Assembly: GCF_020529025.1 (NCBI RefSeq)
Contig: NZ_JACNMM010000011.1
Span: forward strand, 62,001-126,000
Source of the DNA: Oceaniglobus trochenteri
GTDB lineage: Bacteria; Pseudomonadota; Alphaproteobacteria; Rhodobacterales; Rhodobacteraceae
Reading direction: 5' to 3'
Length of the DNA stretch: 64,000 bases
This document shows, one piece after another, positions 1 to 64,000 of the stretch. The notes under the pieces are model-generated. The model was given only the letters and a program-made list of their open reading frames with translations, ran no database searches and was not told the DNA's origin. Numbering within the stretch: position 1 is the stretch's first letter; each line of letters starts with the position of its first letter. The position numbers and the translations under genes are program-made.

Positions 1-276
1 GCCGCCTATCGCGCGGCCTTCGACCCCACGGTGCCGCTGTCGCGCCACATCTTCAAGGCGCCGACGCGGTTCTACAAGACCGGGGTGGTCTTCCTGGCCT
101 ATCTCATGGGCCACCAGGATCACTTTACCATGATCGGCGGCCAGGAATCGGCGCGTTCGACCCTGCACCTGGCCGATGCGATCCGCCTGGCCAACGATGC
201 GCAGCTCTTCACCGACCCCGAGGAGGTGGCGCGCCGCGCCCGTCCGGTGTTCCAGGCGCGGGGGGTATCGGCATGA
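1..276 (+). CDS. DUF993-type dihydrodipicolinate synthase-like protein, C-terminal end (partial)
   Basis: Only the last 91 residues are present; the gene begins left of the window. The stretch with PTRFYKTGVVFLAYL followed by GHQDHFTM and GGQESARS resembles the conserved C-terminus of DUF993 proteins, which are annotated as a branch of the dihydrodipicolinate synthase (TIM-barrel aldolase) family. The reaction of DUF993 members is not settled as far as I know. The stop codon overlaps the ATG of the next gene (ATGA at 273-276), so the two are cotranslated. The partner is a sugar isomerase/epimerase, which suggests both act on a sugar-derived intermediate. Confidence 0.7.
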   Translation, partial: AAYRAAFDPTVPLSRHIFKAPTRFYKTGVVFLAYLMGHQDHFTMIGGQESARSTLHLADAIRLANDAQLFTDPEEVARRARPVFQARGVSA

Positions 277-1097
277 GGGCCCTGACCGCCGCCGACCTGT
301 CGCTCAACACCGCGACGGTCAGCAAGCAATGGAGCCTTGAAGAGTGCATCGAGGGCTGCGCGCGCCACGGCATCGGGGGGATTTCCCCCTGGCGCGACAA
401 GCTGCAGGATTGCGGCGTGGACAAGGCCGCGCGCCTGATCCGCGACGCGGGCCTGGGGGTGTCGGGCCTGTGCCGGGGGGGCTGGTACACCGCCGAGGGC
501 GCGCTGACCCAAAAGGTGATCGACGACAACAAGCGCGCGGTGGACGAGGCGGCGGCCATCGGCGCCGAATGCCTGGTCATGGTGGTGGGCGGCCTGCCCG
601 AGGGCAGCAAGGACATCGACGCCGCCCGCGCCATCGTGACCGAGGGGCTGGCGAAAACGCTGGACTATGCCCGCACCCTTGGCGTGAAGATCGGGATCGA
701 GCCATTGCACCCGATGTATGCGGCCGACCGCGCCTGCGTGAACACCACGGGCCAGGCGCTGGATATCTGCGATCAACTGGGCGATGGCATCGGGGTTGCG
801 CTGGATGTCTACCACGTCTGGTGGGACCCGGCCATCGCGGCACAGATCGAACGGGCGGGGCGCGAACGCCTGCTGGCCTTCCATGTCTGCGACTGGATGA
901 ACCCCACGCAGGACCTTCTGACCGACCGGGGCATGATGGGCGAAGGCGTCATCGACATCCCCGCCCTGCGCGCGAAGGTCGAGGCGCAGGGCTTTGACGG
1001 CCTGGTCGAGGTCGAGATCTTCTCGGCAGAAAACTGGTGGACCAAACCCGCCGACGATGTCCTGAAGGCCATGATCGCCTCGCTGCCCGTGATCTGA
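273..1097 (+). CDS. sugar phosphate isomerase/epimerase (xylose isomerase-like TIM barrel)
   Basis: The 274-residue product is a typical AP-endonuclease-2/xylose-isomerase-like TIM barrel. The metal-binding pattern of the family is visible: Glu near 143 (GIEPLHP), Asp178 and His181 (ALDVYHVWW), His204 with Asp207 (AFHVCDW) and Glu near 248 (VEVEIFS). Members isomerise or epimerise sugars and keto-sugars using a divalent metal in the cytoplasm; the substrate cannot be told from sequence. The ATG overlaps the stop of the DUF993-type gene. It is the last gene of a plus-strand unit that converges on the minus-strand sulfatase/aldolase cluster. Confidence 0.8.
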   Translation: MRALTAADLSLNTATVSKQWSLEECIEGCARHGIGGISPWRDKLQDCGVDKAARLIRDAGLGVSGLCRGGWYTAEGALTQKVIDDNKRAVDEAAAIGAECLVMVVGGLPEGSKDIDAARAIVTEGLAKTLDYARTLGVKIGIEPLHPMYAADRACVNTTGQALDICDQLGDGIGVALDVYHVWWDPAIAAQIERAGRERLLAFHVCDWMNPTQDLLTDRGMMGEGVIDIPALRAKVEAQGFDGLVEVEIFSAENWWTKPADDVLKAMIASLPVI

Positions 1098-1406
1098 AAC
1101 GGTGCGCCGGGGGGCGGTCAATCCCCCCGGCGAAGGGGCCTTCTGAAGGCCGAGGCGATGCCCATGGTGGCCGTCAGGTTTTTTTTGGGGAAGCCCGGTC
1201 GCCGCCGATAGCGGCCCCGCGAAACGGGCCCCGCCCCTCGTCCGAAATCATGTCCGGCAGGAACATTGGCCTGAGGGCCGCTCTCGGGCAGGTTCCTGCG
1301 AAACCTTCACCGCGGGTGAGACTCCCGCAGGGGTGGCATCCGCCTGCCAAGGGCGGGCGGATGCCCGATATGCGCACCGCTGCGATCGGCTGGTGCCTGT
1401 CGCGCC
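1098..1406. other. intergenic region between convergent genes
   Basis: About 300 bases between the stops of two convergent genes. I see no convincing reading frame or RNA gene. The only clear structure is the long hairpin at 1335-1365 listed separately. Confidence 0.6.
1335..1365. terminator. long hairpin, possible bidirectional terminator
   Basis: GGCATCCGCC (1335-1344) pairs perfectly with GGCGGATGCC (1356-1365). The stem extends inward by four more pairs (one G-T) to an AAG loop, giving 14 pairs. It lies between convergent genes, where a two-way terminator is expected. There is no clear T-run on either side, so the terminator role is an inference. Confidence 0.5.
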
Positions 1407-2333
1407 CTATTCCGCCGCCTGGCGGGGGGCCGTGATCCGGGCGATCTCAGTGGCGAACCGGCGCGCTTCGGACATGCCGAAGGGGTCGGGTTGCATCGCG
1501 GGCGAACGGTCTGCGCCGGGGGACAAGCCGGCCTGCTGGGCAAACAGGCGCTTGCCATAGCACAGCATCGCGGGAACGCTGCGCGACATGAACACGATGG
1601 CGGGCAGCAGGGCACGGTGGATTTCCTCCATCCGGGCCAGGGCTTCGGGTGTTCCCTTTTTCCACAGTTCGAACATTTCGACCTGGGGCGCCAGGAAATC
1701 CGGTGCCGGGATCAATCCGGCCCCGCCCGAGCGCAGGAGGGCCGGAAACTCGATGCCGCCATGGCCGCCGAACACCCGGTACGCCCCGTCGGACTGTTCG
1801 ATCACCCGCGCGATATCGACCGAGAAACCTTCGCCTTTCAGAAGGCAGATGTTCGGATGCTGCTTCTGAAGCGCCACCAGCCCGTCGGGTGACAGCGATA
1901 CGTCAAGGTTTACGGGGTTGTTCTGCACCGCCACATCGACGGCCACGGCATCGGCCACGCCCCCGAAAAAGCGGATCAGATCGCCCTGCGAGGTTCCCTT
2001 GATCGGGGGCGGCTGCAGGATCACCCAATCGGCCCCCGCCGCCGCCGCCGCGCGCGAGAAGGCGATCTGTCCGGCGACCGAAGGTTCCCCGACCGTGACG
2101 GCATAGGGCACACGCCCGCCGATCAGGTCGCCCACCATCTCGACCAGGTGCAGCCGTTCGTTGACGTCCATCTTGTGAACTTCGCTGACAAGGCCAAGCA
2201 CCGCGATGCCATGGCAACCCGCGTTGATGCAGTGTTCCACCTGGGCCGACATCGCGGCGCGGTCCAGCGCGCCGGTGTCGTCCCAGAAGGCGTAGAGGAT
2301 GGGATAGATACCTTCCCAGGCAACCTGCGCCAT
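1407..2333 (-). CDS. dihydrodipicolinate synthase/N-acetylneuraminate lyase family aldolase
   Basis: A 308-residue class I aldolase of the DHDPS/NAL superfamily. The Schiff-base lysine is visible as Lys166 in CLLKGEG. The tyrosine of the usual YNxP motif is replaced by glutamine (Gln137, VAVQNNP). GLVSEVH near 48-53 stands where DHDPS has GTTGE, so it is not a lysine-biosynthesis enzyme. In this operon it most likely cleaves or dehydrates a 2-keto-3-deoxy sugar acid made by the neighbouring enolase-superfamily dehydratase, whose stop is 3 bases upstream. It is the last gene of the operon. A second family member with the same Tyr-to-Gln change lies two genes upstream (3527-4453). Confidence 0.82.
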   Translation of the reverse strand: MAQVAWEGIYPILYAFWDDTGALDRAAMSAQVEHCINAGCHGIAVLGLVSEVHKMDVNERLHLVEMVGDLIGGRVPYAVTVGEPSVAGQIAFSRAAAAAGADWVILQPPPIKGTSQGDLIRFFGGVADAVAVDVAVQNNPVNLDVSLSPDGLVALQKQHPNICLLKGEGFSVDIARVIEQSDGAYRVFGGHGGIEFPALLRSGGAGLIPAPDFLAPQVEMFELWKKGTPEALARMEEIHRALLPAIVFMSRSVPAMLCYGKRLFAQQAGLSPGADRSPAMQPDPFGMSEARRFATEIARITAPRQAAE

Positions 2334-2336
2334 GGA

Positions 2337-3530
2337 TCAGACCTTTCGGATGTAGTTGAAGATCGAGTCGTTCGGCCGCACCCCGATTCCGGGCCCCTCG
2401 GGCAGGGTGTAATAGCCATCGGCACAGCCCATCACCCCATCGGTGAACGCCAGGTTCCTGTCAAAGACCGAATGCTGGTATTCGTGATAGGGCACGCGCT
2501 GCAACGCGGCGGTCGACACCAGCGATGCCGCCATGAACAGCCCCAGAGAGATCGAGGCATGGGGAATGATATTGGTGTGGAAGGCCTGGGCCATCACGCC
2601 GATCCGGGCGAATTCGGTAATGCCGGTATGGCCGATCTCGGGCTGGATGATGCCCATGGCGCGGGCTTCGAACCGGGGGCGGTATTCATAGGTGGTGCGC
2701 CATTCCTCGCCCAGGGCCAGGGGCACGCCGATGCCCCGCGCCACCCGTGTCTGGCCTTCGATGTCCTCGGGCTGACAGGGCGCTTCGGCAAAATAAAGGT
2801 CATAGGGCTCCAGCTTGCGGATCAGGCGGATCGCCTCGCTGGCCTCGAACTTCCAGTGCAGGTCGACCATCAGGTGAATGCCATCGCCCACCGCCTCGCG
2901 CAGGGCGGCCATTTCGGCCACGACACCATCGTCGGAAACCGCGGCGGCGAACTTGATCGCCTTGAACCCCTTGCCGACCCATTCGACCGCCAGGTCGCAG
3001 CGTTCCTTCAGGGTGGCGCGGGGCAGACCCGACACATAGGCGGGCAGGCGATCGTGGCGCTTGCCACCCAGAAGCTGCGTCACCGACAGCCCCGTCACCT
3101 GGCCGAACAGATCCCAGCAGGCAATGTCCAGCCCGGCGAGCGCATCAAGGTAATAGCCGCCGAAAAAGCCGCGCACGCGCATCAGGTCGTACAGATCTTC
3201 GTGGATCACCGCCGCATCCGAAGGATCACGGCCCAGCATGACAGGCGCCAGCAGGTTGTCGATGATGGCCTTCACCGCCTCGGGGGCGGCGATGCCATAG
3301 GTTTCGCCCCAGCCCACCTTGCCGCTTTCGCCGGTGATCTTGATGACCACGCTCAGGTCAGAGGCGGGGTAGATCGACCGGTTGCCCTTGCGCACAAGAT
3401 AGCCCTTGGCGTTCACCGACTCTCCTTCGCGCAGCGGCCCGAGGTAGGGCACCTCGCGCGGGATGTCGATGATGAAGGTTTCGATGGATGTGATGGCATC
3501 AAGCCGGTTGGTCATTCTGTGGTCTTTCAT
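2337..3530 (-). CDS. mandelate racemase/muconate lactonizing enzyme family protein (probable sugar acid dehydratase)
   Basis: A 397-residue enolase-superfamily protein with an N-terminal capping domain and C-terminal barrel. Candidate active-site residues are Lys193 (KAIKF), metal ligands Asp223 (MVDLHW), Glu249 (YFAEAP) and Glu275 or 276 (ALGEEW), and His324 (IIPHAS). This layout suits mandelate-racemase-type acid-sugar dehydratases, which remove water from an aldonic acid to give a 2-keto-3-deoxy acid. The ATG overlaps the stop of the upstream aldolase gene (ATGA). Flanking aldolase genes on both sides support a dehydratase-aldolase pathway. The precise sugar acid is unknown; a racemase role cannot be excluded. 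Confidence 0.82.
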   Translation of the reverse strand: MKDHRMTNRLDAITSIETFIIDIPREVPYLGPLREGESVNAKGYLVRKGNRSIYPASDLSVVIKITGESGKVGWGETYGIAAPEAVKAIIDNLLAPVMLGRDPSDAAVIHEDLYDLMRVRGFFGGYYLDALAGLDIACWDLFGQVTGLSVTQLLGGKRHDRLPAYVSGLPRATLKERCDLAVEWVGKGFKAIKFAAAVSDDGVVAEMAALREAVGDGIHLMVDLHWKFEASEAIRLIRKLEPYDLYFAEAPCQPEDIEGQTRVARGIGVPLALGEEWRTTYEYRPRFEARAMGIIQPEIGHTGITEFARIGVMAQAFHTNIIPHASISLGLFMAASLVSTAALQRVPYHEYQHSVFDRNLAFTDGVMGCADGYYTLPEGPGIGVRPNDSIFNYIRKV

Positions 3531-4453
3531 CTTTCGCCACCATCCACATCGTTCAGGGGGCAGGTTTGAAATTCGTCCGACAGCAGCGAAAGAAGCGTGT
3601 CGAGTTCGCGGCGGTCCTCGGCGTCCATCGCCGGCCCCTTGCCGCGCACATGCACCGAACCAAGAACGCCGCGACGCATCAGCGTGTGCTTTGTCATGTG
3701 CATGCGGAACACCGCCTGCAGGTTCAGGGCGGGCAGGGCCACCATGAACAGGCGGCGGGATTCGGAAATGTCCCCGTCCTGCCAGGCGTTGAACAGGCGC
3801 ACATGCAGATCGGTGAATTCGACGGCCGGCATCGTGCCCAGCGATCCGCGTGCCAGTTCGTCGGTGATGTAGCGCCCGCCCGCACCACCGAACACGCCGT
3901 CGATGGCATCGCCACAGGCGGCGCGGATCAGGGTCAGGTTCTGGCCACAGGGCAGGGTTTCTTCCTTCACATAGCGCAGGTTGGGCACCGCGGCGGCGAT
4001 CTCGGCCACCATTTCGGCCGAGAGGCCCGCGCCGATGGGCACCGGTTGGTTCTGCAGCATGATGGGCAGCGGGCTGTCCTTGGCGATGGCGGCAAAGAAC
4101 GCCGTCTGGGCCGCGGCATCGCGCCCGATGGAGCCGGGGGCGATGACCATGGCCACCGCAGCGCCCGCCGCCGCACCGATGCGGATGTGGTTCAGCACGG
4201 CCTCGGGGGTCGGCGCGCTGGCGCCGACGACGAAGGGAATGCGCCCCGCCAGCCGCGCCCCCAGCCGTGCGACCTGGGCCTCCCGCTCGTCGTCGCTCAG
4301 CGTGTCCACTTCCGACGCGACGCCGGGATAGACACAGCCCTGGGCGCCGCAGGTGACGGCAAAGTCGATGATCCGGTCAAAGGCCTGCGGATCGACGGCA
4401 CCTTCGGAATCGAAGGGCGTGGGAAGGACGGGAAAAGCGCCACGCAGGATCAT
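3527..4453 (-). CDS. dihydrodipicolinate synthase family aldolase
   Basis: A 308-residue DHDPS/NAL-family protein starting MILRGAFPVLPTPFD, the typical N-terminus. The frame stays open upstream, but this ATG overlaps the permease stop (ATGA at 4450-4453), matches family length and is preferred. Lys163 (YVKEE) is the expected Schiff-base lysine. The YNxP tyrosine is glutamine here as well (Gln134, MLQNQP). It is probably a 2-keto-3-deoxy sugar acid aldolase or dehydratase acting with the enolase-superfamily enzyme encoded next to it. Two non-identical family members in one operon may act on different intermediates or form a mixed oligomer. Confidence 0.82.
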   Translation of the reverse strand: MILRGAFPVLPTPFDSEGAVDPQAFDRIIDFAVTCGAQGCVYPGVASEVDTLSDDEREAQVARLGARLAGRIPFVVGASAPTPEAVLNHIRIGAAAGAAVAMVIAPGSIGRDAAAQTAFFAAIAKDSPLPIMLQNQPVPIGAGLSAEMVAEIAAAVPNLRYVKEETLPCGQNLTLIRAACGDAIDGVFGGAGGRYITDELARGSLGTMPAVEFTDLHVRLFNAWQDGDISESRRLFMVALPALNLQAVFRMHMTKHTLMRRGVLGSVHVRGKGPAMDAEDRRELDTLLSLLSDEFQTCPLNDVDGGER

Positions 4454-5289
4454 TTCACCGCCCCCGCCGTTACGCCCTGGATAAAGAAGCGCTGCAACAG
4501 GATGAACCCGACGATCACCGGCAGCGATGCCAGAAGCGATCCGGCCATGGCGCCGCCCCAGTCGGCCTTGCTGTCGTTCAGATAGGTCAGAAGAAGCCCC
4601 GGCCCGACGGTGCGCTTGTCCTCGCTGACGATCAGGGTCAGGGAATACAAGAGGTCGTTCCAGCTCCACATGAAGCTGTAAAGCACGACCGTCACCACCG
4701 GCGCGATCGAGATCGGCAGAACGATGGTGTGGAAGATGCGCAGATCGCCCGCCCCGTCCGCCCGTGCCGCCTCGATCAGTTCGTTCGGGATCTGGCTGAA
4801 ATAGCTGTAGATCATGTAGGTCGCCACCGGCAGGGCAAAGACGACATAGGAAATGATAAGCCCCCCGCGGGTATCAAGCAGACCCCATGTCGTGAAGCTG
4901 GGATAAAGCGTGATCAGCAGAAGGCCGAAGGGAAACATCTGCGCGCTGAGCATCAGAAGCATGATCGGCTTGCGCCCGAAGTAGCGGTATTTCGCAAAGG
5001 AATACCCGGCATAGCAGGCCAGCGTCGCGTTCAGCACCGCCGAACACAGCGACACGAACAGCGTATTGCCCAGTTGCAGCAGCAAGCCACCCTCGAACAA
5101 CGCGCGGCGGAAGTGATCCAGCGTGAAGCTTTCGGGAAACAGCGTGGGGCGGGTCAGGTACAGTTCGGCGTTCGGCTTCACGGATGAAATCAACAACCAG
5201 TAGACCGGAAAGAACAGGAAGAACCCGATCAGCCCCGCAAAGATGACGAAGCCCAGCTTCGCCTGTGGTGTGGACAGGTCCAGCATCAT
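4450..5289 (-). CDS. carbohydrate ABC transporter permease (MalG/UgpE type)
   Basis: A 279-residue inner-membrane permease of the CUT1 family. It has a hydrophobic first segment (GFVIFAGLIGFFLFFPVYWL), further membrane spans, and the cytoplasmic EAA loop (ELIEAARADGAGDLRIFHTIVLP) that docks on the ATPase. It ends with FIQGVTAGAVKG-like sequence typical of MalG-type subunits. The start at 5289 overlaps the upstream permease stop (ATGA). With the other permease, the binding protein at 6367-7620 and the ATPase at 9934-11013 it forms one sugar importer. Confidence 0.88.
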   Translation of the reverse strand: MMLDLSTPQAKLGFVIFAGLIGFFLFFPVYWLLISSVKPNAELYLTRPTLFPESFTLDHFRRALFEGGLLLQLGNTLFVSLCSAVLNATLACYAGYSFAKYRYFGRKPIMLLMLSAQMFPFGLLLITLYPSFTTWGLLDTRGGLIISYVVFALPVATYMIYSYFSQIPNELIEAARADGAGDLRIFHTIVLPISIAPVVTVVLYSFMWSWNDLLYSLTLIVSEDKRTVGPGLLLTYLNDSKADWGGAMAGSLLASLPVIVGFILLQRFFIQGVTAGAVK

Positions 5290-6227
5290 TCGGCCCTCAT
5301 CATAAGTTGGCGCAGGTAGAAATAGGCGGGCGGCAGGATCGTGGCGACCCAGACAACACCCACGGTGGCGGCCATGCCGATGTCCCACTGCTCGAAGGCG
5401 CGGCGATAGACCTCGATCGACAACACCGTGGTGGCCCGCACCGGCCCGCCGCCGGTCAGCGCCCAGATCGTATCGAAGTGCTGAAGGTTGCCGACAATGC
5501 CCAGCACCACCGTTACCATCATGACCGGGCGCAGGTGCGGCAGGACGTGGTCTTTCAGGACATGGAAGTTGCCCGCGCCGTCCACCCGCGCCGCCTCGAT
5601 CTGTTCGCGGTCAAGGTTTTGCAGCCCGGCAATGAAGAACGCCATGAACAGCGGCACCGACAGCCAGGTCTTGGTGATGACGACGGCGGCCATGGCCCCG
5701 GCGTTGGTCGACAGATAGGCGACCGGATATTCGATCAACCCGAAATCCAGCGCGAGCGAATTCAGCAACCCATAGCGCGAGTTGAAGATCCAGCCCCAGA
5801 GGAACGCAGCCACGACGGCAGGCATCACCCAGGGCAGAAGCGAAAGACCCCGCAGCATCGCCTGCCCGCGGAACGGGTGGTTCAGGATCAAGGCCCAGCC
5901 AAGGCCGATGGTGATCGAGAAGAAGGTGGTCAGGCTGACGAAAATCAGCGTGGTGACGAACGATCCGATGATCGTCGGATCGGTCAGGATCCGGCGGAAG
6001 TTGTCCAGCCCGACAAATTCGGGCGACATCATCTGGATCGTGAATTCGTAGAATGACAGCCGCAACGCTTCCAGAAACGGGAACAGCACGACCAGCCCGA
6101 AGGCGGTCAGGGCCGGGATCAGCAGCAGGATGCCGAACCGGTTTTCGCCTGCCTTGACCCCGCCGCGCTTGGCGTGGGGTGAAATGCGCCGGGGGGCGGC
6201 GGTGGGGGATGCGGAAAGATCGCTCAC
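5286..6227 (-). CDS. sugar ABC transporter permease (MalF/UgpA type)
   Basis: A 313-residue CUT1 permease with about six membrane spans, starting at FGILLLIPALTAFGLVVLF, and an EAA loop (QIEAARVDGAGNFHVLKDHVLP). The GTG at 6227 is chosen because a GGAGG ribosome site lies six bases upstream and the length fits the family. The more distant in-frame start would add about 40 low-complexity residues. The GTG overlaps the stop of a 27-codon frame (6224-6307), which suggests translational coupling. It pairs with the permease at 4450-5289. Confidence 0.85.
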   Translation of the reverse strand: MSDLSASPTAAPRRISPHAKRGGVKAGENRFGILLLIPALTAFGLVVLFPFLEALRLSFYEFTIQMMSPEFVGLDNFRRILTDPTIIGSFVTTLIFVSLTTFFSITIGLGWALILNHPFRGQAMLRGLSLLPWVMPAVVAAFLWGWIFNSRYGLLNSLALDFGLIEYPVAYLSTNAGAMAAVVITKTWLSVPLFMAFFIAGLQNLDREQIEAARVDGAGNFHVLKDHVLPHLRPVMMVTVVLGIVGNLQHFDTIWALTGGGPVRATTVLSIEVYRRAFEQWDIGMAATVGVVWVATILPPAYFYLRQLMMRAE

Positions 6228-6307
6228 ACCATGCCTCCGGGTCCGGCGGGCAGGCGTCCGGCTTCGCGCAGCATGCCGGCAAGGGGCAGGCGGTTGGCGG
6301 TCGTCAT
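6224..6307 (-). CDS. possible 27-residue leader peptide upstream of permease gene
   Basis: A short frame beginning MTTANRLPLAG with a GGAGAAC ribosome site before its ATG at 6307. It ends in a TGA that overlaps the GTG of the permease gene (GTGA). It sits between the binding-protein gene and the first permease gene, just after a strong hairpin. I recognise no homology. It could be a translated leader that couples permease synthesis, or a chance frame in GC-rich DNA. Confidence 0.3.
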   Translation of the reverse strand: MTTANRLPLAGMLREAGRLPAGPGGMV

Positions 6308-6330
6308 GATGGTTCTCCGTTGAATCGGCT

Positions 6331-6359
6331 GGCGGCGGCCCCACAGGCGGGCCGCCGCC
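6331..6359 (-). terminator. intercistronic hairpin after binding-protein gene
   Basis: GGCGGCGGCC (6331-6340) pairs perfectly with GGCCGCCGCC (6350-6359) around a 9-base loop. It lies just after the stop of the binding-protein gene and before the permease genes. Hairpins at this place in ABC operons commonly protect the binding-protein part of the mRNA or attenuate downstream transcription. No T-run follows. Confidence 0.6.
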
Positions 6360-6366
6360 GGATGGC

Positions 6367-7620
6367 TCACTTCAGGGCTTCGGCCAGGCGGCCCTGCATG
6401 TCGTCGGCGGCGTCCTGCGCCGATTTCTGGCCCAGCAGCGCGGATTGTACCTCTTCACCGATGATGTCGTTGATCGCGGCGCCGTTTTCGAGCGAGGCGA
6501 TGGTGTTGCGCCGGGGGGCAACAGCCGCCGCCGACCATGCGGCAAGATAGGGATCGTTCTGCACCGCATCGCTGTTCGATCCGGTTGTGGTGGGCGGGAT
6601 GGCGCCGCTGCCAAGGGCATAGGGCACGATCACGTCGTCGGACAGGATGTACATCAGGAACTCGGAGGCGGCACTGTCGGGCTTGGCGTTCTCGTCGCCG
6701 AACATCGCCAGGACATGGCCCCACTGGATCGAGGCGGGCGTGCCGCCGGCTTCCGTGACCGGCGTGGCCATGGGCATGACGTTGACGGTATAGGCATCGC
6801 CCTGACCCGAGAAGTCGGCCGCGAATTTCTTGGCGCTGGGGGCGTCGAAGTAGAACGCGGTTGCTTCCTGGCCGAACAGGCGCCGGGCATCGGGCCGGTC
6901 GATTTCCGGCGCGGCCAGGCGGTCGTTCATCAGTCCGACCATGAATTCAAGCGCGGCCACACCTTCGGGCGTGTTCACGGCGGGCTGGCCATCAACGATG
7001 ATGTCGCCGCCGAAGGTCCACATCCAGATCATGTAGTCCAGCAGGATCGAGGCATTGTTCTTGGTCGCCATGCCGTAGGGCACCGAGTTGGGAACATTGT
7101 CGCGCACCTTGACCAGGGCGTCGCGGAACTGCTCCATGGTTTCGGGGATTTCATCGATACCGGCGGCGTCCAGAACCTTGCGGTTGGCAACCATGCCGAT
7201 GGTGCCGGCGATGAAGGGCAGCGCAACCTGCTTGCCGTCGATCTGGCCCATGGCCAGGAAGCCCGCCGGGAACATCTGTTCCAGCTTGTCGGCGCCGAAG
7301 ACATCGTTCAGATCGACGATACCGTCGATATTGGCCACGGTGGGCAGCAGCCGCGCCTGGACCTGGCTGAGGTCGGGCAGGGTGTTGGTGCGCGCCCGCA
7401 GGAACGTGTTCTTGATCATGTCCGACCAGGCATAGCCAATGGGATTGACGTCGTTTTCCGACTGCGCCTGATAGTCCTCGATCAGCTTCTCGATCGTCGC
7501 CTTGCCCGAATCCTCGGTATAGGTCCAGGACATGAAATCGACCGTGTCGGCCATTGCCGGACTGCCGAGTGTCAGGGCCATTGCCGATGCAAGGGCCAGT
7601 CTGCAGGTATGTTTCATCAC
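6367..7620 (-). CDS. sugar ABC transporter substrate-binding protein (COG1653 type)
   Basis: A 417-residue periplasmic binding protein. Residues 1-24 form a signal peptide (charged MMKHTCR, hydrophobic core, cleavage near SPAMA-DTVDF). The rest has the extracellular solute-binding family 1 layout seen in UgpB and MalE relatives. The start is supported by GGGAGG five bases upstream. It captures the operon's sugar and hands it to the two permeases downstream. The 86-base gap upstream carries two copies of the site also found before the IclR-SMP-30 gene, so IclR control is likely. A hairpin follows the stop. Confidence 0.88.
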   Translation of the reverse strand: MMKHTCRLALASAMALTLGSPAMADTVDFMSWTYTEDSGKATIEKLIEDYQAQSENDVNPIGYAWSDMIKNTFLRARTNTLPDLSQVQARLLPTVANIDGIVDLNDVFGADKLEQMFPAGFLAMGQIDGKQVALPFIAGTIGMVANRKVLDAAGIDEIPETMEQFRDALVKVRDNVPNSVPYGMATKNNASILLDYMIWMWTFGGDIIVDGQPAVNTPEGVAALEFMVGLMNDRLAAPEIDRPDARRLFGQEATAFYFDAPSAKKFAADFSGQGDAYTVNVMPMATPVTEAGGTPASIQWGHVLAMFGDENAKPDSAASEFLMYILSDDVIVPYALGSGAIPPTTTGSNSDAVQNDPYLAAWSAAAVAPRRNTIASLENGAAINDIIGEEVQSALLGQKSAQDAADDMQGRLAEALK

Positions 7621-7633
7621 TTCCTCCCAAAAA

Positions 7634-7648
7634 TGAAACTTCGTTCCA
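7634..7648. promoter_or_regulatory. IclR-type operator copy A (TGAAACTTCGTTCCA)
   Basis: An imperfect palindrome TGRAAC-N3-GTTYCA immediately before the ribosome site of the binding-protein gene. The same 15-base element, differing at one internal base, occurs at 7689-7703 (inverted) and 12785-12799. It is probably the site of the IclR-type regulator encoded at 11034-12743. Confidence 0.65.
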
Positions 7649-7688
7649 ACATATCGCTAAGACAAAATGCTGCGCTTGGCAACATCTT

Positions 7689-7703
7689 TGGAACCAAGTT
7701 TCA
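7689..7703. promoter_or_regulatory. IclR-type operator copy B (TGGAACCAAGTTTCA)
   Basis: The inverse complement of copy A apart from one centre base. The two copies lie 40 bases apart and bracket the short gap before the binding-protein gene. This places a second IclR-controlled promoter inside the long minus-strand array, separate from the one before the IclR-SMP-30 gene. Confidence 0.65.
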
Positions 7704-7706
7704 ACT

Positions 7707-9131
7707 TTACTTTGCGTTTGGATAGGGCCGTTGCCAGCCGCGTTGGTAGAACCCGTGGTCAGGCGCGGCCTGGGCGGCAGGCACGCGCTTGTCGGCGTGG
7801 GCCGCGCGCAATCCGTCCAGAAGGCAGCTTGCCAGGGCCGCATCCAGCCTTCGGCGCTGATCGGGGTGGAGCGTCAGGGCATTCACCTGCTCGCCCGGGT
7901 CGTTGCGCAGATCGAAAAGCGCTTCGGTGTCGTTGGCATAGCGTACCAGTTTCCAGGCATCGTCGCGGGCCATCATGCCGTGGCTTGTCACCCCGCAGAT
8001 CACCCTGCCGGGCGCCGGTTGCGACAGCGGCAGGCCCGAGGCATTGGCGGGCACCTCGATGCCGGCCCATTCCAGGAAGCTGCTGTAAAGATCCAGAAGC
8101 GATACCGGTCCGGCGTGAACGCTGGGTGCTGCGTTGCGGCGGAAATCGCGGACGATCAGCGGCACCCGGATGCTTGGGTCGTGAAAGTAGGTTTTGCCCA
8201 CCAGCCCGAAATCCCCAAGGTAATCGCCGTGGTCCGACGCGAAGACCACGATGGTATTCTCAAGCTGCCCGCTTTGCGCCAGCGCATCCAGAATGCGGGC
8301 CACATCGGCGTCAAGCCTTTCGACCAGTGCCGCATAGTGATGGCGCAACCCGCGGATCTCGGCATCGCTCAGGGTACTGTAATCCAGATCTGCCCAGGCC
8401 CGGCGATAGGTGGCGATGAAGGCGTCACGGTGACTCGCGGCCTCGTCGGTCGGGGGCAGGGCAGGGGGCAGCCGGTCGGGATCGATCCGCGCAAGCGCAT
8501 CGGCGGGTGGATCATAGGGGCAATGCGGCCCCGGAAACCCCACCATCAGGGCAAATGGTGCCGTGCCGTCCTGGCGTGCGATCCATTCGGCGGCCTGGTT
8601 GGCGACCCAGCGGTCGACCTGAAGGTCATCGGGCAGATCGTTGACGGTTGCGCCCTTGCTGTCGGCATAGCCCGGAAAATCGCGGGCATGGCGTTTGGTG
8701 AAACCGCGGGCGGCAAGGGCGGCGTCGTAATCGTCGGCGATGTGGATGTGGCGCTTGTCCTCGGCGATGATCCGGGTCTGGAAGCCCTCGTCGCTGTCCC
8801 AGGGATAAAAGTGCATCTTGCCGACGGCAGCGGTGCGGTATCCGGCTTCGTTCAGGTGCTCGGGCCAGGTTTTCACGCCCATCTCGTGGCGGTCTGGCCG
8901 CAGCCAGGCCAGGTTGTCGATCACGCCGGTGGCGTGGGCGTGCTGACCGGTCAACATCGAGGCGCGCGCCGGCACGCAGATCGGCGATGGCGAGATCGCC
9001 GTCTCCCACCGCGCCCCGCCCGCGGCAAGGCCATCGATGGCGGGGGTGTGCAGGAAGGTGGCGCCGTAACAGCCCAGGAAATCGGGGCGCAGTTGATCGG
9101 GCAGCAGGAAGACGATGTTGGGTGCGCTCAC
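7707..9131 (-). CDS. sulfatase (type I, formylglycine-dependent), apparently cytoplasmic
   Basis: A 474-residue alkaline-phosphatase-superfamily sulfatase. The N-terminus APNIVFLLPDQLRPDFLGCYG carries the first metal aspartate (near 12). ICVPARASMLTG near 51-62 is the C-x-P-x-R signature, with Cys52 the residue converted to formylglycine. The GTG at 9131 overlaps the stop of the SDR gene (GTGA) and starts directly with the catalytic fold, so no signal peptide is seen. A cytoplasmic sulfatase next to a sugar importer suggests that a sulfated mono- or small oligosaccharide is imported before the sulfate ester is cut. Phosphonate hydrolase or choline-sulfatase activity is possible but fits the context less well. 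Confidence 0.85.
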   Translation of the reverse strand: MSAPNIVFLLPDQLRPDFLGCYGATFLHTPAIDGLAAGGARWETAISPSPICVPARASMLTGQHAHATGVIDNLAWLRPDRHEMGVKTWPEHLNEAGYRTAAVGKMHFYPWDSDEGFQTRIIAEDKRHIHIADDYDAALAARGFTKRHARDFPGYADSKGATVNDLPDDLQVDRWVANQAAEWIARQDGTAPFALMVGFPGPHCPYDPPADALARIDPDRLPPALPPTDEAASHRDAFIATYRRAWADLDYSTLSDAEIRGLRHHYAALVERLDADVARILDALAQSGQLENTIVVFASDHGDYLGDFGLVGKTYFHDPSIRVPLIVRDFRRNAAPSVHAGPVSLLDLYSSFLEWAGIEVPANASGLPLSQPAPGRVICGVTSHGMMARDDAWKLVRYANDTEALFDLRNDPGEQVNALTLHPDQRRRLDAALASCLLDGLRAAHADKRVPAAQAAPDHGFYQRGWQRPYPNAK

Positions 9132-9937
9132 ACCACCCCCCCGTCGACGATGAAGGTCTGAGCCGTGATCATCCGGCTGTCGTCGGCCGTCAGGAACAGG
9201 GCCATGCGCGCCACATCGGGCGGCAGCAGAAACTCTTTCAGGCATTGCTTCGACAGGTAGTCGTCGAACTTGCCCTGATAGATCGCCTTGGCGCGGCCCA
9301 CCTGCCGGTCGGTCAGGATCCAGCCGGGCGCGATGGAATTCACCCTGATGCCGCGCCCGCCCACCTCGCGGGCCAGGGATTTCGTCAGCCCCTGAACGGC
9401 GGATTTGGCGGTGGTGTAGCAGATCAGGCCCGCCGCGCCCTGCATCCAGGAATTCGACCCCATGTTGACGATGGCCGCGCCCGGTTGCATCGCGCCCAGA
9501 ACGGCCTGCGAAACGAAGAACTGGTGTCGCAGGTTCACCGCCATGCGTTGATCCCAATAGTCGGGGGTCACGTCTTCGATCGGCGCGCGGTCGTCGTTGC
9601 CGGCGTTGTTGACCAGCGCCTGCACCGGGCCGTTGCAGGCCGCGATATGGTTGACCGCATTGCGGATCGCGTCGCAATCGGTCAGGTCGGCGCGCACGAA
9701 CACCGGTTCAACCGGGGTGTCGCGGGCGCAGATCCCGGCGACCCGGGCGCCCGCCTCGCCGTCGATGTCGATGAACCCGACGCGGGCACCCTGGGCGCAG
9801 AAGGCATGGACAAGATACATCCCGATGCCCGACCCGCCGCCGGTGATCAGGACCGACCGGTCCTTCAGGCTGGGATAGCGGGCCGCTTCGATCGCAACCG
9901 GGGTCAGTTCCGGGTGGTCGGAGGTTTCAAGTGTCAT
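9128..9937 (-). CDS. SDR family NAD(P)-dependent oxidoreductase
   Basis: A 269-residue classical short-chain dehydrogenase. The cofactor motif is TGGGSGIG near 32-39, NNAG near 110-113, the catalytic serine lies near 161, and Tyr174 with Lys178 form YxxxK (CYTTAKSA). An acidic pair after the second strand (IDIDG) favours NAD. In this operon, with a lactonase and a sugar-acid dehydratase, the likely job is oxidation of a sugar to its lactone. The ATG overlaps the ATPase stop (ATGA). Confidence 0.85.
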   Translation of the reverse strand: MTLETSDHPELTPVAIEAARYPSLKDRSVLITGGGSGIGMYLVHAFCAQGARVGFIDIDGEAGARVAGICARDTPVEPVFVRADLTDCDAIRNAVNHIAACNGPVQALVNNAGNDDRAPIEDVTPDYWDQRMAVNLRHQFFVSQAVLGAMQPGAAIVNMGSNSWMQGAAGLICYTTAKSAVQGLTKSLAREVGGRGIRVNSIAPGWILTDRQVGRAKAIYQGKFDDYLSKQCLKEFLLPPDVARMALFLTADDSRMITAQTFIVDGGVV

Positions 9938-11013
9938 GCCGCGTCGGCCCGGCGGGTTTCGTTTGGCAAGGCGGTGCCTTCGGCATCGAACATGTGGACA
10001 TTGGCCGCGTCGAAGGTCAGCGACAGGCTGCTGCCGTGGGGAATGCGCCGTTCGCCCGGAATCCGCACCATCACCGGCCTTTCGCTGTCGGCCACCTCGA
10101 CCATGGCGAAGGTGTCGGACCCGAGATGTTCGGTCGCCACCAGCCTGCCTTGCACGACACCCTCGCCGTCATCGCCCACACGGAGATGTTCGGGCCGGAT
10201 GCCGATTTCGGTCAGACGCGCCGATGCATGGGGCATGTGCAGGTGCCCCGACTGGAACGCGACGGCACCATCGGTGAAGCGCGCGGCAAGGAAGTTCATC
10301 TTGGGCGACCCGATGAAGCCCGCAACGAAGCGGTTGACCGGATTGTTGTAAAGCGAGATCGGGCTGCCGACCTGTTCGATCCGGCCATCGTGCATGACGA
10401 CGATCTTGTCGGCCAGGGTCATCGCCTCGACCTGGTCGTGGGTCACATAGATCATCGTGGTGCCCAGGCGATCCTTGAGGCGGGCGAATTCCATCCGCAT
10501 GTCGACGCGCAGGGCAGCGTCAAGGTTCGACAGGGGTTCGTCGAACAGGAACACGTCGGGTTCGCGCACGATGGCCCGCCCGATGGCGACCCGCTGGCGC
10601 TGCCCCCCCGAAAGCTGGCGCGGCTTGCGCTCCAGCAGCGGCACGATCTGAAGGATCTCGGCGGCGTTGCGCACCCGGCTTTCGATCTCGTCCTTCGGCG
10701 TCTTGGCCAGCTTCAGCGCGTATCCCATGTTGTCGGCCACGCTCATGTGGGGATAAAGCGCGTAGGACTGGAACACCATTGCAATGCCCCGCTTTGACGA
10801 AGGCACGTCGTTGATCACCTCGTTGGCCAGCATCAGTTGCCCCGAGGTGACATCGTCCAGCCCGCAGATCATCCGCAGCAGGGTGGATTTGCCACAGCCC
10901 GAGGGCCCGACGAAAACCACGAACTCGCCGTGTTCGATGGTAAGGTCGATGTCGCGCAGCACGCTGACGCTGCCGTAACGCTTGTTCAGACCTTCGATTT
11001 TCAGATCAGCCAT
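9934..11013 (-). CDS. sugar ABC transporter ATP-binding protein (UgpC/MalK type)
   Basis: A 359-residue ATPase with Walker A GPSGCGKST (near 36-44), signature LSGGQRQRVAIGRA, Walker B VFLFDEPLSNLD and the H-loop YVTHDQVEA. A C-terminal OB-type regulatory domain follows, as in MalK and UgpC. The start MADLKIEGLNKRYG is the family standard; upstream in-frame residues are unrelated. It powers the importer whose binding protein and permeases are encoded at 4450-7620, although the sulfatase and SDR genes lie in between. Confidence 0.9.
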   Translation of the reverse strand: MADLKIEGLNKRYGSVSVLRDIDLTIEHGEFVVFVGPSGCGKSTLLRMICGLDDVTSGQLMLANEVINDVPSSKRGIAMVFQSYALYPHMSVADNMGYALKLAKTPKDEIESRVRNAAEILQIVPLLERKPRQLSGGQRQRVAIGRAIVREPDVFLFDEPLSNLDAALRVDMRMEFARLKDRLGTTMIYVTHDQVEAMTLADKIVVMHDGRIEQVGSPISLYNNPVNRFVAGFIGSPKMNFLAARFTDGAVAFQSGHLHMPHASARLTEIGIRPEHLRVGDDGEGVVQGRLVATEHLGSDTFAMVEVADSERPVMVRIPGERRIPHGSSLSLTFDAANVHMFDAEGTALPNETRRADAA

Positions 11014-11033
11014 TTGTTTCCTTTCCCGTGCCG

Positions 11034-12743
11034 TCAACCGGCGAAGACTGTATCGTTCTGCCCAACCTGTCCCGGCCGGAAGGCAAGAATGCTGCCCGAC
11101 ATCGGCGCATCGGCCAGTTGTTGTGCCGACAGGCGAATGCGTGCCGTCGTGATGAAGAGTGTTTTCAGGTCGGCCCCCCCGAAGCAGCAGCTGGTCGGCC
11201 GCGGAACCGGGACCGACACCTCGCGATCGAGCGTGCCGTCGGCATTGAAGCGGCAGACCTTCCAGCCATCCCAGATTGCCACCCAGACGCCGCCCTCGGC
11301 GTCTACGCACAGCCCATCGGGAACGCCCTGCTCCTCGTCCAGGGTGACAAAGGCCCGGCGATTGGCGATTTCACCCCGTTCAAGATCGAAGTCATAGGCC
11401 CAGATGGTGCGTATGCCGCTGTCGGTGAAATAGAAGGTGCGGTGATCGGGGCTCCAGCCCAGACCGTTCGAGATGTGGATGCCGCTTTCCATGCAGGTCG
11501 CGGTGCCGTCGGCGTCGATGCGCCACAACTTGCCCTTGCCCGGTTCGGTATTGATGGCAAGGCTGCCGACCCACAGCCGCCCCAGGGCGTCGCATTTCCC
11601 GTCGTTCAGGCGGTTGCCCGGCATGTCGGCCTCGGGGTCGCAAAGCGGCTGGATCTGGCCATTGGGCGACAGCGTCTTTACCCCGGTTTCGGTCGCGCAG
11701 ATGAAACCGCCGCTGGCTTTCGGAACGGCAACGCCGATCAGTTCGGGCATGGCCTGCGACACCCGCTTGCCGGTTGCGGGATCGGCGGAAATGACGGCGG
11801 GCGCAAGGATGTCGACCCAGTGCAGCAGCTTGTCGTCGGGCGACCAGAACGGCCCTTCGCCCAGGAAATCCTCGCCGGGGATGGCATAGGTCACATCCTC
11901 CATCACGGCGCCGAGGGGCTGCGTGTTGACCGAGATCGACATGGCCAGTTCGCCCACGTTGCCCGCGATGCGTCGGGCCGCCTCGATCACGTCACGGCCC
12001 ATGGCGTGCAGGCGTTCGGGGGGCAGGCGATAGCTGGGCCCGACGATGCCCACCGCACCGATCGGGCGGGCGCGGTGATCTAGGATCGCTGCGGCAACGG
12101 CGCTCACGTCCTCGTGCTGTTCGCCCACGGAAATCGCATAGCCCCGGGCCTTGATGATGTTGAGTTGCTGGTCCAGGTCGCCGTGCGAGACGATGGTGTG
12201 GTCGGTGAAGGCCTGCAACCGGCCCTCGGCGATCAGCGCGCGCCGGTCCGATTCGCGCAGGTGTGCCGCCATAGCCTTGCCCAGGGCCGTTGCGTGAATG
12301 GCCGAACGTGCCCCGACACCGTTGCCGATGCGCACTTGCCGGGCCGGATCGCGCTGATCGATGTAAAGAACCTGATCGCCGTCCAGATGCCCAAGCCGCA
12401 CCGCCTCCTGTGCCAGTTGCGACAGCCGGATCAGTTCGGGTTCGGCGGCGCCGCGCAGATCGAACTGGTCCCAGACCCGGTGCGCCAGCTGGAAGGGGCG
12501 CGAGCCCAGCTTGTAGGACTGATCCCGGGCGACAAGCTGAAGATAGCGTTCCTCGATCAGGGTCTGCAGGATGCGGTGCAGGGTGCCCTTGGGCAGGCCG
12601 GTCGCGTCAAGCAGTGTGGTGAACCGCACGGGGGCTGGCGATTCCGCGATGAAATCCAGCACACGCAGGCCGCGCACCAGGGCCTGCATGCCGGGCTGCG
12701 CTCCGGTTGTATCGGTCGAATCCAGCACTTCCCGCTGCGCCAT
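11034..12743 (-). CDS. IclR-family regulator fused to SMP-30/gluconolactonase domain
   Basis: A single 569-residue frame. Residues about 20-75 form an IclR winged helix (ALVRGLRVLDFIAE, then LPKGTLHRILQTL). Residues about 90-265 form the IclR effector-binding domain (ATALGKAMAAHL, GYAISVGEQHEDVSAVAAAI). From about 275 a complete SMP-30/gluconolactonase beta-propeller follows, with metal ligands in LGEGPFW, ISNGLGW and GVPDGLC and the NRLNDGKCD loop. The start follows GGGAGG with good spacing. The fusion joins a lactonase to its own sugar-sensing repressor, so the catalytic domain may tune the effector. A copy of the IclR-type operator sits in its own promoter, indicating autoregulation. Confidence 0.85.
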   Translation of the reverse strand: MAQREVLDSTDTTGAQPGMQALVRGLRVLDFIAESPAPVRFTTLLDATGLPKGTLHRILQTLIEERYLQLVARDQSYKLGSRPFQLAHRVWDQFDLRGAAEPELIRLSQLAQEAVRLGHLDGDQVLYIDQRDPARQVRIGNGVGARSAIHATALGKAMAAHLRESDRRALIAEGRLQAFTDHTIVSHGDLDQQLNIIKARGYAISVGEQHEDVSAVAAAILDHRARPIGAVGIVGPSYRLPPERLHAMGRDVIEAARRIAGNVGELAMSISVNTQPLGAVMEDVTYAIPGEDFLGEGPFWSPDDKLLHWVDILAPAVISADPATGKRVSQAMPELIGVAVPKASGGFICATETGVKTLSPNGQIQPLCDPEADMPGNRLNDGKCDALGRLWVGSLAINTEPGKGKLWRIDADGTATCMESGIHISNGLGWSPDHRTFYFTDSGIRTIWAYDFDLERGEIANRRAFVTLDEEQGVPDGLCVDAEGGVWVAIWDGWKVCRFNADGTLDREVSVPVPRPTSCCFGGADLKTLFITTARIRLSAQQLADAPMSGSILAFRPGQVGQNDTVFAG

Positions 12744-12775
12744 CCCTGCGCCTCCCGCGTAAGAAATCTTGCCCT

Positions 12776-12805
12776 CTGATATTTTGAAACTTAGTTCCAA
12801 GTCAA
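12776..12805 (-). promoter_or_regulatory. promoter of the IclR-SMP-30 gene with embedded operator
   Basis: On the minus strand TTGACT (12805-12800) and TATCAG (12781-12776) are separated by 18 bases. The spacer is filled by the IclR-type operator TGGAACTAAGTTTCA (12799-12785). An operator between -35 and -10 is the classic position for repression. The ATG is about 33 bases below the -10 box. Confidence 0.6.
12785..12799. promoter_or_regulatory. IclR-type operator copy C (TGAAACTTAGTTCCA)
   Basis: Identical to copy A at 14 of 15 positions. It lies between the proposed -35 and -10 boxes of the IclR-SMP-30 gene, which supports autoregulation. Confidence 0.65.
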
Positions 12806-12878
12806 CCGCAAGTTTTTGTCGGGTTTTGATTTCAGTACACAAATATTGTTCTGTGTGCTGGCAAGGGCTATCGAAGCC

Positions 12879-13146
12879 ATGCCCAGACCCTCGATCGACA
12901 CCACCCCGGAAGGGCACAGGCAGCTCAAGGCGATTGCCGCGCTGAAAGGCGAAAGCATCAAGGACTATGTTCTGAAATGCATGCTGGGCCTTTGCGCCGG
13001 ACCTGCAGGACATGTCCGAGGCCGAAGCCCTTGCCGCGCTGTCGGATTTTCTGGCGCCGCGCATCGAACAGGCAAAGCGGCGCGAGGTTTCCGGCCTGTC
13101 CATGGACGATATCCGGCGTGAGGCGCGCAAGCAGGCCGGGCTCTGA
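12879..13146 (+). pseudogene. frameshifted antitoxin gene (ParD/RelB-like)
   Basis: The first frame reads MPRPSIDTTPEGHRQL and on through SIKDYVLK, typical of small antitoxins paired with ParE/RelE toxins. After LKCMLGL the frame is lost in a TTT run at 12991-12993. Removing one T restores LAPDLQDMSEAEALAAL and the rest of a normal antitoxin C-terminus ending RKQAGL-stop at 13146. The gene therefore carries a single-base insertion. It lies directly before a toxin gene that is also broken. A sequencing error at the homopolymer is possible, but the second lesion in the toxin argues for real decay. Confidence 0.7.
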
Positions 13147-13154
13147 CCGGCGCG

Positions 13155-13454
13155 ATGCGGACCTATGACCTGACGCTGGCCGCTGAAGCCGATCTGCGTG
13201 GCATCTGGCGATAAACCTGTCAGATTTGGGGAGAGGACCTGGCCGACAGATACTTCGACGCGAGCGAAGCCTGGTTCGGCGCAATTGCCAGCGACCGGGC
13301 GCCGGCCAGATCATTGGCCGGACTAGCAGATGGCGTTCGTATTCGCCGCTGCGCAAGCCACGTCATCTTGTGGCTTACCGAAGGCCGCCGGGTCGTCATC
13401 GCCGTCCTGCATTCGCGCATGTATCTGGTGCGTCGGCTGCGGAGCCGGCGTTGA
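13155..13454 (+). pseudogene. ParE/RelE-type toxin gene with in-frame stop
   Basis: The frame starts MRTYDLTLAAEADLRGIWR, then meets TAA at 13212-13214 where related toxins have tyrosine (IWRYT; TAC to TAA is one change). After the stop the same frame continues to 13454 with a convincing toxin body: TCQIWGEDLADRYFDA, GVRIRRCASHVILWL and VVIAVLHSRMYLVRRL. These match the ParE/RelE plasmid-stabilisation fold. It is eight bases downstream of the frameshifted antitoxin gene, so the pair is a dead addiction module. Confidence 0.72.
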
Positions 13455-13460
13455 CCGCGA

Positions 13461-15371
13461 TCAGGTCTTGCCGGCGTGGGCCGCCCTGGCCCTGTCCCAG
13501 CCGTCGCAAAGCTCCTGGAAGCGCCGGGTCATGTTCTCGACCGCTTGCGCGTCGTCAAGCGAGCCGTCCATGACCCCGGCTGCGACCTCGGCCATGATGG
13601 TCCGGCCCACGGCAAAGCCGCGCACAAGGCGATAGCCCGCCGCGACATCGAAGCTGGCCAGCAGGTCGGACATCGCCTGCCCCAGTCCCAGCACGACGAT
13701 GCCGTTGCAGTTGGGATCGTTGTCTTCGATGGCGTCGCAGGTCGCTTTCCATGCGGCATCCGATTGCATCGGTTCCAGTTTCCACCAATCGGGATAGACG
13801 CCCAGTTCATAGAACCGCCGGATCACCCGGGCGGTCGTGTCGTCGTCAACCGGTCCGAACTTCGACGGGATCACCTCGAGCAGGAATTCAAGGCGGTTGC
13901 GGCGGCAGGCGTGAAACAGCCGCTGAACGGTGCGTTCCTGATCGGCGCGCAGCGTCTCGGGGTCGTCGGGGTGGTAGAAGCACAGAACCTTGCACACCTG
14001 ATCGGCGGGCCATTCGGCAAGGCCGCCGAAATCGGCGCCGATTTCGGGTTCGCATGTCAACGGACGCGAGGCGGGCCATTCCACCGGGCGCCCGACCCAC
14101 AGGCCGCTGCCCGCCGCGCGGTGCAGTGTGTGGCGGCCAAGCCGGTTGTCGCACAGGATGCCATAGCCGCGTTCGCCCTTCGCAACCGCCAGCGTCGCCT
14201 CAAGGCACAGCGCCTTGACGTGGGCGATACGTTCGGGTGTGGCGCCTTCCATTTCCTCAAGCTGAATCCGGTGATCGAAGGCGAAGATGCGCAGGTCGTC
14301 CCACGTCGTGCGGCGGGTCGTGGCCCAGTGGATCTGTTCAAGCACGGGGTCCTTGCGCAGGGCCGGCGTGGCCGAACCGTGGGTCAGGAAATGGTCAAGC
14401 TCGGTCAGGCTGGGGTAGGCGGGCGAACAACCATGGCGGCTGACCGCGATGGCGCCGCAGGCATTGGCGTATTCCAGCGACCGGGGCCAGCCTTCGCCAT
14501 CCATCCACCCCTTGAGCAGCCCGGCCATGAAGCCGTCGCCCGCGCCAAGAACGTTGAACACCTCGATCGCGAAGCCGGGGCCGGTTTCGCCGTCGTCCAG
14601 CGAATCGGGAATGGCACCGCCGAAGGCCACCGCCCCCATGGGCCCGCGCTTGCACACCAGCGTGGCGTTGCTGATCGCGCGGACAGCCCGCAGGGCGGCG
14701 ATGGTGTCGGTGCTGCCGCCTGCGATGTGAAATTCCTCTTCCGTGCCGACGATCAGGTCGAACAGGCCCAGATGCGCCTGAAGCCGTTCGGTCACGGCCT
14801 GCGAGGCGATGTAGCGCTGTTCACCCGCACCATGCCCGGCAAGCCCCCAGAGGTTCGGGCGATAGTCGATGTCCAGCGCCCGCCGCGCCCCGTTCTCGCC
14901 TGCCAGGCGGAGCGCCTTCAGCACCGCCGCCTCGGTCGAGGGCAGGCTGAGGTGGGTTCCGGTGGCCACCACGGCCCGGGTGCGCGCGATCTGGGCGGGG
15001 TCGATGTCGGCCTCGGTCAGGCCCATGTCGGCACAGTTCTCGCGGAAGAAGATCAGCGGAAACTGATGTTCGTCGCGGATGCCCAGCATGGCCAGCGCCG
15101 TGATCCGTTCGGGATCGACCTTGACCATGGCGGTATCGACGCCGAAACGGGTCAGTTCCTCGGTGATGAAGCGGCCCATGTGTTCGTCGCCCACGGCCGT
15201 GATCACGCCGGTGCGCAGGCCAAGGCGTGCCGCACCGCAGGCGATGTTGGTGGGCGAGCCGCCTACGTATTTCTCGAAGCTGCGCATGTCTTCCAGGCGC
15301 CCGCCGATCTGCGAGCCATAGAGATCAACGCAGGACCGCCCGATGGTGATGATGTCCAGTTGATCGCTCAT
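13461..15371 (-). CDS. iolC: bifunctional 5-dehydro-2-deoxygluconokinase (IolC) / DUF2090 protein
   Basis: A 636-residue protein. Residues 1 to about 325 form a PfkB/ribokinase-type sugar kinase (DIITIGRSCVDLYG, YVGGSPTNIACGAARLGL, and the catalytic NVLGAGDGFMAGLLKGW). The rest is a DUF2090 domain, related to IolJ-type aldolases (IFAFDHRIQLEEMEG, then GIVVLGLGQ). This fusion is common in proteobacterial inositol catabolism, where IolC phosphorylates 2-deoxy-5-keto-gluconate and the second domain is thought to cleave the phosphorylated product. No other iol enzyme genes are in this window, so the core iol genes must be elsewhere or the protein serves a related sugar. It diverges from the SDR gene at 15567. 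Confidence 0.85.
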   Translation of the reverse strand: MSDQLDIITIGRSCVDLYGSQIGGRLEDMRSFEKYVGGSPTNIACGAARLGLRTGVITAVGDEHMGRFITEELTRFGVDTAMVKVDPERITALAMLGIRDEHQFPLIFFRENCADMGLTEADIDPAQIARTRAVVATGTHLSLPSTEAAVLKALRLAGENGARRALDIDYRPNLWGLAGHGAGEQRYIASQAVTERLQAHLGLFDLIVGTEEEFHIAGGSTDTIAALRAVRAISNATLVCKRGPMGAVAFGGAIPDSLDDGETGPGFAIEVFNVLGAGDGFMAGLLKGWMDGEGWPRSLEYANACGAIAVSRHGCSPAYPSLTELDHFLTHGSATPALRKDPVLEQIHWATTRRTTWDDLRIFAFDHRIQLEEMEGATPERIAHVKALCLEATLAVAKGERGYGILCDNRLGRHTLHRAAGSGLWVGRPVEWPASRPLTCEPEIGADFGGLAEWPADQVCKVLCFYHPDDPETLRADQERTVQRLFHACRRNRLEFLLEVIPSKFGPVDDDTTARVIRRFYELGVYPDWWKLEPMQSDAAWKATCDAIEDNDPNCNGIVVLGLGQAMSDLLASFDVAAGYRLVRGFAVGRTIMAEVAAGVMDGSLDDAQAVENMTRRFQELCDGWDRARAAHAGKT

Positions 15372-15436
15372 GGGATGTGTCCTTGCAAAGTTTCATCATC
15401 TGATGCCGCTTCCGGACGGGCATTTCAAGATGAAAA

Positions 15437-15461
15437 TTCCATAATATGGAAATTGGCATTC
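15437..15461. promoter_or_regulatory. candidate RpiR-type operator region between iolC and SDR genes
   Basis: TTCCATA-A-TATGGAA (15437-15451) is a perfect inverted repeat. It overlaps GGAA-N6-ATTC (15448-15461), a one-half match to the GGAA-N6-TTCC sites at 20336 and 23183. On the minus strand the right half CCAATTTCC resembles GCAATTTCC of the 23183 site. It lies in the divergent promoter region of iolC and the SDR gene. Control by the RpiR regulator at 22231-23145 is plausible but the match is degenerate. Confidence 0.4.
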
Positions 15462-15566
15462 TTATTTTGGAAATATAATGTCATACCCGGGGTTGCGGAT
15501 CGCGTGAGGCCTTACCCTGCGTGCCGACCTGAACATCACCGAAGCTGACAAAATGGAGAGACTGCC

Positions 15567-16340
15567 GTGTATTCTTTGGAAGGGAAATCCGCCATCGTGA
15601 CCGGCGCCGCACGGGGGCTGGGCGAGGGCATCGCGCAGGAGCTGGCGCGTCAGGGGGCCGCTGTCACCTTGATCGACATTCTTGACGACGCGGGGCAGGC
15701 GCTGGCCGACCGGATCGTCGCGGAAGGCGGGCGCGCAGGGTACATCGCCTGCGACATCGGATCGCCCAAGGCCGTCGATGCCGCCGTCGTCCAGGCCGCC
15801 GACCGTTTTGGCACGGCCGACATTCTGGTCAACAACGCCGCCATCGCCCTGCCGCCCACCCCCGTCACCGAACTGTCGGATGACGACATGGCGCGGGTGC
15901 TGAACATCAACGTGATCGGCGCGGTCCGGTTCTGCCGTGCCACCTTTGGCGGGTTCCGCGAAAAGGGCGGCGGTGCGGTCATCAACCTGTCGTCGGTCCA
16001 TCAAAGCCACTCGCTTGCCGGCTGGACGGCCTATGCCGCATCGAAAGGCGCCATCATCTCGATGACCCGGCAGCTTGCGGCGGAATGGGGGGCGTGGAAT
16101 ATTCGCGTCAATTCGGTTTCCCCCGGAGCGATCGACGCCACCATGACGCGTGAGATCCTGGACCGGGACGAAAGCGGTCAGATGGAGAGGGATTTCAGGC
16201 ATATGCATGCGCTCGAACGACTGGGCAAGACCGAGGAAGTGGCGCGAACCGTCGCATTCCTGGCCTCGGACGGGGCGGGGTTCATCACCGGCGAGGATAT
16301 CCTGGTCGATGGCGGCCTGACCAAGCTGTGCCGGCTATGA
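15567..16340 (+). CDS. SDR family NAD(P)-dependent oxidoreductase
   Basis: A 257-residue classical SDR starting at GTG (15567), with a GGAGAG ribosome site upstream. Motifs are TGAARGLGEG (12-21), NNAA near 89-92, catalytic Ser142, and Tyr156 with Lys160 (YAASK). IDILD after the second strand favours NAD. It is probably a sugar or polyol dehydrogenase. Its stop overlaps the start of the mutarotase-like gene (ATGA), so the two act together. It diverges from iolC across about 195 bases with operator-like repeats. Confidence 0.82.
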   Translation: MYSLEGKSAIVTGAARGLGEGIAQELARQGAAVTLIDILDDAGQALADRIVAEGGRAGYIACDIGSPKAVDAAVVQAADRFGTADILVNNAAIALPPTPVTELSDDDMARVLNINVIGAVRFCRATFGGFREKGGGAVINLSSVHQSHSLAGWTAYAASKGAIISMTRQLAAEWGAWNIRVNSVSPGAIDATMTREILDRDESGQMERDFRHMHALERLGKTEEVARTVAFLASDGAGFITGEDILVDGGLTKLCRL

Positions 16341-17422
16341 CGGTGGCGTTGCATCGGGTGCAGGCCCGCGGAATCAGCGCGACGCTTGATCTTGAGATCG
16401 GGCAGCTTCACAGCCTGGTGGTGCATCGCGACGGGCGCGACATAAACCCCTGGGCGCGGGTGCCCTGGGCCGACCTCCCCGATGATCCGGCGCGCTTTGC
16501 CCCCGACATGCCGCCGCACCTGCGCCGCATGTCGGGCGATTTCTTCTGTGCGCCCTTTGTGCTGGACGATGTGGAAGAGGCCCCCGCCCACGGCTGGACG
16601 GCAGGCGGCCGCTGGACACTGCTGAGTGACGAAGAGATTGCAGGCGGGCGTCGCGCGACATTTGAACTGACGCGCAAGGTGGCGGGTGCCACGGTCCGCA
16701 AGGTCTGGACCCTGCTGGACGACCACCCCTTCCTTTACCAGTGTCACCGCTTCACCGGTGGGCAGGGCGGGATGCCCGTGGCGCACCACGCGATGCTGGA
16801 TTTGCGCCAAGGCGGGTTGCTGGCGTTTTCACCCAAACGCTGGGCTGAAACACCCGATACCGCCCCCGAGGCCGGATCGGATGGCGGGCGGTCGGTTCTG
16901 GAATACCCGGCGCGCTCAACCGATCTGACTGCCTTTCCGTCAACCCTGGGGCCGGTCGATCTGACCCGCTATCCCTATGCCGACACCCATGATGATTTCG
17001 CGATGCTGGTGGACGCGCCCGAGGGGCGCTATGGCTGGGCCACCGCCCTGCGTCCGAACGAACGCGACGTGGCGATGCTGGTGAAACCGGTGACGGTTCT
17101 GCCCCAGACCATGCTGTGGATGTCGAACGGCGGGCGCCCCTATGCGCCCTGGAACGGCGAACACCTGGGGGTGCTGGGGATCGAGGAGGCCTGCAGTTTC
17201 GGCGCGGCCGGGCGTCGGGCATCGAGCGGCGAAAACGCCCTGACCCGCGAAGGCATTGCCACCGCGATCGATCTTGGCGCGGCGCCGGTCGTCGAGATCA
17301 GAACGGCCATGGGCGCCCTGCCGTCGGCCGCCGACGCCGCCCTGCGCATGGATGTCGGGGCGACGTCGATCGTTCTGTCGGACGGAACCGAGGTTCCCTT
17401 CGACGGTTCCCTGCTGGGCTGA
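16337..17422 (+). CDS. aldose 1-epimerase (galactose mutarotase-like fold) family protein
   Basis: A 361-residue protein with the mutarotase-superfamily pattern, including an N-terminal strand pair (LEIGQLHSLVVHRDGRDINPW) and the late segment LWMSNGGRPYAPWNGEHLGVLGIEEAC. Relatives interconvert sugar anomers or bind sugars. The ATG at 16337 overlaps the SDR stop; a GTG three codons earlier is the alternative. Mutarotation before oxidation by the coupled SDR would be a sensible role. It ends 15 bases from the convergent ABC ATPase gene. Confidence 0.65.
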   Translation: MTVALHRVQARGISATLDLEIGQLHSLVVHRDGRDINPWARVPWADLPDDPARFAPDMPPHLRRMSGDFFCAPFVLDDVEEAPAHGWTAGGRWTLLSDEEIAGGRRATFELTRKVAGATVRKVWTLLDDHPFLYQCHRFTGGQGGMPVAHHAMLDLRQGGLLAFSPKRWAETPDTAPEAGSDGGRSVLEYPARSTDLTAFPSTLGPVDLTRYPYADTHDDFAMLVDAPEGRYGWATALRPNERDVAMLVKPVTVLPQTMLWMSNGGRPYAPWNGEHLGVLGIEEACSFGAAGRRASSGENALTREGIATAIDLGAAPVVEIRTAMGALPSAADAALRMDVGATSIVLSDGTEVPFDGSLLG

Positions 17423-17437
17423 GGATAACGTGCCGGG

Positions 17438-18196
17438 TCAGACCGGCACGTGTTCGTCCATCCCGGTAATCACCCGTTCGACCTGTTCGACCGTGCTGTT
17501 TCCGGGGCGGATGTCATCGGCCACGACCCGGCCGCGCCGCATCACGATGATGCGGTCCACCACCTGAAAGACATGGTGGATGTTGTGGGCGATGAAGATG
17601 CAGGAATGCCCCGATTCCCGCGCCCCGCGGATGAAGTTCAGCACGCCCTGGGTTTCGGCGACACCAAGGTTGTTGGTGGGTTCGTCGAGGATGATCAGGT
17701 CGCTGTCGAAATGCATCGCCCGGGCGATGGCGACGGCCTGGCGTTCGCCCCCCGACAGGGCGCCGATGGGCGTGGTGGGCGGGATGTTCTTCGAGATGCC
17801 GACCTTGCGCAAAAGGTCGCTGGCCACCGCGTTCATCATTTCCTCGTCCAGGCGCCCCAGGAATGCCGGCCCCTTGTAGGGTTCGCGCCCCAGGAACAGG
17901 TTTCGCGCGATCGACAGCTGCGTTACAAGGGCGCTGTCCTGATAGATCGTCTCGATCCCGTGGCCGATGGCGTCGGTGGTCGATTTGATCGTCACCTCCT
18001 GGCCGCGCACGAATATCTTGCCGCTGGAGATCGGAACCGCCCCCGAAAGCACCTTGATCAGGGTCGATTTGCCGGCGCCGTTGTCGCCTAGAAGGCCGAC
18101 GATCTCCTTCTCGCCGACGCTCAGATCGACGCCGCTCAGCGCCTGCACCGGGCCGTAGTTCTTGATGATGTTTTCCATCCGGATCAGGTCAGGCAT
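17438..18196 (-). CDS. sugar ABC transporter ATP-binding protein (FrcA type, single domain)
   Basis: A 252-residue ATPase with Walker A GDNGAGKST, signature LSGGERQAVAIARA, Walker B LIILDEPTNNLG and H-loop FIAHNIHHV. The single nucleotide-binding domain is like FrcA, not the tandem-domain RbsA. The ATG at 18196 (MPDLIRMENI) lies one base after the permease stop with AGGGG upstream, and is preferred over an ATG seven codons earlier. Last gene of a ribose-type importer (binding protein, permease, ATPase). Confidence 0.86.
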   Translation of the reverse strand: MPDLIRMENIIKNYGPVQALSGVDLSVGEKEIVGLLGDNGAGKSTLIKVLSGAVPISSGKIFVRGQEVTIKSTTDAIGHGIETIYQDSALVTQLSIARNLFLGREPYKGPAFLGRLDEEMMNAVASDLLRKVGISKNIPPTTPIGALSGGERQAVAIARAMHFDSDLIILDEPTNNLGVAETQGVLNFIRGARESGHSCIFIAHNIHHVFQVVDRIIVMRRGRVVADDIRPGNSTVEQVERVITGMDEHVPV

Positions 18197-18197
18197 G

Positions 18198-19187
18198 TCA
18201 ACGGCCCCTTTCAACATGGCGACGCTCGAGGCTGGAATGCAGGGCCATCATGCCAAGGATGATCGCTCCGATGAAGATGTTGTAGGCAAGGCCGGGCACC
18301 CCGACCAGGACGATGCCGTTGCGCATGACCCGCAGGATCAGCACCCCCAGAACCGTTCCGATGATCGATCCGCGACCCCCGGTCAGGACCGTGCCGCCGA
18401 TCACCACCATGGCGATCACCTCAAGCTCGTAGCCCGAGCCGCTGTTGGGGTTGGCCGCCGAGGTTCTGATCGAGCTGATGACCCCGGCCAGCGCAGCCAT
18501 CGACGACGACAGGATGAACAGCCACACCTTGGTGCGGTCCACCAGAACGCCGCGGGCGCGCGCCGCGTCGGGGTTGCCGCCGGCGGCCTGAATCCAGTTG
18601 CCGGCCTTGGTCTTGGTCAGGACGTAATGCATCAGAAGCGCGATGCCGACGAACCAGAACAGCGAGGCATAGATGCGGAAACCGCCAAGCCGGAAATCTC
18701 CTACCAGAAGGTTCGACAGCCAGTGATCCTGCGAATCCCAGGTGCGCTGCGGAAAACCGTCGGTCACGACAAGGGCCACGCCGCGCACGACCAGCAGCAT
18801 GCCCAGTGTCACCAGGAAAGATGGGATCTTCAGCTTGGTGACGAACAGGCCCGAGAAAAGCCCGATGCCCATGGCCGCCACCATGGCGATGATGAACCCC
18901 AGTTCCAGGGGCAGCCCGGCACTGTTCACCATGGTCCACATCAGAACCGGCGTGAAGCCGAAGACCGACCCGACCGACAGGTCGAATTCGCCCGAGGTCA
19001 TCAGCATGGTCATGGCCAGCGCGATAAGACCCAGTTCGACGGTAAAGGTCAGCGTGTTCGAGATGTTGAGAGGCGAAAGAAAGTTCGGATTGAGCGTGCC
19101 GAAAACGACGATCACCAGAACCAGCAGGATCAGGGGGCCGAACTCGGGGCGCGCGATCAGATTGCTCAGATGCGTGCGTTTGTTCAT
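18198..19187 (-). CDS. sugar ABC transporter permease (RbsC/FrcC type)
   Basis: A 329-residue permease of the branched-chain/ribose family with about eight to ten membrane spans. The characteristic loops GEFDLSVGSVFG, QAAGGNPDAARARGVLVDRTKVW and VIGGTVLTGGRGSIIGTVLG are present. As in RbsC relatives it would work as a homodimer, which explains why only one permease gene is present. It lies between the binding-protein gene and the ATPase gene. Confidence 0.88.
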   Translation of the reverse strand: MNKRTHLSNLIARPEFGPLILLVLVIVVFGTLNPNFLSPLNISNTLTFTVELGLIALAMTMLMTSGEFDLSVGSVFGFTPVLMWTMVNSAGLPLELGFIIAMVAAMGIGLFSGLFVTKLKIPSFLVTLGMLLVVRGVALVVTDGFPQRTWDSQDHWLSNLLVGDFRLGGFRIYASLFWFVGIALLMHYVLTKTKAGNWIQAAGGNPDAARARGVLVDRTKVWLFILSSSMAALAGVISSIRTSAANPNSGSGYELEVIAMVVIGGTVLTGGRGSIIGTVLGVLILRVMRNGIVLVGVPGLAYNIFIGAIILGMMALHSSLERRHVERGR

Positions 19188-19210
19188 TGTGATTTTTCCG
19201 GGGTATGTGG

Positions 19211-19238
19211 GCCACCCCGGCGTTGAAACCGGGGTGGC
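19211..19238 (-). terminator. intercistronic hairpin after binding-protein gene
   Basis: GCCACCCCGG (19211-19220) pairs perfectly with CCGGGGTGGC (19229-19238) around an 8-base loop. It sits between the binding-protein stop and the permease start, like the hairpins in the other four ABC operons. Confidence 0.6.
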
Positions 19239-19263
19239 GGATGTCCGTTACAGGGCTGTTGGC

Positions 19264-20199
19264 TCAGTTGCCGGACAGGATGTCGTCATAGACCTGGGCG
19301 GTGTCTTTTTCATACAGCTTGCCGGTGGTCACGTTGAAGCCCGGCGGAATGCCGCTGGCCGACATCGCGGCAATGGAAAGCGCCATATAGCTGGTGGCCA
19401 GCGGATCGGCCCATTGCGCGGCGTTGACATAGCCGTCCAGCACTTCCTGGGTGGTATCCAGCGAGTTGCCCCAGCCGACGACCGGAATGTCGCCCGGTGC
19501 CACGCCGACCTGATCGAACACCCGCTTGATCGAACCCGTCACCAGGTCGCCCAGACCGATGATCGCGTCGATCTTGCCGCTGTTGGCCAGCAGGTAATCG
19601 GACATGCGCGAGATGATGTCGGCCTGATCCAGCGTCGCGTCGGTGACTTCCCAGGTGATCCCCAGCGGCTCGAAAACCGAGGCGATGCCCTTTTCCTCTT
19701 CCACGCCATAGGTCGCGCCCGGCACCTCGACGGGCATCCAGACGAAATCGCCCTCTTCGACCAGGTTGTTGTCGACAAGGTACTGCGCCCAGCTGCGACC
19801 GTAGAACTCAAGGTCGCCGCCGACATAGGCATCGAAGCTGGCGGTGGGATCGGGGGTGTTGAAGTTGATGATCGGAATGCCGGCCTCGTTGGCCTCGGCC
19901 GCGACACCCACCAGGCTTCCCGGATCGGGGCTGCTGGTGGCGATGCCGGCCGCGCCCGAAGCGATGGCCGCGCGGATCGCTTCCTGGTGCGATGCCACAT
20001 CGCCCGAATGGAACGAGGTGTTCAGATCGGCGCCGGTATCCTCGGCCCAGAGCTTTGCGCCCTCAAGATAGTAGGTCCAGACCGGATCGGCCGGCGAACC
20101 GTGCGAGACCCAGAAAAAGGTCTCGGCCGAGACGGGCACGGCAGCCATGCCGACGGCAATGGCAAGCCCGGCAGCGGCGGGTTTCAGTCCAGTTTTCAT
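19264..20199 (-). CDS. sugar ABC transporter substrate-binding protein (RbsB-like, type I)
   Basis: A 311-residue periplasmic protein. The signal peptide spans about residues 1-26 (MKTGLKPAAAGLAIAVGMA, cleavage near PVSA-ETFFW). A two-lobe type I sugar-binding fold follows (WVSHGSPADPVWTYYLEGAK, IPIINFNTPDP, DAIIGLGDLVTG). The ATG at 20199 is supported by GGGAGG with eight bases spacing. Relatives bind ribose, fructose, inositol or rhizopine-like ligands; the ligand is unknown. A GGAA-N6-TTCC site lies about 140 bases upstream at the end of the SMP-30 gene. Confidence 0.87.
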   Translation of the reverse strand: MKTGLKPAAAGLAIAVGMAAVPVSAETFFWVSHGSPADPVWTYYLEGAKLWAEDTGADLNTSFHSGDVASHQEAIRAAIASGAAGIATSSPDPGSLVGVAAEANEAGIPIINFNTPDPTASFDAYVGGDLEFYGRSWAQYLVDNNLVEEGDFVWMPVEVPGATYGVEEEKGIASVFEPLGITWEVTDATLDQADIISRMSDYLLANSGKIDAIIGLGDLVTGSIKRVFDQVGVAPGDIPVVGWGNSLDTTQEVLDGYVNAAQWADPLATSYMALSIAAMSASGIPPGFNVTTGKLYEKDTAQVYDDILSGN

Positions 20200-20335
20200 T
20201 CCATGTTCCTCCCATGATTTCTCTTGCGGTGGCGGCGCCCGCAGGATGCCGCGCGTCCGTGTGGGGGCACTATCCGACAAGTCGGGGGATCTTTCAATAA
20301 ATTTCCAAAAGCCTGACAAAGAAAACTGTCATTTT

Positions 20336-20349
20336 GGAATTTATGTTCC
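20336..20349. promoter_or_regulatory. RpiR-type operator GGAATTTATGTTCC
   Basis: A GGAA-N6-TTCC element that overlaps the stop codon of the SMP-30 gene and lies upstream of the binding-protein gene. As I recall, the same spacing was reported for the RpiR-type repressor IolR of Sinorhizobium meliloti. A second copy lies before the RpiR gene (23183-23196), so it probably controls the ribose-type transporter. Confidence 0.55.
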
Positions 20350-21222
20350 AGATGCGGACAGGGGAAGTGCCGCCTGCCCGGCAGGAAGGCCGGTGAAGGG
20401 GGTGCGAACCCTGAACAGCGACCCAGCCAGCGGTTCCGAGCGCCGGTCACGGCCCCGGCTGGCCGTTGTCACGTAGAGATCTGACAGGTCCGGCCCGCCG
20501 AAGGCCGCCTTTGTCACCTGCGAGACCGGGAAGTCGATTCGCAGGTCCAGTATGCCATCTGCGTGAAACCGGTAAAGCGCCGCGCCGCCCCATGATCCGA
20601 TCCAGACACCGCCCTGGGTGTCGCAGACGATTCCGTCGGGAATTCCCCAGGCCACCTGCCAGTCGCAGAACAGCCGCTTGTTGGTGAAGACCCCTTCTTC
20701 CTGGCGGTCAAAGACGTAAACCTCGTGGATTTCGGAATTGGCGGTCAGGAACCGCCGCCCGTCCGGGTGCGGAAAGGGGCCATTCGAGACGATATAACCC
20801 CTGTCAAAGCAGGTCAGCCCGCCGGTGGGCGACAGATGGTACATCGCCCCGTCGGGGCGGGTATAGGTGTCGTGCAGCGTGCCGAACACCAGGCTGCCGT
20901 CGCTATCGACCACGCCGTCATTGATCCGGTTGGTGGCGATGCCCGGTTCGGGGTCAAGGATATGGGCAAGCCGGCGGGTGGTCCGGTCCAGAAGGTAAAG
21001 CCCATCGGCCAGCCCGACCACCAGCCTGTCGACACTGTCGGTCAGTGCGGCAAAGCCGATGGGTTGGGGCAGGGCGATCCGGTCAATGACCTTGCCCCCG
21101 GCATCAAAGACCCAAAGGGCCGGGTTGGTGCTGTCGACACAGTACAGGCAGGAGATGCGGGCATCCCAAAGCGGGCCTTCACCGGTTTCCAGCCCGGCCT
21201 CGAACAACAGTTCCGGGGTCAT
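20341..21222 (-). CDS. SMP-30/gluconolactonase family protein
   Basis: A 293-residue six-bladed propeller lactonase. Metal ligands are seen in TGEGPLW (Glu), IVSNGPF (Asn) and GIPDGIVCD (Asp), together with the TNRINDG substrate loop. The ATG at 21222 overlaps the stop of the zinc dehydrogenase gene (ATGA). It would hydrolyse a sugar lactone to the free acid in the cytoplasm, a natural step after a sugar dehydrogenase. The zinc dehydrogenase upstream is the probable partner. Confidence 0.82.
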   Translation of the reverse strand: MTPELLFEAGLETGEGPLWDARISCLYCVDSTNPALWVFDAGGKVIDRIALPQPIGFAALTDSVDRLVVGLADGLYLLDRTTRRLAHILDPEPGIATNRINDGVVDSDGSLVFGTLHDTYTRPDGAMYHLSPTGGLTCFDRGYIVSNGPFPHPDGRRFLTANSEIHEVYVFDRQEEGVFTNKRLFCDWQVAWGIPDGIVCDTQGGVWIGSWGGAALYRFHADGILDLRIDFPVSQVTKAAFGGPDLSDLYVTTASRGRDRRSEPLAGSLFRVRTPFTGLPAGQAALPLSASGT

Positions 21223-22241
21223 GTCAGGCGCGGGTCCAGAACGAACTTGATCCCGTCGGCGGCGAAGGACCGGTCGAATCCGGTTTGCCATTCGGACAGC
21301 GGCAGGACATCGGTGATCAGCGGTTGCAGGTCCAGCACCCCGGATTGCAGCCAGCCCATGGCGCGCCGCCAGGATCGCGGGGTCGAGGCAAAGCCCGAGG
21401 TGATGCGCAGTTCCTTCAGGCAGATCGGATCAAGCGCAAGGGTCGAGACGCGACCGCTCAGCCCCATGTTCATCAGGTGCCCGCCCTTGACCAGAAACCC
21501 CAGCGCCTCGCCAAAGGCGTGGCCCGAGCCGGAACATTCGACGCATTTGTCAAAACTGCCCTCGGGGAGATCGTCGCCGACAACGCTGGTTTCAAAGCCC
21601 ATGGTGCGCCCCATGGCCAGACGCGCCGCGTCGCCGGGCGTTCCGCGCAGCGTGACATGGCCGCCGGCGGCCCGGGCCACCTGGGCGGCGATCTGGCCGA
21701 TGGCGCCGGGGCCGGTCACCAGGACCCGGTCGCCGGGTTCGACAAAGCTGACGTCGCCGAACATGGAGTTGGCGACGCAGGCCACCGGCTCGGCCAGGCT
21801 GGCGGCGGCATCGCTCAGCGGTTCGGGCACATCGTGCAGGTTGTGAACCGGCACCTCGACCAGCGATGTCATCGCGCCGTTGACGTGCGAGCCGACGGAT
21901 TTGCGCTGACCGCACATGTTGGGGCGGCCGTCGCGGCAATAGCGGCAACGCCCGCAGGTGGAAAAGAACGTCTCGGCCACCACGCGGCGGCCCGACAGCG
22001 CAGGGTCGACGCCTTCCCCCAGTTCCGCCACATGCCCGCAGACCTCGTGACCCAGGATCACCGGCGGGTTCGACGCATATTCGTTGCGGAAGATATGAAG
22101 ATCGGTGCCGCAGATCCCGGCGGCCGCGACTTCCAGTATGACATGTCCGGGGCGGGCGGTCGGGCGGGGGTGGCTCTGCAACCCCACATCGTTCATTTCG
22201 GCGCTACGCTTGGTAACGCCCTGCATCGTATCAACGGTCAT
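21219..22241 (-). CDS. zinc-dependent alcohol dehydrogenase family protein (sorbitol/threonine dehydrogenase-like)
   Basis: A 340-residue medium-chain dehydrogenase. CGTDLHIF holds the catalytic zinc cysteine and GHEVCGHV the histidine. The structural zinc loop is CGRCRYCRDGRPNMC with four cysteines. VTGPGAIGQIAAQ is the nucleotide-binding turn. Members oxidise polyols and sugars with NAD(P). The start at 22241 overlaps the end of the RpiR gene by 11 bases; an ATG five codons later is the alternative. It is followed directly by the lactonase gene. Confidence 0.84.
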   Translation of the reverse strand: MTVDTMQGVTKRSAEMNDVGLQSHPRPTARPGHVILEVAAAGICGTDLHIFRNEYASNPPVILGHEVCGHVAELGEGVDPALSGRRVVAETFFSTCGRCRYCRDGRPNMCGQRKSVGSHVNGAMTSLVEVPVHNLHDVPEPLSDAAASLAEPVACVANSMFGDVSFVEPGDRVLVTGPGAIGQIAAQVARAAGGHVTLRGTPGDAARLAMGRTMGFETSVVGDDLPEGSFDKCVECSGSGHAFGEALGFLVKGGHLMNMGLSGRVSTLALDPICLKELRITSGFASTPRSWRRAMGWLQSGVLDLQPLITDVLPLSEWQTGFDRSFAADGIKFVLDPRLT

Positions 22242-23145
22242 CGGTCTTGCCTGCGTTTGAGGAAGTGTTGGAATTCATGCCAAGGGCGACAAAGATGGTC
22301 TGAATGACGGTCGCCGTCGCGGCAATCGAGCGGATGTTGTTCAGGTTGCTTTCCTGCACGAGGATCGCCACATCGGCGAGACCGCACAGCGGGCTGTCCT
22401 TCTCATCGGTCAGCGCAATCACCTGGCTGCCGCGCCGCACCGCCTCTCTGGCGGCGGCGACCGATTGTTCGGCGTAGGGGGCGAAGGCGATCACCACCAG
22501 TACATCCTTGGGGCCAAGGGGGGCGGCGCGGTCAAGCATGCCGCCCACCCCGTCAAGCAGGATCGCCGCTTCGTCCAGCCGAAGGAGCCCGTAATAGAGA
22601 TAGGAGGCCAGCGGAAAGGATCGCCTCTGCCCCACCACTCCGATCAGGCGCGCCTTGCGCATGGCGGCAACCGCATCCGCAACGGCCCCAAGATCGAGCG
22701 ACGAGGTCAGCCCCTCGATGGCCGAGATATTCGCCAGGGCAAAGGCATCCAGAACATGGCTGATGTCGCCTTCCTTGCCCCGCAGCGTTGCGCCCATCTT
22801 GCGGGCGCGGTCGCGGTAGGTGTCCCGGTCGTCCAGAATGACCCGGCGCAGGGTCTTTTGCATCGGTGCGAAACCGTCAAAGCCGATGCTTTTCGCGAAC
22901 CGCACCAGGGCCGAAGGCGACGCGTCAAGCGATTGGGCCATCTCGGTGATCGACAGAAGGGCCAGATCGTCGGGCCGGGCGATCATGGCATCGGCAATGG
23001 CGCGCAACCGTTTGGGCATGGAGGTCCGCTCCAGCCGGAGGTGGTTGACGAAGTCATCCAGCGTTTCAGGCGAGGTCAGATCGTCAGTCAATGGTGCGCC
23101 TTCCCCGGTTTTCCTGCCCATGTGGCCATGCCCGGAACATGACAT
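22231..23145 (-). CDS. RpiR-family transcriptional regulator (MurR/IolR-like)
   Basis: Up to 304 residues: an N-terminal RpiR helix-turn-helix (LSITEMAQSLDASPSALVRFAKSIGFDGF) and a C-terminal SIS sugar-phosphate-binding domain (LIGVVGQRRSFPLASYLYYGL, DVLVVIAFAPYAEQSV). It likely represses the iol-like genes around it and responds to a phosphorylated intermediate, possibly the IolC product. A GGAA-N6-TTCC site lies about 40 bases upstream, suggesting autoregulation. The start is uncertain: ATG at 23145 or 23121, neither with a clear ribosome site. Confidence 0.83.
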   Translation of the reverse strand: MSCSGHGHMGRKTGEGAPLTDDLTSPETLDDFVNHLRLERTSMPKRLRAIADAMIARPDDLALLSITEMAQSLDASPSALVRFAKSIGFDGFAPMQKTLRRVILDDRDTYRDRARKMGATLRGKEGDISHVLDAFALANISAIEGLTSSLDLGAVADAVAAMRKARLIGVVGQRRSFPLASYLYYGLLRLDEAAILLDGVGGMLDRAAPLGPKDVLVVIAFAPYAEQSVAAAREAVRRGSQVIALTDEKDSPLCGLADVAILVQESNLNNIRSIAATATVIQTIFVALGMNSNTSSNAGKTDDR

Positions 23146-23182
23146 TTAAGTTTTAAAAGTCAACATGTTAATGGTCGTTTTT

Positions 23183-23196
23183 GGAACGCAATTTCC
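23183..23196. promoter_or_regulatory. RpiR-type operator GGAACGCAATTTCC
   Basis: A GGAA-N6-TTCC element about 40 bases upstream of the RpiR gene start, on the regulator's own promoter. Its spacing matches the site at 20336-20349. Confidence 0.55.
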
Positions 23197-23345
23197 ATAA
23201 AGGTGATTGCCTGAAGATCGCTACCGTTGCCGATTTTCCCGCCGAACCGCTGCGAAAGTTGCTCGATGGGCATTCGGAGAGATGAAAGCGGATTCGGTGC
23301 CATGTGCGTTGTAACATGCTGTATAGCAATAATAAAAATAATTCC

Positions 23346-23395
23346 TTGACAGGAGATTAATTAAATCTGACTGTTTACGGAACCGGTTGCGTAAA
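23346..23395 (+). promoter_or_regulatory. promoter with LacI-family operator before sugar ABC operon
   Basis: TTGACA (23346-23351) is a consensus -35 box; the -10 is weak (GACTGT or nearby). The operator at 23374-23395 is a 22-base palindrome with centre GAACCGGTTG and arms TTTACG and CGTAAA. Ten of eleven base pairs are symmetric, and the CG centre is typical of the LacI family. It would cover the -10/start region of the operon at 23465, pointing to control by the LacI regulator at 29450-30517. Confidence 0.65.
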
Positions 23396-23464
23396 TCTGG
23401 GGAGGAGCTGTTGAAGCTGCCCGATTCCGCAGGGCCGGGGAACCATTTTGGGAGGGATCGAACT

Positions 23465-24703
23465 ATGAGGACGACTGCAACAACCGCGCTTTGTGCAACC
23501 CTTGCGTTGCTGACGGGCGCGCCGGCCATGGCGCAGGAGGTGGACGTGATCCACTGGCTTGTCAGCCCCGGGGAAGTGCGCGCCATGTCGGTGCTTTCGG
23601 ATGCCTTCAACGCCGCCGGTGGGGTCTATGTGGATGCTGCCGTGGCTGGTGGCGGTGCCGCCGCCCGCCAGATGGTGATGAACCGCATTGCCGCCAGCGA
23701 TACACCCGGCGCCTGGTACGGACAGCCCGGCGTGCCGATGACGGCCTTCGCCGAGCGCGACATCCTCGCCCCGCTGGACCAGGCCGCGGCCGAGCAGAAC
23801 TGGGACGAGGTGATGTACGATACCTTCGTCACCTACGGCAAATACGACGGCCACTATTACGCCATTCCGCTGGGCATCCACGCCCAGAACTGGATGTGGT
23901 CGTCGCGCGCCGTCCTTGACGCGGCCGGCGTCGAAGTGCCCGCCACCTGGGCCGAGTTCCTTGAGATCGCCCCGAAGATCGAAGAGGCGGGTTTCATTCC
24001 GCTGGCCCTTGGCGGGCAGTCCTGGCAGGAAAACCTGGTGTTCAAGTCCGCGCTTCTCGAAGTGGGTGGCGCCGATTTCTACCGTGCCGTCTATGTGAAC
24101 CGCGATGCCGAGGCCGCCGGCTCGGACACCATGGCGCAGGCCTTTGCCCTGTTCCGCAGCCTCAAGCCCCATACCAACCAGGGCGTGGGGCGGTCCTGGA
24201 ACGACACGCTGAGCCTGGTGCAGACCGGCAAGGCGGCCTTCCAGATCATGGGTGACTGGGCCAAGGGTGAATTCATCGCATCGGGCCAGGAGCCGGGCGT
24301 GGATTACGAATGCACCCTCGCGCCGGGCACCGCCGGGCTTTACAATGTGGCGATCGACGTTCTTCTTCCGGGCAACACGGGCGACGACGAAACCCTCGCG
24401 GCGCAGAACCTGCTGGCCTCGTCCATCACCACGCCGGAAACCCAGCTGGCCTTCAGTCAGAACAAGGGGTCGATCCCGGTGCGCAAGGATGTCGACGTTT
24501 CCTCGCTGGACGCCTGCGCCCAGTTGGCCGTCGAAACCCTGGCGCAGGAAGGATCCGAGATCCCGGTCGACGACCTGGTGCTGACGCCCGAGTATCGCGG
24601 CCAGATCATCGATCTGCTGTCCGAGTTCTGGAACGGTGAATCGATGTCGCCCGAAGAAGCCGCCGAACGCTTTGGCGCCATCATCGCCGATATCGAAGAC
24701 TGA
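23465..24703 (+). CDS. sugar ABC transporter substrate-binding protein (COG1653 type)
   Basis: A 412-residue periplasmic binding protein. The signal peptide is about residues 1-23 (MRTTATTALCATLALLTGA, cleavage near PAMA-QEVDV). The start at 23465 follows GGGAGGG with eight bases spacing. The body resembles glucose/mannose-type COG1653 binding proteins (IHWLVSPGEVRAMSVL, GQPGVPMTAFAERD, SWNDTLSLVQTGKAAFQIMGDW). It is the first gene of a six-gene operon: binding protein, two permeases, ATPase, isomerase, oxidoreductase. Confidence 0.88.
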   Translation: MRTTATTALCATLALLTGAPAMAQEVDVIHWLVSPGEVRAMSVLSDAFNAAGGVYVDAAVAGGGAAARQMVMNRIAASDTPGAWYGQPGVPMTAFAERDILAPLDQAAAEQNWDEVMYDTFVTYGKYDGHYYAIPLGIHAQNWMWSSRAVLDAAGVEVPATWAEFLEIAPKIEEAGFIPLALGGQSWQENLVFKSALLEVGGADFYRAVYVNRDAEAAGSDTMAQAFALFRSLKPHTNQGVGRSWNDTLSLVQTGKAAFQIMGDWAKGEFIASGQEPGVDYECTLAPGTAGLYNVAIDVLLPGNTGDDETLAAQNLLASSITTPETQLAFSQNKGSIPVRKDVDVSSLDACAQLAVETLAQEGSEIPVDDLVLTPEYRGQIIDLLSEFWNGESMSPEEAAERFGAIIADIED

Positions 24704-24709
24704 CCGATT

Positions 24710-24733
24710 GGGGCGGGCCGCCGTGCCCGCCCC
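24710..24733 (+). terminator. intercistronic hairpin after binding-protein gene
   Basis: GGGGCGGGC (24710-24718) pairs perfectly with GCCCGCCCC (24725-24733) around a 6-base loop. It lies seven bases after the binding-protein stop and before the permease genes. Confidence 0.6.
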
Positions 24734-24758
24734 CGCAATCGACCTGAAAGCATCCTCC

Positions 24759-25649
24759 ATGCGCCCGTTCCTGACACTCCAGTTCCTTGGCGGCACGCCC
24801 GCCTCGCGCATCGTCGTGGGGTTGGCCATTGCCGTGGCGCTGACCTGCTATGTGATGACCATCGCCTGGACCCTGGCGATGTCCTTCACCTCGTCCACCT
24901 TCCTGCCCGACTGGGATTTCGTGGGGATCGAACGCTATGTCGATCTCTTCGGCTCCAGCCGCTGGTCGGTGGCCTTTGCCAACATGTTCCTGTTCGGCAT
25001 TCCGTTCATCTTTCTGGCGCTGGCGCTGGGAACCTTCCTTGCGATCCTGATCGACCAGAAGGTCCAGGGCGAGGCGGTGTTCCGCACCATCGTTCTTTAC
25101 CCGCTGGCCCTGTCCTTCATCGTTGTCGGGCTGATCTGGCAATGGGTGCTCGAGCCGAACTTCGGCCTGCAAACCGCCGTGCGCGCCATGGGGTGGGAAA
25201 CCTTCCGCTTTGACTGGATGGCGCGGTCGGACCGGGTGATCTATACGCTGGTGCTGGCCGCGGTGTGGCATTCCTCGGGGATCGTCATGGCGATCATGCT
25301 GGCCGGCCTGCGCGGCGTGGACGGCGAGATCTGGAAGGCGGCCCGGATCGACGGCATTCCGACCTGGCGCATCTATGTCAGCATCATTCTTCCCATGCTG
25401 CGCCCCATGGCCATGACCTGTGTGACGCTTCTGGCGATCAGCGTCGTCAAGAGCTATGAACTTGTCGTTGCCATGACCGACGGCGGGCCGGGCAATTCCA
25501 GCGATCTTCCCTCGCGTTTCGTCATGCAGGCGCTGCTTGAGCGGGCCAACATCGGCACCGGTTCGGCGGCCGCGATCATCATGATGCTGTCGGTTCTGGT
25601 GATCCTTCTGCCCTATTTCGTCATCGAACTGCGCAGCCGGAGAAGGTGA
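24759..25649 (+). CDS. carbohydrate ABC transporter permease (MalF-like)
   Basis: A 296-residue CUT1 permease with six membrane spans, starting MRPFLTLQFLGG; earlier in-frame sequence lies within the binding-protein gene. The EAA loop is visible (GEIWKAARIDGIPTWRIYVSIILP). Its stop overlaps a GTG just before the next permease gene. It forms the channel with the permease at 25652-26536. Confidence 0.87.
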   Translation: MRPFLTLQFLGGTPASRIVVGLAIAVALTCYVMTIAWTLAMSFTSSTFLPDWDFVGIERYVDLFGSSRWSVAFANMFLFGIPFIFLALALGTFLAILIDQKVQGEAVFRTIVLYPLALSFIVVGLIWQWVLEPNFGLQTAVRAMGWETFRFDWMARSDRVIYTLVLAAVWHSSGIVMAIMLAGLRGVDGEIWKAARIDGIPTWRIYVSIILPMLRPMAMTCVTLLAISVVKSYELVVAMTDGGPGNSSDLPSRFVMQALLERANIGTGSAAAIIMMLSVLVILLPYFVIELRSRRR

Positions 25650-25651
25650 TC

Positions 25652-26536
25652 ATGACAACTCAGCCAAACCTCGCCATGCGCAACTGGAACCAAAGGGTGG
25701 GGCGCACCGCGCTTTATCTGGTGCTGATCCTGGCCTGCGTCGCCTATCTGGTGCCCCTGGTCGTCATGGTCATGACATCGCTCAAGACCGCGGGCGAAGT
25801 GCAGCCCGGCACCATCTTCATGTGGCCCGAGAACCCCAGCTTCGACGCCTGGATCAAGGCCTGGTCGCAGGCCTGCATCGGGCTGGATTGCCGGGGCATC
25901 CGCGTCGGGTTCTGGAATTCGGTCATGATCTGGGTGCCCAGCCTGATCCTGTCGATACTGGCGGGCGCCATCCTGGGCTTTGCCCTGTCGCGCTGGCAGA
26001 CCCGCCACGCCGGGCTGATCCTGGGGCTGGTCCTGTTCGGAGCCTTCATCCCGCTTCAGGTGGTGATCTATCCGCTGATCAAGATGGCCGCCAACCTCGG
26101 GCTTTACAATTCCTTCGCCGGGATCGTGGTGGTTCACATTATCTTCGGCCTGCCGGTGCTGACGCTGATCTTCTCGAACTTCTACGTGGGCATCCCGGTT
26201 GAACTGATCAACGCGGCGCGGGTGGATGGGGCGGGGTTCTTCCGCATCTTCTTTGGCATCCTGCTGCCCATGTCGCGCAACATCCTGATCGTGGCGCTGG
26301 TGCTTCAGGGCACCGGGATCTGGAACGACTATATCGTCGGCGTCAGCTTCGGCACGCCCGACATCTATCCGATGACCGTCAAGCTGCAGACCCTCGTGGG
26401 ATCGCAGTTCGGCGAAAAGGAATACAACGTGAACATGGCGGCGACGCTGCTCACCTCCCTGCCGCCGCTGCTTCTGTACCTCGTGTCGGGGCGGTACTTC
26501 GTGCGCGGGATCACTTCGGGCGCCGTGAAGGGATAG
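25652..26536 (+). CDS. carbohydrate ABC transporter permease (MalG-like)
   Basis: A 294-residue CUT1 permease. The EAA loop is VELINAARVDGAGFFRIFFGILLP and the C-terminus ends RGITSGAVKG, typical of MalG-type subunits. The ATG at 25652 is preferred for its spacing from GGAG; a GTG at 25646 that overlaps the previous stop is possible. The ATPase gene follows after three bases. Confidence 0.88.
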   Translation: MTTQPNLAMRNWNQRVGRTALYLVLILACVAYLVPLVVMVMTSLKTAGEVQPGTIFMWPENPSFDAWIKAWSQACIGLDCRGIRVGFWNSVMIWVPSLILSILAGAILGFALSRWQTRHAGLILGLVLFGAFIPLQVVIYPLIKMAANLGLYNSFAGIVVVHIIFGLPVLTLIFSNFYVGIPVELINAARVDGAGFFRIFFGILLPMSRNILIVALVLQGTGIWNDYIVGVSFGTPDIYPMTVKLQTLVGSQFGEKEYNVNMAATLLTSLPPLLLYLVSGRYFVRGITSGAVKG

Positions 26537-26539
26537 CAA

Positions 26540-27610
26540 ATGGCAACCATCGAAATCCGCAACCTCACCAAGCAGTTCGGCGCCGTCCAGGTGCTCAAGG
26601 GCATCGACCTGGCCATCGACGACAGGGACTTTACCGTCCTTCTCGGGCCGTCGGGCTGTGGCAAGTCCACGCTGCTGAACATCATCGCCGGGCTGGAACA
26701 CCAGACCGCCGGCCAGATCATGGTGGACGGCACCGACATCTCCCCGCTGCCACCCGACAAGAGGAGGCTGGCCATGGTGTTCCAGTCCTATGCGCTCTAT
26801 CCCACGATGACGGTGCGCAAGAACATCGATTTCGGGCTGCGCGTCGCGGGGCTGCCCCGGGCCGAGATCAAGGAGAGGGTGCGCGTAACGGCCGAACTGT
26901 TGCAGATCACCGACCTTCTGGACCGCACGCCGGCGCGGCTTTCGGGCGGTCAGCGCCAGAGGGTTGCCATCGGGCGGGCACTGGCGCGGCGGGCCTCGGT
27001 CTATCTGTTCGACGAACCGCTGTCCAACCTCGACGCCAAGCTGCGCAACGACATGCGCATCGAGATCCGGCAATTGCACGAGGATCTGGGCGCGACGGCG
27101 GTCTATGTCACCCATGACCAGGTCGAGGCGATGACCCTGGCCACCCGGATCGCCCTGATGAATGCCGGTCGTATCGAACAATACGCCGAGCCCCAGGACA
27201 TATACGACCGGCCCGAAACCCTTTTCGCGGCCAGTTTCATCGGTTCGCCCAAGATGAACCTGATCCCCGGCACCATCCGCCTGGCCGATGGCGTGCCGGT
27301 GTTCGACACCGGCAGCGACCGGATTTCGCTGGCCCATTATCCGTTCCGCCTGGCCCCCGAGGATGGGATGCCCGCCACCCTAGGCGTGCGCCCCGAGGAC
27401 GTGGCCCCTGACGCGCAGGGGATCGTCGCGCGTCATCGGCTGAACGAACCCCACGGCGCCGACACCCTGGCCTGGTTCACCTACGGCGAGACCAACCTGT
27501 CGGCGCGGCTGGAGCCCGTCGCGGCCCGCGCCCTGGGCGCACAGGCGACCCTTGGGTTCAACCTTCACAAGCTTTCGTTGTTCGACCCAAAGACCGAACG
27601 GCGCCTCTGA
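26540..27610 (+). CDS. sugar ABC transporter ATP-binding protein (UgpC/MalK type)
   Basis: A 356-residue ATPase with Walker A GPSGCGKST, signature LSGGQRQRVAIGRAL, Walker B VYLFDEPLSNLDA and H-loop YVTHDQVEA. A C-terminal regulatory OB-type domain follows. It starts with the family-standard MATIEIRNLTKQFG. It energises the importer encoded by the three preceding genes. Confidence 0.9.
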   Translation: MATIEIRNLTKQFGAVQVLKGIDLAIDDRDFTVLLGPSGCGKSTLLNIIAGLEHQTAGQIMVDGTDISPLPPDKRRLAMVFQSYALYPTMTVRKNIDFGLRVAGLPRAEIKERVRVTAELLQITDLLDRTPARLSGGQRQRVAIGRALARRASVYLFDEPLSNLDAKLRNDMRIEIRQLHEDLGATAVYVTHDQVEAMTLATRIALMNAGRIEQYAEPQDIYDRPETLFAASFIGSPKMNLIPGTIRLADGVPVFDTGSDRISLAHYPFRLAPEDGMPATLGVRPEDVAPDAQGIVARHRLNEPHGADTLAWFTYGETNLSARLEPVAARALGAQATLGFNLHKLSLFDPKTERRL

Positions 27611-27628
27611 CCCTCAGAAAGGACCAAG

Positions 27629-28402
27629 ATGACCGGACCGGACCTGTCCATCCAGCTTTATTCCCTGCGAAACGCCGGGCCGTTGGACCGCCAGCTCGAC
27701 ATTGCCGCCGAAGCCGGCTTTGCCCATGTGGAACCCGTGGGATCGCACCTCATGGCGCCCGATGCCCTGGCCCGTGCCCTGGGTGACCGGGGGCTTTCGG
27801 CGCCCACGACCCATGTCTCGGCGCCCGATCTTTTCGGGCGCCCGGACGAGGTGATCGCAGCCGCCCGCGCCGCCGGGATAGGCCGCGTCTTCCTGGCCGC
27901 CCCCGTGCGCGAGGACTGGACCGGACGCCATGCCTTCTGGACCGAGTTCGCGGGCCGCGTGGCGCGGCTGGCCGACCGGTTCGCCGCCGCCGATCTTCGG
28001 CTTGGCTATCACAACCATCACTTCGAATACCTTGAATGCGAGGACGGGCGCACCGGGCTTGAGATCCTGCTGGAGGAAACCGCGCAAAGCGGGCTGGCCT
28101 GGCAGGCCGACCTGGCCTGGATCGTCCGCGCCCGGCAATCGCCGCTTGACCTGATCGCGCGTTACGGCGACCGGATTTCCGCCGTCCATGTGAAGGACAC
28201 GGCGCAAAAGGGCGATCTGTTGGCCGAGGACGGCTGGACCGTTCCGGGCAAGGGCCAGATGGACTGGACCGCGCTGGCCGCCGCGCTGGCGGGCACGCGG
28301 GCAGACGTCATGGTTGCCGAACATGACAACCCCGCCGACCCCGCCGCGCTGGCCCGTTCGGCCCATGCCGCGTTGCAGGCCACCTTCGGAGAGGCAGCAT
28401 GA
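27629..28402 (+). CDS. sugar phosphate isomerase/epimerase (xylose isomerase-like TIM barrel)
   Basis: A 257-residue TIM barrel starting MTGPDLSIQLYSLRNAG, with AAAGG-like ribosome site five bases upstream. Likely metal and active-site residues are HVEPVGS (Glu), GYHNHHFEYLE (His, Glu), AVHVKDT (His, Lys) and MVAEHDN (Glu, His). Such proteins often work beside Gfo/Idh oxidoreductases on keto-sugars, and the next gene is exactly that, overlapping by ATGA. Confidence 0.8.
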   Translation: MTGPDLSIQLYSLRNAGPLDRQLDIAAEAGFAHVEPVGSHLMAPDALARALGDRGLSAPTTHVSAPDLFGRPDEVIAAARAAGIGRVFLAAPVREDWTGRHAFWTEFAGRVARLADRFAAADLRLGYHNHHFEYLECEDGRTGLEILLEETAQSGLAWQADLAWIVRARQSPLDLIARYGDRISAVHVKDTAQKGDLLAEDGWTVPGKGQMDWTALAAALAGTRADVMVAEHDNPADPAALARSAHAALQATFGEAA

Positions 28403-29469
28403 GCGCCCCGATCCGTATCGGCCTGATCGGGCTGGGCAGTGTCACCCAGACCGTGCACTGGCCCGTCCTGCGCGACATGCCCGACCGCTATCGCGTTGCC
28501 GCGGTCTGCGATCTGTCGTCAGGGCTGCGCGATTGGGCGCGTGCGCGCATTCCCGGTGCCGCCGTGCATGACGATTACCGCCGGATGCTGGACGCCGGGG
28601 GGCTGGATGCCGTTGCCGTGGTCAACAGCGACGAATACCATGCCGACTGCGCCGTCGATGCCCTGGCCGCCGGGTATGACGTGATGGTGGAAAAGCCACT
28701 GACGCTGACACTGGATGACATCGACCGCATCACGACGGCCCGGGATGCGTCGGGGCGGACCTGCATGGTCGGCTACATGCGCCGCTGTGCCGGCGGTTTC
28801 GAACCCATGCGCGCCGCGATCCGCGACATGCCCGAGATCCAGCATGTCAGCGTGCGCGACTATATCGGCCCCAATGCCTATTTCATCGATCAGGTATCAA
28901 CCGAATGCCGCCCCGGCGATCTGCCCGAGGCGGCGATGAAGGACCGCGCGGCGCGGCGTCTTGCCATGACCGAAGCCGCATTGGGGCGGACCGATCCGGT
29001 ATCGGTCCGGGCCTATCAGATTCTCTGCGGGCTGTCCTCGCACGATCTGTCGGCCATGCGCGACCTTGTGGGCGCGCCCCGGGGCGTTCTGGGGGCAGCG
29101 ATCCGCCAGGACGGGCGCCAGATCAGCGCATTGCTGGATCACGGCAGCTTCACCACCAATTTCGAAACCGGGCTTGATACGGTCGGGCGGTTCGATGCCT
29201 TCATCGAGGTGTTCGGCGGCACGACCCGCGCGCGCATCGATTATGACACGCCCTATATCCGCCACCTGCCCACCACCCTGCGCCTGTGGAAGACCGAAGG
29301 CGAAGGGCACAGCGAAGCGACGGTACGGGAAACCTTCACCGATCCCTATACCCGCATGTGGCGGCTGTTCGACGATGTGCTGGCCGGGCGCACCGAGAAC
29401 CCCATGCCACCCGAAGACAGCATCGCCGATCTTCGCCTGTTCCGTCAGATCATCGACGCGGCGCGCTGA
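28399..29469 (+). CDS. Gfo/Idh/MocA family oxidoreductase
   Basis: A 356-residue NAD(P)-dependent oxidoreductase. The Rossmann motif is GLIGLGSVTQ near 9-18, and the family EKP motif (MVEKPLTLT) near 96-104 supplies the active-site lysine. It most likely oxidises or reduces the imported sugar together with the isomerase upstream. It ends the operon; its last 20 bases overlap the convergent LacI gene. Confidence 0.85.
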   Translation: MSAPIRIGLIGLGSVTQTVHWPVLRDMPDRYRVAAVCDLSSGLRDWARARIPGAAVHDDYRRMLDAGGLDAVAVVNSDEYHADCAVDALAAGYDVMVEKPLTLTLDDIDRITTARDASGRTCMVGYMRRCAGGFEPMRAAIRDMPEIQHVSVRDYIGPNAYFIDQVSTECRPGDLPEAAMKDRAARRLAMTEAALGRTDPVSVRAYQILCGLSSHDLSAMRDLVGAPRGVLGAAIRQDGRQISALLDHGSFTTNFETGLDTVGRFDAFIEVFGGTTRARIDYDTPYIRHLPTTLRLWKTEGEGHSEATVRETFTDPYTRMWRLFDDVLAGRTENPMPPEDSIADLRLFRQIIDAAR

Positions 29470-30517
29470 TCTTGTGCGATCGCTCCGGCGGTGTGGCCTC
29501 TCCCCCACCCGCCGGAGCGCTTTCGCGCATGACAACCTCGAACCCCAACATCTCCGTGGCGCTCCACGACTTGCGCTCGACCATCTCGACGATCTTTGCG
29601 ACGGCAAGGCGGCCCATCTCCTCGATCGGTTGGCGCACGGTCGTGAGCGAGGGGCTGAAATGACGGGCAAACAGGATGTCGTCAAATCCGGCCACCGCCA
29701 GATCTCGGGGCACCGAAACCCCAAGTGAGCGCAGCCCGTTGATCAGGCCGAAGGCGATTTCATCACTTCCACAGATGACCGCATCAAGCCGGTCCGAGGC
29801 CTTGGCGATGAACTCGCGCGCATTCCAGCCCGTTTCATATCGGAATGACCCGTCGAAGATCACAAGGTCCTCGCGCGCGGCGCCATCTTCCACGGCCGCC
29901 TCGATGAAGGCATTGCGCCGCAGTTGGCCCACCGCCGTCGGACCGGATGCGCCAGAGACCATTCCGATCCTTTTGTATCCCTCGGCCCGCAACCTGCGGT
30001 AGACTTCGCGCCCGGCCCCGTAATCGTCCAGCGCGATGCTTGGGATATCGTTGCGCGCGCCCGGAGTCATGACAAATGCGGCAGGCCACATTTCGCCCCG
30101 GTCCAACCGTTCGGCCAGGGTGTCGGGGGCAAAGCCGGTGGCGATGATCACCCCATCCGCCGCGCCCGAATACATGAAATCGAGAAGCCGGTCATCGGTG
30201 CGGGAATCCCCGGCCACATAGCCGATCATCAGGGTGTATTCCATTTCGCTTGCCGCGCGTTCGATGGTGCGCAGCAGCATGGGAAAGAGAAAATTCTCGA
30301 TCCGCGGGACGAGGACCAGAAGGATGCGCCCGCGCCGTGTTTTCAGGGCACTGGCCAGCGGGTTTACCGCATAGCCCACCGCCCGCGCTTCGGCCAGCAC
30401 CCGGGCTTTGGTGGCCTTGCCGATCTCGGGGGAATCCGAAAGCGACCTGCTGACAGTCGACTTGGAAACACCCAGCCGCCGGGCAATGTCGGCCATCCTG
30501 TCGGATTTTCTGTTCAT
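29450..30517 (-). CDS. LacI-family transcriptional regulator
   Basis: A 355-residue repressor. The helix-turn-helix is MADIARRLGVSKSTVSRSLSD (residues about 8-28) followed by the hinge NPLASALKTRR. The C-terminal domain is a type I periplasmic-binding fold (VMTPGARNDIPSIALDDYGAG, AVICGSDEIAFGLINGL, AVAGFDDILFARHFSPSLTTV). It faces the sugar ABC operon, and the palindrome at 23374-23395 is its probable target. The ATG at 30517 is chosen; a TTG six codons earlier adds no domain. Confidence 0.86.
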   Translation of the reverse strand: MNRKSDRMADIARRLGVSKSTVSRSLSDSPEIGKATKARVLAEARAVGYAVNPLASALKTRRGRILLVLVPRIENFLFPMLLRTIERAASEMEYTLMIGYVAGDSRTDDRLLDFMYSGAADGVIIATGFAPDTLAERLDRGEMWPAAFVMTPGARNDIPSIALDDYGAGREVYRRLRAEGYKRIGMVSGASGPTAVGQLRRNAFIEAAVEDGAAREDLVIFDGSFRYETGWNAREFIAKASDRLDAVICGSDEIAFGLINGLRSLGVSVPRDLAVAGFDDILFARHFSPSLTTVRQPIEEMGRLAVAKIVEMVERKSWSATEMLGFEVVMRESAPAGGGEATPPERSHKISAPRR

Positions 30518-30867
30518 CTTCGCCGCGCCCCCCAAAAAAGCGGTCTGATCAGCCCCTTCCCGCCACCATGCGGCCCGGGCAGAGATCGTTCAAGTCCAAG
30601 TCTTCGCCCCGAGAACGCTTCGCAAAGGGGCGCGGGCGGATTTGCCATGAAAGACCACCGGGTGCAGGCTGGGGCAGGGGCAGGATGGAGGCGCCCGAAA
30701 CGGCCAGCCGGCCGAAAGATGCTGCTTGCCGGGGCGGTGACGCGGTCTGTCCAGCCGCGACCGTAGCAGGGTTTCCCGAGGGCAACCTGTTACAGCCTTG
30801 ACGCTGGCGATAGAATGAGGTCGGATTTGATGCAATCGTGACAAGCTCACAACCAGGGAGAGAAAGA
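30518..30867. other. divergent intergenic region between LacI gene and dpp operon
   Basis: About 350 bases with no convincing gene on either strand. It must contain the promoters of the LacI gene and of dppA, but I see no clear -35/-10 pair or operator. The dppA ribosome site (GGGAGAG) lies at its right end. Confidence 0.5.
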
Positions 30868-32457
30868 ATGTCATTGAAGCACGTATTGACCACAAGCCTG
30901 CTGATGGCTGCGCTTGGGGGCGCTGCATCGGCGCAGTCGCTGGTCTATTGTTCGGAAGGATCGCCCGAGGGCTTCGATCCGGCGCTCTATACCGCCGGCA
31001 CGACCTTCGATGCCTCCAGCCACCCGATCTTCGACCATCTGACCGAATTCAAGGTCGGTACCACCGAGGTTCTGCCCGGTCTGGCCGAAAGCTGGGAGGT
31101 CAGCGAAGACGGCAAGACCGTCACCTTCAACCTGCGCAAGGGTGTGAAGTTTCACTCGAACGACCAGTTCACGCCGACCCGTGACTTCAACGCCGACGAC
31201 GTGATCTTCACGTTTGACCGCCAGGGCAACCCCGAGAACCCCTACAACAGCGTTTCCGGTGGCACCTTCGAGTATTTCGCCAGCATGTCGATGCCCGAAC
31301 TGGTGGAAAGCATCGAGAAGGTCGACGATTACACCGTCGTCTTCCACCTGACCCGCCCCGAGGCGCCCTTCCTGGCGAACATGGCGATGGATTTCGCCTC
31401 GATCCAGTCCAAGGAATATGCCGACGCGATGATGGAAGCGGGCACGCCCGAGATGCTGAACCAGGCGCCCATCGGCACCGGTCCCTTCACCTTCCAAGCC
31501 TATCAGAAAGACGCCGTCATCCGGTATCTGCGCAATGACGAGTATTTCGGTGACAAGGCCAAGGTCGAAAGCCTGATCTTTGCCATCACGCCGGATGCCT
31601 CAGTGCGTTACCAGAAGGTGCAGGCCGGTGAATGCCATATCATGGCCTATCCGAACCCGGCCGACGTGCAGGCGATGAAGGACGACGAGAACATCGTGGT
31701 GATGGAGCAGGAAGGCCTGAACGTCGGCTACCTGGCCTACAACACGCTGGTGCCGCCCTTCGACAACGCCAAGGTGCGCAAGGCGCTGAACATGGCGATC
31801 GACAAGCAGTCGATCATCGACGTGGTGTTCCAGGGCTCGGGGCAGATTGCCAAGAACCCGATTCCGCCCACCATGTGGTCCTACAACGACGCGATCGAGG
31901 ATGACGCCTACGATCCCGAGGCCGCCAAGGCGATGCTGGCCGAGGAAGGCGTCGAGAACCTGAGCATGAAGATCTGGGCGATGCCGGTGCAGCGGCCCTA
32001 CAACCCCAACGCCCGCCGCATGGCCGAGCTGATGCAGGCCGACATGGCCAAGGTCGGCGTGGATGTCGAGATCGTGTCCTACGAGTGGGGCGAATACCTC
32101 GAACGCTCCAAGGACAAGGACCGCGACGGCGCCGTTCTTCTGGGCTGGACCGGCGACAACGGCGACCCCGACAACTTCCTTGCCGTTCTGCTGGGCTGTG
32201 ACGGTGTAGGCGCCGCCAACCGTGCGCAGTGGTGCAACGAGGAATTCGACGCCAAGCTGCAGGAAGCCAAGGTTCTGTCGGACCAGGCCGCACGGGCCAA
32301 GCTTTATGAAGAGGCGCAGGTCATCTTCAAGGAACAGGCACCCTGGGCCACCATCGCGCATTCGGTGGTCTACATGCCCATGCGCCCCGAGGTCGAAGGC
32401 TATGTCGTGCACCCGCTGGGCGGCCATATCTTCAACCAGGTCGGTCTGAAGCAGTAA
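30868..32457 (+). CDS. dppA: dipeptide ABC transporter substrate-binding protein DppA
   Basis: A 529-residue periplasmic protein with signal peptide at about 1-22 (MSLKHVLTTSLLMAALGGA, cleavage near ASA-QSLVY). The mature sequence closely follows enteric DppA: VYCSEGSPEGFDPALYTAGT, DGKTVTFNLRKGVKFHSND, QAPIGTGPFTFQAYQKDA, WAMPVQRPYNPNARRMAE and GWTGDNGDPDNF. The start is supported by GGGAGAG upstream. It binds dipeptides (in some species also haem or aminolevulinate) for the DppBCDF transporter encoded downstream. A peptidase gene is inserted after it. Confidence 0.92.
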   Translation: MSLKHVLTTSLLMAALGGAASAQSLVYCSEGSPEGFDPALYTAGTTFDASSHPIFDHLTEFKVGTTEVLPGLAESWEVSEDGKTVTFNLRKGVKFHSNDQFTPTRDFNADDVIFTFDRQGNPENPYNSVSGGTFEYFASMSMPELVESIEKVDDYTVVFHLTRPEAPFLANMAMDFASIQSKEYADAMMEAGTPEMLNQAPIGTGPFTFQAYQKDAVIRYLRNDEYFGDKAKVESLIFAITPDASVRYQKVQAGECHIMAYPNPADVQAMKDDENIVVMEQEGLNVGYLAYNTLVPPFDNAKVRKALNMAIDKQSIIDVVFQGSGQIAKNPIPPTMWSYNDAIEDDAYDPEAAKAMLAEEGVENLSMKIWAMPVQRPYNPNARRMAELMQADMAKVGVDVEIVSYEWGEYLERSKDKDRDGAVLLGWTGDNGDPDNFLAVLLGCDGVGAANRAQWCNEEFDAKLQEAKVLSDQAARAKLYEEAQVIFKEQAPWATIAHSVVYMPMRPEVEGYVVHPLGGHIFNQVGLKQ

Positions 32458-32471
32458 CCGCTTGCCGAACG

Positions 32472-32497
32472 GGGGGCGGCGCCGAGGTGCCGCCCCC
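32472..32497 (+). terminator. intercistronic hairpin after dppA
   Basis: GGGGGCGGC (32472-32480) pairs perfectly with GCCGCCCCC (32489-32497) around an 8-base loop and is followed by GATTT. It occupies the gap after dppA, as in the other ABC operons. Confidence 0.6.
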
Positions 32498-32521
32498 GAT
32501 TTCACCCAGCCGGATTTTCTG

Positions 32522-33625
32522 ATGCCCCTTGCCGACCGCCTTGCCGCCTATGCCGCCGTCGCATCCGAACTTGGTGTGGACGCCGTTTCGCTGGTGCCGG
32601 GCCCGAATTTCAACCGTGCCGTCCAACACGCCTTTTCAAGCCATGAACGCCCGCTGCTTCTGGTGATCCCCGCGGATCGCCCGCCGGCGGCGCTGGTGCC
32701 CAACCTTGAACTGGGCAGCTGGGCCCAGGTGGGTTTTGACGGCGCGGTCTTCAATTGGCGCGATCAGGATGGCTACGCGGCCGCCTTTGGCGATCTCATG
32801 CGCCACCTGTCCATCACGTCGCTGGCGGTCGAAGGGCAGGTGATGCGCGTCTTCGTGCATCACGCGCTGAAGACGGCGCAGCCCGACCTGACGATCCTCG
32901 ACGCCGAGCGCGAGATTTCCGCGCTGCGGATGATCAAGACGCCTCAGGACATCGCCGCGCTGCAATCGGCCATCGACCTGTCGGAACGCGCGCTGAAAGA
33001 CACGCTGGCCCGCGTGAAGCTGGGCCAGACCGAAGCCGAGATCGAGCGGATGCTGGTCCAGAGGCTGTTCGAAGAAGGCGCCGACGACCTGGCCTTCGCG
33101 CCCATCGTGGCCGCGGGCGATGCCTCGGCGATGCCCCATGCCAAGGCGCGCCCCGACTACAGGGTCAAAGCTGGCGATACGCTGCTGATCGATTTCGGCG
33201 CGCGCAAGAACGGCTTCTGTTCGGACATCACGCGCACGGTTTTCCTGGATCACGTCACCGACGAGGGGCGCGCTGTCTATGACACGGTACTGCGGGCCAA
33301 CCTTGCCGGGCTGGCGGTGACGCGGGCAGGGGTGACGGCGCACGAGATCGACGATGCCGCGACATCGGTTCTCGAGGATTCGCCCTTTGCCGACCGTATC
33401 CGCACCAAGACGGGCCACGGCCTGGGCCGCGAGGTGCACGAGGCCCCCTATGTCATGCGCGGCAACCACATGGTTCTGCCCGCCGGCACGGTCTATACCA
33501 ACGAACCGGGGCTTTACCGGCTTGGCGGTTTCGGCGTTCGGATCGAAGACGACGTGCTGATCACCGATGACGGATACGAGACACTGACCCATTTCCCGAA
33601 GGAGCTGACGGTGCTGTCATGCTGA
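32522..33625 (+). CDS. M24 family metallopeptidase (Xaa-Pro dipeptidase-like)
   Basis: A 367-residue protein with an N-terminal creatinase-like domain and a C-terminal pita-bread peptidase domain. All five metal ligands are visible: two Asp in LLIDFGARKNGFCSDITRTVF, His in TGHGLGREVHEAP, Glu in YTNEPGLY and Glu in GVRIEDDVLI. It lies between dppA and dppB and overlaps dppB by seven bases. A cytoplasmic role in cutting imported (probably proline-containing) dipeptides follows from that context. Confidence 0.86.
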   Translation: MPLADRLAAYAAVASELGVDAVSLVPGPNFNRAVQHAFSSHERPLLLVIPADRPPAALVPNLELGSWAQVGFDGAVFNWRDQDGYAAAFGDLMRHLSITSLAVEGQVMRVFVHHALKTAQPDLTILDAEREISALRMIKTPQDIAALQSAIDLSERALKDTLARVKLGQTEAEIERMLVQRLFEEGADDLAFAPIVAAGDASAMPHAKARPDYRVKAGDTLLIDFGARKNGFCSDITRTVFLDHVTDEGRAVYDTVLRANLAGLAVTRAGVTAHEIDDAATSVLEDSPFADRIRTKTGHGLGREVHEAPYVMRGNHMVLPAGTVYTNEPGLYRLGGFGVRIEDDVLITDDGYETLTHFPKELTVLSC

Positions 33626-34626
33626 ACTATGTCCTCAGTCGCCTGCTGACCTTCATTCCCACGTTCATCGGCGTGACGCTGATTTCGTTCAGCTTCATTC
33701 GCGCATTGCCGGGCGATCCGATCGTCGTCATGGCGGGCGAACGCGGGCTGACCGACGAACGCTATGCCGAATTGTCGGCGCAGTTCGGGTTCGACCGCCC
33801 GATCTATGTGCAGTTCTGGGAATATCTGACCGGTGTGTTGCAGGGCGACCTGGGCACATCCTTTGTCACCAAGCGCCCGGTCTGGGACGAATTCTTTGCC
33901 CTGTTCCCGGCCACCCTTGAACTGTCGGTCTGTGCGATGATCTTCGCTGTCGTCCTGGGCCTGCCGGCCGGTGTCATTGCCGCCGTCAACCGGGGCAAGC
34001 TGTTTGACCGGGCACTGATGTCCACGGCCCTTGTGGGTTATTCGATGCCGATCTTCTGGTGGGCGCTTCTGCTGATCATCGTGTTCTCAGGCAACCTTGG
34101 CTGGACGCCGGTATCGGGACGGATCAGCCTGATGTATTATTTCCCCGATGCGACCGGTTTCATGCTGATCGACAGCCTGGCCTCGGGTCAGAAGGGGGCC
34201 TTTGCCTCGGCGGTGCAGCACCTTCTGTTGCCGACCATCGTCCTGGGCACGATCCCGCTGGCGGTGATCGCGCGCCAGACCCGTTCGGCCATGCTCGAGG
34301 TGCTGGGCGAGGATTACATCCGCACCGCCCGCGCCAAGGGCATGTCGCCGGGGCGGATCAACGGGGTGCATGCCCTGCGCAATGCCATGATCCCGGTCAT
34401 TACCGTGATCGGTCTCAGCGTCGGCACCCTTCTGGCGGGGGCCATCCTGACCGAGACGATCTTCAGCTGGCCGGGGATCGGCAAGTGGATGGTCGACAGC
34501 ATCTTCCGCCGCGATTACCCGGTGGTGCAGGGCGGGCTGTTGCTGATCGCCGTGATGGTGATGGTGGTGAACCTGACCGTCGACATGCTCTACGGTGTCA
34601 TCAATCCCAAAATCAGGAAACGCTAG
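33619..34626 (+). CDS. dppB: dipeptide ABC transporter permease DppB
   Basis: A 335-residue permease that follows enteric DppB closely: PTFIGVTLISFSFIRALPGDP, VVMAGERGL, GDLGTSF, LVGYSMPIFWWALLLI, PLAVIARQTRSAMLEVLGED and GAILTETIFSWPGIGKWM. Six membrane spans are expected. It pairs with DppC. Confidence 0.9.
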   Translation: MLNYVLSRLLTFIPTFIGVTLISFSFIRALPGDPIVVMAGERGLTDERYAELSAQFGFDRPIYVQFWEYLTGVLQGDLGTSFVTKRPVWDEFFALFPATLELSVCAMIFAVVLGLPAGVIAAVNRGKLFDRALMSTALVGYSMPIFWWALLLIIVFSGNLGWTPVSGRISLMYYFPDATGFMLIDSLASGQKGAFASAVQHLLLPTIVLGTIPLAVIARQTRSAMLEVLGEDYIRTARAKGMSPGRINGVHALRNAMIPVITVIGLSVGTLLAGAILTETIFSWPGIGKWMVDSIFRRDYPVVQGGLLLIAVMVMVVNLTVDMLYGVINPKIRKR

Positions 34627-34627
34627 G

Positions 34628-35539
34628 ATGACCTCAACCGATACGATATCGGCCGAGGCCGAGATGGTTCACGAACGCCCCGGCCGTTTGCGCGAATTCT
34701 GGTTCTATTTCCGCGAAAACCGCGGTGCCGTGATCGGGCTTTGGATCTTCGCGGCCTTCGCATTCCTCGCGATCTTCGGCCCGTGGATCGCCCCGCACAG
34801 CGCGACCGAGCAGTTCCGCGCCGACACCCTGCTGCCGCCGGTCTGGCAGGAGGGGGGGAGCTGGAAATACCTTCTTGGAACCGACCCGCTGGGGCGGGAC
34901 ATGCTGTCGCGGCTGATCGTCGGGGCGCGCTTCTCGTTCTTCGTGGGCATCGTCGTGGTTACTGTCGCGGCCACGGGGGGCATCCTGATCGGTCTGGTTG
35001 CCGGCTTTGCGCCCAAGTGGCTGGACAGCATCATCATGCGGATCATGGACATCATCCTGGCCTTTCCGTCGCTGTTGCTGGCGCTGGTGCTTGTGGCCGT
35101 CCTGGGGCCGTCGCTGACCAATGCGATGATCGCCATCGCCATCGTGCTGCAACCCCATTACGTCCGCCTGACGCGGGCCAGCGTCCTGTCCGAACGGCAG
35201 CGGGATTACGTCACCTCGGCCCGTGTGGCGGGGGCGGGGTATTTTCGGCTGATGTTCGTCACCGTGCTGCCGAATTGCCTTGCGCCGATCATCGTGCAGG
35301 CAGCCCTTTCGTTCTCGACGGCCATTCTTGACGCCGCCGCGCTGGGGTTCCTGGGGATGGGCGCACAGCCGCCGACCCCGGAATGGGGCACCATGCTGGC
35401 CGAGGCGCGTGAGTTCATCCTGCGCGCCTGGTGGGTCGTGACCTTTCCGGGCCTTGCGATCCTTGTCACCGTTCTGGCCATCAACCTGATGGGCGACGGC
35501 CTGCGCGATGCGCTCGACCCGAAACTGAAACGGAGCTGA
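34628..35539 (+). CDS. dppC: dipeptide ABC transporter permease DppC
   Basis: A 303-residue permease with the DppC/OppC N-terminal span (GAVIGLWIFAAFAFLAIFGPW), LGTDPLGRDMLSRLIVGAR, the ISS-type loop DIILAFPSLLLALVLVAVLG and the terminal NLMGDGLRDALDP. The start ATG at 34628 lies just after the dppB stop with AGGA-like sequence. The last residues match the family's usual end. Confidence 0.9.
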   Translation: MTSTDTISAEAEMVHERPGRLREFWFYFRENRGAVIGLWIFAAFAFLAIFGPWIAPHSATEQFRADTLLPPVWQEGGSWKYLLGTDPLGRDMLSRLIVGARFSFFVGIVVVTVAATGGILIGLVAGFAPKWLDSIIMRIMDIILAFPSLLLALVLVAVLGPSLTNAMIAIAIVLQPHYVRLTRASVLSERQRDYVTSARVAGAGYFRLMFVTVLPNCLAPIIVQAALSFSTAILDAAALGFLGMGAQPPTPEWGTMLAEAREFILRAWWVVTFPGLAILVTVLAINLMGDGLRDALDPKLKRS

Positions 35540-35543
35540 GCCG

Positions 35544-36521
35544 ATGACATTGCTGCGCATCCGAAACCTCAGCGTCGATTTTGCCACGGCCTCCGGCGCA
35601 TTCCGGGCCGTGGACGGCGTGGACCAGGACGTGGACACAGGCGAAATCCTGGCCATCGTCGGCGAAAGCGGGTCGGGGAAATCCGTGTCGATGCTGGCCG
35701 TGATGGGGCTTTTGCCCTGGACGGCGACAATCACGGCGGACGAAGTCACCTTTGACGGCCACGACCTGTTGAACATCGACAGCCGGGCGCGGCGCCGGAT
35801 CGTGGGCAACGACCTGGCGATGATCTTCCAGGAGCCGATGTCGTCGCTCAACCCCTGCTTCACTGTCGGCTGGCAGATCAAGGAGGCCCTGCGCTTTCAC
35901 CTTGGCCTGAACCGCCGCGACCGTCACGCCCGCGCGGTGGAATTGTTCGAACAGGTCGGTATCCCCGATCCCGAAAAGCGGTTGTCGGCCTTTCCGCACC
36001 AGTTGTCGGGCGGCATGAACCAGCGGGTGATGATCGCCATGGCCATCGCCTGCAAACCCAAGCTCTTGATCGCGGATGAACCGACGACGGCGCTGGACGT
36101 GACGATCCAGGCCCAGATCCTGGATCTGCTGGCCAGCCTGCGCGAGGAAACCGGCATGGGCCTTGTGCTGATCACCCACGACATGGGCGTCGTGGCCGAA
36201 ACCGCCGAGCGGGTCAGCGTGCAATACGCCGGCCAGAAGGTCGAGGAGCAGCCGGTGGGCGATCTGTTCGATGTGCCGCACCACCCCTATACGGCGGCCC
36301 TTCTGGATGCCCTGCCGGAACGGGCGACGGAACGCATGCTGCCCACCATTCCCGGTGTGGTGCCGGGCCAGTTCGACCGCCCGCAGGGTTGCCTGTTTTC
36401 ACCGCGCTGCAAATTCGCGGACGACAGGTGCCGATCCACGCCGCCGCCCGCCCTGGGCGCCGAGCTGGGCCATGCCCGGTGCTTCTATCCGCTCAACACC
36501 GACGAAAGGATTGCATCATGA
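35544..36521 (+). CDS. dppD: dipeptide ABC transporter ATP-binding protein DppD
   Basis: A 325-residue ATPase with Walker A GESGSGKS, signature [14 protein letters not shown], Walker [13 protein letters not shown] and H-loop LITHDMGVV. The C-terminal oligopeptide extension ([15 protein letters not shown] and a cysteine-containing [12 protein letters not shown] motif, usual for an iron-sulfur or zinc-type site in DppD) is present. Its stop overlaps dppF (ATGA). Confidence 0.9.
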
Positions 36522-37480
36522 CCGACGCTCCGGTGATGCAGGCCACCGCGTTGCAACGCCACTACGAGGTCAGCGGCGGCTTCCTGCGCAAGCCCCGTCT
36601 GCTCAAGGCCGTGGCGGGGCTGGATTTCCAGGTTTCGCCGGGCAAGACGCTGGCGGTCGTGGGGGAATCGGGCTGTGGCAAATCCACACTGGCCCGCATG
36701 GTCGCCATGATCGAAGAGCCGACCGAGGGCACTCTGACCCTGGACGGCAAGCGTGTGCAGCGCGCGGATTGGGCCGATTTGCGCCAGTCGGTGCAGATCG
36801 TGTTCCAGGACCCCTACGGCTCCCTGAACCCGCGCCAGCGGATCGGGACGATCCTGATGGAACCGCTGGTCATCAACACCAGCCTGTCCAAGCCCGAGCG
36901 TGAGGCGAACGCGCGCGAGATGCTCAAGCTGGTGGGACTGCGGCCCGAACATTTCGACCGTTATCCCCACATGTTTTCGGGCGGGCAACGCCAGCGGCTT
37001 GCCATCGCCCGGGCGCTGATGCTGGACCCCAAGGTTCTGGTGCTGGATGAACCGGTTTCGGCGCTGGACCTGTCGATTCAAAGCGCGATCCTGAACCTGC
37101 TGCTGGAATTGCAGGACCGGTTGAAACTGGCCTACCTGTTCATCAGCCACGACCTGAGCGTCGTGCGCCACGTCGCCGACGAGGTGATCGTGATGTACCT
37201 GGGGCGCGCGGTGGAAAAGGGCCCGAAAGAGGCGCTTTTCTCGGCTCCGCAACACCCCTACACGGTCGCGCTTCTGTCGGCCACGCCCCAGGCGAACCCG
37301 GCCGGTACCAAGAAACGGATCAAGCTTGAAGGTGAATTGCCCTCGCCCCTGGCGGTGCCCGATGGCTGCGCCTTCGCGCCCCGCTGCTGGAAGGCGCAGG
37401 ACCGCTGCCGCCACGAGACACCGGAACTTGGCACGCAACCCCATTCCGCCGCCTGCTTCTTCCCCGAGAATCAGGGCTGA
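36518..37480 (+). CDS. dppF: dipeptide ABC transporter ATP-binding protein DppF
   Basis: A 320-residue ATPase with Walker A GESGCGKST, the QIVFQDPYGSLNPRQRIG motif typical of DppF/OppF, signature FSGGQRQRLAIARAL and Walker B VLVLDEPVSALD. It ends with the family's C-terminal PLAVPDGCAFAPRCWKAQDRC region. It forms the heterodimeric motor with DppD and is the last dpp gene. Confidence 0.9.
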   Translation: MTDAPVMQATALQRHYEVSGGFLRKPRLLKAVAGLDFQVSPGKTLAVVGESGCGKSTLARMVAMIEEPTEGTLTLDGKRVQRADWADLRQSVQIVFQDPYGSLNPRQRIGTILMEPLVINTSLSKPEREANAREMLKLVGLRPEHFDRYPHMFSGGQRQRLAIARALMLDPKVLVLDEPVSALDLSIQSAILNLLLELQDRLKLAYLFISHDLSVVRHVADEVIVMYLGRAVEKGPKEALFSAPQHPYTVALLSATPQANPAGTKKRIKLEGELPSPLAVPDGCAFAPRCWKAQDRCRHETPELGTQPHSAACFFPENQG

Positions 37481-37488
37481 ACCTTGGA

Positions 37489-37504
37489 GGGCGCAAGAGC
37501 GCCC
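37489..37504 (+). terminator. short hairpin after dppF
   Basis: GGGCGC-AAGA-GCGCCC starts eight bases after the dppF stop. There is no T-run, so it may be a weak terminator or an mRNA end stabiliser. Confidence 0.4.
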
Positions 37505-37564
37505 GACCAGGTCGCCGGTCAGCTTTCATGGGGGGTGCTTCAAGGTCCCCCGGTGGTGACGAGT

Positions 37565-37592
37565 TTGCAGATAATGCGAATTATGTGATATT
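37565..37592 (+). promoter_or_regulatory. possible sigma-70 promoter
   Basis: TTGCAG (37565-37570) and GATATT (37587-37592) are 16 bases apart, each matching consensus at four positions. ATAAT-GCGA-ATTAT in the spacer is an inverted repeat that could bind a regulator. No gene follows before the terminator at 37777, so it would drive a short untranslated RNA. Confidence 0.3.
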
Positions 37593-37598
37593 TTCGGC

Positions 37599-37803
37599 GC
37601 GTCGTCCGTCACCCCTGGACTGCGCGGCTGAATTGCTTTTTCGCCTCTGGTCGCTCATGCGCCTGGTCCTGCAATCCTGAATTTGATCCGGGTGCTGCCG
37701 ATCACATCGTGGGTCGCAGATCCTTCGGGATTCGGATGTCGTCGGGGTTTGCCAGAAACCTGTTCATCGGTCTTCGGCCGGGCCCCGGTGCCCGGCGGTT
37801 TTT
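37599..37803 (+). ncRNA. candidate small RNA ending in an intrinsic terminator
   Basis: A stretch of about 205 bases lies between a possible promoter and a good intrinsic terminator, with no convincing reading frame. Several local hairpins are possible (for example GATCC-TTCG-GGATT near 37721). I recognise no known RNA family. The boundaries are inferred from the flanking signals only; it could also be an untranslated remnant. Confidence 0.25.
37777..37803 (+). terminator. intrinsic terminator
   Basis: GCCGGGC (37777-37783) and GCCCGGC (37790-37796) form a perfect 7-pair stem with loop CCCGGT, followed by GGTTTTT. This is the best Rho-independent terminator in the window. It insulates the HisD-like gene from transcription coming from the left. 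Confidence 0.7.
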
Positions 37804-37824
37804 GCCATCATTCGGTAGCGTTAA

Positions 37825-37838
37825 GAATACGTTTGCAA
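37825..37838. promoter_or_regulatory. LacI-type operator copy 1 (GAATACGTTTGCAA)
   Basis: Same 14-base element as at 55457-55471 (inverse complement), and one base different from 54907-54921. It overlaps the -35 box of the HisD-like gene. Probable target of the LacI regulator at 47189-48205. Confidence 0.65.
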
Positions 37839-37860
37839 AAATCATGATCCACCGTAGACT
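37833..37860 (+). promoter_or_regulatory. promoter of HisD-like gene
   Basis: TTGCAA (37833-37838) and TAGACT (37855-37860) with a 16-base spacer. The -35 box is the right end of the LacI-type operator, so repressor binding would block it. The GTG start follows about 40 bases later. Confidence 0.55.
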
Positions 37861-37901
37861 GAAAGTCAGTTTTGCATGCCAGGAAGCAGGAAGGAAACAT
37901 C

Positions 37902-39197
37902 GTGCAAGAGTCTCATCCCCCGGTTCAGGGCGTCACCTGGATGCGTGCGCCCCGGCTTTCGTCGGAAAGCGGAGCCATGGACATCCAGAACACGGTTTCT
38001 GACATATTATCAAAGGTTAAGTCCGATGGTGACGCTGCCGTTTCCGAGTTTTCGGCGCGCTTTGACAAGGCCGATCTGACCGCGTTCGAAGTCACGTCGG
38101 AAGAACGCCAACAGGCGGTGGATGCCCTTGATCCGCAGACGCGGGCGGATACCGAATTCGCGATTGCAAACGTAACCAAATTTGCCGAAGCGCAACTTGC
38201 AACCATGCTGCCCCTCGAGGTCGAGATCCTTGATGGCGTGCATCTGGGCCACCGGATCATCCCGGTCGAACGGGTGGGCTGCTATGTTCCGGGCGGGCGC
38301 TATCCGCTCTTGTCGGCGCCGATCATGACCATCGTGCCGGCCAAGGTTGCGGGCGTGGACGAGGTGATTGCCTGCCTGCCCCCCAATGCCCACCAGGCGA
38401 TGATTGCCGGATGCCACCTCTCGGGTGCCGACCGCATTTTCCGTATCGGGGGCGCCCAGGCGATTGCCGCCATGGCCTTTGGCACCCAGACCGTGCCGGC
38501 GGTGAACAAGATCGTCGGGCCAGGCAACGCTTTCGTCAACGAGGCCAAGCGCCAGGTGTTCGGCCCTGTCGGGATCGACCAGTTGGCCGGGCCGTCCGAG
38601 ATCTATATCCTGGCCGATGCCACGGGCGACGCCGAGATGATCGCCACCGATCTTCTGGCCCAGGCCGAACATGACGTGCGCACGCGTGTCGGCCTGATCA
38701 CCACCGACGCCGGCCTTGCCGAACGGGTCGAGGCCGAAGTGACCCGGCAGTTGCAAGACCTGTCCACCGCTTCGACCGCCCAGCAGGCCTGGAACGACTA
38801 TGGCGAAATCGCCATCTGCGAGGACGAGGCCGCCATGATCGCCTATTCCGATCACATCGCGGCAGAGCACCTGCAGGTGCATACGGCAGACCCGAAGGCG
38901 TTTTCGAAGAAACTGCGCAACTACGGATCGCTTTTCATCGGCGAGATGGCAAGCGTGGTCTATTCCGACAAGTGCTGCGGCACCAACCACACGCTGCCCA
39001 CCATGGCGGCGGGGCGCTATACCGGGGGCCTTTGGGTGGGCGCCTATGTCAAGGTTGCCACCCACCAGTGGATGGAGCCCGAGGGCGTGCAGCAGGTGGC
39101 CCCGTCCGCCGTGCGGCAAAGTGCCAGCGAGGGGCTGGAGGGCCACCGCCGCGCCGCTCAGTTGCGGCTTGACCGGCTTCAGGCCAAGGCGGGCTGA
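37902..39197 (+). CDS. histidinol dehydrogenase-family NAD-dependent dehydrogenase (HisD/HpsN-like), copy 1
   Basis: A 431-residue HisD-fold protein. Zinc and catalytic residues are kept: Gln and His in LLAQAEHDV, Glu-His in AAEHLQVH, Asp in [10 protein letters not shown], His in TNHTLPT and the late His in [11 protein letters not shown]. The start is GTG at 37902, with AGGAAGG seven bases upstream. It is unlikely to be biosynthetic HisD, because of catabolic context and a second copy at 48957-50285. Relatives such as sulfopropanediol dehydrogenase (HpsN) oxidise a primary alcohol to the acid in two steps. It has its own promoter with the LacI-type operator, and ends overlapping the convergent amidase gene by 19 bases. 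Confidence 0.8.
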
Positions 39198-40537
39198 AGG
39201 ATCGCGTGGTCGGTTGCCGCCTCGAAGGCGGCACCGATCCGCAACAGCGTGGTTTCGTCCCCCCGGCGCCCGACGATCTGCAGGCCAAGCGGCAGGCCGT
39301 CGGCAAGACCCATGGGAACCGACAGGGCGGGATGGCCGGTCATGTTGAAGGGGATGGTGCGCATGGCCGTCCAGACCGGTTTGCCATCATTAAAGGCGCT
39401 GAAGGGCGGCGCCGGGGCCATGACCGTCGGCAGGATCAGCGCGGCGTGGCGGCTTAGCAGGGCGTCAAGAGTTGCCCGCAACGCGGGAACCGCCGCGCGC
39501 GCGGCCGAAACCTGCGCCGGGCCGATCTTTTGCCCCATCTGGATGCTGGCGCGGGCCATGGGGCCGATGGCATCGGGCGCGCCGCTGACGCGCGGGCCGT
39601 GTGCGGCAAAGCCCTCGGCCAGCAGGATATCGCACCCGGCCGCCTCGATCGCGGCATAGGGCGGCAGGTCGGCAAGGGCGATGCGGGCGCCACACAGGCT
39701 CAGCACCGATGCCGCCGCATCGAGCATGGGCAAGAGCGCCGGATGCGCCGCCTCGTCCTCGGCCCAGGCCCGGCCATAGGCCAGGCTGATCCCCTCGACG
39801 GGCCCCGGCATCCACTCGCGCCCGGTCATGGCAAAGAAGGCCAGCGCCGCATCCCCGACCGTGCGGCCGATGGGGCCGGCATGATCCAGCGAAGGCGAAA
39901 GCGGCATGACACCCCCAAGCGGCAAGGCGCCATGGCTGGGCTTCAACCCGACAACGCCGCAATAGGCGGCGGGGCTGCGGATCGACCCGCCGGTATCCGT
40001 TCCCAGTGCGATCCTGACCATGCCAGCGGCCACTGCCGCGGCCGAGCCGGAGGACGAGCCGCCCGTCACATGCGCGCCGTTCCAGGGGTTTGTCGCAGGC
40101 GGTGCAAGGGCGCTGTCATCCGGCCCGACGGTCGCCATTTCATAGGTCGCGACCACGCCCAGCGGGATCGCCCCGGCATCCAGCATCGCCCTGACCACGG
40201 GAGCGGTTTCCTTGGCCACGCGATCTGCCTGCAACCGCGACCCCCAGCGTATGGGCCAGCCTTCAAGGTCGATGACATCCTTGATGGCGAAGGGAATGCC
40301 GTGCAGCGGGCCACGGTCCTGCCCGCTGGCCAGTTCCGCGTCCGCCCGCCGGGCGGCGCGCAGGGCCTCTTCCCCCGCGACATGCACGAAGGCCCTGACA
40401 GCCGGGTTTCGCGCGGCAATCCGTGCCAGGTGCATCTCGGTCAGGGCCACCGCGCTGAACCGACCTGCCCGCAGGGCTGCGCCTGCCGCGTGGATAGGCA
40501 GGTCGCAAGGGGCGGTACAATCGGTGGCCTGGTTCAA
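39179..40537 (-). CDS. amidase (amidase signature family)
   Basis: A 452-residue amidase-signature protein. The Ser-cisSer-Lys triad is visible: Lys in PFAIKDVIDLEG and the serine-rich GGSSSGSAAAVAAGM with TDTGGSIRSPAAYCG. It would hydrolyse a carboxamide to acid and ammonia in the cytoplasm. The start is probably TTG at 40537, overlapping the stop of the RraA gene (TTGA), because the N-terminal helix region of the family begins there and no other start is near. It is the last gene of the long minus-strand array and overlaps the HisD-like gene tail to tail. Confidence 0.84.
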   Translation of the reverse strand: MNQATDCTAPCDLPIHAAGAALRAGRFSAVALTEMHLARIAARNPAVRAFVHVAGEEALRAARRADAELASGQDRGPLHGIPFAIKDVIDLEGWPIRWGSRLQADRVAKETAPVVRAMLDAGAIPLGVVATYEMATVGPDDSALAPPATNPWNGAHVTGGSSSGSAAAVAAGMVRIALGTDTGGSIRSPAAYCGVVGLKPSHGALPLGGVMPLSPSLDHAGPIGRTVGDAALAFFAMTGREWMPGPVEGISLAYGRAWAEDEAAHPALLPMLDAAASVLSLCGARIALADLPPYAAIEAAGCDILLAEGFAAHGPRVSGAPDAIGPMARASIQMGQKIGPAQVSAARAAVPALRATLDALLSRHAALILPTVMAPAPPFSAFNDGKPVWTAMRTIPFNMTGHPALSVPMGLADGLPLGLQIVGRRGDETTLLRIGAAFEAATDHAILQPALA

Positions 40538-41229
40538 GTGCGGGCTTTTTCGAATGCGCTCCAGGCGGCTTCGAAGCGGGCGAAATCAAAGCCGGGTTCG
40601 CGCGCGGGGCCAAGGATCAGGTGCTCGGTGCCCTGCATCTTGGCGATGGCACCGGCAATCTCTCCGATCAGTTCGGCGGGAATGACAACCGCGCCGTGAC
40701 GGTCGGCATGGACCAGATCGCCCTGCCCCACGGTCAGCCCGAAGACCGACACCGGCGTGCCAAGTTCGGTGACATGCACGAAACCGTGGCTGGGGCCGAT
40801 CGACCCGGCGATCACCGGAAAGCCCGCGACCATATCGCCCAGGTCACGCATCACACCGTTGGTCAGCGCGCCGGACATGCCGAAACCCTTGTGGATCGTG
40901 GTGTTCACCTCGCCCCAGTAGGCGCCGATGCAGTTCGGATAATCGACATCCTCGACCACCGCGACCGAGGGTTTCGGGCCCTCGGCCATGGCCTTGTAAT
41001 AGGCCATCCGCCGGGTGCGGATCACATCGGGCGCTTCGGTGGGCGGGGCAAGGGCCGAAATCTTCGCGGTGACTGCATAGCCCACCACGGCGCCGCCTTC
41101 CGGGTCGGAACACAGCATGGTGCCACGGGTGAAATCGTTGAAGCCACGCTTGCCCTGGGCCACCTCGATGGCGTTGCAGACCGTGGGCGTGTCCACGCTG
41201 CGCAGCAGTTTCAGAAGGGCGTCATCCAT
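40534..41229 (-). CDS. RraA-like family protein (4-hydroxy-4-methyl-2-oxoglutarate aldolase type)
   Basis: A 231-residue RraA/HMG-aldolase fold protein. Typical elements are LRSVDTPTVCNAIE at the N-terminus, GALTNGVMRDLGDM holding the Arg-Asp pair of the active site, and VHADRHGAVVIP near the metal site. Members are divalent-metal retro-aldolases or oxaloacetate decarboxylases for 2-oxo acids. In this operon it may release pyruvate or oxaloacetate late in the pathway. The ATG overlaps the hydrolase stop by eight bases. Confidence 0.82.
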   Translation of the reverse strand: MDDALLKLLRSVDTPTVCNAIEVAQGKRGFNDFTRGTMLCSDPEGGAVVGYAVTAKISALAPPTEAPDVIRTRRMAYYKAMAEGPKPSVAVVEDVDYPNCIGAYWGEVNTTIHKGFGMSGALTNGVMRDLGDMVAGFPVIAGSIGPSHGFVHVTELGTPVSVFGLTVGQGDLVHADRHGAVVIPAELIGEIAGAIAKMQGTEHLILGPAREPGFDFARFEAAWSAFEKART

Positions 41230-41923
41230 CGGTTTTCTCCAGCCATGCTGCCAGCGCAGCGTTGGTTTCTTCAGGTTGTTCCAGGGTCGGAAGATGCCCG
41301 GCCCCGTCGATAATGGTAAGTTGGCTGCCCGCCATCAGGCCGTGCATCAGTTCATGGCGCTCGACCGGGCAAAGCGCGTCGTCGCGCCCGCACAGCACCA
41401 GGGCCGGGCCATCATAGGCGCGCAGGGTGTCCTGCTGATCGGGGCGGTTGGCCAGCGCGCGGGATTGGTTGACGAAAACGGTGTCGCCCAGCGACAGGGC
41501 CATTTCCATGCACAGATCCAGGATCGCGCCCCGGTTCGGCCCGTCGGTCAGGTAGTTCGGCTTCATCTCGTCGCGCATCACCGCTTCCAGACCGCCGCGC
41601 CCCACCTTGTCGATCTGCGGGCCCCGGCGCTCGGCCACCTGGGGCAGTTCGGCCCGGGGGTTGGTGTCCAGCAACGCGATGCCGGCAATGCGCCCGGGTG
41701 CCTGGCGCAGCACCTCCATCGCCACGATCCCGCCCATGGACAGCCCCGCCAGGGCAAAGCGCGGCGGGGCATCGTGCAGAACCTGCGCGGCCAGCGACTC
41801 CATGCTGTCATGCCCGCCGATGGGCGCGCAGTGAACCACGCGCCCGCTCGAGAAGGCCGCAACCTGGGGGCCGAACAGGCGCGCATCGCACATCATGCCC
41901 GGCAGCAGAACAAGCGGGGTCAA
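41222..41923 (-). CDS. alpha/beta hydrolase
   Basis: A 233-residue alpha/beta hydrolase. The nucleophile elbow is GLSMGG (Ser), the acid lies in LCGRDDALCP and the histidine in GAGHLPTLEQP. The small size and motifs resemble enol-lactone hydrolases and related esterases. The substrate is unknown. The ATG overlaps the stop of the MetE-like gene (ATGA at 41920-41923). Confidence 0.82.
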   Translation of the reverse strand: MTPLVLLPGMMCDARLFGPQVAAFSSGRVVHCAPIGGHDSMESLAAQVLHDAPPRFALAGLSMGGIVAMEVLRQAPGRIAGIALLDTNPRAELPQVAERRGPQIDKVGRGGLEAVMRDEMKPNYLTDGPNRGAILDLCMEMALSLGDTVFVNQSRALANRPDQQDTLRAYDGPALVLCGRDDALCPVERHELMHGLMAGSQLTIIDGAGHLPTLEQPEETNAALAAWLEKTDG

Positions 41924-43041
41924 GAAACCAGAGCCGCCCCTTCGGCCATGGCGCCCAGCTTTGCATAGGCGATTTCAGGATCGACAGCGCCAAAGCCCGC
42001 AAAGGTGCCAAAGCCGCAATCCGACCCCGCGATCACCCGTTCCGCCCCGACGATATCGGTAAAGCGGGCGATCCGCTGGGCGATCAGTTCCGGGTGTTCG
42101 ACGAAGTTCGTCGTCGTGTCCACCACGCCGGGCACCAGCACCTTGTCATCGGGAATGTCGCCCTTGCGGTCACGGAAGACGGCCCATTCATGGCCATGGC
42201 GCGGGTTCGAGGTTTCGAACAGCACATAGCGTGATCTGGTGGACATCAGCGTGTCGAACATCCGCGACATGGGAATGTCACAGACATGCGGCCCCTCGTA
42301 ATTGCCCCAGCAGATATGAACCCGCACCCTGTCTTGCGGCACATCCTGAAGAGCGTGGTTCAGCGCCTCGACATGGCTGGCGGCGATCTTGAGGAATTCG
42401 TCATCCGAAAGATCGTTGAACAGCATGTGGCGCGACAGGGCCAGGTCGGGGCAATCAAGCTGAAGATCCAGCCCCGCGCCCACGATGGTTTCGTATTCGG
42501 CCTTCATGGCATCGGCAATCGCGGCCAGGTAGGCCTCGCGCGTCTTGTAGAAATCGTTTTGCAGAAACAGCGACACGACACCCGGCGAGGCGGCATTCAT
42601 GAAGCCGCGTTCCACCCCGTGCCTTTCCATCGCGCCCTTGAGGTTGGCGATGTCCTTCTCCAGCTCGCCCTGCCCCTTCGAGCGCACCTCGCCCACGCAC
42701 ATCGGGCGGGCGTATTGCGGGGTGCCCCCTTCGTCGGCGATGCGCTTCAGGAAGGTGGGAAAGCGCTTGAGATCGGCCGGTGCGTTGCGCGGGCTGTCGC
42801 CGTCAAACCCGGTGTAGCGATCCTTGACATAGGTGGCATAGCTGATCTTCGAGGTTTCGCCGTCGCTGACGATACCAACCCCCGCGGTCACCTGTTTGCG
42901 CACGGTCTCATCGACGGCCTCGGTCATGGCGGCGTCGAAAGCGGCAAGATCATAGTCCTCTTTCCGCTCGCGGGCGAAGATGTGATCGACCACCTTCTGC
43001 GTGCGCGGCAAGGAACCGACGTGGGTAGTAAGAACGGGCAT
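41920..43041 (-). CDS. cobalamin-independent methionine synthase (MetE C-terminal/UroD fold) family protein
   Basis: A 373-residue protein with the MetE-type zinc barrel only, starting MPVLTTHVGSLPRT as in this family. Zinc ligands are visible as HICWGN (His and Cys) and GSDCGFG (Cys), with YVLFETSNPRHGHE providing an acidic residue. MetE proper has two such halves; single-barrel relatives include epoxyalkane:coenzyme M transferase and other thiol-alkyl transfer or C-S lyase enzymes. It is therefore a candidate methyl- or alkyl-transfer step on the unknown substrate. An intercistronic hairpin separates it from the cupin gene. Confidence 0.8.
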   Translation of the reverse strand: MPVLTTHVGSLPRTQKVVDHIFARERKEDYDLAAFDAAMTEAVDETVRKQVTAGVGIVSDGETSKISYATYVKDRYTGFDGDSPRNAPADLKRFPTFLKRIADEGGTPQYARPMCVGEVRSKGQGELEKDIANLKGAMERHGVERGFMNAASPGVVSLFLQNDFYKTREAYLAAIADAMKAEYETIVGAGLDLQLDCPDLALSRHMLFNDLSDDEFLKIAASHVEALNHALQDVPQDRVRVHICWGNYEGPHVCDIPMSRMFDTLMSTRSRYVLFETSNPRHGHEWAVFRDRKGDIPDDKVLVPGVVDTTTNFVEHPELIAQRIARFTDIVGAERVIAGSDCGFGTFAGFGAVDPEIAYAKLGAMAEGAALVS

Positions 43042-43076
43042 TCGGGGCTCCCTCGGGAATGTCTTGTAACGGAAAT

Positions 43077-43108
43077 GGCCCTGCGCGGATCAGGGTCCGC
43101 GCAGGGCC
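43077..43108 (-). terminator. intercistronic hairpin between cupin and MetE-like genes
   Basis: GGCCCTGCGCGGA (43077-43089) pairs perfectly with TCCGCGCAGGGCC (43096-43108) around a 6-base loop. It lies 11 bases after the cupin stop. No T-run follows on the minus strand, so partial attenuation or mRNA protection is more likely than full termination. Confidence 0.55.
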
Positions 43109-43119
43109 TTGGGTGCGGA

Positions 43120-44085
43120 TCAGCCTTTCCAGGTGGCTCCGGCGGCATCGTCGGTGGCGACGATGTGGTAAAGCGCGGCTTCACCGGTCATCGAGGGCAC
43201 GGCGCTGTGGGCGAGGTTCTCGGGCACGCTCATGGTGTCACCGGGCGCCAGGGTGGCCGAGCCGCCATCCCATTCGATACGCCAATGGCCCTTGACCGGC
43301 ATCAGGACCGAGGGGCGGTCATGGGCGTGTTTTTCCTCGGTGGCCGAGGCGCGGGTGAGGAAGTCGATCTCGAACCCCGGCTTGTCGCGGATGATCCCCT
43401 TCTCGCCGATCACCTTGACCGGGCCTTCATTGGCCAGGGCATACATGTCGAGATAGCGGCGCACATAGCCACCCACCACTTCCATGGCGGTGGGGCAGTC
43501 GACCTTGTCGAGTTCGGCCTTGGTGAGAACCGGCATCGGCTTGACGTCATCGGGCAGGTTCTGGCCCTTCTTGGTGTCGTAAAGCTTGCCGTTCTCGCCC
43601 AGCACCAGGCCGTGATCCTTGGCCTCTTCGATGACATGGGGCGCCCAGATCACGCCGCCGCCGGCGTCATCGCCGCCCAGAACCGCCATGATCATCCCGT
43701 AGTCGGTGCCGATGTTCTCGAACCCGCGGAAGATGTTGGTGGGAATGTTGAAGATGTCGCCCTCTTCCAGGATCACCTCGCCGGCGTCGCCCTTTTCGCC
43801 CCAGAAGAACCGCCAGCGGCCCGACAGGATGAAGAACACCTCGGCGGTGCGGTGATTGTGCAGCGAGTTGCGGCACTTGGGCGGCTGGCCCGCCGCACCG
43901 ATGTTGAAACCGTGCGGCGTGGTGATGTGGACATGCTGATCGGGGGATTCCGATACGCCGCCACCGATGATGGTGAAGTTTTCCTTCAGGTTCGAGCCGG
44001 GTGTGTGGGCGTCGATGAAGGCAGTCTTGCAGGGTTGCAGATCGCCGTAACGGACGATGCGCGATTCCATGTCTTGCGGGGTCAT
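43120..44085 (-). CDS. cupin domain-containing protein (two cupins)
   Basis: A 321-residue bicupin. The first cupin (about 70-145) has CRNSLHNHRTAEVFFILSG and DIFNIPTNIFRGFENIG; the second (about 225-310) has KHAHDRPSVLMPVKGHWRIEW and DTMSVPENLAHSAV. Histidines in both halves could bind a metal, as in bicupin dioxygenases and isomerases. AAGGAA precedes the ATG. The reaction is unknown; ring cleavage, isomerisation or ligand sensing are all possible. It follows the three SnoaL-like genes after a palindromic hairpin. Confidence 0.78.
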   Translation of the reverse strand: MTPQDMESRIVRYGDLQPCKTAFIDAHTPGSNLKENFTIIGGGVSESPDQHVHITTPHGFNIGAAGQPPKCRNSLHNHRTAEVFFILSGRWRFFWGEKGDAGEVILEEGDIFNIPTNIFRGFENIGTDYGMIMAVLGGDDAGGGVIWAPHVIEEAKDHGLVLGENGKLYDTKKGQNLPDDVKPMPVLTKAELDKVDCPTAMEVVGGYVRRYLDMYALANEGPVKVIGEKGIIRDKPGFEIDFLTRASATEEKHAHDRPSVLMPVKGHWRIEWDGGSATLAPGDTMSVPENLAHSAVPSMTGEAALYHIVATDDAAGATWKG

Positions 44086-44158
44086 TGGTCGTTCCTTTTG
44101 AATGCTTTACGTTCTCTGATGTTCAGGTGCGGTGCGGCATGCTGGGCGGGCGCAGGTT

Positions 44159-44180
44159 CAGCCGGCGCGCGCGCCGGCTG
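44159..44180 (-). terminator. intercistronic palindrome between SnoaL-like and cupin genes
   Basis: A perfect 22-base palindrome whose halves are CAGCCGGCGCG and CGCGCCGGCTG. It lies in the 138-base gap between the third SnoaL-like gene and the cupin gene. It could form a hairpin in RNA that sets differential stability along the array. No T-run. Confidence 0.45.
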
Positions 44181-44223
44181 GCAAGGAACCCGTGCCGGGC
44201 CGTCAGATGGGCCAGAGGTTGGA

Positions 44224-45192
44224 TCATTCGCGACCGGCCTCGTGCAGCAGGATCTGTTTCCAGATCGCCACCTCGTCCCAAAGGCTCCACTCGCGGCGCA
44301 GGCCCCAGGGGCCGAACTCGGCATGGGTGAAGCCCATGATGTGAACGGGCGCCCCGGTGGGCGGGCCGTAAATCCCGTGGCCGGTATGGGTGCCCGTCAG
44401 GCTCCAGCGGATGGCGGCGCGGTCGGGTTGCCCGGCATCCGAACGCCCGATGCGGTGATCGACCGAAAAGGTCGAATCCGGGAAGGCGGTGCGCAACTGC
44501 ATCCACTGCGCCTCGGCGAAGGGGCGGCCCCAGCCGGTGACGCCGCCCGCATGATAAAGGTTCACCGCGCGGTCGTAGGTTTCACCGATCACGGCGAAAT
44601 CGAAATCCATGATGCGGGTCACGATACCGGCCAACTTCTCGCCCAGGGGGTGATCGTTGCCCTTGCCGCTGTAGGGGCCGGGGCGGTCCTGGTCGGGCGT
44701 GAAGGGGCGCAGGGCGCTCCCCGCGCCGCCTTCGCGTTCGATGCTCTGCGCGGCCCAGTCGCGCGGGCTGTGGCCCAGCTGTTGCACCATGGCGGAAATG
44801 TCATAGCACAGCCATTCGTCGGTGATCACCTCGTCCTGGACGAAGCAATCCGCGATGGCGCGCGCCGCCACCACCCGCCCCGTGGGCGGGCCGAAAACGC
44901 CATGCCCGGTATGGGTGCCGATGATCATCGAGCGGTGCGAGGAAAGGTAACCCTGGTCGGCGTCGCCCGACCAGATCACGTCATCGCCCAGGATCTGGCG
45001 GTCGGGAAAGGCGGAAAGCGAGGCGAGCGTGTCCTTGATGACGCCGTCGTTGCCCTCGATCAGGCCAACGGTCGAGCGCATGACGATATCCTTGCCATAG
45101 CTCTGCAAAAGCGAGCCGATCTGGCGCCCTTCCCAGATTTCATAAGTAACGCCCTGGATATAGTCGGGCAGGTTGGCAAATCGTGCGGTCAT
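44224..45192 (-). CDS. SnoaL/NTF2-like protein, paralogue 3 of the tandem set
   Basis: A 322-residue protein made of two NTF2-like (SnoaL) halves. The N-half has DYIQGVTYEIWEGRQIGSLL, then SSHRSMIIGTHTGHGVFGPP, and IADCF with DEWLCYD. The C-half repeats the core as WSLTGTHTGHGIYGPPTGAP followed by MGFTHAEFGPWGLRREWSL. The fold is used by polyketide cyclases, isomerases and dehydratases with small hydrophobic pockets. The ATG overlaps the previous paralogue's stop (ATGA). Three such genes in a row suggest one hetero-oligomeric enzyme or three similar reactions. Confidence 0.78.
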   Translation of the reverse strand: MTARFANLPDYIQGVTYEIWEGRQIGSLLQSYGKDIVMRSTVGLIEGNDGVIKDTLASLSAFPDRQILGDDVIWSGDADQGYLSSHRSMIIGTHTGHGVFGPPTGRVVAARAIADCFVQDEVITDEWLCYDISAMVQQLGHSPRDWAAQSIEREGGAGSALRPFTPDQDRPGPYSGKGNDHPLGEKLAGIVTRIMDFDFAVIGETYDRAVNLYHAGGVTGWGRPFAEAQWMQLRTAFPDSTFSVDHRIGRSDAGQPDRAAIRWSLTGTHTGHGIYGPPTGAPVHIMGFTHAEFGPWGLRREWSLWDEVAIWKQILLHEAGRE

Positions 45193-46169
45193 TCCACGTT
45201 CCCCGTGTGCAGGTGAATCTGTTTCCACACCGAAACCTCGTCGATCAGGGTGAATTCGCGGCGCAGGCCCCATTCGCCCCATTCGGCATGGGTAATGCCC
45301 ATGACGTGAACCTCGGCCCCGGTGGGGGCGCCGAAGAAGCCCGGCCCCGAATGCTTGCCGGTCAATGACCAGCGCACCGCGGCGCGGTTCGGCGTGCCCG
45401 GGTCCGAGCGGCCGATCTGGTGATGGGTTTCGAATGTCGCCGTCGGAAAGGAGGACCGCAGGCGCATCCAGTCGGTTTCGGCGAACTCATGGGACCAGCC
45501 GCCGCGCGACCCCCAGTGTTCGGTGCGCACGGCGCGGTCGTATTCCTTGCGGATGACGGTGAAATCCTTGTCCATCATCCGGGTCAGGATATCGGCAAGG
45601 CGCGCGCCCCATTCGTTGTCGTTGCCGCGCCCGGTATAGGGGCCCTGCACATCGTCGCGGGGGTGGAAGGGGCGCTGGCAGGCCTCGGGGCCGCCTTCAT
45701 CGCGGATCAGGTCGCGGGCGAATTCGGCCGGATCTCCGCCCAGCTGGCGCACGATGCCGCCGGCATCGCGGATCAGCCATTCGTCGTCGATGACATCGGC
45801 CTTGGCGGCGCAATCGGCAATCGCGCGGATTTCAAAAGACCTGCCAGTGGGCGCGCCGAACAGGCCATGCCCGGTATGGGTGCCGGTGGTCACCAGGCGG
45901 TGCGAGGACAGGTAACGCCCCTCTTCCGGCCCCTCGGACCAGATCACGTCTTCGCCGTAAAGCTGGCGGTCGGGGAATTCGGCAAGGGTGGCCAGGGTAC
46001 CGTCGATCACCCCTTCGTTGCCCCGCACCATCCCCGAGGGAAAGCGCATGGGAATGTCCTTGCCGTAATAGCGGTGCAGGGTCGAAAGGCCCCGATCCTC
46101 CCAGATTTCCTTGGTGATCTTCAGAATGTAGTCGGGCAGATCCTTGAACTGATTGGAGAAATCTTTCAT
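45189..46169 (-). CDS. SnoaL/NTF2-like protein, paralogue 2 of the tandem set
   Basis: A 326-residue two-half NTF2-like protein, clearly related to its neighbours: DYILKITKEIWEDRGLSTL, SSHRLVTTGTHTGHGLFGAP, IADCAAKADVIDDEWLIRD in the N-half, and WSLTGKHSGPGFFGAPTGAE with MGITHAEWGEWGLRREFTL in the C-half. The second His of the N-half THTGHG motif has no counterpart in the C-half (KHSGPG). ATGA overlaps link it to both neighbours. Function unknown. Confidence 0.78.
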   Translation of the reverse strand: MKDFSNQFKDLPDYILKITKEIWEDRGLSTLHRYYGKDIPMRFPSGMVRGNEGVIDGTLATLAEFPDRQLYGEDVIWSEGPEEGRYLSSHRLVTTGTHTGHGLFGAPTGRSFEIRAIADCAAKADVIDDEWLIRDAGGIVRQLGGDPAEFARDLIRDEGGPEACQRPFHPRDDVQGPYTGRGNDNEWGARLADILTRMMDKDFTVIRKEYDRAVRTEHWGSRGGWSHEFAETDWMRLRSSFPTATFETHHQIGRSDPGTPNRAAVRWSLTGKHSGPGFFGAPTGAEVHVMGITHAEWGEWGLRREFTLIDEVSVWKQIHLHTGNVE

Positions 46170-47188
46170 TCGTGCATTCCGGTCTGAAGGTGGATCTGTT
46201 TCCAGATCGCTGTTTCGTCGATCAGGGTGAATTCGCGGCGGATCGTCGGTTTGCCCCAGGCGCCGGTTCCGGCATAGGGCCCGAAATCGGCGTGACTTAT
46301 CCCCATGATGTAAACCTCGGCCCCTGTCGGGCGGCCAAAGCGGCCCCAGCCCGCGTGCCTGCCGTGCAGGCTCCAGCGCAGGGCGGCGCGGGGCGGCATC
46401 AACGGATCGTCGCGGCCGATGACATGCTCGATCCTGAACACCGCGTCCGGGAAGGCGGCGCGCAACCCCATCCAGAACCGGTCGGCATCGCCCCAGCCCA
46501 GCCCGTCGAACCCGGCGGGATAGTGCAATTCCACCGCCCGGTCATAGCTGCGGGGGATCACGTCCATGTCGGCGGCCATGATGTTGTTGATGGTGGCCGC
46601 ATACCGCTGGCCCCATTCGTTGTCGTTGCCCTGCCGGGTATAGGGGCCGGCCACGTCGTTTGCCGGGCACATGGGTTTGACGCAGGCCTCGGGGCCACCT
46701 TCCCGCGCGATCAGATCGCGGCTCCAGTCGCGGGGATCGAACCCCATCTGGCGCACGATCGCGGATTGATCGCGCACCAGCCATTCGTCGTAGACCGCAT
46801 CGTCGCGGATCGCGCAGTCGGCCAGGATCCGATAGGAAACACGCTTGCCGGTGGGGTTGCCATACATGCCCGGCTGGTCGTGGGTCGCCGTACAGATCAA
46901 CCGGTGCGACGACAGGAAGGCATCCGAGGTATCGCTGGCCCCTTCGGGATCGTCGCACCAGATCACGTCTTCGCCCAGAAGCTCGCGGTCGGGAAATTCG
47001 GCCAGGGTTGCCATGGTCGCGGCAATCACGTTGGTGTTGTCCACCACCACCGAGGCAGGGGACCGCACGATCAGCCCATCGGCATAGCGATGGCGAAGCG
47101 AGCCGATCTTGCGATCTTCCCAGATTTCCTTGGTGATGCCGATGATGAAATGCGGCACATCCTGCCACTTGGGGTCAAAGCCACGCAT
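46166..47188 (-). CDS. SnoaL/NTF2-like protein, paralogue 1 of the tandem set
   Basis: A 340-residue two-half NTF2-like protein and the most divergent of the three. It has HFIIGITKEIWEDRKIGSL, SSHRLICTATHDQPGMYGNP, LADCAIRDDAVYDEWLVRD, and in the C-half WSLHGRHAGWGRFGRPTGAE with MGISHADFGPYAGTGAWG before the RREFTLIDE strand. The insert between the last two elements is unique to this copy. Its ATG directly abuts the stop of the LacI gene. Function unknown. Confidence 0.78.
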   Translation of the reverse strand: MRGFDPKWQDVPHFIIGITKEIWEDRKIGSLRHRYADGLIVRSPASVVVDNTNVIAATMATLAEFPDRELLGEDVIWCDDPEGASDTSDAFLSSHRLICTATHDQPGMYGNPTGKRVSYRILADCAIRDDAVYDEWLVRDQSAIVRQMGFDPRDWSRDLIAREGGPEACVKPMCPANDVAGPYTRQGNDNEWGQRYAATINNIMAADMDVIPRSYDRAVELHYPAGFDGLGWGDADRFWMGLRAAFPDAVFRIEHVIGRDDPLMPPRAALRWSLHGRHAGWGRFGRPTGAEVYIMGISHADFGPYAGTGAWGKPTIRREFTLIDETAIWKQIHLQTGMHE

Positions 47189-48205
47189 TCAGATTTCACC
47201 TGTGTTTCTTGTTGAACTGCGCACCATCAGATCGCCGGCGATCTTGACGCGCTCGGGTTCGGTCTGGGTTCCCTCGATCCGGCGCATCAGCATGTCGACC
47301 GTGGCCGCCACCAGGCGGTTGATCGGCTGGCGATAGCTGGTCAGGTCATAGGCCGGCCAGGCGGCGATGGGCGTATCGTCGAAACCGGCAACCGCCACAT
47401 CCTCGGGGATGCGCAGGCCCAGTTTCGAGCGCAGCACATCCATCACCGCAAAGGCCATGTGATCGTTGCAGACGAAGACGGCATCGGGAATGTCGCGCCC
47501 GGTGAACATCTCGAAGGCTGCGGTGCGGGCGTCGGCATAGACGAAGTTGCCCCTCTGGCGGGCCGTGATCTCCAGCCCGGCCTCGGCCAGCCCGGCCCGG
47601 AAGCCCGCCTCGCGGTCACGCTGGGTCGAGGCTTCTTCCAGCCCCGCGATATAGCCGATGTGGCGGTGGCCGTCGGCGGCAAAGCGTGCCGCGATCATCC
47701 TGCCGCCAAGATGGTTGTCCGACGTGACGGTACACATGCGCGCATCGTCCTGTTCGCGGTTGAACAGGACCACCGGGATGCCATGCTCGTGGCACTTGCC
47801 CGACAGCACCGATGACATCGACACCGAGGCAAGCACGATCCCGTCGACCTGGTAATCCAGGATTTCGCGCATCACGTCCTCGACATCGCCCACGGTGGGC
47901 GAGGACATGAAGACCAGCACATGATAGCCCTTGTTCTGAAGGGCCACGGAAAGACGTTCCACCACCTCGGGGTAGAACTGGTTTTCCAGATAGGCCACGA
48001 CAAGGCCGATGATCCGGCTGCGCCCGGTGATCATCGCGCGGGCCAGGATGTTGGGCCGATAACCCAGGTCTTCGGCGGCGCGCAGCACCTTGTCGCGCAT
48101 GGCCTTCGACACGCTGGCGCCGGGGGTAAAGACACGGCTGACCGCCGATTGGCTGACCCCCGCGCAGCGCGCAACCTCCAGCGATGTCACCCGTTCATTT
48201 GGCAT
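47189..48205 (-). CDS. LacI-family transcriptional regulator
   Basis: A 338-residue repressor with helix-turn-helix VTSLEVARCAGVSQSAVSRVF near residues 6-26, hinge RPNILARAMITGRSR, and a sugar-binding-type sensor domain (IPVVLFNREQDDARMCTVTSD, DAVFVCNDHMAFAVMDVL, VAVAGFDDTPIAAWPAYDLTS). The ATG at 48205 shares one base with the SDR stop. Because it is embedded in the array, it is co-expressed with it. Operator copies at 37825, 54907 and 55457 are its likely targets. Confidence 0.86.
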   Translation of the reverse strand: MPNERVTSLEVARCAGVSQSAVSRVFTPGASVSKAMRDKVLRAAEDLGYRPNILARAMITGRSRIIGLVVAYLENQFYPEVVERLSVALQNKGYHVLVFMSSPTVGDVEDVMREILDYQVDGIVLASVSMSSVLSGKCHEHGIPVVLFNREQDDARMCTVTSDNHLGGRMIAARFAADGHRHIGYIAGLEEASTQRDREAGFRAGLAEAGLEITARQRGNFVYADARTAAFEMFTGRDIPDAVFVCNDHMAFAVMDVLRSKLGLRIPEDVAVAGFDDTPIAAWPAYDLTSYRQPINRLVAATVDMLMRRIEGTQTEPERVKIAGDLMVRSSTRNTGEI

Positions 48206-48960
48206 CAGTCTGCTGTCCAACCTCCGTCGATCATCAATGCCGTGCCCGTTACCAGGGCCGAGGCGTTAGAGGCCAGATAGACCACCGCGCCCATGATGTC
48301 TTCGACTTCGCCGATGCGGCCAAGCTTGATCTTCTCTTCGATCCACTTGCGCCGTTCGGGGTTCTGCAGGGTCTGTTCCCCCAGGGGGGTGCGGATGAAG
48401 GTCGGACAGATCGAGTTGATGCGGATGCCGGATTTGCCCCACTCGATGGCCATGGATTTGATCATCCCCTCCAGCCCATGCTTGGAGGCACAATAGAGCG
48501 CCCTCTCGATCCCGCCGACATGGCCCATCTGGCTGCCGATATGGATGATCGAACCGCCCTTGTCGCTCATGGCACGGGCCGCTTCTGCCGAGAGGAAATA
48601 GGCCGCCCGCAGGTTCACGCCCATGACGGCGTCGAAATCTTCGGGCGTGGTGTCCAGCGCGGCGGAATGGCGGGCAAGACCGGCGGAATTGACGACCACA
48701 TCAAGGGATTGCCCGCGCATCGTCCTGCGCATCGCCTCCAGATCACCGATGTCGAGGGCCAGCGCCTCGGCGCTCCAGCCCTTTTCCCGCATCTGCGCGA
48801 CGGTGTCCTGCAACCGGTCGACCCCGCGCGCGGCGCAGACCACATGGGCCCCCGCCTCGGCCAGGGCGACCGCGCAGGCCTGACCGATGCCCGAAGAGGC
48901 ACCGGTGACAAGCGCGCGCTTGCCGTCAAGCCGCATGGTCGGTGCCTTGGGAAGGGTCAT
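48205..48960 (-). CDS. SDR family NAD(P)-dependent oxidoreductase
   Basis: A 251-residue classical SDR with TGASSGIG near 19-26, NSAG, a serine in [11 protein letters not shown] and the catalytic YCASK. The start [20 protein letters not shown] overlaps the HisD-like stop (ATGA). It would oxidise or reduce a hydroxy/keto group in the cytoplasm, next to the HisD-like alcohol dehydrogenase in the same operon. Confidence 0.83.
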
Positions 48961-50285
48961 TCCGCCGCCTCGGGAAGACGGGCCGGGCCGCCATAGGGCA
49001 CGTTGATCCCGCCATAGCGCCGCACACGCAGGTTGCACTGCTCGGCATGGCCGACGAAGCCTTCCAGCAGGCAGAGGCGCGAGCCATAGGCCCCGATCCG
49101 GGCGGCGGCCTCATCCGTCGTCACCTTCTGATAGCTGTGGGTCTTGAGGTACTTGCCAACCCAAAGCCCCCCGGTATAGCGGCCCGCCTTCTTCGTCGGC
49201 AGCGTGTGGTTGGTGCCAATCACCTTGTCGCCATTGGCCACGTTGGTGCGCGGCCCAAGGAACAGCGCGCCATAAGAGGTCATCTTCTCCAGGAACCAGT
49301 CGTCGCGGTCGGTCATCACCTGAACATGTTCCGAGGCGATATCGTCGGCCACTTCCAGCATCTCGTCATAGGTATCGCAGACGATCACTTCGCCGTAGTC
49401 TTCCCAGCTGACCTTGGCGGTGCCGGCGGTCGGCAGGATGCCCAGGATGCGGTCGATCTCTTCCAGCGTCTCGCGGGCGAGCTTTTCCGAGTTGGTCACC
49501 AGGACAGCGGGCGAGTTATAGCCATGTTCGGCCTGGCCCAGCAGGTCGGTCGCGCAGATTTCGGCATCGACGGTTTCGTCCGCGATGACCATGGTTTCGG
49601 TCGGGCCGGCGAAAAGGTCGATCCCGACCCGCCCGAAAAGCTGGCGCTTGGCCTCGGCCACGAAGGCATTGCCGGGGCCGACCAGCAGGTGAACCGGCGC
49701 GATGCTTTCGGTTCCGATCGCCATGGCGCCCACCGCCTGGATGCCGCCCAGCACATAGATTTCATCGGCGCCGCCCAGGTGCATCGCCGCGATCACGGCG
49801 GGGTTCGGTTCGCCGTTGAAAGGGGGCGTGCAGGCGATGATGCGCGGCACACCCGCCACCTTTGCAGTGGCCACCGACATATGGGCCGAGGCCACCATGG
49901 GAAACTTGCCGCCCGGAACATAGCAGCCGACGGATTGCACCGGGATGTTCTTGTGGCCCAGAATGACGCCTGGCAGGGTTTCCACCTCGATATCCAGCAT
50001 CGAGTCGCGCTGTGCCTGGGCAAAGTTCGTCACCTGCTCTTGCGCGAATTTGATATCGGCCAGGTCCTGGGGGCTGACCTTGGCGATCAGCGCCTGGATT
50101 TCTGCCTCGGTCAGGCGATAGGTTTCGCGGTCGTACTTGTCGAATTTCACGGCCAGCTCGCGCACGGCGGCATCGCCGCGATCCTCGATATCCTTCAGCG
50201 TCGCGGCCACGACGCTGGCGGTTTTCGCATCATCCTCTGCCCGGTCTGCTTCGGGTTTGCCGCGCTTGAGATATGTGATGGTCAT
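48957..50285 (-). CDS. histidinol dehydrogenase-family NAD-dependent dehydrogenase (HisD/HpsN-like), copy 2
   Basis: A 442-residue HisD-fold protein. Residues expected for zinc binding and catalysis are present: LLGQAEHGY (Gln, His), ASEHVQVM (Glu, His), [14 protein letters not shown] (Asp, His) and [13 protein letters not shown] (late His). It resembles the HpsN-type sulfopropanediol dehydrogenase branch more than biosynthetic HisD. GAGGA precedes the ATG. It differs clearly from copy 1 at 37902, so the two may act on different alcohols. It follows the ABC ATPase gene after 168 bases containing a large hairpin. Confidence 0.82.
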
Positions 50286-50365
50286 GTCTTGTCCTCGTTT
50301 GAAATTTCGGGCGCCGGTGAAGATCCTCTAGGCGCTTGCATCCTTGCCCGTCGAATTGGTCGCGG

Positions 50366-50401
50366 CCCTGCCAGACCGCCGTCGGGGCGACACTGGCAGG
50401 G
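50366..50401 (-). terminator. intercistronic hairpin between ABC ATPase and HisD-like gene
   Basis: CCCTGCCAG (50366-50374) pairs perfectly with CTGGCAGGG (50393-50401). The 18-base loop can form a small inner stem (CGCC with GGCG). It lies in the 168-base gap between the transporter genes and the enzyme genes, where attenuation would separate their expression levels. Confidence 0.5.
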
Positions 50402-50453
50402 GCCGATCTGCCGCGAACCGGCCGCGCCTGGCGGTCGGATCGCGGATTTTGCG

Positions 50454-51509
50454 TCATCCGTGGGCGATCCTTTCGCCGGTCTTGGTGTCGAAGAGGTGGC
50501 AGATGGCTGCGGGGATGCGGGCCTTTACCACTTCGCCGATCTCGGCGCGGTATTCCTTGTTGGTCTTGATCGACACCAGCGAGCCGGCCAGCCGCCAGGT
50601 TATCATCGACGCCTCGCCCAGAAGCTCGATCGAATACATCGGCGCCGAGATCTGCGCCTCTTCCTCGACGATCTCGGCATCCTCGGCGCGAAAGCCCAGC
50701 GTCACGTTCCCCGAGGCGCTTGCCGGCAGGCCCTCGACCCGGATGCCGTCGGCGCTGAAGACGCCATCCTCAAGCCGCCCCTCGACAAGGTTCATGGCGG
50801 GCGAGCCGATGAAGCTGGCGACGAAGGTGTTGGCGGGGTTGTCGTAGATGTCGGTCGGGGTGCCGACCTGCTGGATCTTGCCCTTGTTCATCACCACCAC
50901 GCGGTCGGCCAGGGTCATCGCCTCGATCTGGTCGTGGGTCACGTAGACCGTCGTGGTCTTCAGCTTGGATTGCAGGTTCTTGATCTGCGCGCGGGTGCTG
51001 ACGCGCAGCTTCGCATCCAGGTTCGACAGCGGTTCGTCCATCAGGAACACCGTGGGCTTGCGCACGATGGCGCGCCCCAGGGCCACGCGCTGGCGCTGCC
51101 CGCCCGAAAGTTCCGCAGGCCGGCGGTCCATGAAATCCTCAAGCTCGACCATCGCGATGGCCTTCATGACCATGTCGTGATGCTGGTCCTTGGGCACCTT
51201 GCGCACCCGCAGCGGAAAGCGGATGTTCTCGTAGACCGAAAGGTTCGGGTAGAGCCCGTAGGACTGGAACACCATCGAGATGTCGCGGTCCTTCGGTTCA
51301 AGGTCGTTGACCACCTTGTCGCCCAGAAGGATCTGCCCGTCGGTCACATCCTCAAGCCCCGCGATCATCCGCATGGTGGTGGATTTGCCGCAGCCCGAGG
51401 GGCCCAGCAGAACCAGGAATTCCTGGTCCGCGATGTCGAGATCGAAGTTCTCGACCCCCACGAACGAGCCCCAGCGCTTGTTCACGTTCTTGAGTTGAAG
51501 TCTGGCCAT
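50454..51509 (-). CDS. sugar-type ABC transporter ATP-binding protein (UgpC/MalK type)
   Basis: A 351-residue ATPase with Walker A GPSGCGKST, signature LSGGQRQRVALGRA, Walker B VFLMDEPLSNLDA and H-loop YVTHDQIEA, then a C-terminal regulatory domain. It starts MARLQLKNVNKRWGSF. It is the motor of the importer encoded at 51523-54782, the transporter of the SnoaL/HisD-like gene set. Confidence 0.9.
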   Translation of the reverse strand: MARLQLKNVNKRWGSFVGVENFDLDIADQEFLVLLGPSGCGKSTTMRMIAGLEDVTDGQILLGDKVVNDLEPKDRDISMVFQSYGLYPNLSVYENIRFPLRVRKVPKDQHHDMVMKAIAMVELEDFMDRRPAELSGGQRQRVALGRAIVRKPTVFLMDEPLSNLDAKLRVSTRAQIKNLQSKLKTTTVYVTHDQIEAMTLADRVVVMNKGKIQQVGTPTDIYDNPANTFVASFIGSPAMNLVEGRLEDGVFSADGIRVEGLPASASGNVTLGFRAEDAEIVEEEAQISAPMYSIELLGEASMITWRLAGSLVSIKTNKEYRAEIGEVVKARIPAAICHLFDTKTGERIAHG

Positions 51510-51522
51510 TGGAAAAACCCCC

Positions 51523-52404
51523 TTATCCCTTGACGGCGCCGGCGGTCAGGCCGCTCACGATTTGACGTTGGAAGAACAGGATCAGCACGAAGAGCGGAAC
51601 AATGGCCGAAACCACGGCCGCCACGGCATACATCACCTTGCCCTCTTCCTGGGTCGATCCCAGGAACGAGTTGATTTTCGGGATCATCGTCGCGTTTTCC
51701 TGCGTCAGCAGCATCGAGGTGACCGTGAAATCATTGTAGGCCAGCAGGAAGCTGAACAGGCCCGTCGTCACCACGCCGGGCCACATGACCGGGATGATGG
51801 CCAGGCGGAACGCCTGGAACCGGGTGCACCCATCCACCATCGCGGCCTCGTCCAGGTCTTTCGGGATCGAAAGAAAGAACGAATGCAGCATCCACAGGGT
51901 GAAGGGCTGGTTGATCGCCACCAGGACGATGATCGTGGTGGGCAGGTAGCCCCAGATGTTCAGCTCGAAGAAGGGCAGAAGATAGCCCGAAACCAGCGTC
52001 ACATGGGGCATCGCCCGGAACACCAGCGCTGCCATCAGCAGCCAGAAGGTGTACTTGAAACCCGACCGCGCCAGGGCATAGCCCCCCAGCGTGCCCAGGG
52101 TCAGCGAGATGACGACCGTGAAGAAGACCACGATCGAGGTATTGATGACGGCCCGCCAGAATTCCTGCTGGACCCAGGCGCCCTCATATCCCGCGCCGGT
52201 GAAGGCACTGCCGTTCTGGCGCTGGGTGACGGGGCCGGTAATCGCGTTCATCCAGTCGGCCCGCGAGAAGAAGTCACCCTCGACCTTGAAGGAACCCCAC
52301 ATGGTCCACAGGAAAGGAAAGGCGGCGACCACAAGCCAGAACAGGACAAAGGCGGTCGACACGAAGACCAGCGAAGGCGGTTTTCTATTTGCTAGATTTG
52401 CCAT
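51523..52404 (-). CDS. ABC transporter permease (MalG-like)
   Basis: A 293-residue CUT1 permease with six membrane spans, first at LVFVSTAFVLFWLVVAAFPFLW. The EAA loop is DLDEAAMVDGCTRFQAFRLAIIP and the C-terminus GLTAGAVKG. It lies 11 bases below the other permease and 13 above the ATPase gene. Confidence 0.88.
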   Translation of the reverse strand: MANLANRKPPSLVFVSTAFVLFWLVVAAFPFLWTMWGSFKVEGDFFSRADWMNAITGPVTQRQNGSAFTGAGYEGAWVQQEFWRAVINTSIVVFFTVVISLTLGTLGGYALARSGFKYTFWLLMAALVFRAMPHVTLVSGYLLPFFELNIWGYLPTTIIVLVAINQPFTLWMLHSFFLSIPKDLDEAAMVDGCTRFQAFRLAIIPVMWPGVVTTGLFSFLLAYNDFTVTSMLLTQENATMIPKINSFLGSTQEEGKVMYAVAAVVSAIVPLFVLILFFQRQIVSGLTAGAVKG

Positions 52405-52415
52405 GGTGGCCCCCC

Positions 52416-53444
52416 TCAGGTCTTGCGGTTGAATTCGCGCCAGTTGCGGCGCAGCACCGGCAACAGCAGGATGATGACGCCGACGATGGTCAGCATCGAG
52501 GTTGCCGCGGCCGACCCGAAAAGAGGCGATTCAGCGGCGCGAAGATCGTTGTAGATCAGGTAGCTGAGCGATGTCGCGCTGGCGGCCGCGGAAAAGCCGA
52601 TGATCGGCTCGAAGACGCGGAAGTTGTCCATCAGCTGCATCAGCGCGATGAAGGTCGCGAGCGGCATCAGGTAAGGGATGGTGACGAACCGCACCCTTTC
52701 CCACCGGCTGGCGCCATCCACCATGGCCGATTCCAGGGTGTCCTGCGGGACGGTCTGAAGCCCGGCGTAGAAGACCACGAAGGCGAAGGGCGCGGAATGC
52801 CAGACGCCGTAGACGAACAGCGTCACCCATGTCAGCGCCGGAGACGCCTTGAGCGAGAGCGAGGGATCGGCGAAGATCGTCTGCAGAGCGGCGCCGATGA
52901 TGCCCCGGCTGTCGATCATCCAGAACAGCACCAGCGAACCGACAAGCGGTGTGACCAGCATGGGCAGCAGCGAGAAGAAGATCACCGGCCCCTTCAGCAG
53001 CTTGGGGATGGAATTGACCACGATCGCGATGATGAACCCCAGGAGGATCACCAGAGGCGTCACGATGAAGGTATAGGCCAGGGTGAAGATCAGCGCCTTG
53101 TAGAAGGGCAGGTTCATGATCCGGTTGCGGATCTCGCCGAAATTCTCGCTGGTGGCGAAGATCTCGCCGATCTCGTCGAAGGCCAGGTGGCTGGCGTTCG
53201 AATAGGTGTCAAGGCCGTTGAAACGCCCGGCGGGCTGTTCGGCGCGCAGCTCGGCCATGGCTTCGGCGTCGACGCTGGCTTCCTTGGTACAGCCGAAGGG
53301 GCCGCAATTCTCGGATACGACCACGATCTGTTCGTGTTCGATGAACAATGATTGATAACCCACCGAAAGGATCGGCAGTGCGATGAACAGGATCATCGCC
53401 AGTAGCGAAGGCCATATGAAGGCCATGAAAGTCTTGTGAGGCAT
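52416..53444 (-). CDS. ABC transporter permease (MalF-like) with extended periplasmic loop
   Basis: A 342-residue permease, start ATG at 53444 with GGGGGAAAG upstream. After the first membrane span there is a periplasmic insert of about 60 residues (EQIVVVSENCGPFGCTKE and following) before the second span, as in MalF-type subunits; its two cysteines might form a disulfide. The EAA loop is TLESAMVDGASRWERVRFVTIP. It forms the channel with the MalG-like subunit. Confidence 0.86.
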   Translation of the reverse strand: MPHKTFMAFIWPSLLAMILFIALPILSVGYQSLFIEHEQIVVVSENCGPFGCTKEASVDAEAMAELRAEQPAGRFNGLDTYSNASHLAFDEIGEIFATSENFGEIRNRIMNLPFYKALIFTLAYTFIVTPLVILLGFIIAIVVNSIPKLLKGPVIFFSLLPMLVTPLVGSLVLFWMIDSRGIIGAALQTIFADPSLSLKASPALTWVTLFVYGVWHSAPFAFVVFYAGLQTVPQDTLESAMVDGASRWERVRFVTIPYLMPLATFIALMQLMDNFRVFEPIIGFSAAASATSLSYLIYNDLRAAESPLFGSAAATSMLTIVGVIILLLPVLRRNWREFNRKT

Positions 53445-53509
53445 GACTTTCCCCCTTGTCGCGCCCTGCGCTGGCACGTGGTCGACCGTTCCGCGAAACG
53501 GTATGGAAA

Positions 53510-53529
53510 GGGCCGCGCAATGGCGGCCC
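53510..53529 (-). terminator. intercistronic hairpin after binding-protein gene
   Basis: GGGCCGC (53510-53516) pairs with GCGGCCC (53523-53529) around a 6-base loop, between the binding-protein stop and the permease start. Confidence 0.55.
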
Positions 53530-53543
53530 CCTGTCGCTTCAAC

Positions 53544-54782
53544 CTAGTTCAGGTAACCGGCTTCGGTGGCGGCGGTCGTGTAGGCCGCGTTCACGTCGGC
53601 GAGGGCCTGTTCGGCGCTTTCCTTGCCTTGCAGGAACTCGGCCAGGTTATCGCCAAGTGCCGTGTGCAGAAGACCCATGTAGGGCAGCATCGGATAGGGC
53701 CGCGCACCCCCCTGAAGGTTGGCGATCACGCCCGTGGCCGAGGGGGCCGGTTCGTATCCGTCGATCAGCCAGACAGCCGCATCCGCGTTTTCGGCCAGCA
53801 TGTCCTGGGACAGGCCGTTCATCATGGCCCGGAACGATGCCTCGGCATCTTCATCCGAGATGTTCTTGGCGATGGTGAACCCGTCCCACCAGAGTGCTGC
53901 GGCCGGGATCGAGTTGCCATTGAAGGTCGGAGCGGCGGCGAAGGCGGTTGCCTTGGCGATCTCCGGCGCGGGGCTGTCCTCGGCGATCATCTCGGAGGTA
54001 CGCGACCCCCACCCGATGGCCAGCGCGTTTTCGCCCGCTTCCCAGATCGGCCGGGTCGAGTTGCTGTCGAAGGTCGCCCAGTCGGCGCTCATGTAGTCCA
54101 GCATCTTCTTCATGTTCTCGAGAACGGCCAGGCCATTTTCGTTCTGAATGGCCAGCTTGGCCGAGCCGGGCTCGAAGAAATTGTCGCCGGTGGCCAGGTA
54201 GGTGTTCACGAATTCCGCAGCGACGTTCCATCCCGGCTTGAAGTTCGAGGCAAGCGGCGCGTCCATGACACCGGCCGATTTCAGCTTGTCGGCAGCGGCC
54301 AGAAGCTCTTCATAGGTGGCCGGAACGTCGATCCCGTTCTCTTCCAGGATGTCCTTGCGGTAATAGAGATGCTGTGCGTTCGCCATGAAAGCGATCGCCA
54401 TGATCTTGCCGTCCACCACGATCTTCTGGCTGTCCAGAAGCTGGTCGCCCCACTTTTCGACATATTCGTCAAGCGGCCGGATCAATCCGTCATTGAGCAG
54501 CGGAACGATGGAATTGGTGGCAACCACCGCCACGGTATAGCTTGCGGGGTTGGTGGTCAGCGCGGGCACCTGGATGTTCTTGTGCTCTTCGGTCTGGTTT
54601 CTTGTCACCTCGACCGTGTCGCTGGCGCATTTGCCGGCCCAGTCGGCAACCGCATGAAGTGCGACGAAGTCGTTCGACAGAATGCGAACCGACCCGCTTT
54701 CGATTCCGCAATCCGCCCAGGCGACCCCCGCCGATGCAGTCAGCGCGGCCGATACAATCGTTGCCTTGATCCTGAAGTTCAT
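53544..54782 (-). CDS. ABC transporter substrate-binding protein (COG1653 type)
   Basis: A 412-residue periplasmic protein. The signal peptide is about residues 1-23 (MNFRIKATIVSAALTASAG, cleavage near VAWA-DCGIE). The start follows GGGAGG with six bases spacing. The mature part has the UgpB/MalE-type fold (IVPLLNDGLIRPLDEYVEKWG, LYYRKDILEENGIDVPATYEE, WEAGENALAIGWGSR, AALWWDGFTIAKN). The family usually binds sugars or glycerophosphodiesters, but the downstream enzymes do not look like a simple sugar pathway. First gene of the long array; its promoter carries a LacI-type operator. Confidence 0.87.
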   Translation of the reverse strand: MNFRIKATIVSAALTASAGVAWADCGIESGSVRILSNDFVALHAVADWAGKCASDTVEVTRNQTEEHKNIQVPALTTNPASYTVAVVATNSIVPLLNDGLIRPLDEYVEKWGDQLLDSQKIVVDGKIMAIAFMANAQHLYYRKDILEENGIDVPATYEELLAAADKLKSAGVMDAPLASNFKPGWNVAAEFVNTYLATGDNFFEPGSAKLAIQNENGLAVLENMKKMLDYMSADWATFDSNSTRPIWEAGENALAIGWGSRTSEMIAEDSPAPEIAKATAFAAAPTFNGNSIPAAALWWDGFTIAKNISDEDAEASFRAMMNGLSQDMLAENADAAVWLIDGYEPAPSATGVIANLQGGARPYPMLPYMGLLHTALGDNLAEFLQGKESAEQALADVNAAYTTAATEAGYLN

Positions 54783-54892
54783 TCCGTTCCTCCCGTCATA
54801 AACATGCGTTGCGGCCAGTCTCCCACCGAACCGCCGCGCCATGATCCGGTGTGTTTCACATCCGGTCCGGGCTTGTGCCCGGCAATGAAGGA

Positions 54893-54921
54893 AGCATAGC
54901 GCTCGCTGAATACGATTGCAA
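54893..54921 (-). promoter_or_regulatory. promoter of the long array with embedded operator copy 2
   Basis: On the minus strand TTGCAA (54921-54916) and TATGCT (54898-54893) are 17 bases apart. The LacI-type operator TGAATACGATTGCAA (54907-54921 on the plus strand) covers the -35 box and part of the spacer. The binding-protein ATG lies about 110 bases downstream. Confidence 0.6.
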
Positions 54922-55242
54922 TAATTTCGTGAGGCGGCGATTCAACCAGCCTGTGTTTGGTTCTGCACGGCCGTAGGGGCAATCAACGCCGGGGCTCGGA
55001 TATGGCGGCCCCGAAAGGCACGGCAGGCGGCGAAATCGCGAAATCCAGGGCAACCAGCGGAAGAACCAAGGAGATTCGCCATGCCGGCCATTGCCCAAAG
55101 GCATGCGCCAAACCTGTCCAGGTTCACGCCGGCAGCTTGACAGGTCGCGGGCCAAGCAGTCGCCTGGCACGCCGCAGGGGTGGGCGAATCGCGATCGGGA
55201 CTTTTCACAGGCTCGGCCTGATTCGCGGATGCCGGACAAATG

Positions 55243-55260
55243 GCCGGGCCTACGCCCGGC
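55243..55260. repeat. short perfect inverted repeat
   Basis: GCCGGGC-CTAC-GCCCGGC. It could form a 7-pair hairpin in either direction. No T-run, role unknown. Confidence 0.35.
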
Positions 55261-55456
55261 GCGCGGGTTGCGAATCGACGGTGGCAAGAGGCTTTCGGCC
55301 CATTCCCAGCTTGCGAAGCGGGAAGGGCCGATGCCTGCCTGCGCCTGATATTGGACTGAAAAGGCCCTCAGCACTGACCACACTATAGACTCTACGGAAA
55401 TGCAAAGCCCCCGGCGGTGCGCCTGTCATTTTTCACCAGGGCGCCGGCCAAGAAAC

Positions 55457-55471
55457 TTGCAAACGTATTCA
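55457..55471. promoter_or_regulatory. LacI-type operator copy 3 (TTGCAAACGTATTCA)
   Basis: The inverse complement, TGAATACGTTTGCAA, matches copy 2 at 14 of 15 bases and copy 1 over all 14 of its bases. TTGCAA could serve as the -35 box of the SnoaL-like gene at 55521; the -10 (near 55480, TCTCCT) is weak. Confidence 0.6.
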
Positions 55472-55520
55472 AAACCTGCTCTCCTGACCTGAGGGAACTC
55501 AACCAATTCAGGACAGGATC

Positions 55521-56672
55521 ATGGCTTCGAAGGATCAAGAGAACACCGGCGCGGGAAAAGTCGGGAAAGAACCGGTGCTTCAGGCCGAACGCCGCGATTT
55601 CACCGCCCTCGTCCCGGAAAAGCGCGAGCGGGTGCAGCCGATGAAGGGCTTCGATCCGATCTATACCGACATCGTGGATTACATCATCCGCTGCACGCAC
55701 CGCATCTGGGATGAACGCGACGTGGGCCTGATCTATACCCACTACACCCACAACTGCGTCGTCTATCACGCCACCGGCACGATCTATAATCGCGAAGACG
55801 TGGTGCATGACACCATCAAGCGCATGTTCATGCTGCCCGAACGCCGCGGCATGGCCACCCAGGTGATCTGGAATGGCAACGAGAATGACGGCTTCTACAC
55901 CTCGCACCTTGTGACCGGCACGGGCCGTCACACCCAGCCGGGCATCTATGGCAAGCCTACAGGCCGCACCTTCGTGGCGCGCACCATCGCCGACTGTCTG
56001 ATCTACGAGAACATGATCTACCGCGAATGGCTGGTGGTGGATTCCATGGCGCAGGTGAAACAGATCGGGCTGGACGCCCAGAAATACGCCGAAGACCTGG
56101 CCCGCCCCTATTTCGAAAAGGGCCTTCTGGCCGTCGACATGGGCGAAAACCGCCGCCTGATCGGGCAGTATCCCCCCGAATCCAAGCCCGATACCGCCAT
56201 CGCCAACACGGATCAGGAGCGTGAGGTTCTGGAGTGGCTGCACGACATCCACAACCGGCGGATGTTCGGCCGGATCCGCGATGTCTATGCCCCCACCGTG
56301 CAATACCACGGCCCGCTGATGAAAGAGCTTTACGGCCACGGCGCGGTCACCCACCAGACCGTTGGCCTTTACGCCTCGGTGCCCGATGGCTTCTACATGC
56401 CCCAGCACATCTGCTCGGTCCCCTGCGAAGAGGGCGGCATCAAGGTCGCGGTGCGCTGGCTGGTCGAGGGGCATCACCTGGGCTGGGGCGTGATGGAGGA
56501 ACTGGGCGCGCCCAGTGGCAAGCGGGTTCAGATCATGGGGATGAGCCATTTCCACATCCGCGATGGCCGTATCGTCGACGAATGGACCAACTACGACGAG
56601 ATGTCGGTGCTGATGCAGATCAAGCTGGCCCAGATGGCCGACACGCCCAGCGTCGTTCCGGCGGCCGAATAG
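55521..56672 (+). CDS. SnoaL/NTF2-like protein, divergent fourth paralogue
   Basis: A 383-residue protein of two NTF2-like halves with an N-terminal extension of about 40 residues. It shares the pattern of the tandem set: DYIIRCTHRIWDERDVGLIY, TSHLVTGTGRHTQPGIYGKP, IADCLIYENMIYREWLVVD, then in the C-half WLVEGHHLGWGVMEELGAPS and MGMSHFHIRDGRIVDEWTNYDE. AGGA precedes the ATG. It has its own LacI-type operator, so it is expressed with the divergent array. Function unknown; SnoaL-type isomerase or dehydratase chemistry is the best guess. Confidence 0.78.
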   Translation: MASKDQENTGAGKVGKEPVLQAERRDFTALVPEKRERVQPMKGFDPIYTDIVDYIIRCTHRIWDERDVGLIYTHYTHNCVVYHATGTIYNREDVVHDTIKRMFMLPERRGMATQVIWNGNENDGFYTSHLVTGTGRHTQPGIYGKPTGRTFVARTIADCLIYENMIYREWLVVDSMAQVKQIGLDAQKYAEDLARPYFEKGLLAVDMGENRRLIGQYPPESKPDTAIANTDQEREVLEWLHDIHNRRMFGRIRDVYAPTVQYHGPLMKELYGHGAVTHQTVGLYASVPDGFYMPQHICSVPCEEGGIKVAVRWLVEGHHLGWGVMEELGAPSGKRVQIMGMSHFHIRDGRIVDEWTNYDEMSVLMQIKLAQMADTPSVVPAAE

Positions 56673-56714
56673 CGGCGCGGTCGCGAACGCCCTCACGGTT
56701 TCGGGAAGGACAAG

Positions 56715-57908
56715 GTGCAGCAGATGTCGCAAACCACGGCCGACACCCCGCAGGCCGATGATCCGGTGCCACGGCGCGAGGTGACCCTCGCGAACTGGCG
56801 CCGGCAACCCTACAGCGGATGGGCCTTTTCCCATCTGCGAGAGATTGCGCCGACAGCCGCCATCAATCCGCAACGCGGCAGGGAAACGCTTCCCGACATG
56901 GGCGGCGTGCTTTCCGAACCGATGGCGTTCGGAAATGACAGCAGGACGATTGGCGCGGTGCTGGGCCTGCTCAGCACCGATGTCCTGCTGGCCTGCCGGA
57001 ACGGGCAGCCGACGCTTGGCTGGGTCGCGCCCCATGCGGATGCCAACGCGCCGCACCTGTTGTTCTCGGTGTCGAAATCCATCACCGGGCTTGTTGCCGG
57101 TGCCCTGGCCCAGGATGGCAGGTTGGACCCTTCGGCCCCTGTCGTGCACTATCTTCCCGAGTGCGCGGGATCGGCCTTCGAAGATGCCACCGTCCGAAAC
57201 CTTCTCGACATGCGCGTTTCGATGAATGTGGACGAAACCTATGGCAACGACCTTGACTGGGGCGCCCGGTATCGCCGTGCCGTGCTTTGGGATCCGGCCC
57301 AGCCCGGCGAAAAGATCGACCTCCTGTCCCTTCTCTTCGACCTGCGCAAAGGGGACGAGGGCCATGGGCAGGCCTTCCGCTATCGTTCGGCCAACACCGA
57401 TGTCCTTGGCGCCGTGATCAGCGCCGCGGCGGGCAAGGCCTTTCATGACGTTGCCGCCGAAACCCTCTGGGCGCCCATGCAGGCCCGGGGCGAAGCGCAT
57501 ATCGGCGTCGACGGCATCGGCACCGCCCTTACCGCCGGCGGGATTTCCTGCACCGCCTTCGACCTGGCCAGGATAGGCGAACTTTTGCGCTGCGGCGGGG
57601 CTGTCGGCGGTAAACAGGTTCTTTCGCCGGACCTGGTGGAAGACACCCTGCATGGCGGTGACGCCGAAGCCTGGAACACGGGGGATTGGGGCAAAACGAT
57701 GCCCGGCCACCGGTATCGCAACCAATGGTACGCCCGGGGTGACAGCGACGGTTGCTTCTTTGCCAAGGGCATTCACGGCCAGTGGCTTTACGTGAACCCG
57801 CGGCGGCAGGTGACAATCGTCAAGCTGTCCAGCCAGGACGTGGCGAAAGAGGAAACGACGAACGCCCTTACCCTTGCCCTGCTGGACGCGATTGCCGAAC
57901 GCCTGTGA
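56715..57908 (+). CDS. serine hydrolase (beta-lactamase fold, 6-aminohexanoate-dimer hydrolase-like)
   Basis: A 397-residue class C beta-lactamase-fold hydrolase without a signal peptide. The SxxK motif is Ser118-Val-Ser-Lys121 (LFSVSKSITG), and the second element is YRSANTD. The N-terminal GWAFSHLREIAPTA region is typical of NylB-like cytoplasmic amide and ester hydrolases. Start at GTG 56715 with GGAAGGA upstream, or ATG 56724. It is probably cotranscribed with the SnoaL-like gene, 42 bases upstream, and may open an amide or ester of the pathway substrate. Confidence 0.83.
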   Translation: MQQMSQTTADTPQADDPVPRREVTLANWRRQPYSGWAFSHLREIAPTAAINPQRGRETLPDMGGVLSEPMAFGNDSRTIGAVLGLLSTDVLLACRNGQPTLGWVAPHADANAPHLLFSVSKSITGLVAGALAQDGRLDPSAPVVHYLPECAGSAFEDATVRNLLDMRVSMNVDETYGNDLDWGARYRRAVLWDPAQPGEKIDLLSLLFDLRKGDEGHGQAFRYRSANTDVLGAVISAAAGKAFHDVAAETLWAPMQARGEAHIGVDGIGTALTAGGISCTAFDLARIGELLRCGGAVGGKQVLSPDLVEDTLHGGDAEAWNTGDWGKTMPGHRYRNQWYARGDSDGCFFAKGIHGQWLYVNPRRQVTIVKLSSQDVAKEETTNALTLALLDAIAERL

Positions 57909-57932
57909 GCGGGCGCGTCGAAGGCCCCGCCC

Positions 57933-58328
57933 CTACCAGACCCCGGTCAGAACCAGCAGGGTGAAGATGCCCGCAATGGCCAGCGCCAGGCCCACGGCAA
58001 GCGATCCCAGATCCTTGGCGTGTTTCGCCTCGATCGACCATTCGGGCGAAATGCGGTTGACGATGACCTCGATCGCGGTGTTCAGCGCCTCGACCATCAG
58101 AACCGCAAGGAACAGGCACAAGAGGATCATCCATTGCAGCAGGCTGGCCCCGTGCAGGAAGAACGCCAGCGCCGCCAGCCCGCCCGCCAAAAGCTCCAGC
58201 CGGGCGGCGGTTTCGCCCATCAGGCGCCGGAACCCGGCCATGGAATAGCCCGCGGCATTCACCACATGGGCCAGCCCGGCCCGCCGCCGGATCACGGGCT
58301 CGGCGCCGTTGATCGGTTGGTCACTCAC
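57933..58328 (-). CDS. dgkA: diacylglycerol kinase DgkA
   Basis: A 131-residue three-span membrane kinase. Signature residues are present: VEALNTAIEVIVNRI (Glu, Asn, Glu of the active site) and KHAKDLGSLAVGLAL. The GTG at 58328 overlaps the eptA stop (GTGA). DgkA phosphorylates diacylglycerol to phosphatidate in the inner membrane. Coupling to eptA makes sense because EptA leaves diacylglycerol behind when it takes phosphoethanolamine from phosphatidylethanolamine. Confidence 0.9.
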   Translation of the reverse strand: MSDQPINGAEPVIRRRAGLAHVVNAAGYSMAGFRRLMGETAARLELLAGGLAALAFFLHGASLLQWMILLCLFLAVLMVEALNTAIEVIVNRISPEWSIEAKHAKDLGSLAVGLALAIAGIFTLLVLTGVW

Positions 58329-59974
58329 AAGATGTCCTTTCCGCGACAACCTGCCGTCAGGTCCAGCCCATCCTGACGGACCGTGGTTTCGATGTCCATC
58401 AACCCCAGCACCGTGTGAAACACGTTGTCGTGGCTGATCGGCTGGTCCACCATCTGCGCCAGGCAGTCGCTGTTCAGGCCCATCACCTTTCCGAACCTCT
58501 TTGACAGCCACAGAACCAGGGGCACGCGGGTCTGTTCGCTAGGGGCCATGAAGGCCGGGGCGGCGTGCAGGTACAGGCCGTTCTCGCCCAGGGATTCGCC
58601 ATGGTCGGAAACATAGAGCATCGCGGGAACAACCCCCTGCGCCGCCGCCAGCCTGTCGATGGTTGCCGAAAGAACGCGGTCGGTCTCGCGGATCGAATTG
58701 TCGTAGGCATTCACGATCTCATCGGTGGTGCAGTCGGAAAACTGCGACGTGCGGCAATCGGGGCGGAAGGCGGCCGCATCCTCGGGATAGCGCAGGTAAT
58801 AGGATGGCCCGTGACTGCCGATCATGTGCAGCACCAGAACCGTGTCGTCCTGAATTTCGGCCAGCGTCTTGTCGATCACCGGCAGGAAGGCGCTGTCGGT
58901 GCATTCCACATCGCAGGCTCCCGGCGCCAGCGTGGCATCGACAATCTGCCAGCCGGTGCGCGCCGCGACCGCCTGATCGCCGGTGTTGTTGTCCCACCAG
59001 CGGGCCGACAGGCCGGCATGGGCCAGCACATCCAGCAGGGTTTCATGGCCAAGGTAGGCTTCGCGAGAATAGTCCGCCTTGGACAGCGGTGAAAACATGC
59101 AGGGCACCGAAACGGCCGTCGAGGTGCCGCAGGAGGTGACATCCTGAAAGGCCAGAACGCCACGCCTGCGCAATTCGGGGGTGGTGTCGCGGTCATATCC
59201 GTTCAGCCCGAAGTTCTGGGCGCGGACCGTTTCCCCCACGAAGACCACCAGAAGAACCGGCGACCTCGCCGCCGCCAGCCTGCTGCCGGGCCGGGCATCG
59301 GCCCCGACGGGTGCGGCGACAGGATCGGCCGTCTTCCATTCCTCGCGGGCGAAACGCCCCACCGCCCAAAGCGACGCCCCGGGCTGATAGGCGCCCATCA
59401 GGTCGTGACTTTCGCGCAGCATCGCCGAATAGTCCTTGTAGTTCACGAACAGCGCCCCGACCGTCAGCGCGGCGCAAAGGCCCACCCCCAGCGGCCAACG
59501 CCAAAGCTGGTGCAGCGGGGCCACCCGGCGCACGCGCGGCCAGAACACCAGCGCGGCAGGCAGGACACCGGTCAGCAGGATCGCCCCGATCATCCGCGGC
59601 GTCACCAGGTGGCGCGATTCCGTGGCGGTGGTTTCCAGGATATTGCGCACCATCTCGCGGTCGATCAGGATTCCCATGGTGCCCTCATAGAAATGGGCGC
59701 TGGCGGCGATCACGATCAGCAGGGCCGCCACCGGTTTCTGAAGGCGCGAGGGGCCCGCCAGCTCAAGCAGCAGCAGGGTCAGCAGCCAGAGCGCGACACC
59801 AAAGACCGCCGCCTTCGACGGCGCATCCGGAAACTGTGCCAAAAGGCGATGCCAGACACCGGAATTGAGACAGGCGACGATATAGGTGGCAACGAATAGG
59901 TTCAGAACGGTATGGGGCAGAACGGGCCGGAACATGCGGCCTTGGCGGGGCGGGGTCGGATATTGCTGGGTCAT
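58325..59974 (-). CDS. eptA: phosphoethanolamine-lipid A transferase (EptA/MCR family)
   Basis: A 549-residue inner-membrane enzyme with five N-terminal membrane spans (to about residue 180) and a periplasmic alkaline-phosphatase-fold domain. FVGETVRAQNFGLNGY holds the metal Glu near 248, the catalytic Thr is in SCGTSTAVSVPCMFSP near 284, and YVSDHGESLGENGLYLH carries metal ligands. Several cysteine pairs fit the family's disulfides. It adds phosphoethanolamine to lipid A, lowering negative charge and polymyxin binding. The start MTQQYPTP is chosen by family length. A two-component system diverges upstream. Confidence 0.88.
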   Translation of the reverse strand: MTQQYPTPPRQGRMFRPVLPHTVLNLFVATYIVACLNSGVWHRLLAQFPDAPSKAAVFGVALWLLTLLLLELAGPSRLQKPVAALLIVIAASAHFYEGTMGILIDREMVRNILETTATESRHLVTPRMIGAILLTGVLPAALVFWPRVRRVAPLHQLWRWPLGVGLCAALTVGALFVNYKDYSAMLRESHDLMGAYQPGASLWAVGRFAREEWKTADPVAAPVGADARPGSRLAAARSPVLLVVFVGETVRAQNFGLNGYDRDTTPELRRRGVLAFQDVTSCGTSTAVSVPCMFSPLSKADYSREAYLGHETLLDVLAHAGLSARWWDNNTGDQAVAARTGWQIVDATLAPGACDVECTDSAFLPVIDKTLAEIQDDTVLVLHMIGSHGPSYYLRYPEDAAAFRPDCRTSQFSDCTTDEIVNAYDNSIRETDRVLSATIDRLAAAQGVVPAMLYVSDHGESLGENGLYLHAAPAFMAPSEQTRVPLVLWLSKRFGKVMGLNSDCLAQMVDQPISHDNVFHTVLGLMDIETTVRQDGLDLTAGCRGKDIL

Positions 59975-60099
59975 CGGCCTTTTTCGGTTCAAGCGCTTGT
60001 GGCAATGACCGGCTGTCTGGGGGGCGAAGATTACGCCAACCTTACGGAAGGCCCCCGAACCCGCTATCAGGGGCAAGGTTGCAGAGGGGCAGACCGGCC

Positions 60100-60759
60100 A
60101 TGCGATTGCTTGTTGTCGAAGACGAACCCGATCTTGCGGGCGCCGTGGCAGACCATTTGCGCGCCGCCGATCATGCCGTCGATCTGGCGCCCACGCTGGA
60201 GGATGGTCAGGCGGCGGTGCGCGCAACCGCCTATGACCTCGTGCTGCTGGATCTGCGGCTGCCCGACGGCGACGGACTGACCCTGTTGCGCGGGCTGCGT
60301 GACCGTGGGGCGGCGACGCCGGTTCTCATCGTCACCGCCCGCGACAGGATCATGGAGCGGATCGCGGGGCTTGAGGCAGGAGCCGACGATTACCTCGTGA
60401 AGCCCTATGACCTTGACGAAATGCTGGCCCGGGTCACGGCGATCCTGCGGCGGGCCGACAACAGCCGCGCCCCCGAACGCAGCTTCGGGCAGATCCGCAT
60501 CCTGCCTGCCCGCAAGGCGGTGTTTCTGGGAGACGAGCCGGTCAGCCTGACCCGCAAGGAATGGTCGATCCTCGACCGGCTCAGCCGCCGGCCCGACGTG
60601 ACGGTCAGCCGGAGCGAGCTGGAAGACGCCATCTATGGCCACGGCGACGAGGTGGAAAGCAACGCCATCGAGGCGCATGTCAGCCGCCTGCGCGCCAAGC
60701 TGGGGCGCGGCGCGGTGGAAACCATGCGCGGCTTCGGCTATCGGATGGGCCGCGGATGA
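60100..60759 (+). CDS. OmpR/PhoB-family response regulator
   Basis: A 219-residue regulator. The receiver has the acidic pocket (VVEDEPDL), phosphoacceptor Asp51 (LLDLRLPDGDG), Thr in VTARD and Lys in LVKPYD. A winged-helix DNA-binding domain follows (LTRKEWSILDRL, VESNAIEAHVSRLRAKL, MRGFGYRMG). The start MRLLVVEDEPD is standard. It overlaps the kinase gene (ATGA) and diverges from eptA-dgkA, so it is probably the PmrA-like activator of that pair. Confidence 0.88.
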   Translation: MRLLVVEDEPDLAGAVADHLRAADHAVDLAPTLEDGQAAVRATAYDLVLLDLRLPDGDGLTLLRGLRDRGAATPVLIVTARDRIMERIAGLEAGADDYLVKPYDLDEMLARVTAILRRADNSRAPERSFGQIRILPARKAVFLGDEPVSLTRKEWSILDRLSRRPDVTVSRSELEDAIYGHGDEVESNAIEAHVSRLRAKLGRGAVETMRGFGYRMGRG

Positions 60760-62114
60760 CGCGCCGGCACAGCCTTGCCGCCCGCCTGTCGCGCCATGTC
60801 ACGGCGGGCTTTGCGGCGGTCTGGCTTCTTGCGCTGGTGGCCACGGCCCTTGCCCTGATGGCCGAGCAGGAGGAACTGGCCGACATCACGATCCAGCGGA
60901 CGGCACAGGTTTTCCTGCCCGCCGTGGCCAGCGATTTCCGCCAGCGCAACCCCGATGCCGCCGCCCTGCCCGTCGAGGTGCAGGGCGCGCCCCGCTTCGA
61001 CCCGGCGGGCGACACCATCGACAAAACACTGGTCTATCGCCTGCTGGATCGTTCGGGGCGTGGCCTCATGCAATCGCGGGCGCCCGAGGATACCGTCTAT
61101 CCCGACAGCATCGCCCAGGGCTTTGCCCGTACCGCCAGCCATGTCTTCTATACCACCGCGCCCAACGCAGAGGGGTTCATCATGCAGGTGGGCGATCTGC
61201 GGGCCGAGCGGTTCGAGGCCTATGCCGACAGCTTCCTTGCGCTGACCCTGCCGATGCTGGCCATCCTTCCCCTGGCCTGGCTTCTGGTGGGCTGGATCGG
61301 GCGCCGTTCGCTGGCCCCGCTGGATCGTCTGCGTGACGAGATCGCGCAGCGTGGCGATGCCCGGCTTGATCCGATCGAGGCGGAAGATCAGCCCGACGAA
61401 CTGCGCGCGATCACGGCGACGCTCAACGGGTTCATGATCCGGCTGTCCCGGGCGCTGGACGGCGAACGCGCCTTCGCCACCAATGCCGCGCACGAATTGC
61501 GCACGCCGGTGGCCATTGCCCTGGCCCAGGTGCAGCGGCTGCGTGCCGAAGCCCCCGGCGCCCCCCAGGACAGCCGCCTTGCCGCCATCGAAGAGGCGCT
61601 GAAGCGGATGACGCGGCTTGTGGTGCGGCTTTTGCAACTGGCCCGCACCGATGCCGGGATCGGCCTGTCGGACCAGACCCGGGATATCCGCGCGCTGCTT
61701 GACCTGATGCTTGAGGACATCCGCCGCGATCCGGCCCGCGCACCCCGGTTGCGGGCCGCCCTGCCCGATGGCCCCGTCATGGCCAGGATCGACCCCGACG
61801 CCCTGGCGATGCTGGTGGGCAACCTGATCGACAACGCCTTTCAACATGCCCCCGCCGCGTCACCCGTAAGCGTCACGCTGTCACCGGGCGGCACGATCCG
61901 CGTGCAGAACGATGGGCCGGTCATTCCCCCCGATACCCTCAGGCGGCTGAGCGAACGCTTTCACCGCGGAACGGCCCGGGGGGAAGGGTTCGGGCTTGGG
62001 CTGCACATTGCCGAAAGGATCGCCCATCACACCGGCGGCACGTTCGAAATCGTCTCGCCCCGGCCCGGCAGCGAGCAGGGGTTTCAGGCCAGCTTTACCG
62101 CCCCGACAGAATAA
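60756..62114 (+). CDS. sensor histidine kinase
   Basis: A 452-residue membrane kinase with a first span at about 17-36, a periplasmic sensor of about 125 residues, a second span (LTLPMLAILPLAWLLVGWIG), then HAMP, HisKA with His246 (NAAHELRTPVAIAL), and a HATPase domain with N-box LVGNLIDNAFQHA and G-box GEGFGLGLHIAERIA. It pairs with the response regulator in PmrAB or QseBC style. The signal is unknown; the eptA context suggests envelope stress or cationic peptides. Confidence 0.87.
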   Translation: MTRRHSLAARLSRHVTAGFAAVWLLALVATALALMAEQEELADITIQRTAQVFLPAVASDFRQRNPDAAALPVEVQGAPRFDPAGDTIDKTLVYRLLDRSGRGLMQSRAPEDTVYPDSIAQGFARTASHVFYTTAPNAEGFIMQVGDLRAERFEAYADSFLALTLPMLAILPLAWLLVGWIGRRSLAPLDRLRDEIAQRGDARLDPIEAEDQPDELRAITATLNGFMIRLSRALDGERAFATNAAHELRTPVAIALAQVQRLRAEAPGAPQDSRLAAIEEALKRMTRLVVRLLQLARTDAGIGLSDQTRDIRALLDLMLEDIRRDPARAPRLRAALPDGPVMARIDPDALAMLVGNLIDNAFQHAPAASPVSVTLSPGGTIRVQNDGPVIPPDTLRRLSERFHRGTARGEGFGLGLHIAERIAHHTGGTFEIVSPRPGSEQGFQASFTAPTE

Positions 62115-62129
62115 GCCCCGCGCGGCGGA

Positions 62130-62666
62130 TCAGCAGAGCGGCGCCAACTGGGGCGCGCGGGCGTCGGATACCGGCCTCTTGCCGAACATCGCCGTCCGTG
62201 CTCCATCAGCGGCAAGCCATTTCGAATTGTAGGACCGCACAAGGCATTCGTTGGCACAGATCGCGCAATCCGAGTCGGTGAAGATGGCGAAATAGCGGAT
62301 CGAGCTGCATTCCTCGTATTTCGCCTTCCCCGCCTCGATCTGGTCGGCGCAGCGGGCCAGCTCAAGCCCTGTCGTTCCCCGGTGCGAACGGCGGGACAGG
62401 AAAATCTGCTGTGCGGGTGAAGTGATGAGGTCTTCCAGCGGCCGCGCCCCGCTCAGCGATCCACGCCTCAGGCGGACCGGCTGAAGCAGGTCCTCCGACA
62501 GGTCTTTGCGCCGGGGATCGAATTCTGCGCTGCGCGAAAGGATGTCGACGATCAGATGCATGCTGTCGGTGAGGGGGCTGTAAACCTGGTCACCCGGCAG
62601 AAGGTCCTGGATCGGCACCGTGGTTCCGTTGGGATGGGTGGTGATTCTGGTTCCGTCGGCAAGCAT
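62130..62666 (-). CDS. Hint-domain-like protein
   Basis: A 178-residue protein starting MLADGTRITTHPNGTTVPIQ, then DLLPGDQVYSPLTDSMHLIV, which is the opening of a Hint (hedgehog/intein) fold. The usual N-terminal cysteine is missing and the SPxH motif reads SPAQQ, so self-splicing or autoprocessing is unlikely. The C-terminal half has several cysteines (SDCAICANECLV) that may bind metal or form disulfides. It lies 62 bases below another Hint protein gene. Function unknown. Confidence 0.6.
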   Translation of the reverse strand: MLADGTRITTHPNGTTVPIQDLLPGDQVYSPLTDSMHLIVDILSRSAEFDPRRKDLSEDLLQPVRLRRGSLSGARPLEDLITSPAQQIFLSRRSHRGTTGLELARCADQIEAGKAKYEECSSIRYFAIFTDSDCAICANECLVRSYNSKWLAADGARTAMFGKRPVSDARAPQLAPLC

Positions 62667-62728
62667 TGGTTCAATCTCCCGTCAGGGTTTCATGGATCGG
62701 GCGGACGCCGGGGCCCACCCGCTCTGCG

Positions 62729-63697
62729 TCAGGCGGCCCCCTGGAACATTGCCGCGATTTCAAATGATTTGATCCGCGCCCGCACCCGTTGGGGGAAACT
62801 CTTCTTCATGGCGGCGACATTCGGGAAAATATCCAGCAATTCCTCGCGCTTGTGCGTCAAAAGGCTGTCTGTAGCCAGATCGCCCAGAAACAGGCTTTCC
62901 ACCGGCAGGCCATGGGCCCAGATAACGTGATGCTGTTCAAACAGGATGTGGCAGTATTCAATTTCGGCGCAATCCTCGAGCCGCACAACCGACTTTCCGT
63001 TTACCAGCGACTTCGCGATTGCAAGAACTTCCTCTTCACCAGTGAAATAATCGACTTCCCATCCGTCGAACATCACCGAGTGCTGAGGCGAAACCGTCAG
63101 GTCGCAAAATGGCCGGCCTTCTCCAAAGGCATCCTTGCGGATCATGATTGGCAGGTGTTTCTGCATTTCCGGGCAATGCACGAAATCGACATGCTGGCGC
63201 CCGGTCCAGCAAACGGTCTGCAGGCCGCCGTCCAGCGTGTGGACCTGGTCGCCCGGGCGGATTTCCCTGATGGGGCGAAGCCCCTCGGCCGTGCGCACCA
63301 GGGTGTCTCCGGCCAGGCACAGAGGCACGGCGACGTCGTTGGGAAACAACAGCGGCACCGAAACACCGACCAGGATCTCGGCCCCGTCGGGCAGGCCCGG
63401 GAAATAGATGTAGGTATCGTCGATAAGGCCGCTTTCCACGGTAATGCGAACCGGCGTCAACGAAAGATTCACACTTACACCGCCAACCTTGGCAACGATC
63501 AGCTGTGGGCCGATTGCCTGTTCGATTGCGTTGATGGTGACAGGGTTGCCGTCCAATTCGGCGGACTGGTTGTTGCCGGTCTGATCAGGGATTTCAAAGA
63601 ACTTGTCGTCCACGTCCTGCAGCGTCAGCAATGCGTCGCCTGGCCCGGATACCAAACCCAAAACGGGGTCATAGAGAATAATAGACTTGCTCGGCAT
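62729..63697 (-). CDS. Hint domain-containing protein
   Basis: A 322-residue protein, start MPSKSIILYD with AGGAGA upstream. The first 125 residues are unrelated to known families that I recognise. A Hint_2-type domain begins at about Cys127 (LCLAGDTLVRTAEGLRPI, REIRPGDQVHTLDGG), with VSPQHSVMFDGWEV, YFTGEEEVLAIAKSLVNG and YCHILFEQHHVIWAHGLPVE. Such proteins are frequent in Rhodobacterales, often in secreted proteins, but their role is not clear. No signal peptide is seen. Confidence 0.78.
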   Translation of the reverse strand: MPSKSIILYDPVLGLVSGPGDALLTLQDVDDKFFEIPDQTGNNQSAELDGNPVTINAIEQAIGPQLIVAKVGGVSVNLSLTPVRITVESGLIDDTYIYFPGLPDGAEILVGVSVPLLFPNDVAVPLCLAGDTLVRTAEGLRPIREIRPGDQVHTLDGGLQTVCWTGRQHVDFVHCPEMQKHLPIMIRKDAFGEGRPFCDLTVSPQHSVMFDGWEVDYFTGEEEVLAIAKSLVNGKSVVRLEDCAEIEYCHILFEQHHVIWAHGLPVESLFLGDLATDSLLTHKREELLDIFPNVAAMKKSFPQRVRARIKSFEIAAMFQGAA

Positions 63698-64000
63698 TTC
63701 TGTCTCCTGCGGCTGATCCAACACCTGGGTGGTAATTCAAATCATGGAGACAACTTATGGTTGTTTTATGGCCTCGCCAAGACAATAGATGACCTGGGCA
63801 CTGCAGGTTGCAAAGCCGGAAACAATAGGGGGATTCTTAGCGGAAAGCAGGCAATCCCGGATCAATTGGCCTGCAATCAAGAAACGAATCACTGGACGCC
63901 GTCAGCGGAATTGCAATCGAAACCGTCGGGAATTGTGGCAAGGGTCAGCGCCTGCCACGGGCGCGCCAAATTCGTTAACCAATCCCGAGGGCGGCAATCG
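63698..64000. other. intergenic right edge
   Basis: About 300 bases, more AT-rich than the rest, with no convincing gene or structure. It should contain the promoter of the Hint-protein genes; I cannot point to clear boxes. Confidence 0.5.

Follow-up and report, generated by a model that had tools for sequence, protein, structure and literature searches.

A window of 64,000 nucleotides from Oceaniglobus trochenteri carries a gene array that probably imports and degrades a sugar-like compound. Judged from its sequence, the array is likely a single LacI-controlled catabolic regulon for related polyhydroxylated, sugar-like compounds, in which interchangeable branches lead into a common hub. Gene content and recurrence suggest a shared hub of HisD-A, a short-chain dehydrogenase (SDR), a LacI-family regulator, a bicupin, an alpha/beta hydrolase and an aldolase of the RraA or HpcH type. 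They further suggest an amide branch of SnoD, HisD-B and an amidase, and a second branch of SnoaL-like and MetE-like proteins, the window holding the hub and both branches. Sequence shows the genes themselves, their co-conservation, the operator-like sites they share and the retention of catalytic residues; the chemistry is inferred.

Composition of the array

Profile searches confirm the array as first observed, with every named gene at or near its proposed place and in its proposed family (Table 1), and show the set to be larger than first noted. The families comprise PF01425, PF03737, an alpha/beta hydrolase, Meth_synt_2 (PF01717), Cupin_2, four SnoaL proteins (PF07366), LacI, SDR and HisD, alongside an ABC importer of the sugar type, encoded by four genes, and a hydrolase of the beta-lactamase type (NylB-like). 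The start originally set at 39179 is too late, as HisD-B also belongs to the array. The Opp/M24 operon at 30904-37480 was rejected as part of the regulon; the nearest perfect operator-like site lies beyond its end, adjoining HisD-B. The NylB-like gene, counted as a member by the initial annotation, begins 42 bp past SnoD and was dropped from the conserved set because it occurs in none of 74 related loci of at least 13 kb. The ATGA overlap ascribed to most enzyme genes holds for five of the ten junctions from HisD to the amidase; counted from predicted start codons, the other five are a 1-bp overlap, an 8-bp overlap, one abutting pair and gaps of 138 and 78 bp. Family libraries by themselves assign no pathway to the array. 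The initial view that the set matches no described pathway agrees with our searches of open-licence PMC full text, in which no matching description was found.

Table 1. Features of the array and operator-like sites, in window coordinates
Feature	Position	Strand	Basis and remarks
Operator-like site GAATACGTTTGCAA	37825..37838	+	Upstream of HisD-B; perfect match
HisD-B, second HisD-like dehydrogenase	37941..39197	+	TIGR00069 449.7 bits; start predicted
Amidase-signature hydrolase	39179..40537	-	PF01425 E 9.8e-85; start uncertain, 40450 or 40537
RraA-like, likely 2-oxo-acid aldolase	40534..41229	-	PF03737; Arg-Asp 71/71
Alpha/beta hydrolase (PcaD-like)	41222..41923	-	Profile matches; catalytic triad
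MetE-like single-barrel protein	41920..43041	-	PF01717; zinc ligands 95/95
Bicupin	43120..44085	-	Cupin_2; structure model and fold search
Sno1, double SnoaL-like	44224..45192	-	PF07366; start predicted
Sno2, double SnoaL-like	45189..46169	-	PF07366
Sno3, double SnoaL-like	46166..47188	-	PF07366; model pLDDT 92.2
LacI-family regulator	47189..48205	-	Profile match; start predicted
Short-chain dehydrogenase (SDR)	48205..48960	-	Profile match; start predicted
HisD-A, HpsN-like dehydrogenase	48957..50285	-	TIGR00069 427.2 bits
ABC importer ATPase (UgpC type)	50454..51509	-	NF008653 458.5 bits vs 432
ABC importer permease (MalG type)	51523..52404	-	Profile match
ABC importer permease (MalF/UgpA type)	52416..53477	-	Profile match
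ABC importer sugar-type binding protein	53544..54782	-	Profile match
Operator-like site GAATACGATTGCAA	54908..54921	+	Perfect match
Operator-like site GAATACGTTTGCAA	55457..55470	-	Perfect match; best 16-mer of genome
SnoD, divergent double SnoaL-like	55521..56672	+	PF07366
Beta-lactamase-type (NylB-like) hydrolase	56715..57908	+	PF00144; start uncertain; membership inferred only

Conserved residues and nearest relatives

In family alignments, catalytic residues are conserved in most enzymes of the set. Both HisD paralogs exceed the TIGR00069 cut-off (243.8 bits) for histidinol dehydrogenase, but a separate HisD elsewhere in the genome (C31:233553-234854), to which they are 38-39% identical, scores higher than both at 533.7 bits, making a role for the paralogs in histidine synthesis unlikely. 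The catalytic Glu-His and zinc-site residues are kept in all 87 aligned HisD-A sequences.

The four PF07366 proteins score 71.9, 52.9, 48.9 and 71.1 bits against a gathering cut-off of 28.4, and each aligns as two SnoaL-type halves, an arrangement modelled for Sno3. Single domains match the SnoaL-type polyketide cyclases IdmH, SnoaL2 and AknH (target-normalised TM about 0.7-0.8), whereas the proteins here have two domains per chain and a catabolic gene context. Both His/Asp pairs, presumably the acid-base pair of SnoaL proteins, are present in 98-99 of 99 proteins of the Sno1-3 type and are often replaced in the SnoD and SnoX types, which keep the first histidine in just 7/20 and 34/93 cases, respectively.

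The MetE-like barrel retains His-X-Cys, Glu and Cys, which we take to be zinc ligands, in 95 of 95 sequences, as does core cobalamin-independent methionine synthase; yet it has 373 residues, adjoins SnoaL genes and reaches at best 88.9 against the NCBIfam methionine synthase cut-off of 406. Similarly, the RraA-like protein shares with the HMG/CHA aldolases (LigK/PcmE, RraA superfamily) the RraA-like domain and an Arg-Asp pair, presumably that of their active site, but scores only 30.3 bits (E 3e-7) against the TIGR02798 cut-off of 304.5. Residues H76, H78, E82 and R120 of the bicupin, a candidate metal site, are invariant in 30 sequences. The nearest solved folds to the bicupin model are of the quercetinase, oxalate decarboxylase and salicylate dioxygenase types, yet at a TM of about 0.4-0.5 and 10-19% identity. 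The importer resembles sugar-type (CUT1) systems with LacI regulators in its UgpC-type ATPase, two permeases and binding protein, the last with weak, generic sugar-binding matches among solved structures.

Recurrence across genomes

In a sample of 289 genomes of the class, independent of the loci selected through MetE, the cupin is found in 31, HisD-A in 39 and both in 25 (Fisher p 1e-20), and in 23 of these 25 the two lie within 12 kb. The remaining 14 HisD-A genomes have no cupin; five stretches of more than 18 kb from such genomes contain HisD-A and no SnoaL or cupin gene, and the neighbours of HisD-A outside this set offered no pointer to a substrate. SnoD is rare, occurring in 3 of the 289.

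A second collection comprises the best 80 of 573 MetE relatives, in which MetE is present by construction; 74 of these loci span at least 13 kb. Sno1-3-type proteins occur in 72 of them, LacI and the cupin in 71 each, HisD-A and the SDR in 68 each, the importer in 67, the hydrolase in 57 and RraA in 56. Similar sets were seen in Pantoea, Deinococcus, Priestia, Sinorhizobium, Novosphingobium, Roseibium, Martelella and Alloyangia, spanning Alphaproteobacteria, Gammaproteobacteria, Deinococcota and Bacillota and including marine, soil and leaf bacteria; plasmid records were hand-picked from the MetE, Sno3 and SnoD match lists. A SnoaL-MetE run is also found in a haloarchaeon.

The branches are more variable. 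The amidase appears in 3 of the 74 loci, and no MetE-like gene occurs in the stretches seen from leaf, soil and freshwater Pantoea, Priestia, Sinorhizobium, Deinococcus and Novosphingobium. Counts for the HisD-B branch, the aldolases and the operator expression below refer to 112 loci of more than 9 kb at analysis-specific identity cut-offs, genes past contig ends being missed. SnoD accompanies six and the amidase seven of eight HisD-B loci, although the association is not strict, with the amidase present and HisD-B absent in L069, L139 and L140. RraA (71 loci) and the HpcH-type aldolase (8 loci) are mutually exclusive, no locus having both.

Operator-like sites

A LacI-type operator-like site, GAATACGWTTGCAA, occurs without mismatch three times in the window, once before HisD-B and twice between the importer and SnoD. 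A plain palindrome scan returned mostly G+C-rich palindromes; the site was first spotted by eye in raw intergenic sequence and then tested with controls. Its palindromic form, written as a regular expression derived from the same loci in which it was counted, yields 47 sites in 33 of the 112 loci, none within a matched gene, against 1, 1 and 2 sites in dinucleotide shuffles and 0 in reversed sequence. Loci bearing it include those of Pantoea, Priestia and Deinococcus, and the 79 without it include Alloyangia, Vibrio, Ensifer NER9, Halobellus and Deinococcus QL22. With up to two mismatches allowed, the 16-mer matches its own genome 13 times (control 2); six of these matches are on other contigs and one is inside the HisD-B coding region. 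Predicted sites precede the putative regulated units, and the array is probably a co-regulated, LacI-controlled set. The main text of a survey of LacI regulons (PMC4052901) mentions neither histidinol nor hisD nor SnoaL.

A proposed hub-and-branch pathway

The substrate would enter through an importer, here a sugar-type ABC system and in some relatives an MFS or TRAP transporter. The SnoaL-like enzymes have two domains, each chain carrying up to two putative His/Asp acid-base sites, and would enolise the different imported variants or cleave them by retro-aldol reaction to a common intermediate. The SnoD/HisD-B/amidase branch may remove an amide and oxidize a CH2OH group, and the Sno1-3/MetE branch may move an alkyl or methyl group through the zinc site. 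Within the hub, HisD-A would convert CH2OH to carboxylate, the SDR would oxidize a secondary alcohol, the bicupin and alpha/beta hydrolase could cleave or rearrange an enol or lactone, and RraA, or elsewhere the HpcH-type aldolase, would split a hydroxy-oxo acid to give pyruvate or a similar 2-oxo acid.

The initial annotation is partly supported by these results. Its single system agrees with the co-conservation and shared operator-like sites of a probably co-regulated set. Its CH2OH-to-acid oxidation by HisD-like proteins and retro-aldol role for RraA fit the intact catalytic residues, the latter also fitting the exclusivity with the HpcH type. The results do not support the single linear order (import, hydrolysis, transfer, oxidation, aldol cleavage) or an N- or S-alkylated marine substrate, since the MetE-like gene and the amidase are optional, on separate branches, and many carriers are non-marine. 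Homarine was also considered as substrate and set aside, with no link found in open-licence PMC full text.

Recurrence across phyla and the haloarchaeal SnoaL-MetE run suggest that the compound is common in nature; its fate in bacteria has no description in the open-licence PMC full text searched. If the proposal is true, catabolic roles would follow for SnoaL proteins of two domains, currently annotated as 'ester cyclase', and for HisD paralogs currently annotated as histidine enzymes. The regulator with its candidate sites, the binding protein and both dehydrogenases are each open to direct test.

Alternative explanations

The nearest solved relatives of HisD-A are HpsN (E 1.7e-113) and an (R)-DHPS dehydrogenase (E 4.8e-112), with which it shares its catalytic residues, and HisD-A could be a sulfopropanediol dehydrogenase with the remaining genes serving sulfonate breakdown. 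His126 of HpsN (DHPS-3-dehydrogenase; PDB 8v35, whose chain numbering, checked on Glu318/His319, runs one ahead of the paper's) reads the sulfonate (PMC11382572). The corresponding position is Met in 78, Leu in 7 and Ile in 2 of the 87 HisD-A sequences, Met in the window and mostly Leu in HisD-B. The HpsN/DHPS pathway was rejected on this replacement; the gene context also differs, no sulfonate lyase was seen among the annotated neighbours, and any sulfonate route is very improbable. In a narrower form of the preferred hub-and-branch reading, unlikely but well within reach, the array would serve the non-phosphorylative breakdown of a sugar acid, of a lactone or of a reductone resembling ascorbate. 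Here the SDR would act as dehydrogenase, the hydrolase as lactonase and HisD in terminal CH2OH oxidation, with the bicupin cleaving an enediol and the aldolase releasing pyruvate. The sugar-type importer with LacI, the proximity of the SDR to KduD-type models in profile searches, a gene of the gluconolactonase family close to HisD-A in L190, and otnK with a second aldolase in an Ensifer variant all favour it, but several SnoaL genes, the MetE branch and the amidase are left unexplained.

Mycosporines and gadusols serve algae, corals, cyanobacteria and fungi as UV sunscreens, and the carbon count and functional groups of their core fit the enzyme set. In their breakdown, SnoaL and amidase would strip amino substituents, MetE the methoxy methyl, HisD would oxidize CH2OH, the bicupin would open the enediol ring and RraA would release pyruvate and oxaloacetate from a CHA-like acid. 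The quercetinase-type folds near the bicupin model, the variable SnoaL and importer numbers, which could match variable substituents, and the weak RraA match to the CHA aldolase model are consistent with this, although that match falls far under the cut-off, MetE is not seen in many clusters, and no published link was found in open-licence PMC full text; to our knowledge all mycosporine-like amino acids and gadusols carry a methoxy group. Such a substrate is quite improbable, and the same slim chance attaches to a general mycosporine/gadusol route in which SnoaL proteins and importers vary with the amino-acid decoration and a fixed hub turns the core of seven carbons into pyruvate and oxaloacetate by way of a 4-carboxy-4-hydroxy-2-oxoadipate-like acid. 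Mere adjacency of two or more unrelated operons is improbable: HisD-A, SnoaL-importer sets and MetE-SnoaL sets each occur without the others, but their joint layout recurs in other families and phyla, and the units have operator-like sites in common. The genome has three importer/SnoaL/LacI sets on the array's own contig, but only a single cupin gene and a single HisD-A at the thresholds applied.

Gene organization

All genes named in the initial annotation, which had described a single catabolic array, are found in the window and are summarized in the table. Its statement that most enzyme genes overlap by ATGA applies to half of the junctions: a 4-bp overlap is present at 5 of the 10 junctions between the HisD-like and amidase genes, while the other five comprise a 1-bp overlap, an 8-bp overlap, an abutting pair and two gaps, some of the starts being predicted. 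The array itself stands, but a second HisD-like gene (HisD-B) falls outside the range then assigned to it; its product shares 46.8% identity with HisD-A, the HpsN-like dehydrogenase of the minus-strand run. The importer is of the sugar type; its ATPase scores as UgpC type with 458.5 bits (cut-off, 432). The three double SnoaL-like proteins of the run, Sno1-3, are 45-55% identical to one another and 28-29% identical to SnoD, their divergently encoded counterpart. No description of this gene set was found in open-licence PMC full text, and no mention of SnoaL was found in PMC12366255 or PMC12478193, whose subject is methionine synthases in roseobacters.

Gene units of the window and related sets in the same genome
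Feature	Position	Strand	Content or remark
Minus-strand run	54782 down to 39179	-	Binding protein, 2 permeases, ATPase, HisD-like (HisD-A), SDR, LacI, Sno3, Sno2, Sno1, bicupin, MetE-like, alpha/beta hydrolase, RraA-like, amidase
SnoD	55521-56672	+	Divergent from minus-strand run
Beta-lactamase-type (NylB-like) hydrolase			Divergent, with SnoD
HisD-B	37941-39197	+	Second HisD-like gene, convergent with amidase
Second SnoaL/LacI/importer set	G000:C1:1-6000 (L185 1-6000)
Third SnoaL/LacI/importer set	G000:C1:142502-148406 (L217 2503-8407)		ATPase protein 100% identical to that of the window

Directly upstream of HisD-B, on the plus strand at 30904-37480, lies an ABC operon of the oligopeptide type that encodes a binding protein, an M24-peptidase-like protein, two permeases and two ATPases (labelled partly by eye). 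The segment 273-30496 is densely packed with further catabolic operons of the sugar type, several ABC importers among them, as judged by eye from translations only.

Co-conservation across genomes

The earlier observation of one unassigned, co-conserved system is confirmed and extended. The best 80 of 573 MetE relatives, nearly all titled as Rhodobacteraceae or roseobacters, gave 74 loci of at least 13 kb, all of which (74/74) contain MetE by construction. HisD-A and SDR are each present in 68 of these, LacI and cupin each in 71, the hydrolase in 57 and RraA in 56. SnoaL-like proteins of the Sno1-3 type occur in 72 loci, a further double SnoaL (SnoX) in 61 and a small SnoaL (SnoS) in 56; an importer is found in 67, the amidase in 3, HisD-B in 2, and SnoD and NylB in none. 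SAM-methyltransferase homologs occur in 21, among them a class I enzyme gene (L036 9388-9990, 200 aa) with cupin on one side and MetE on the other.

Among 289 class genomes drawn independently, cupin (E <= 1e-25) was detected in 31, HisD-A (E <= 1e-140) in 39 and both in 25 (Fisher p 1e-20); in 23 of these 25 the two genes lie no more than 12 kb apart. Exclusivity is not strict, as 6 genomes have the cupin without HisD-A and 14 have HisD-A without the cupin. In five of the latter 14 (L190-L194, more than 18 kb fetched) neither cupin nor SnoaL accompanies HisD-A, and 4/5 have an SDR match. L190 (2952-13799) combines HisD-A (81%) with an SDR, two TRAP systems and a gluconolactonase-family gene and has no SnoaL or cupin match; this context is another use of the HisD-A-type dehydrogenase. 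SnoD is present in 3/289 at E <= 1e-80.

A proposed hub with branches

The single linear pathway proposed in the initial annotation is not supported, as the enzymes appear to sort into a hub and branches, with the amidase in just 3/74 MetE-selected loci. Judging from sequence and gene content, HisD-A, SDR, LacI, cupin, hydrolase and aldolase can be read as a shared hub, SnoD, HisD-B and amidase as a putative amide branch, and Sno1-3, SnoX or SnoS with MetE as a putative MetE branch. The window carries all three. In the stretches seen of Mameliella (L010) and a Paracoccus MAG (L056), the hub and the MetE branch are accompanied by HisD-B and an amidase. The same parts recur in annotated records of Pantoea dispersa, Deinococcus QL22, D. 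taeanensis, Alloyangia, Sinorhizobium medicae, Priestia filamentosa, Novosphingobium, Roseibium and Martelella. HisD regions divide into 98 nearer HisD-A (one gene counted as two pieces) and 10 nearer HisD-B, with differing signatures. Among the eight loci with HisD-B at >=55% identity, SnoD is found in six and the amidase in seven; L069, L139 and L140 have the amidase without such a HisD-B. In both Deinococcus records a C-N hydrolase adjoins a HisD.

RraA (>=40%) is present in 71 loci; 8 others carry an HpcH-type aldolase (>=27%), those in L120 and L122 being weak, unannotated matches. Since the two never share a locus and often abut the hydrolase (62/71 RraA and 4/8 HpcH genes), one pyruvate-type aldolase appears to substitute for the other. 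Importers also vary, being ABC, MFS or, beside the hub, TRAP. In Vibrio pelagius and Phaeobacter piscinae, SnoaL genes accompany an importer and no hub was seen in the stretch covered; on the V. pelagius plasmid (L135 98-15143) a sugar-type importer sits amid four SnoaL-like genes adjoining sarcosine oxidase genes. On a plasmid of the haloarchaeon Halobellus limi (L141 4744-11137), five consecutive 'ester cyclase' genes are followed by a MetE-like gene, and in Sphingobium RAC03 (L083 12001-13514) a MetE-like gene overlaps a small NTF2-family gene, with aromatic and one-carbon genes near.

Conserved residues and structural models

Presumed catalytic residues are kept in the alignments of HisD-A (87/87), HisD-B (9/9) and amidase (9/9), as are the MetE zinc ligands (95/95), the RraA Arg-Asp (71/71) and the hydrolase Ser and His (78/78) and Asp (77/78). 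Both His/Asp pairs of the Sno1-3 type are retained in 98-99 of 99 proteins. The first His is kept in just 7/20 SnoD-type and 34/93 SnoX-type proteins, and its frequent replacement there counts against uniform SnoaL catalysis.

HpsN is nearest to HisD-A (E 1.7e-113), but its His126, which reads the sulfonate according to PMC11382572, aligns with a Met in HisD-A. A role as DHPS dehydrogenase was set aside for this reason.

The Sno3 model (pLDDT 92.2) contains two NTF2-type domains; taken singly, these resemble IdmH, SnoaL2 and AknH (target-normalised TM about 0.7-0.8), while alignment of both domains with two-domain polyether epoxide hydrolases is reached only at rmsd 16-18. For the bicupin model (pLDDT 79.2, residues 18-51 unreliable), quercetinases, oxalate decarboxylases and salicylate dioxygenases are the nearest matches (TM about 0.4-0.5).

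Proposed mechanism and substrate

We infer every reaction step of the following order. After import, SnoaL proteins would catalyze enolisation or retro-aldol cleavage, followed in the branches by amide removal or alkyl transfer. HisD would then convert CH2OH to COOH, the SDR would perform a further oxidation, bicupin and hydrolase would cleave an enol or lactone, and the aldolase would release a 2-oxo acid.

An N- or S-alkylated marine compound, formerly suggested as the substrate of a single pathway, is not supported. A sugar-acid, lactone or ascorbate-like compound would suit the importer, LacI, the SDR and an otnK-bearing Ensifer variant. A bolder proposal is a mycosporine or gadusol, the core of which carries CH2OH and a methoxy group: the CH2OH would be oxidised, the methoxy demethylated and the resulting enediol cleaved to give 4-carboxy-4-hydroxy-2-oxoadipate, which RraA-family aldolases split into pyruvate and oxaloacetate. 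However, the window RraA scores far under the cut-off of the 4-carboxy-4-hydroxy-2-oxoadipate aldolase family, and MetE is not seen in several clusters.

Own genome and candidate operators

Contig C1 (148 kb) carries two more SnoaL/LacI/importer sets near its two ends, and genome-wide there is one cupin match and one HisD-A match at the cut-offs used; several SnoaL/importer sets with one cupin and one HisD-A fit a hub with several entry branches. A separate HisD on contig C31 (533.7 bits) is presumably the biosynthetic one.

A LacI-type site was first spotted by eye in an intergenic region. GAATACGWTTGCAA has three perfect matches in the 64 kb, at 37825 ahead of HisD-B and, in the interval that separates the binding-protein gene from SnoD, at 54908 and 55457; none precedes the oligopeptide-type operon of the window. 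At <=3 mismatches, 11 matches occur in the window against 5.1 expected. The 16-mer TKRAATACGWTTGCAA has 13 matches at <=2 mismatches in the 4.59-Mb genome (reversed control, 2), of which only the two sites between binding protein and SnoD have 0-1 mismatch. Of those with two mismatches, six fall outside contig C1; the others include C1:196 and C1:4873 in the second SnoaL set, C1:99823 ahead of HisD-B, one within the coding sequence of HisD-B and one at another place in the window. By sequence, the units of the window probably form one regulon under candidate LacI-type sites.

When these sites were turned into a palindromic regex and 112 related loci (2.39 Mb) were scanned with it, 79 loci gave no match, including Alloyangia, Vibrio, Ensifer NER9, Halobellus and Deinococcus QL22. 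The other 33 hold 47 sites, none inside matched genes; dinucleotide shuffles gave 1, 1 and 2 sites, and the reversed pattern gave 0. These sites lie mostly upstream of binding-protein and ATPase genes, others preceding SnoaL, HisD-A, HisD-B, cupin, SDR, LacI or hydrolase genes, and Pantoea, Priestia and Deinococcus taeanensis are among the organisms that have them. Novosphingobium carries identical sites ahead of HisD-A, HisD-B/LacI and cupin/hydrolase.
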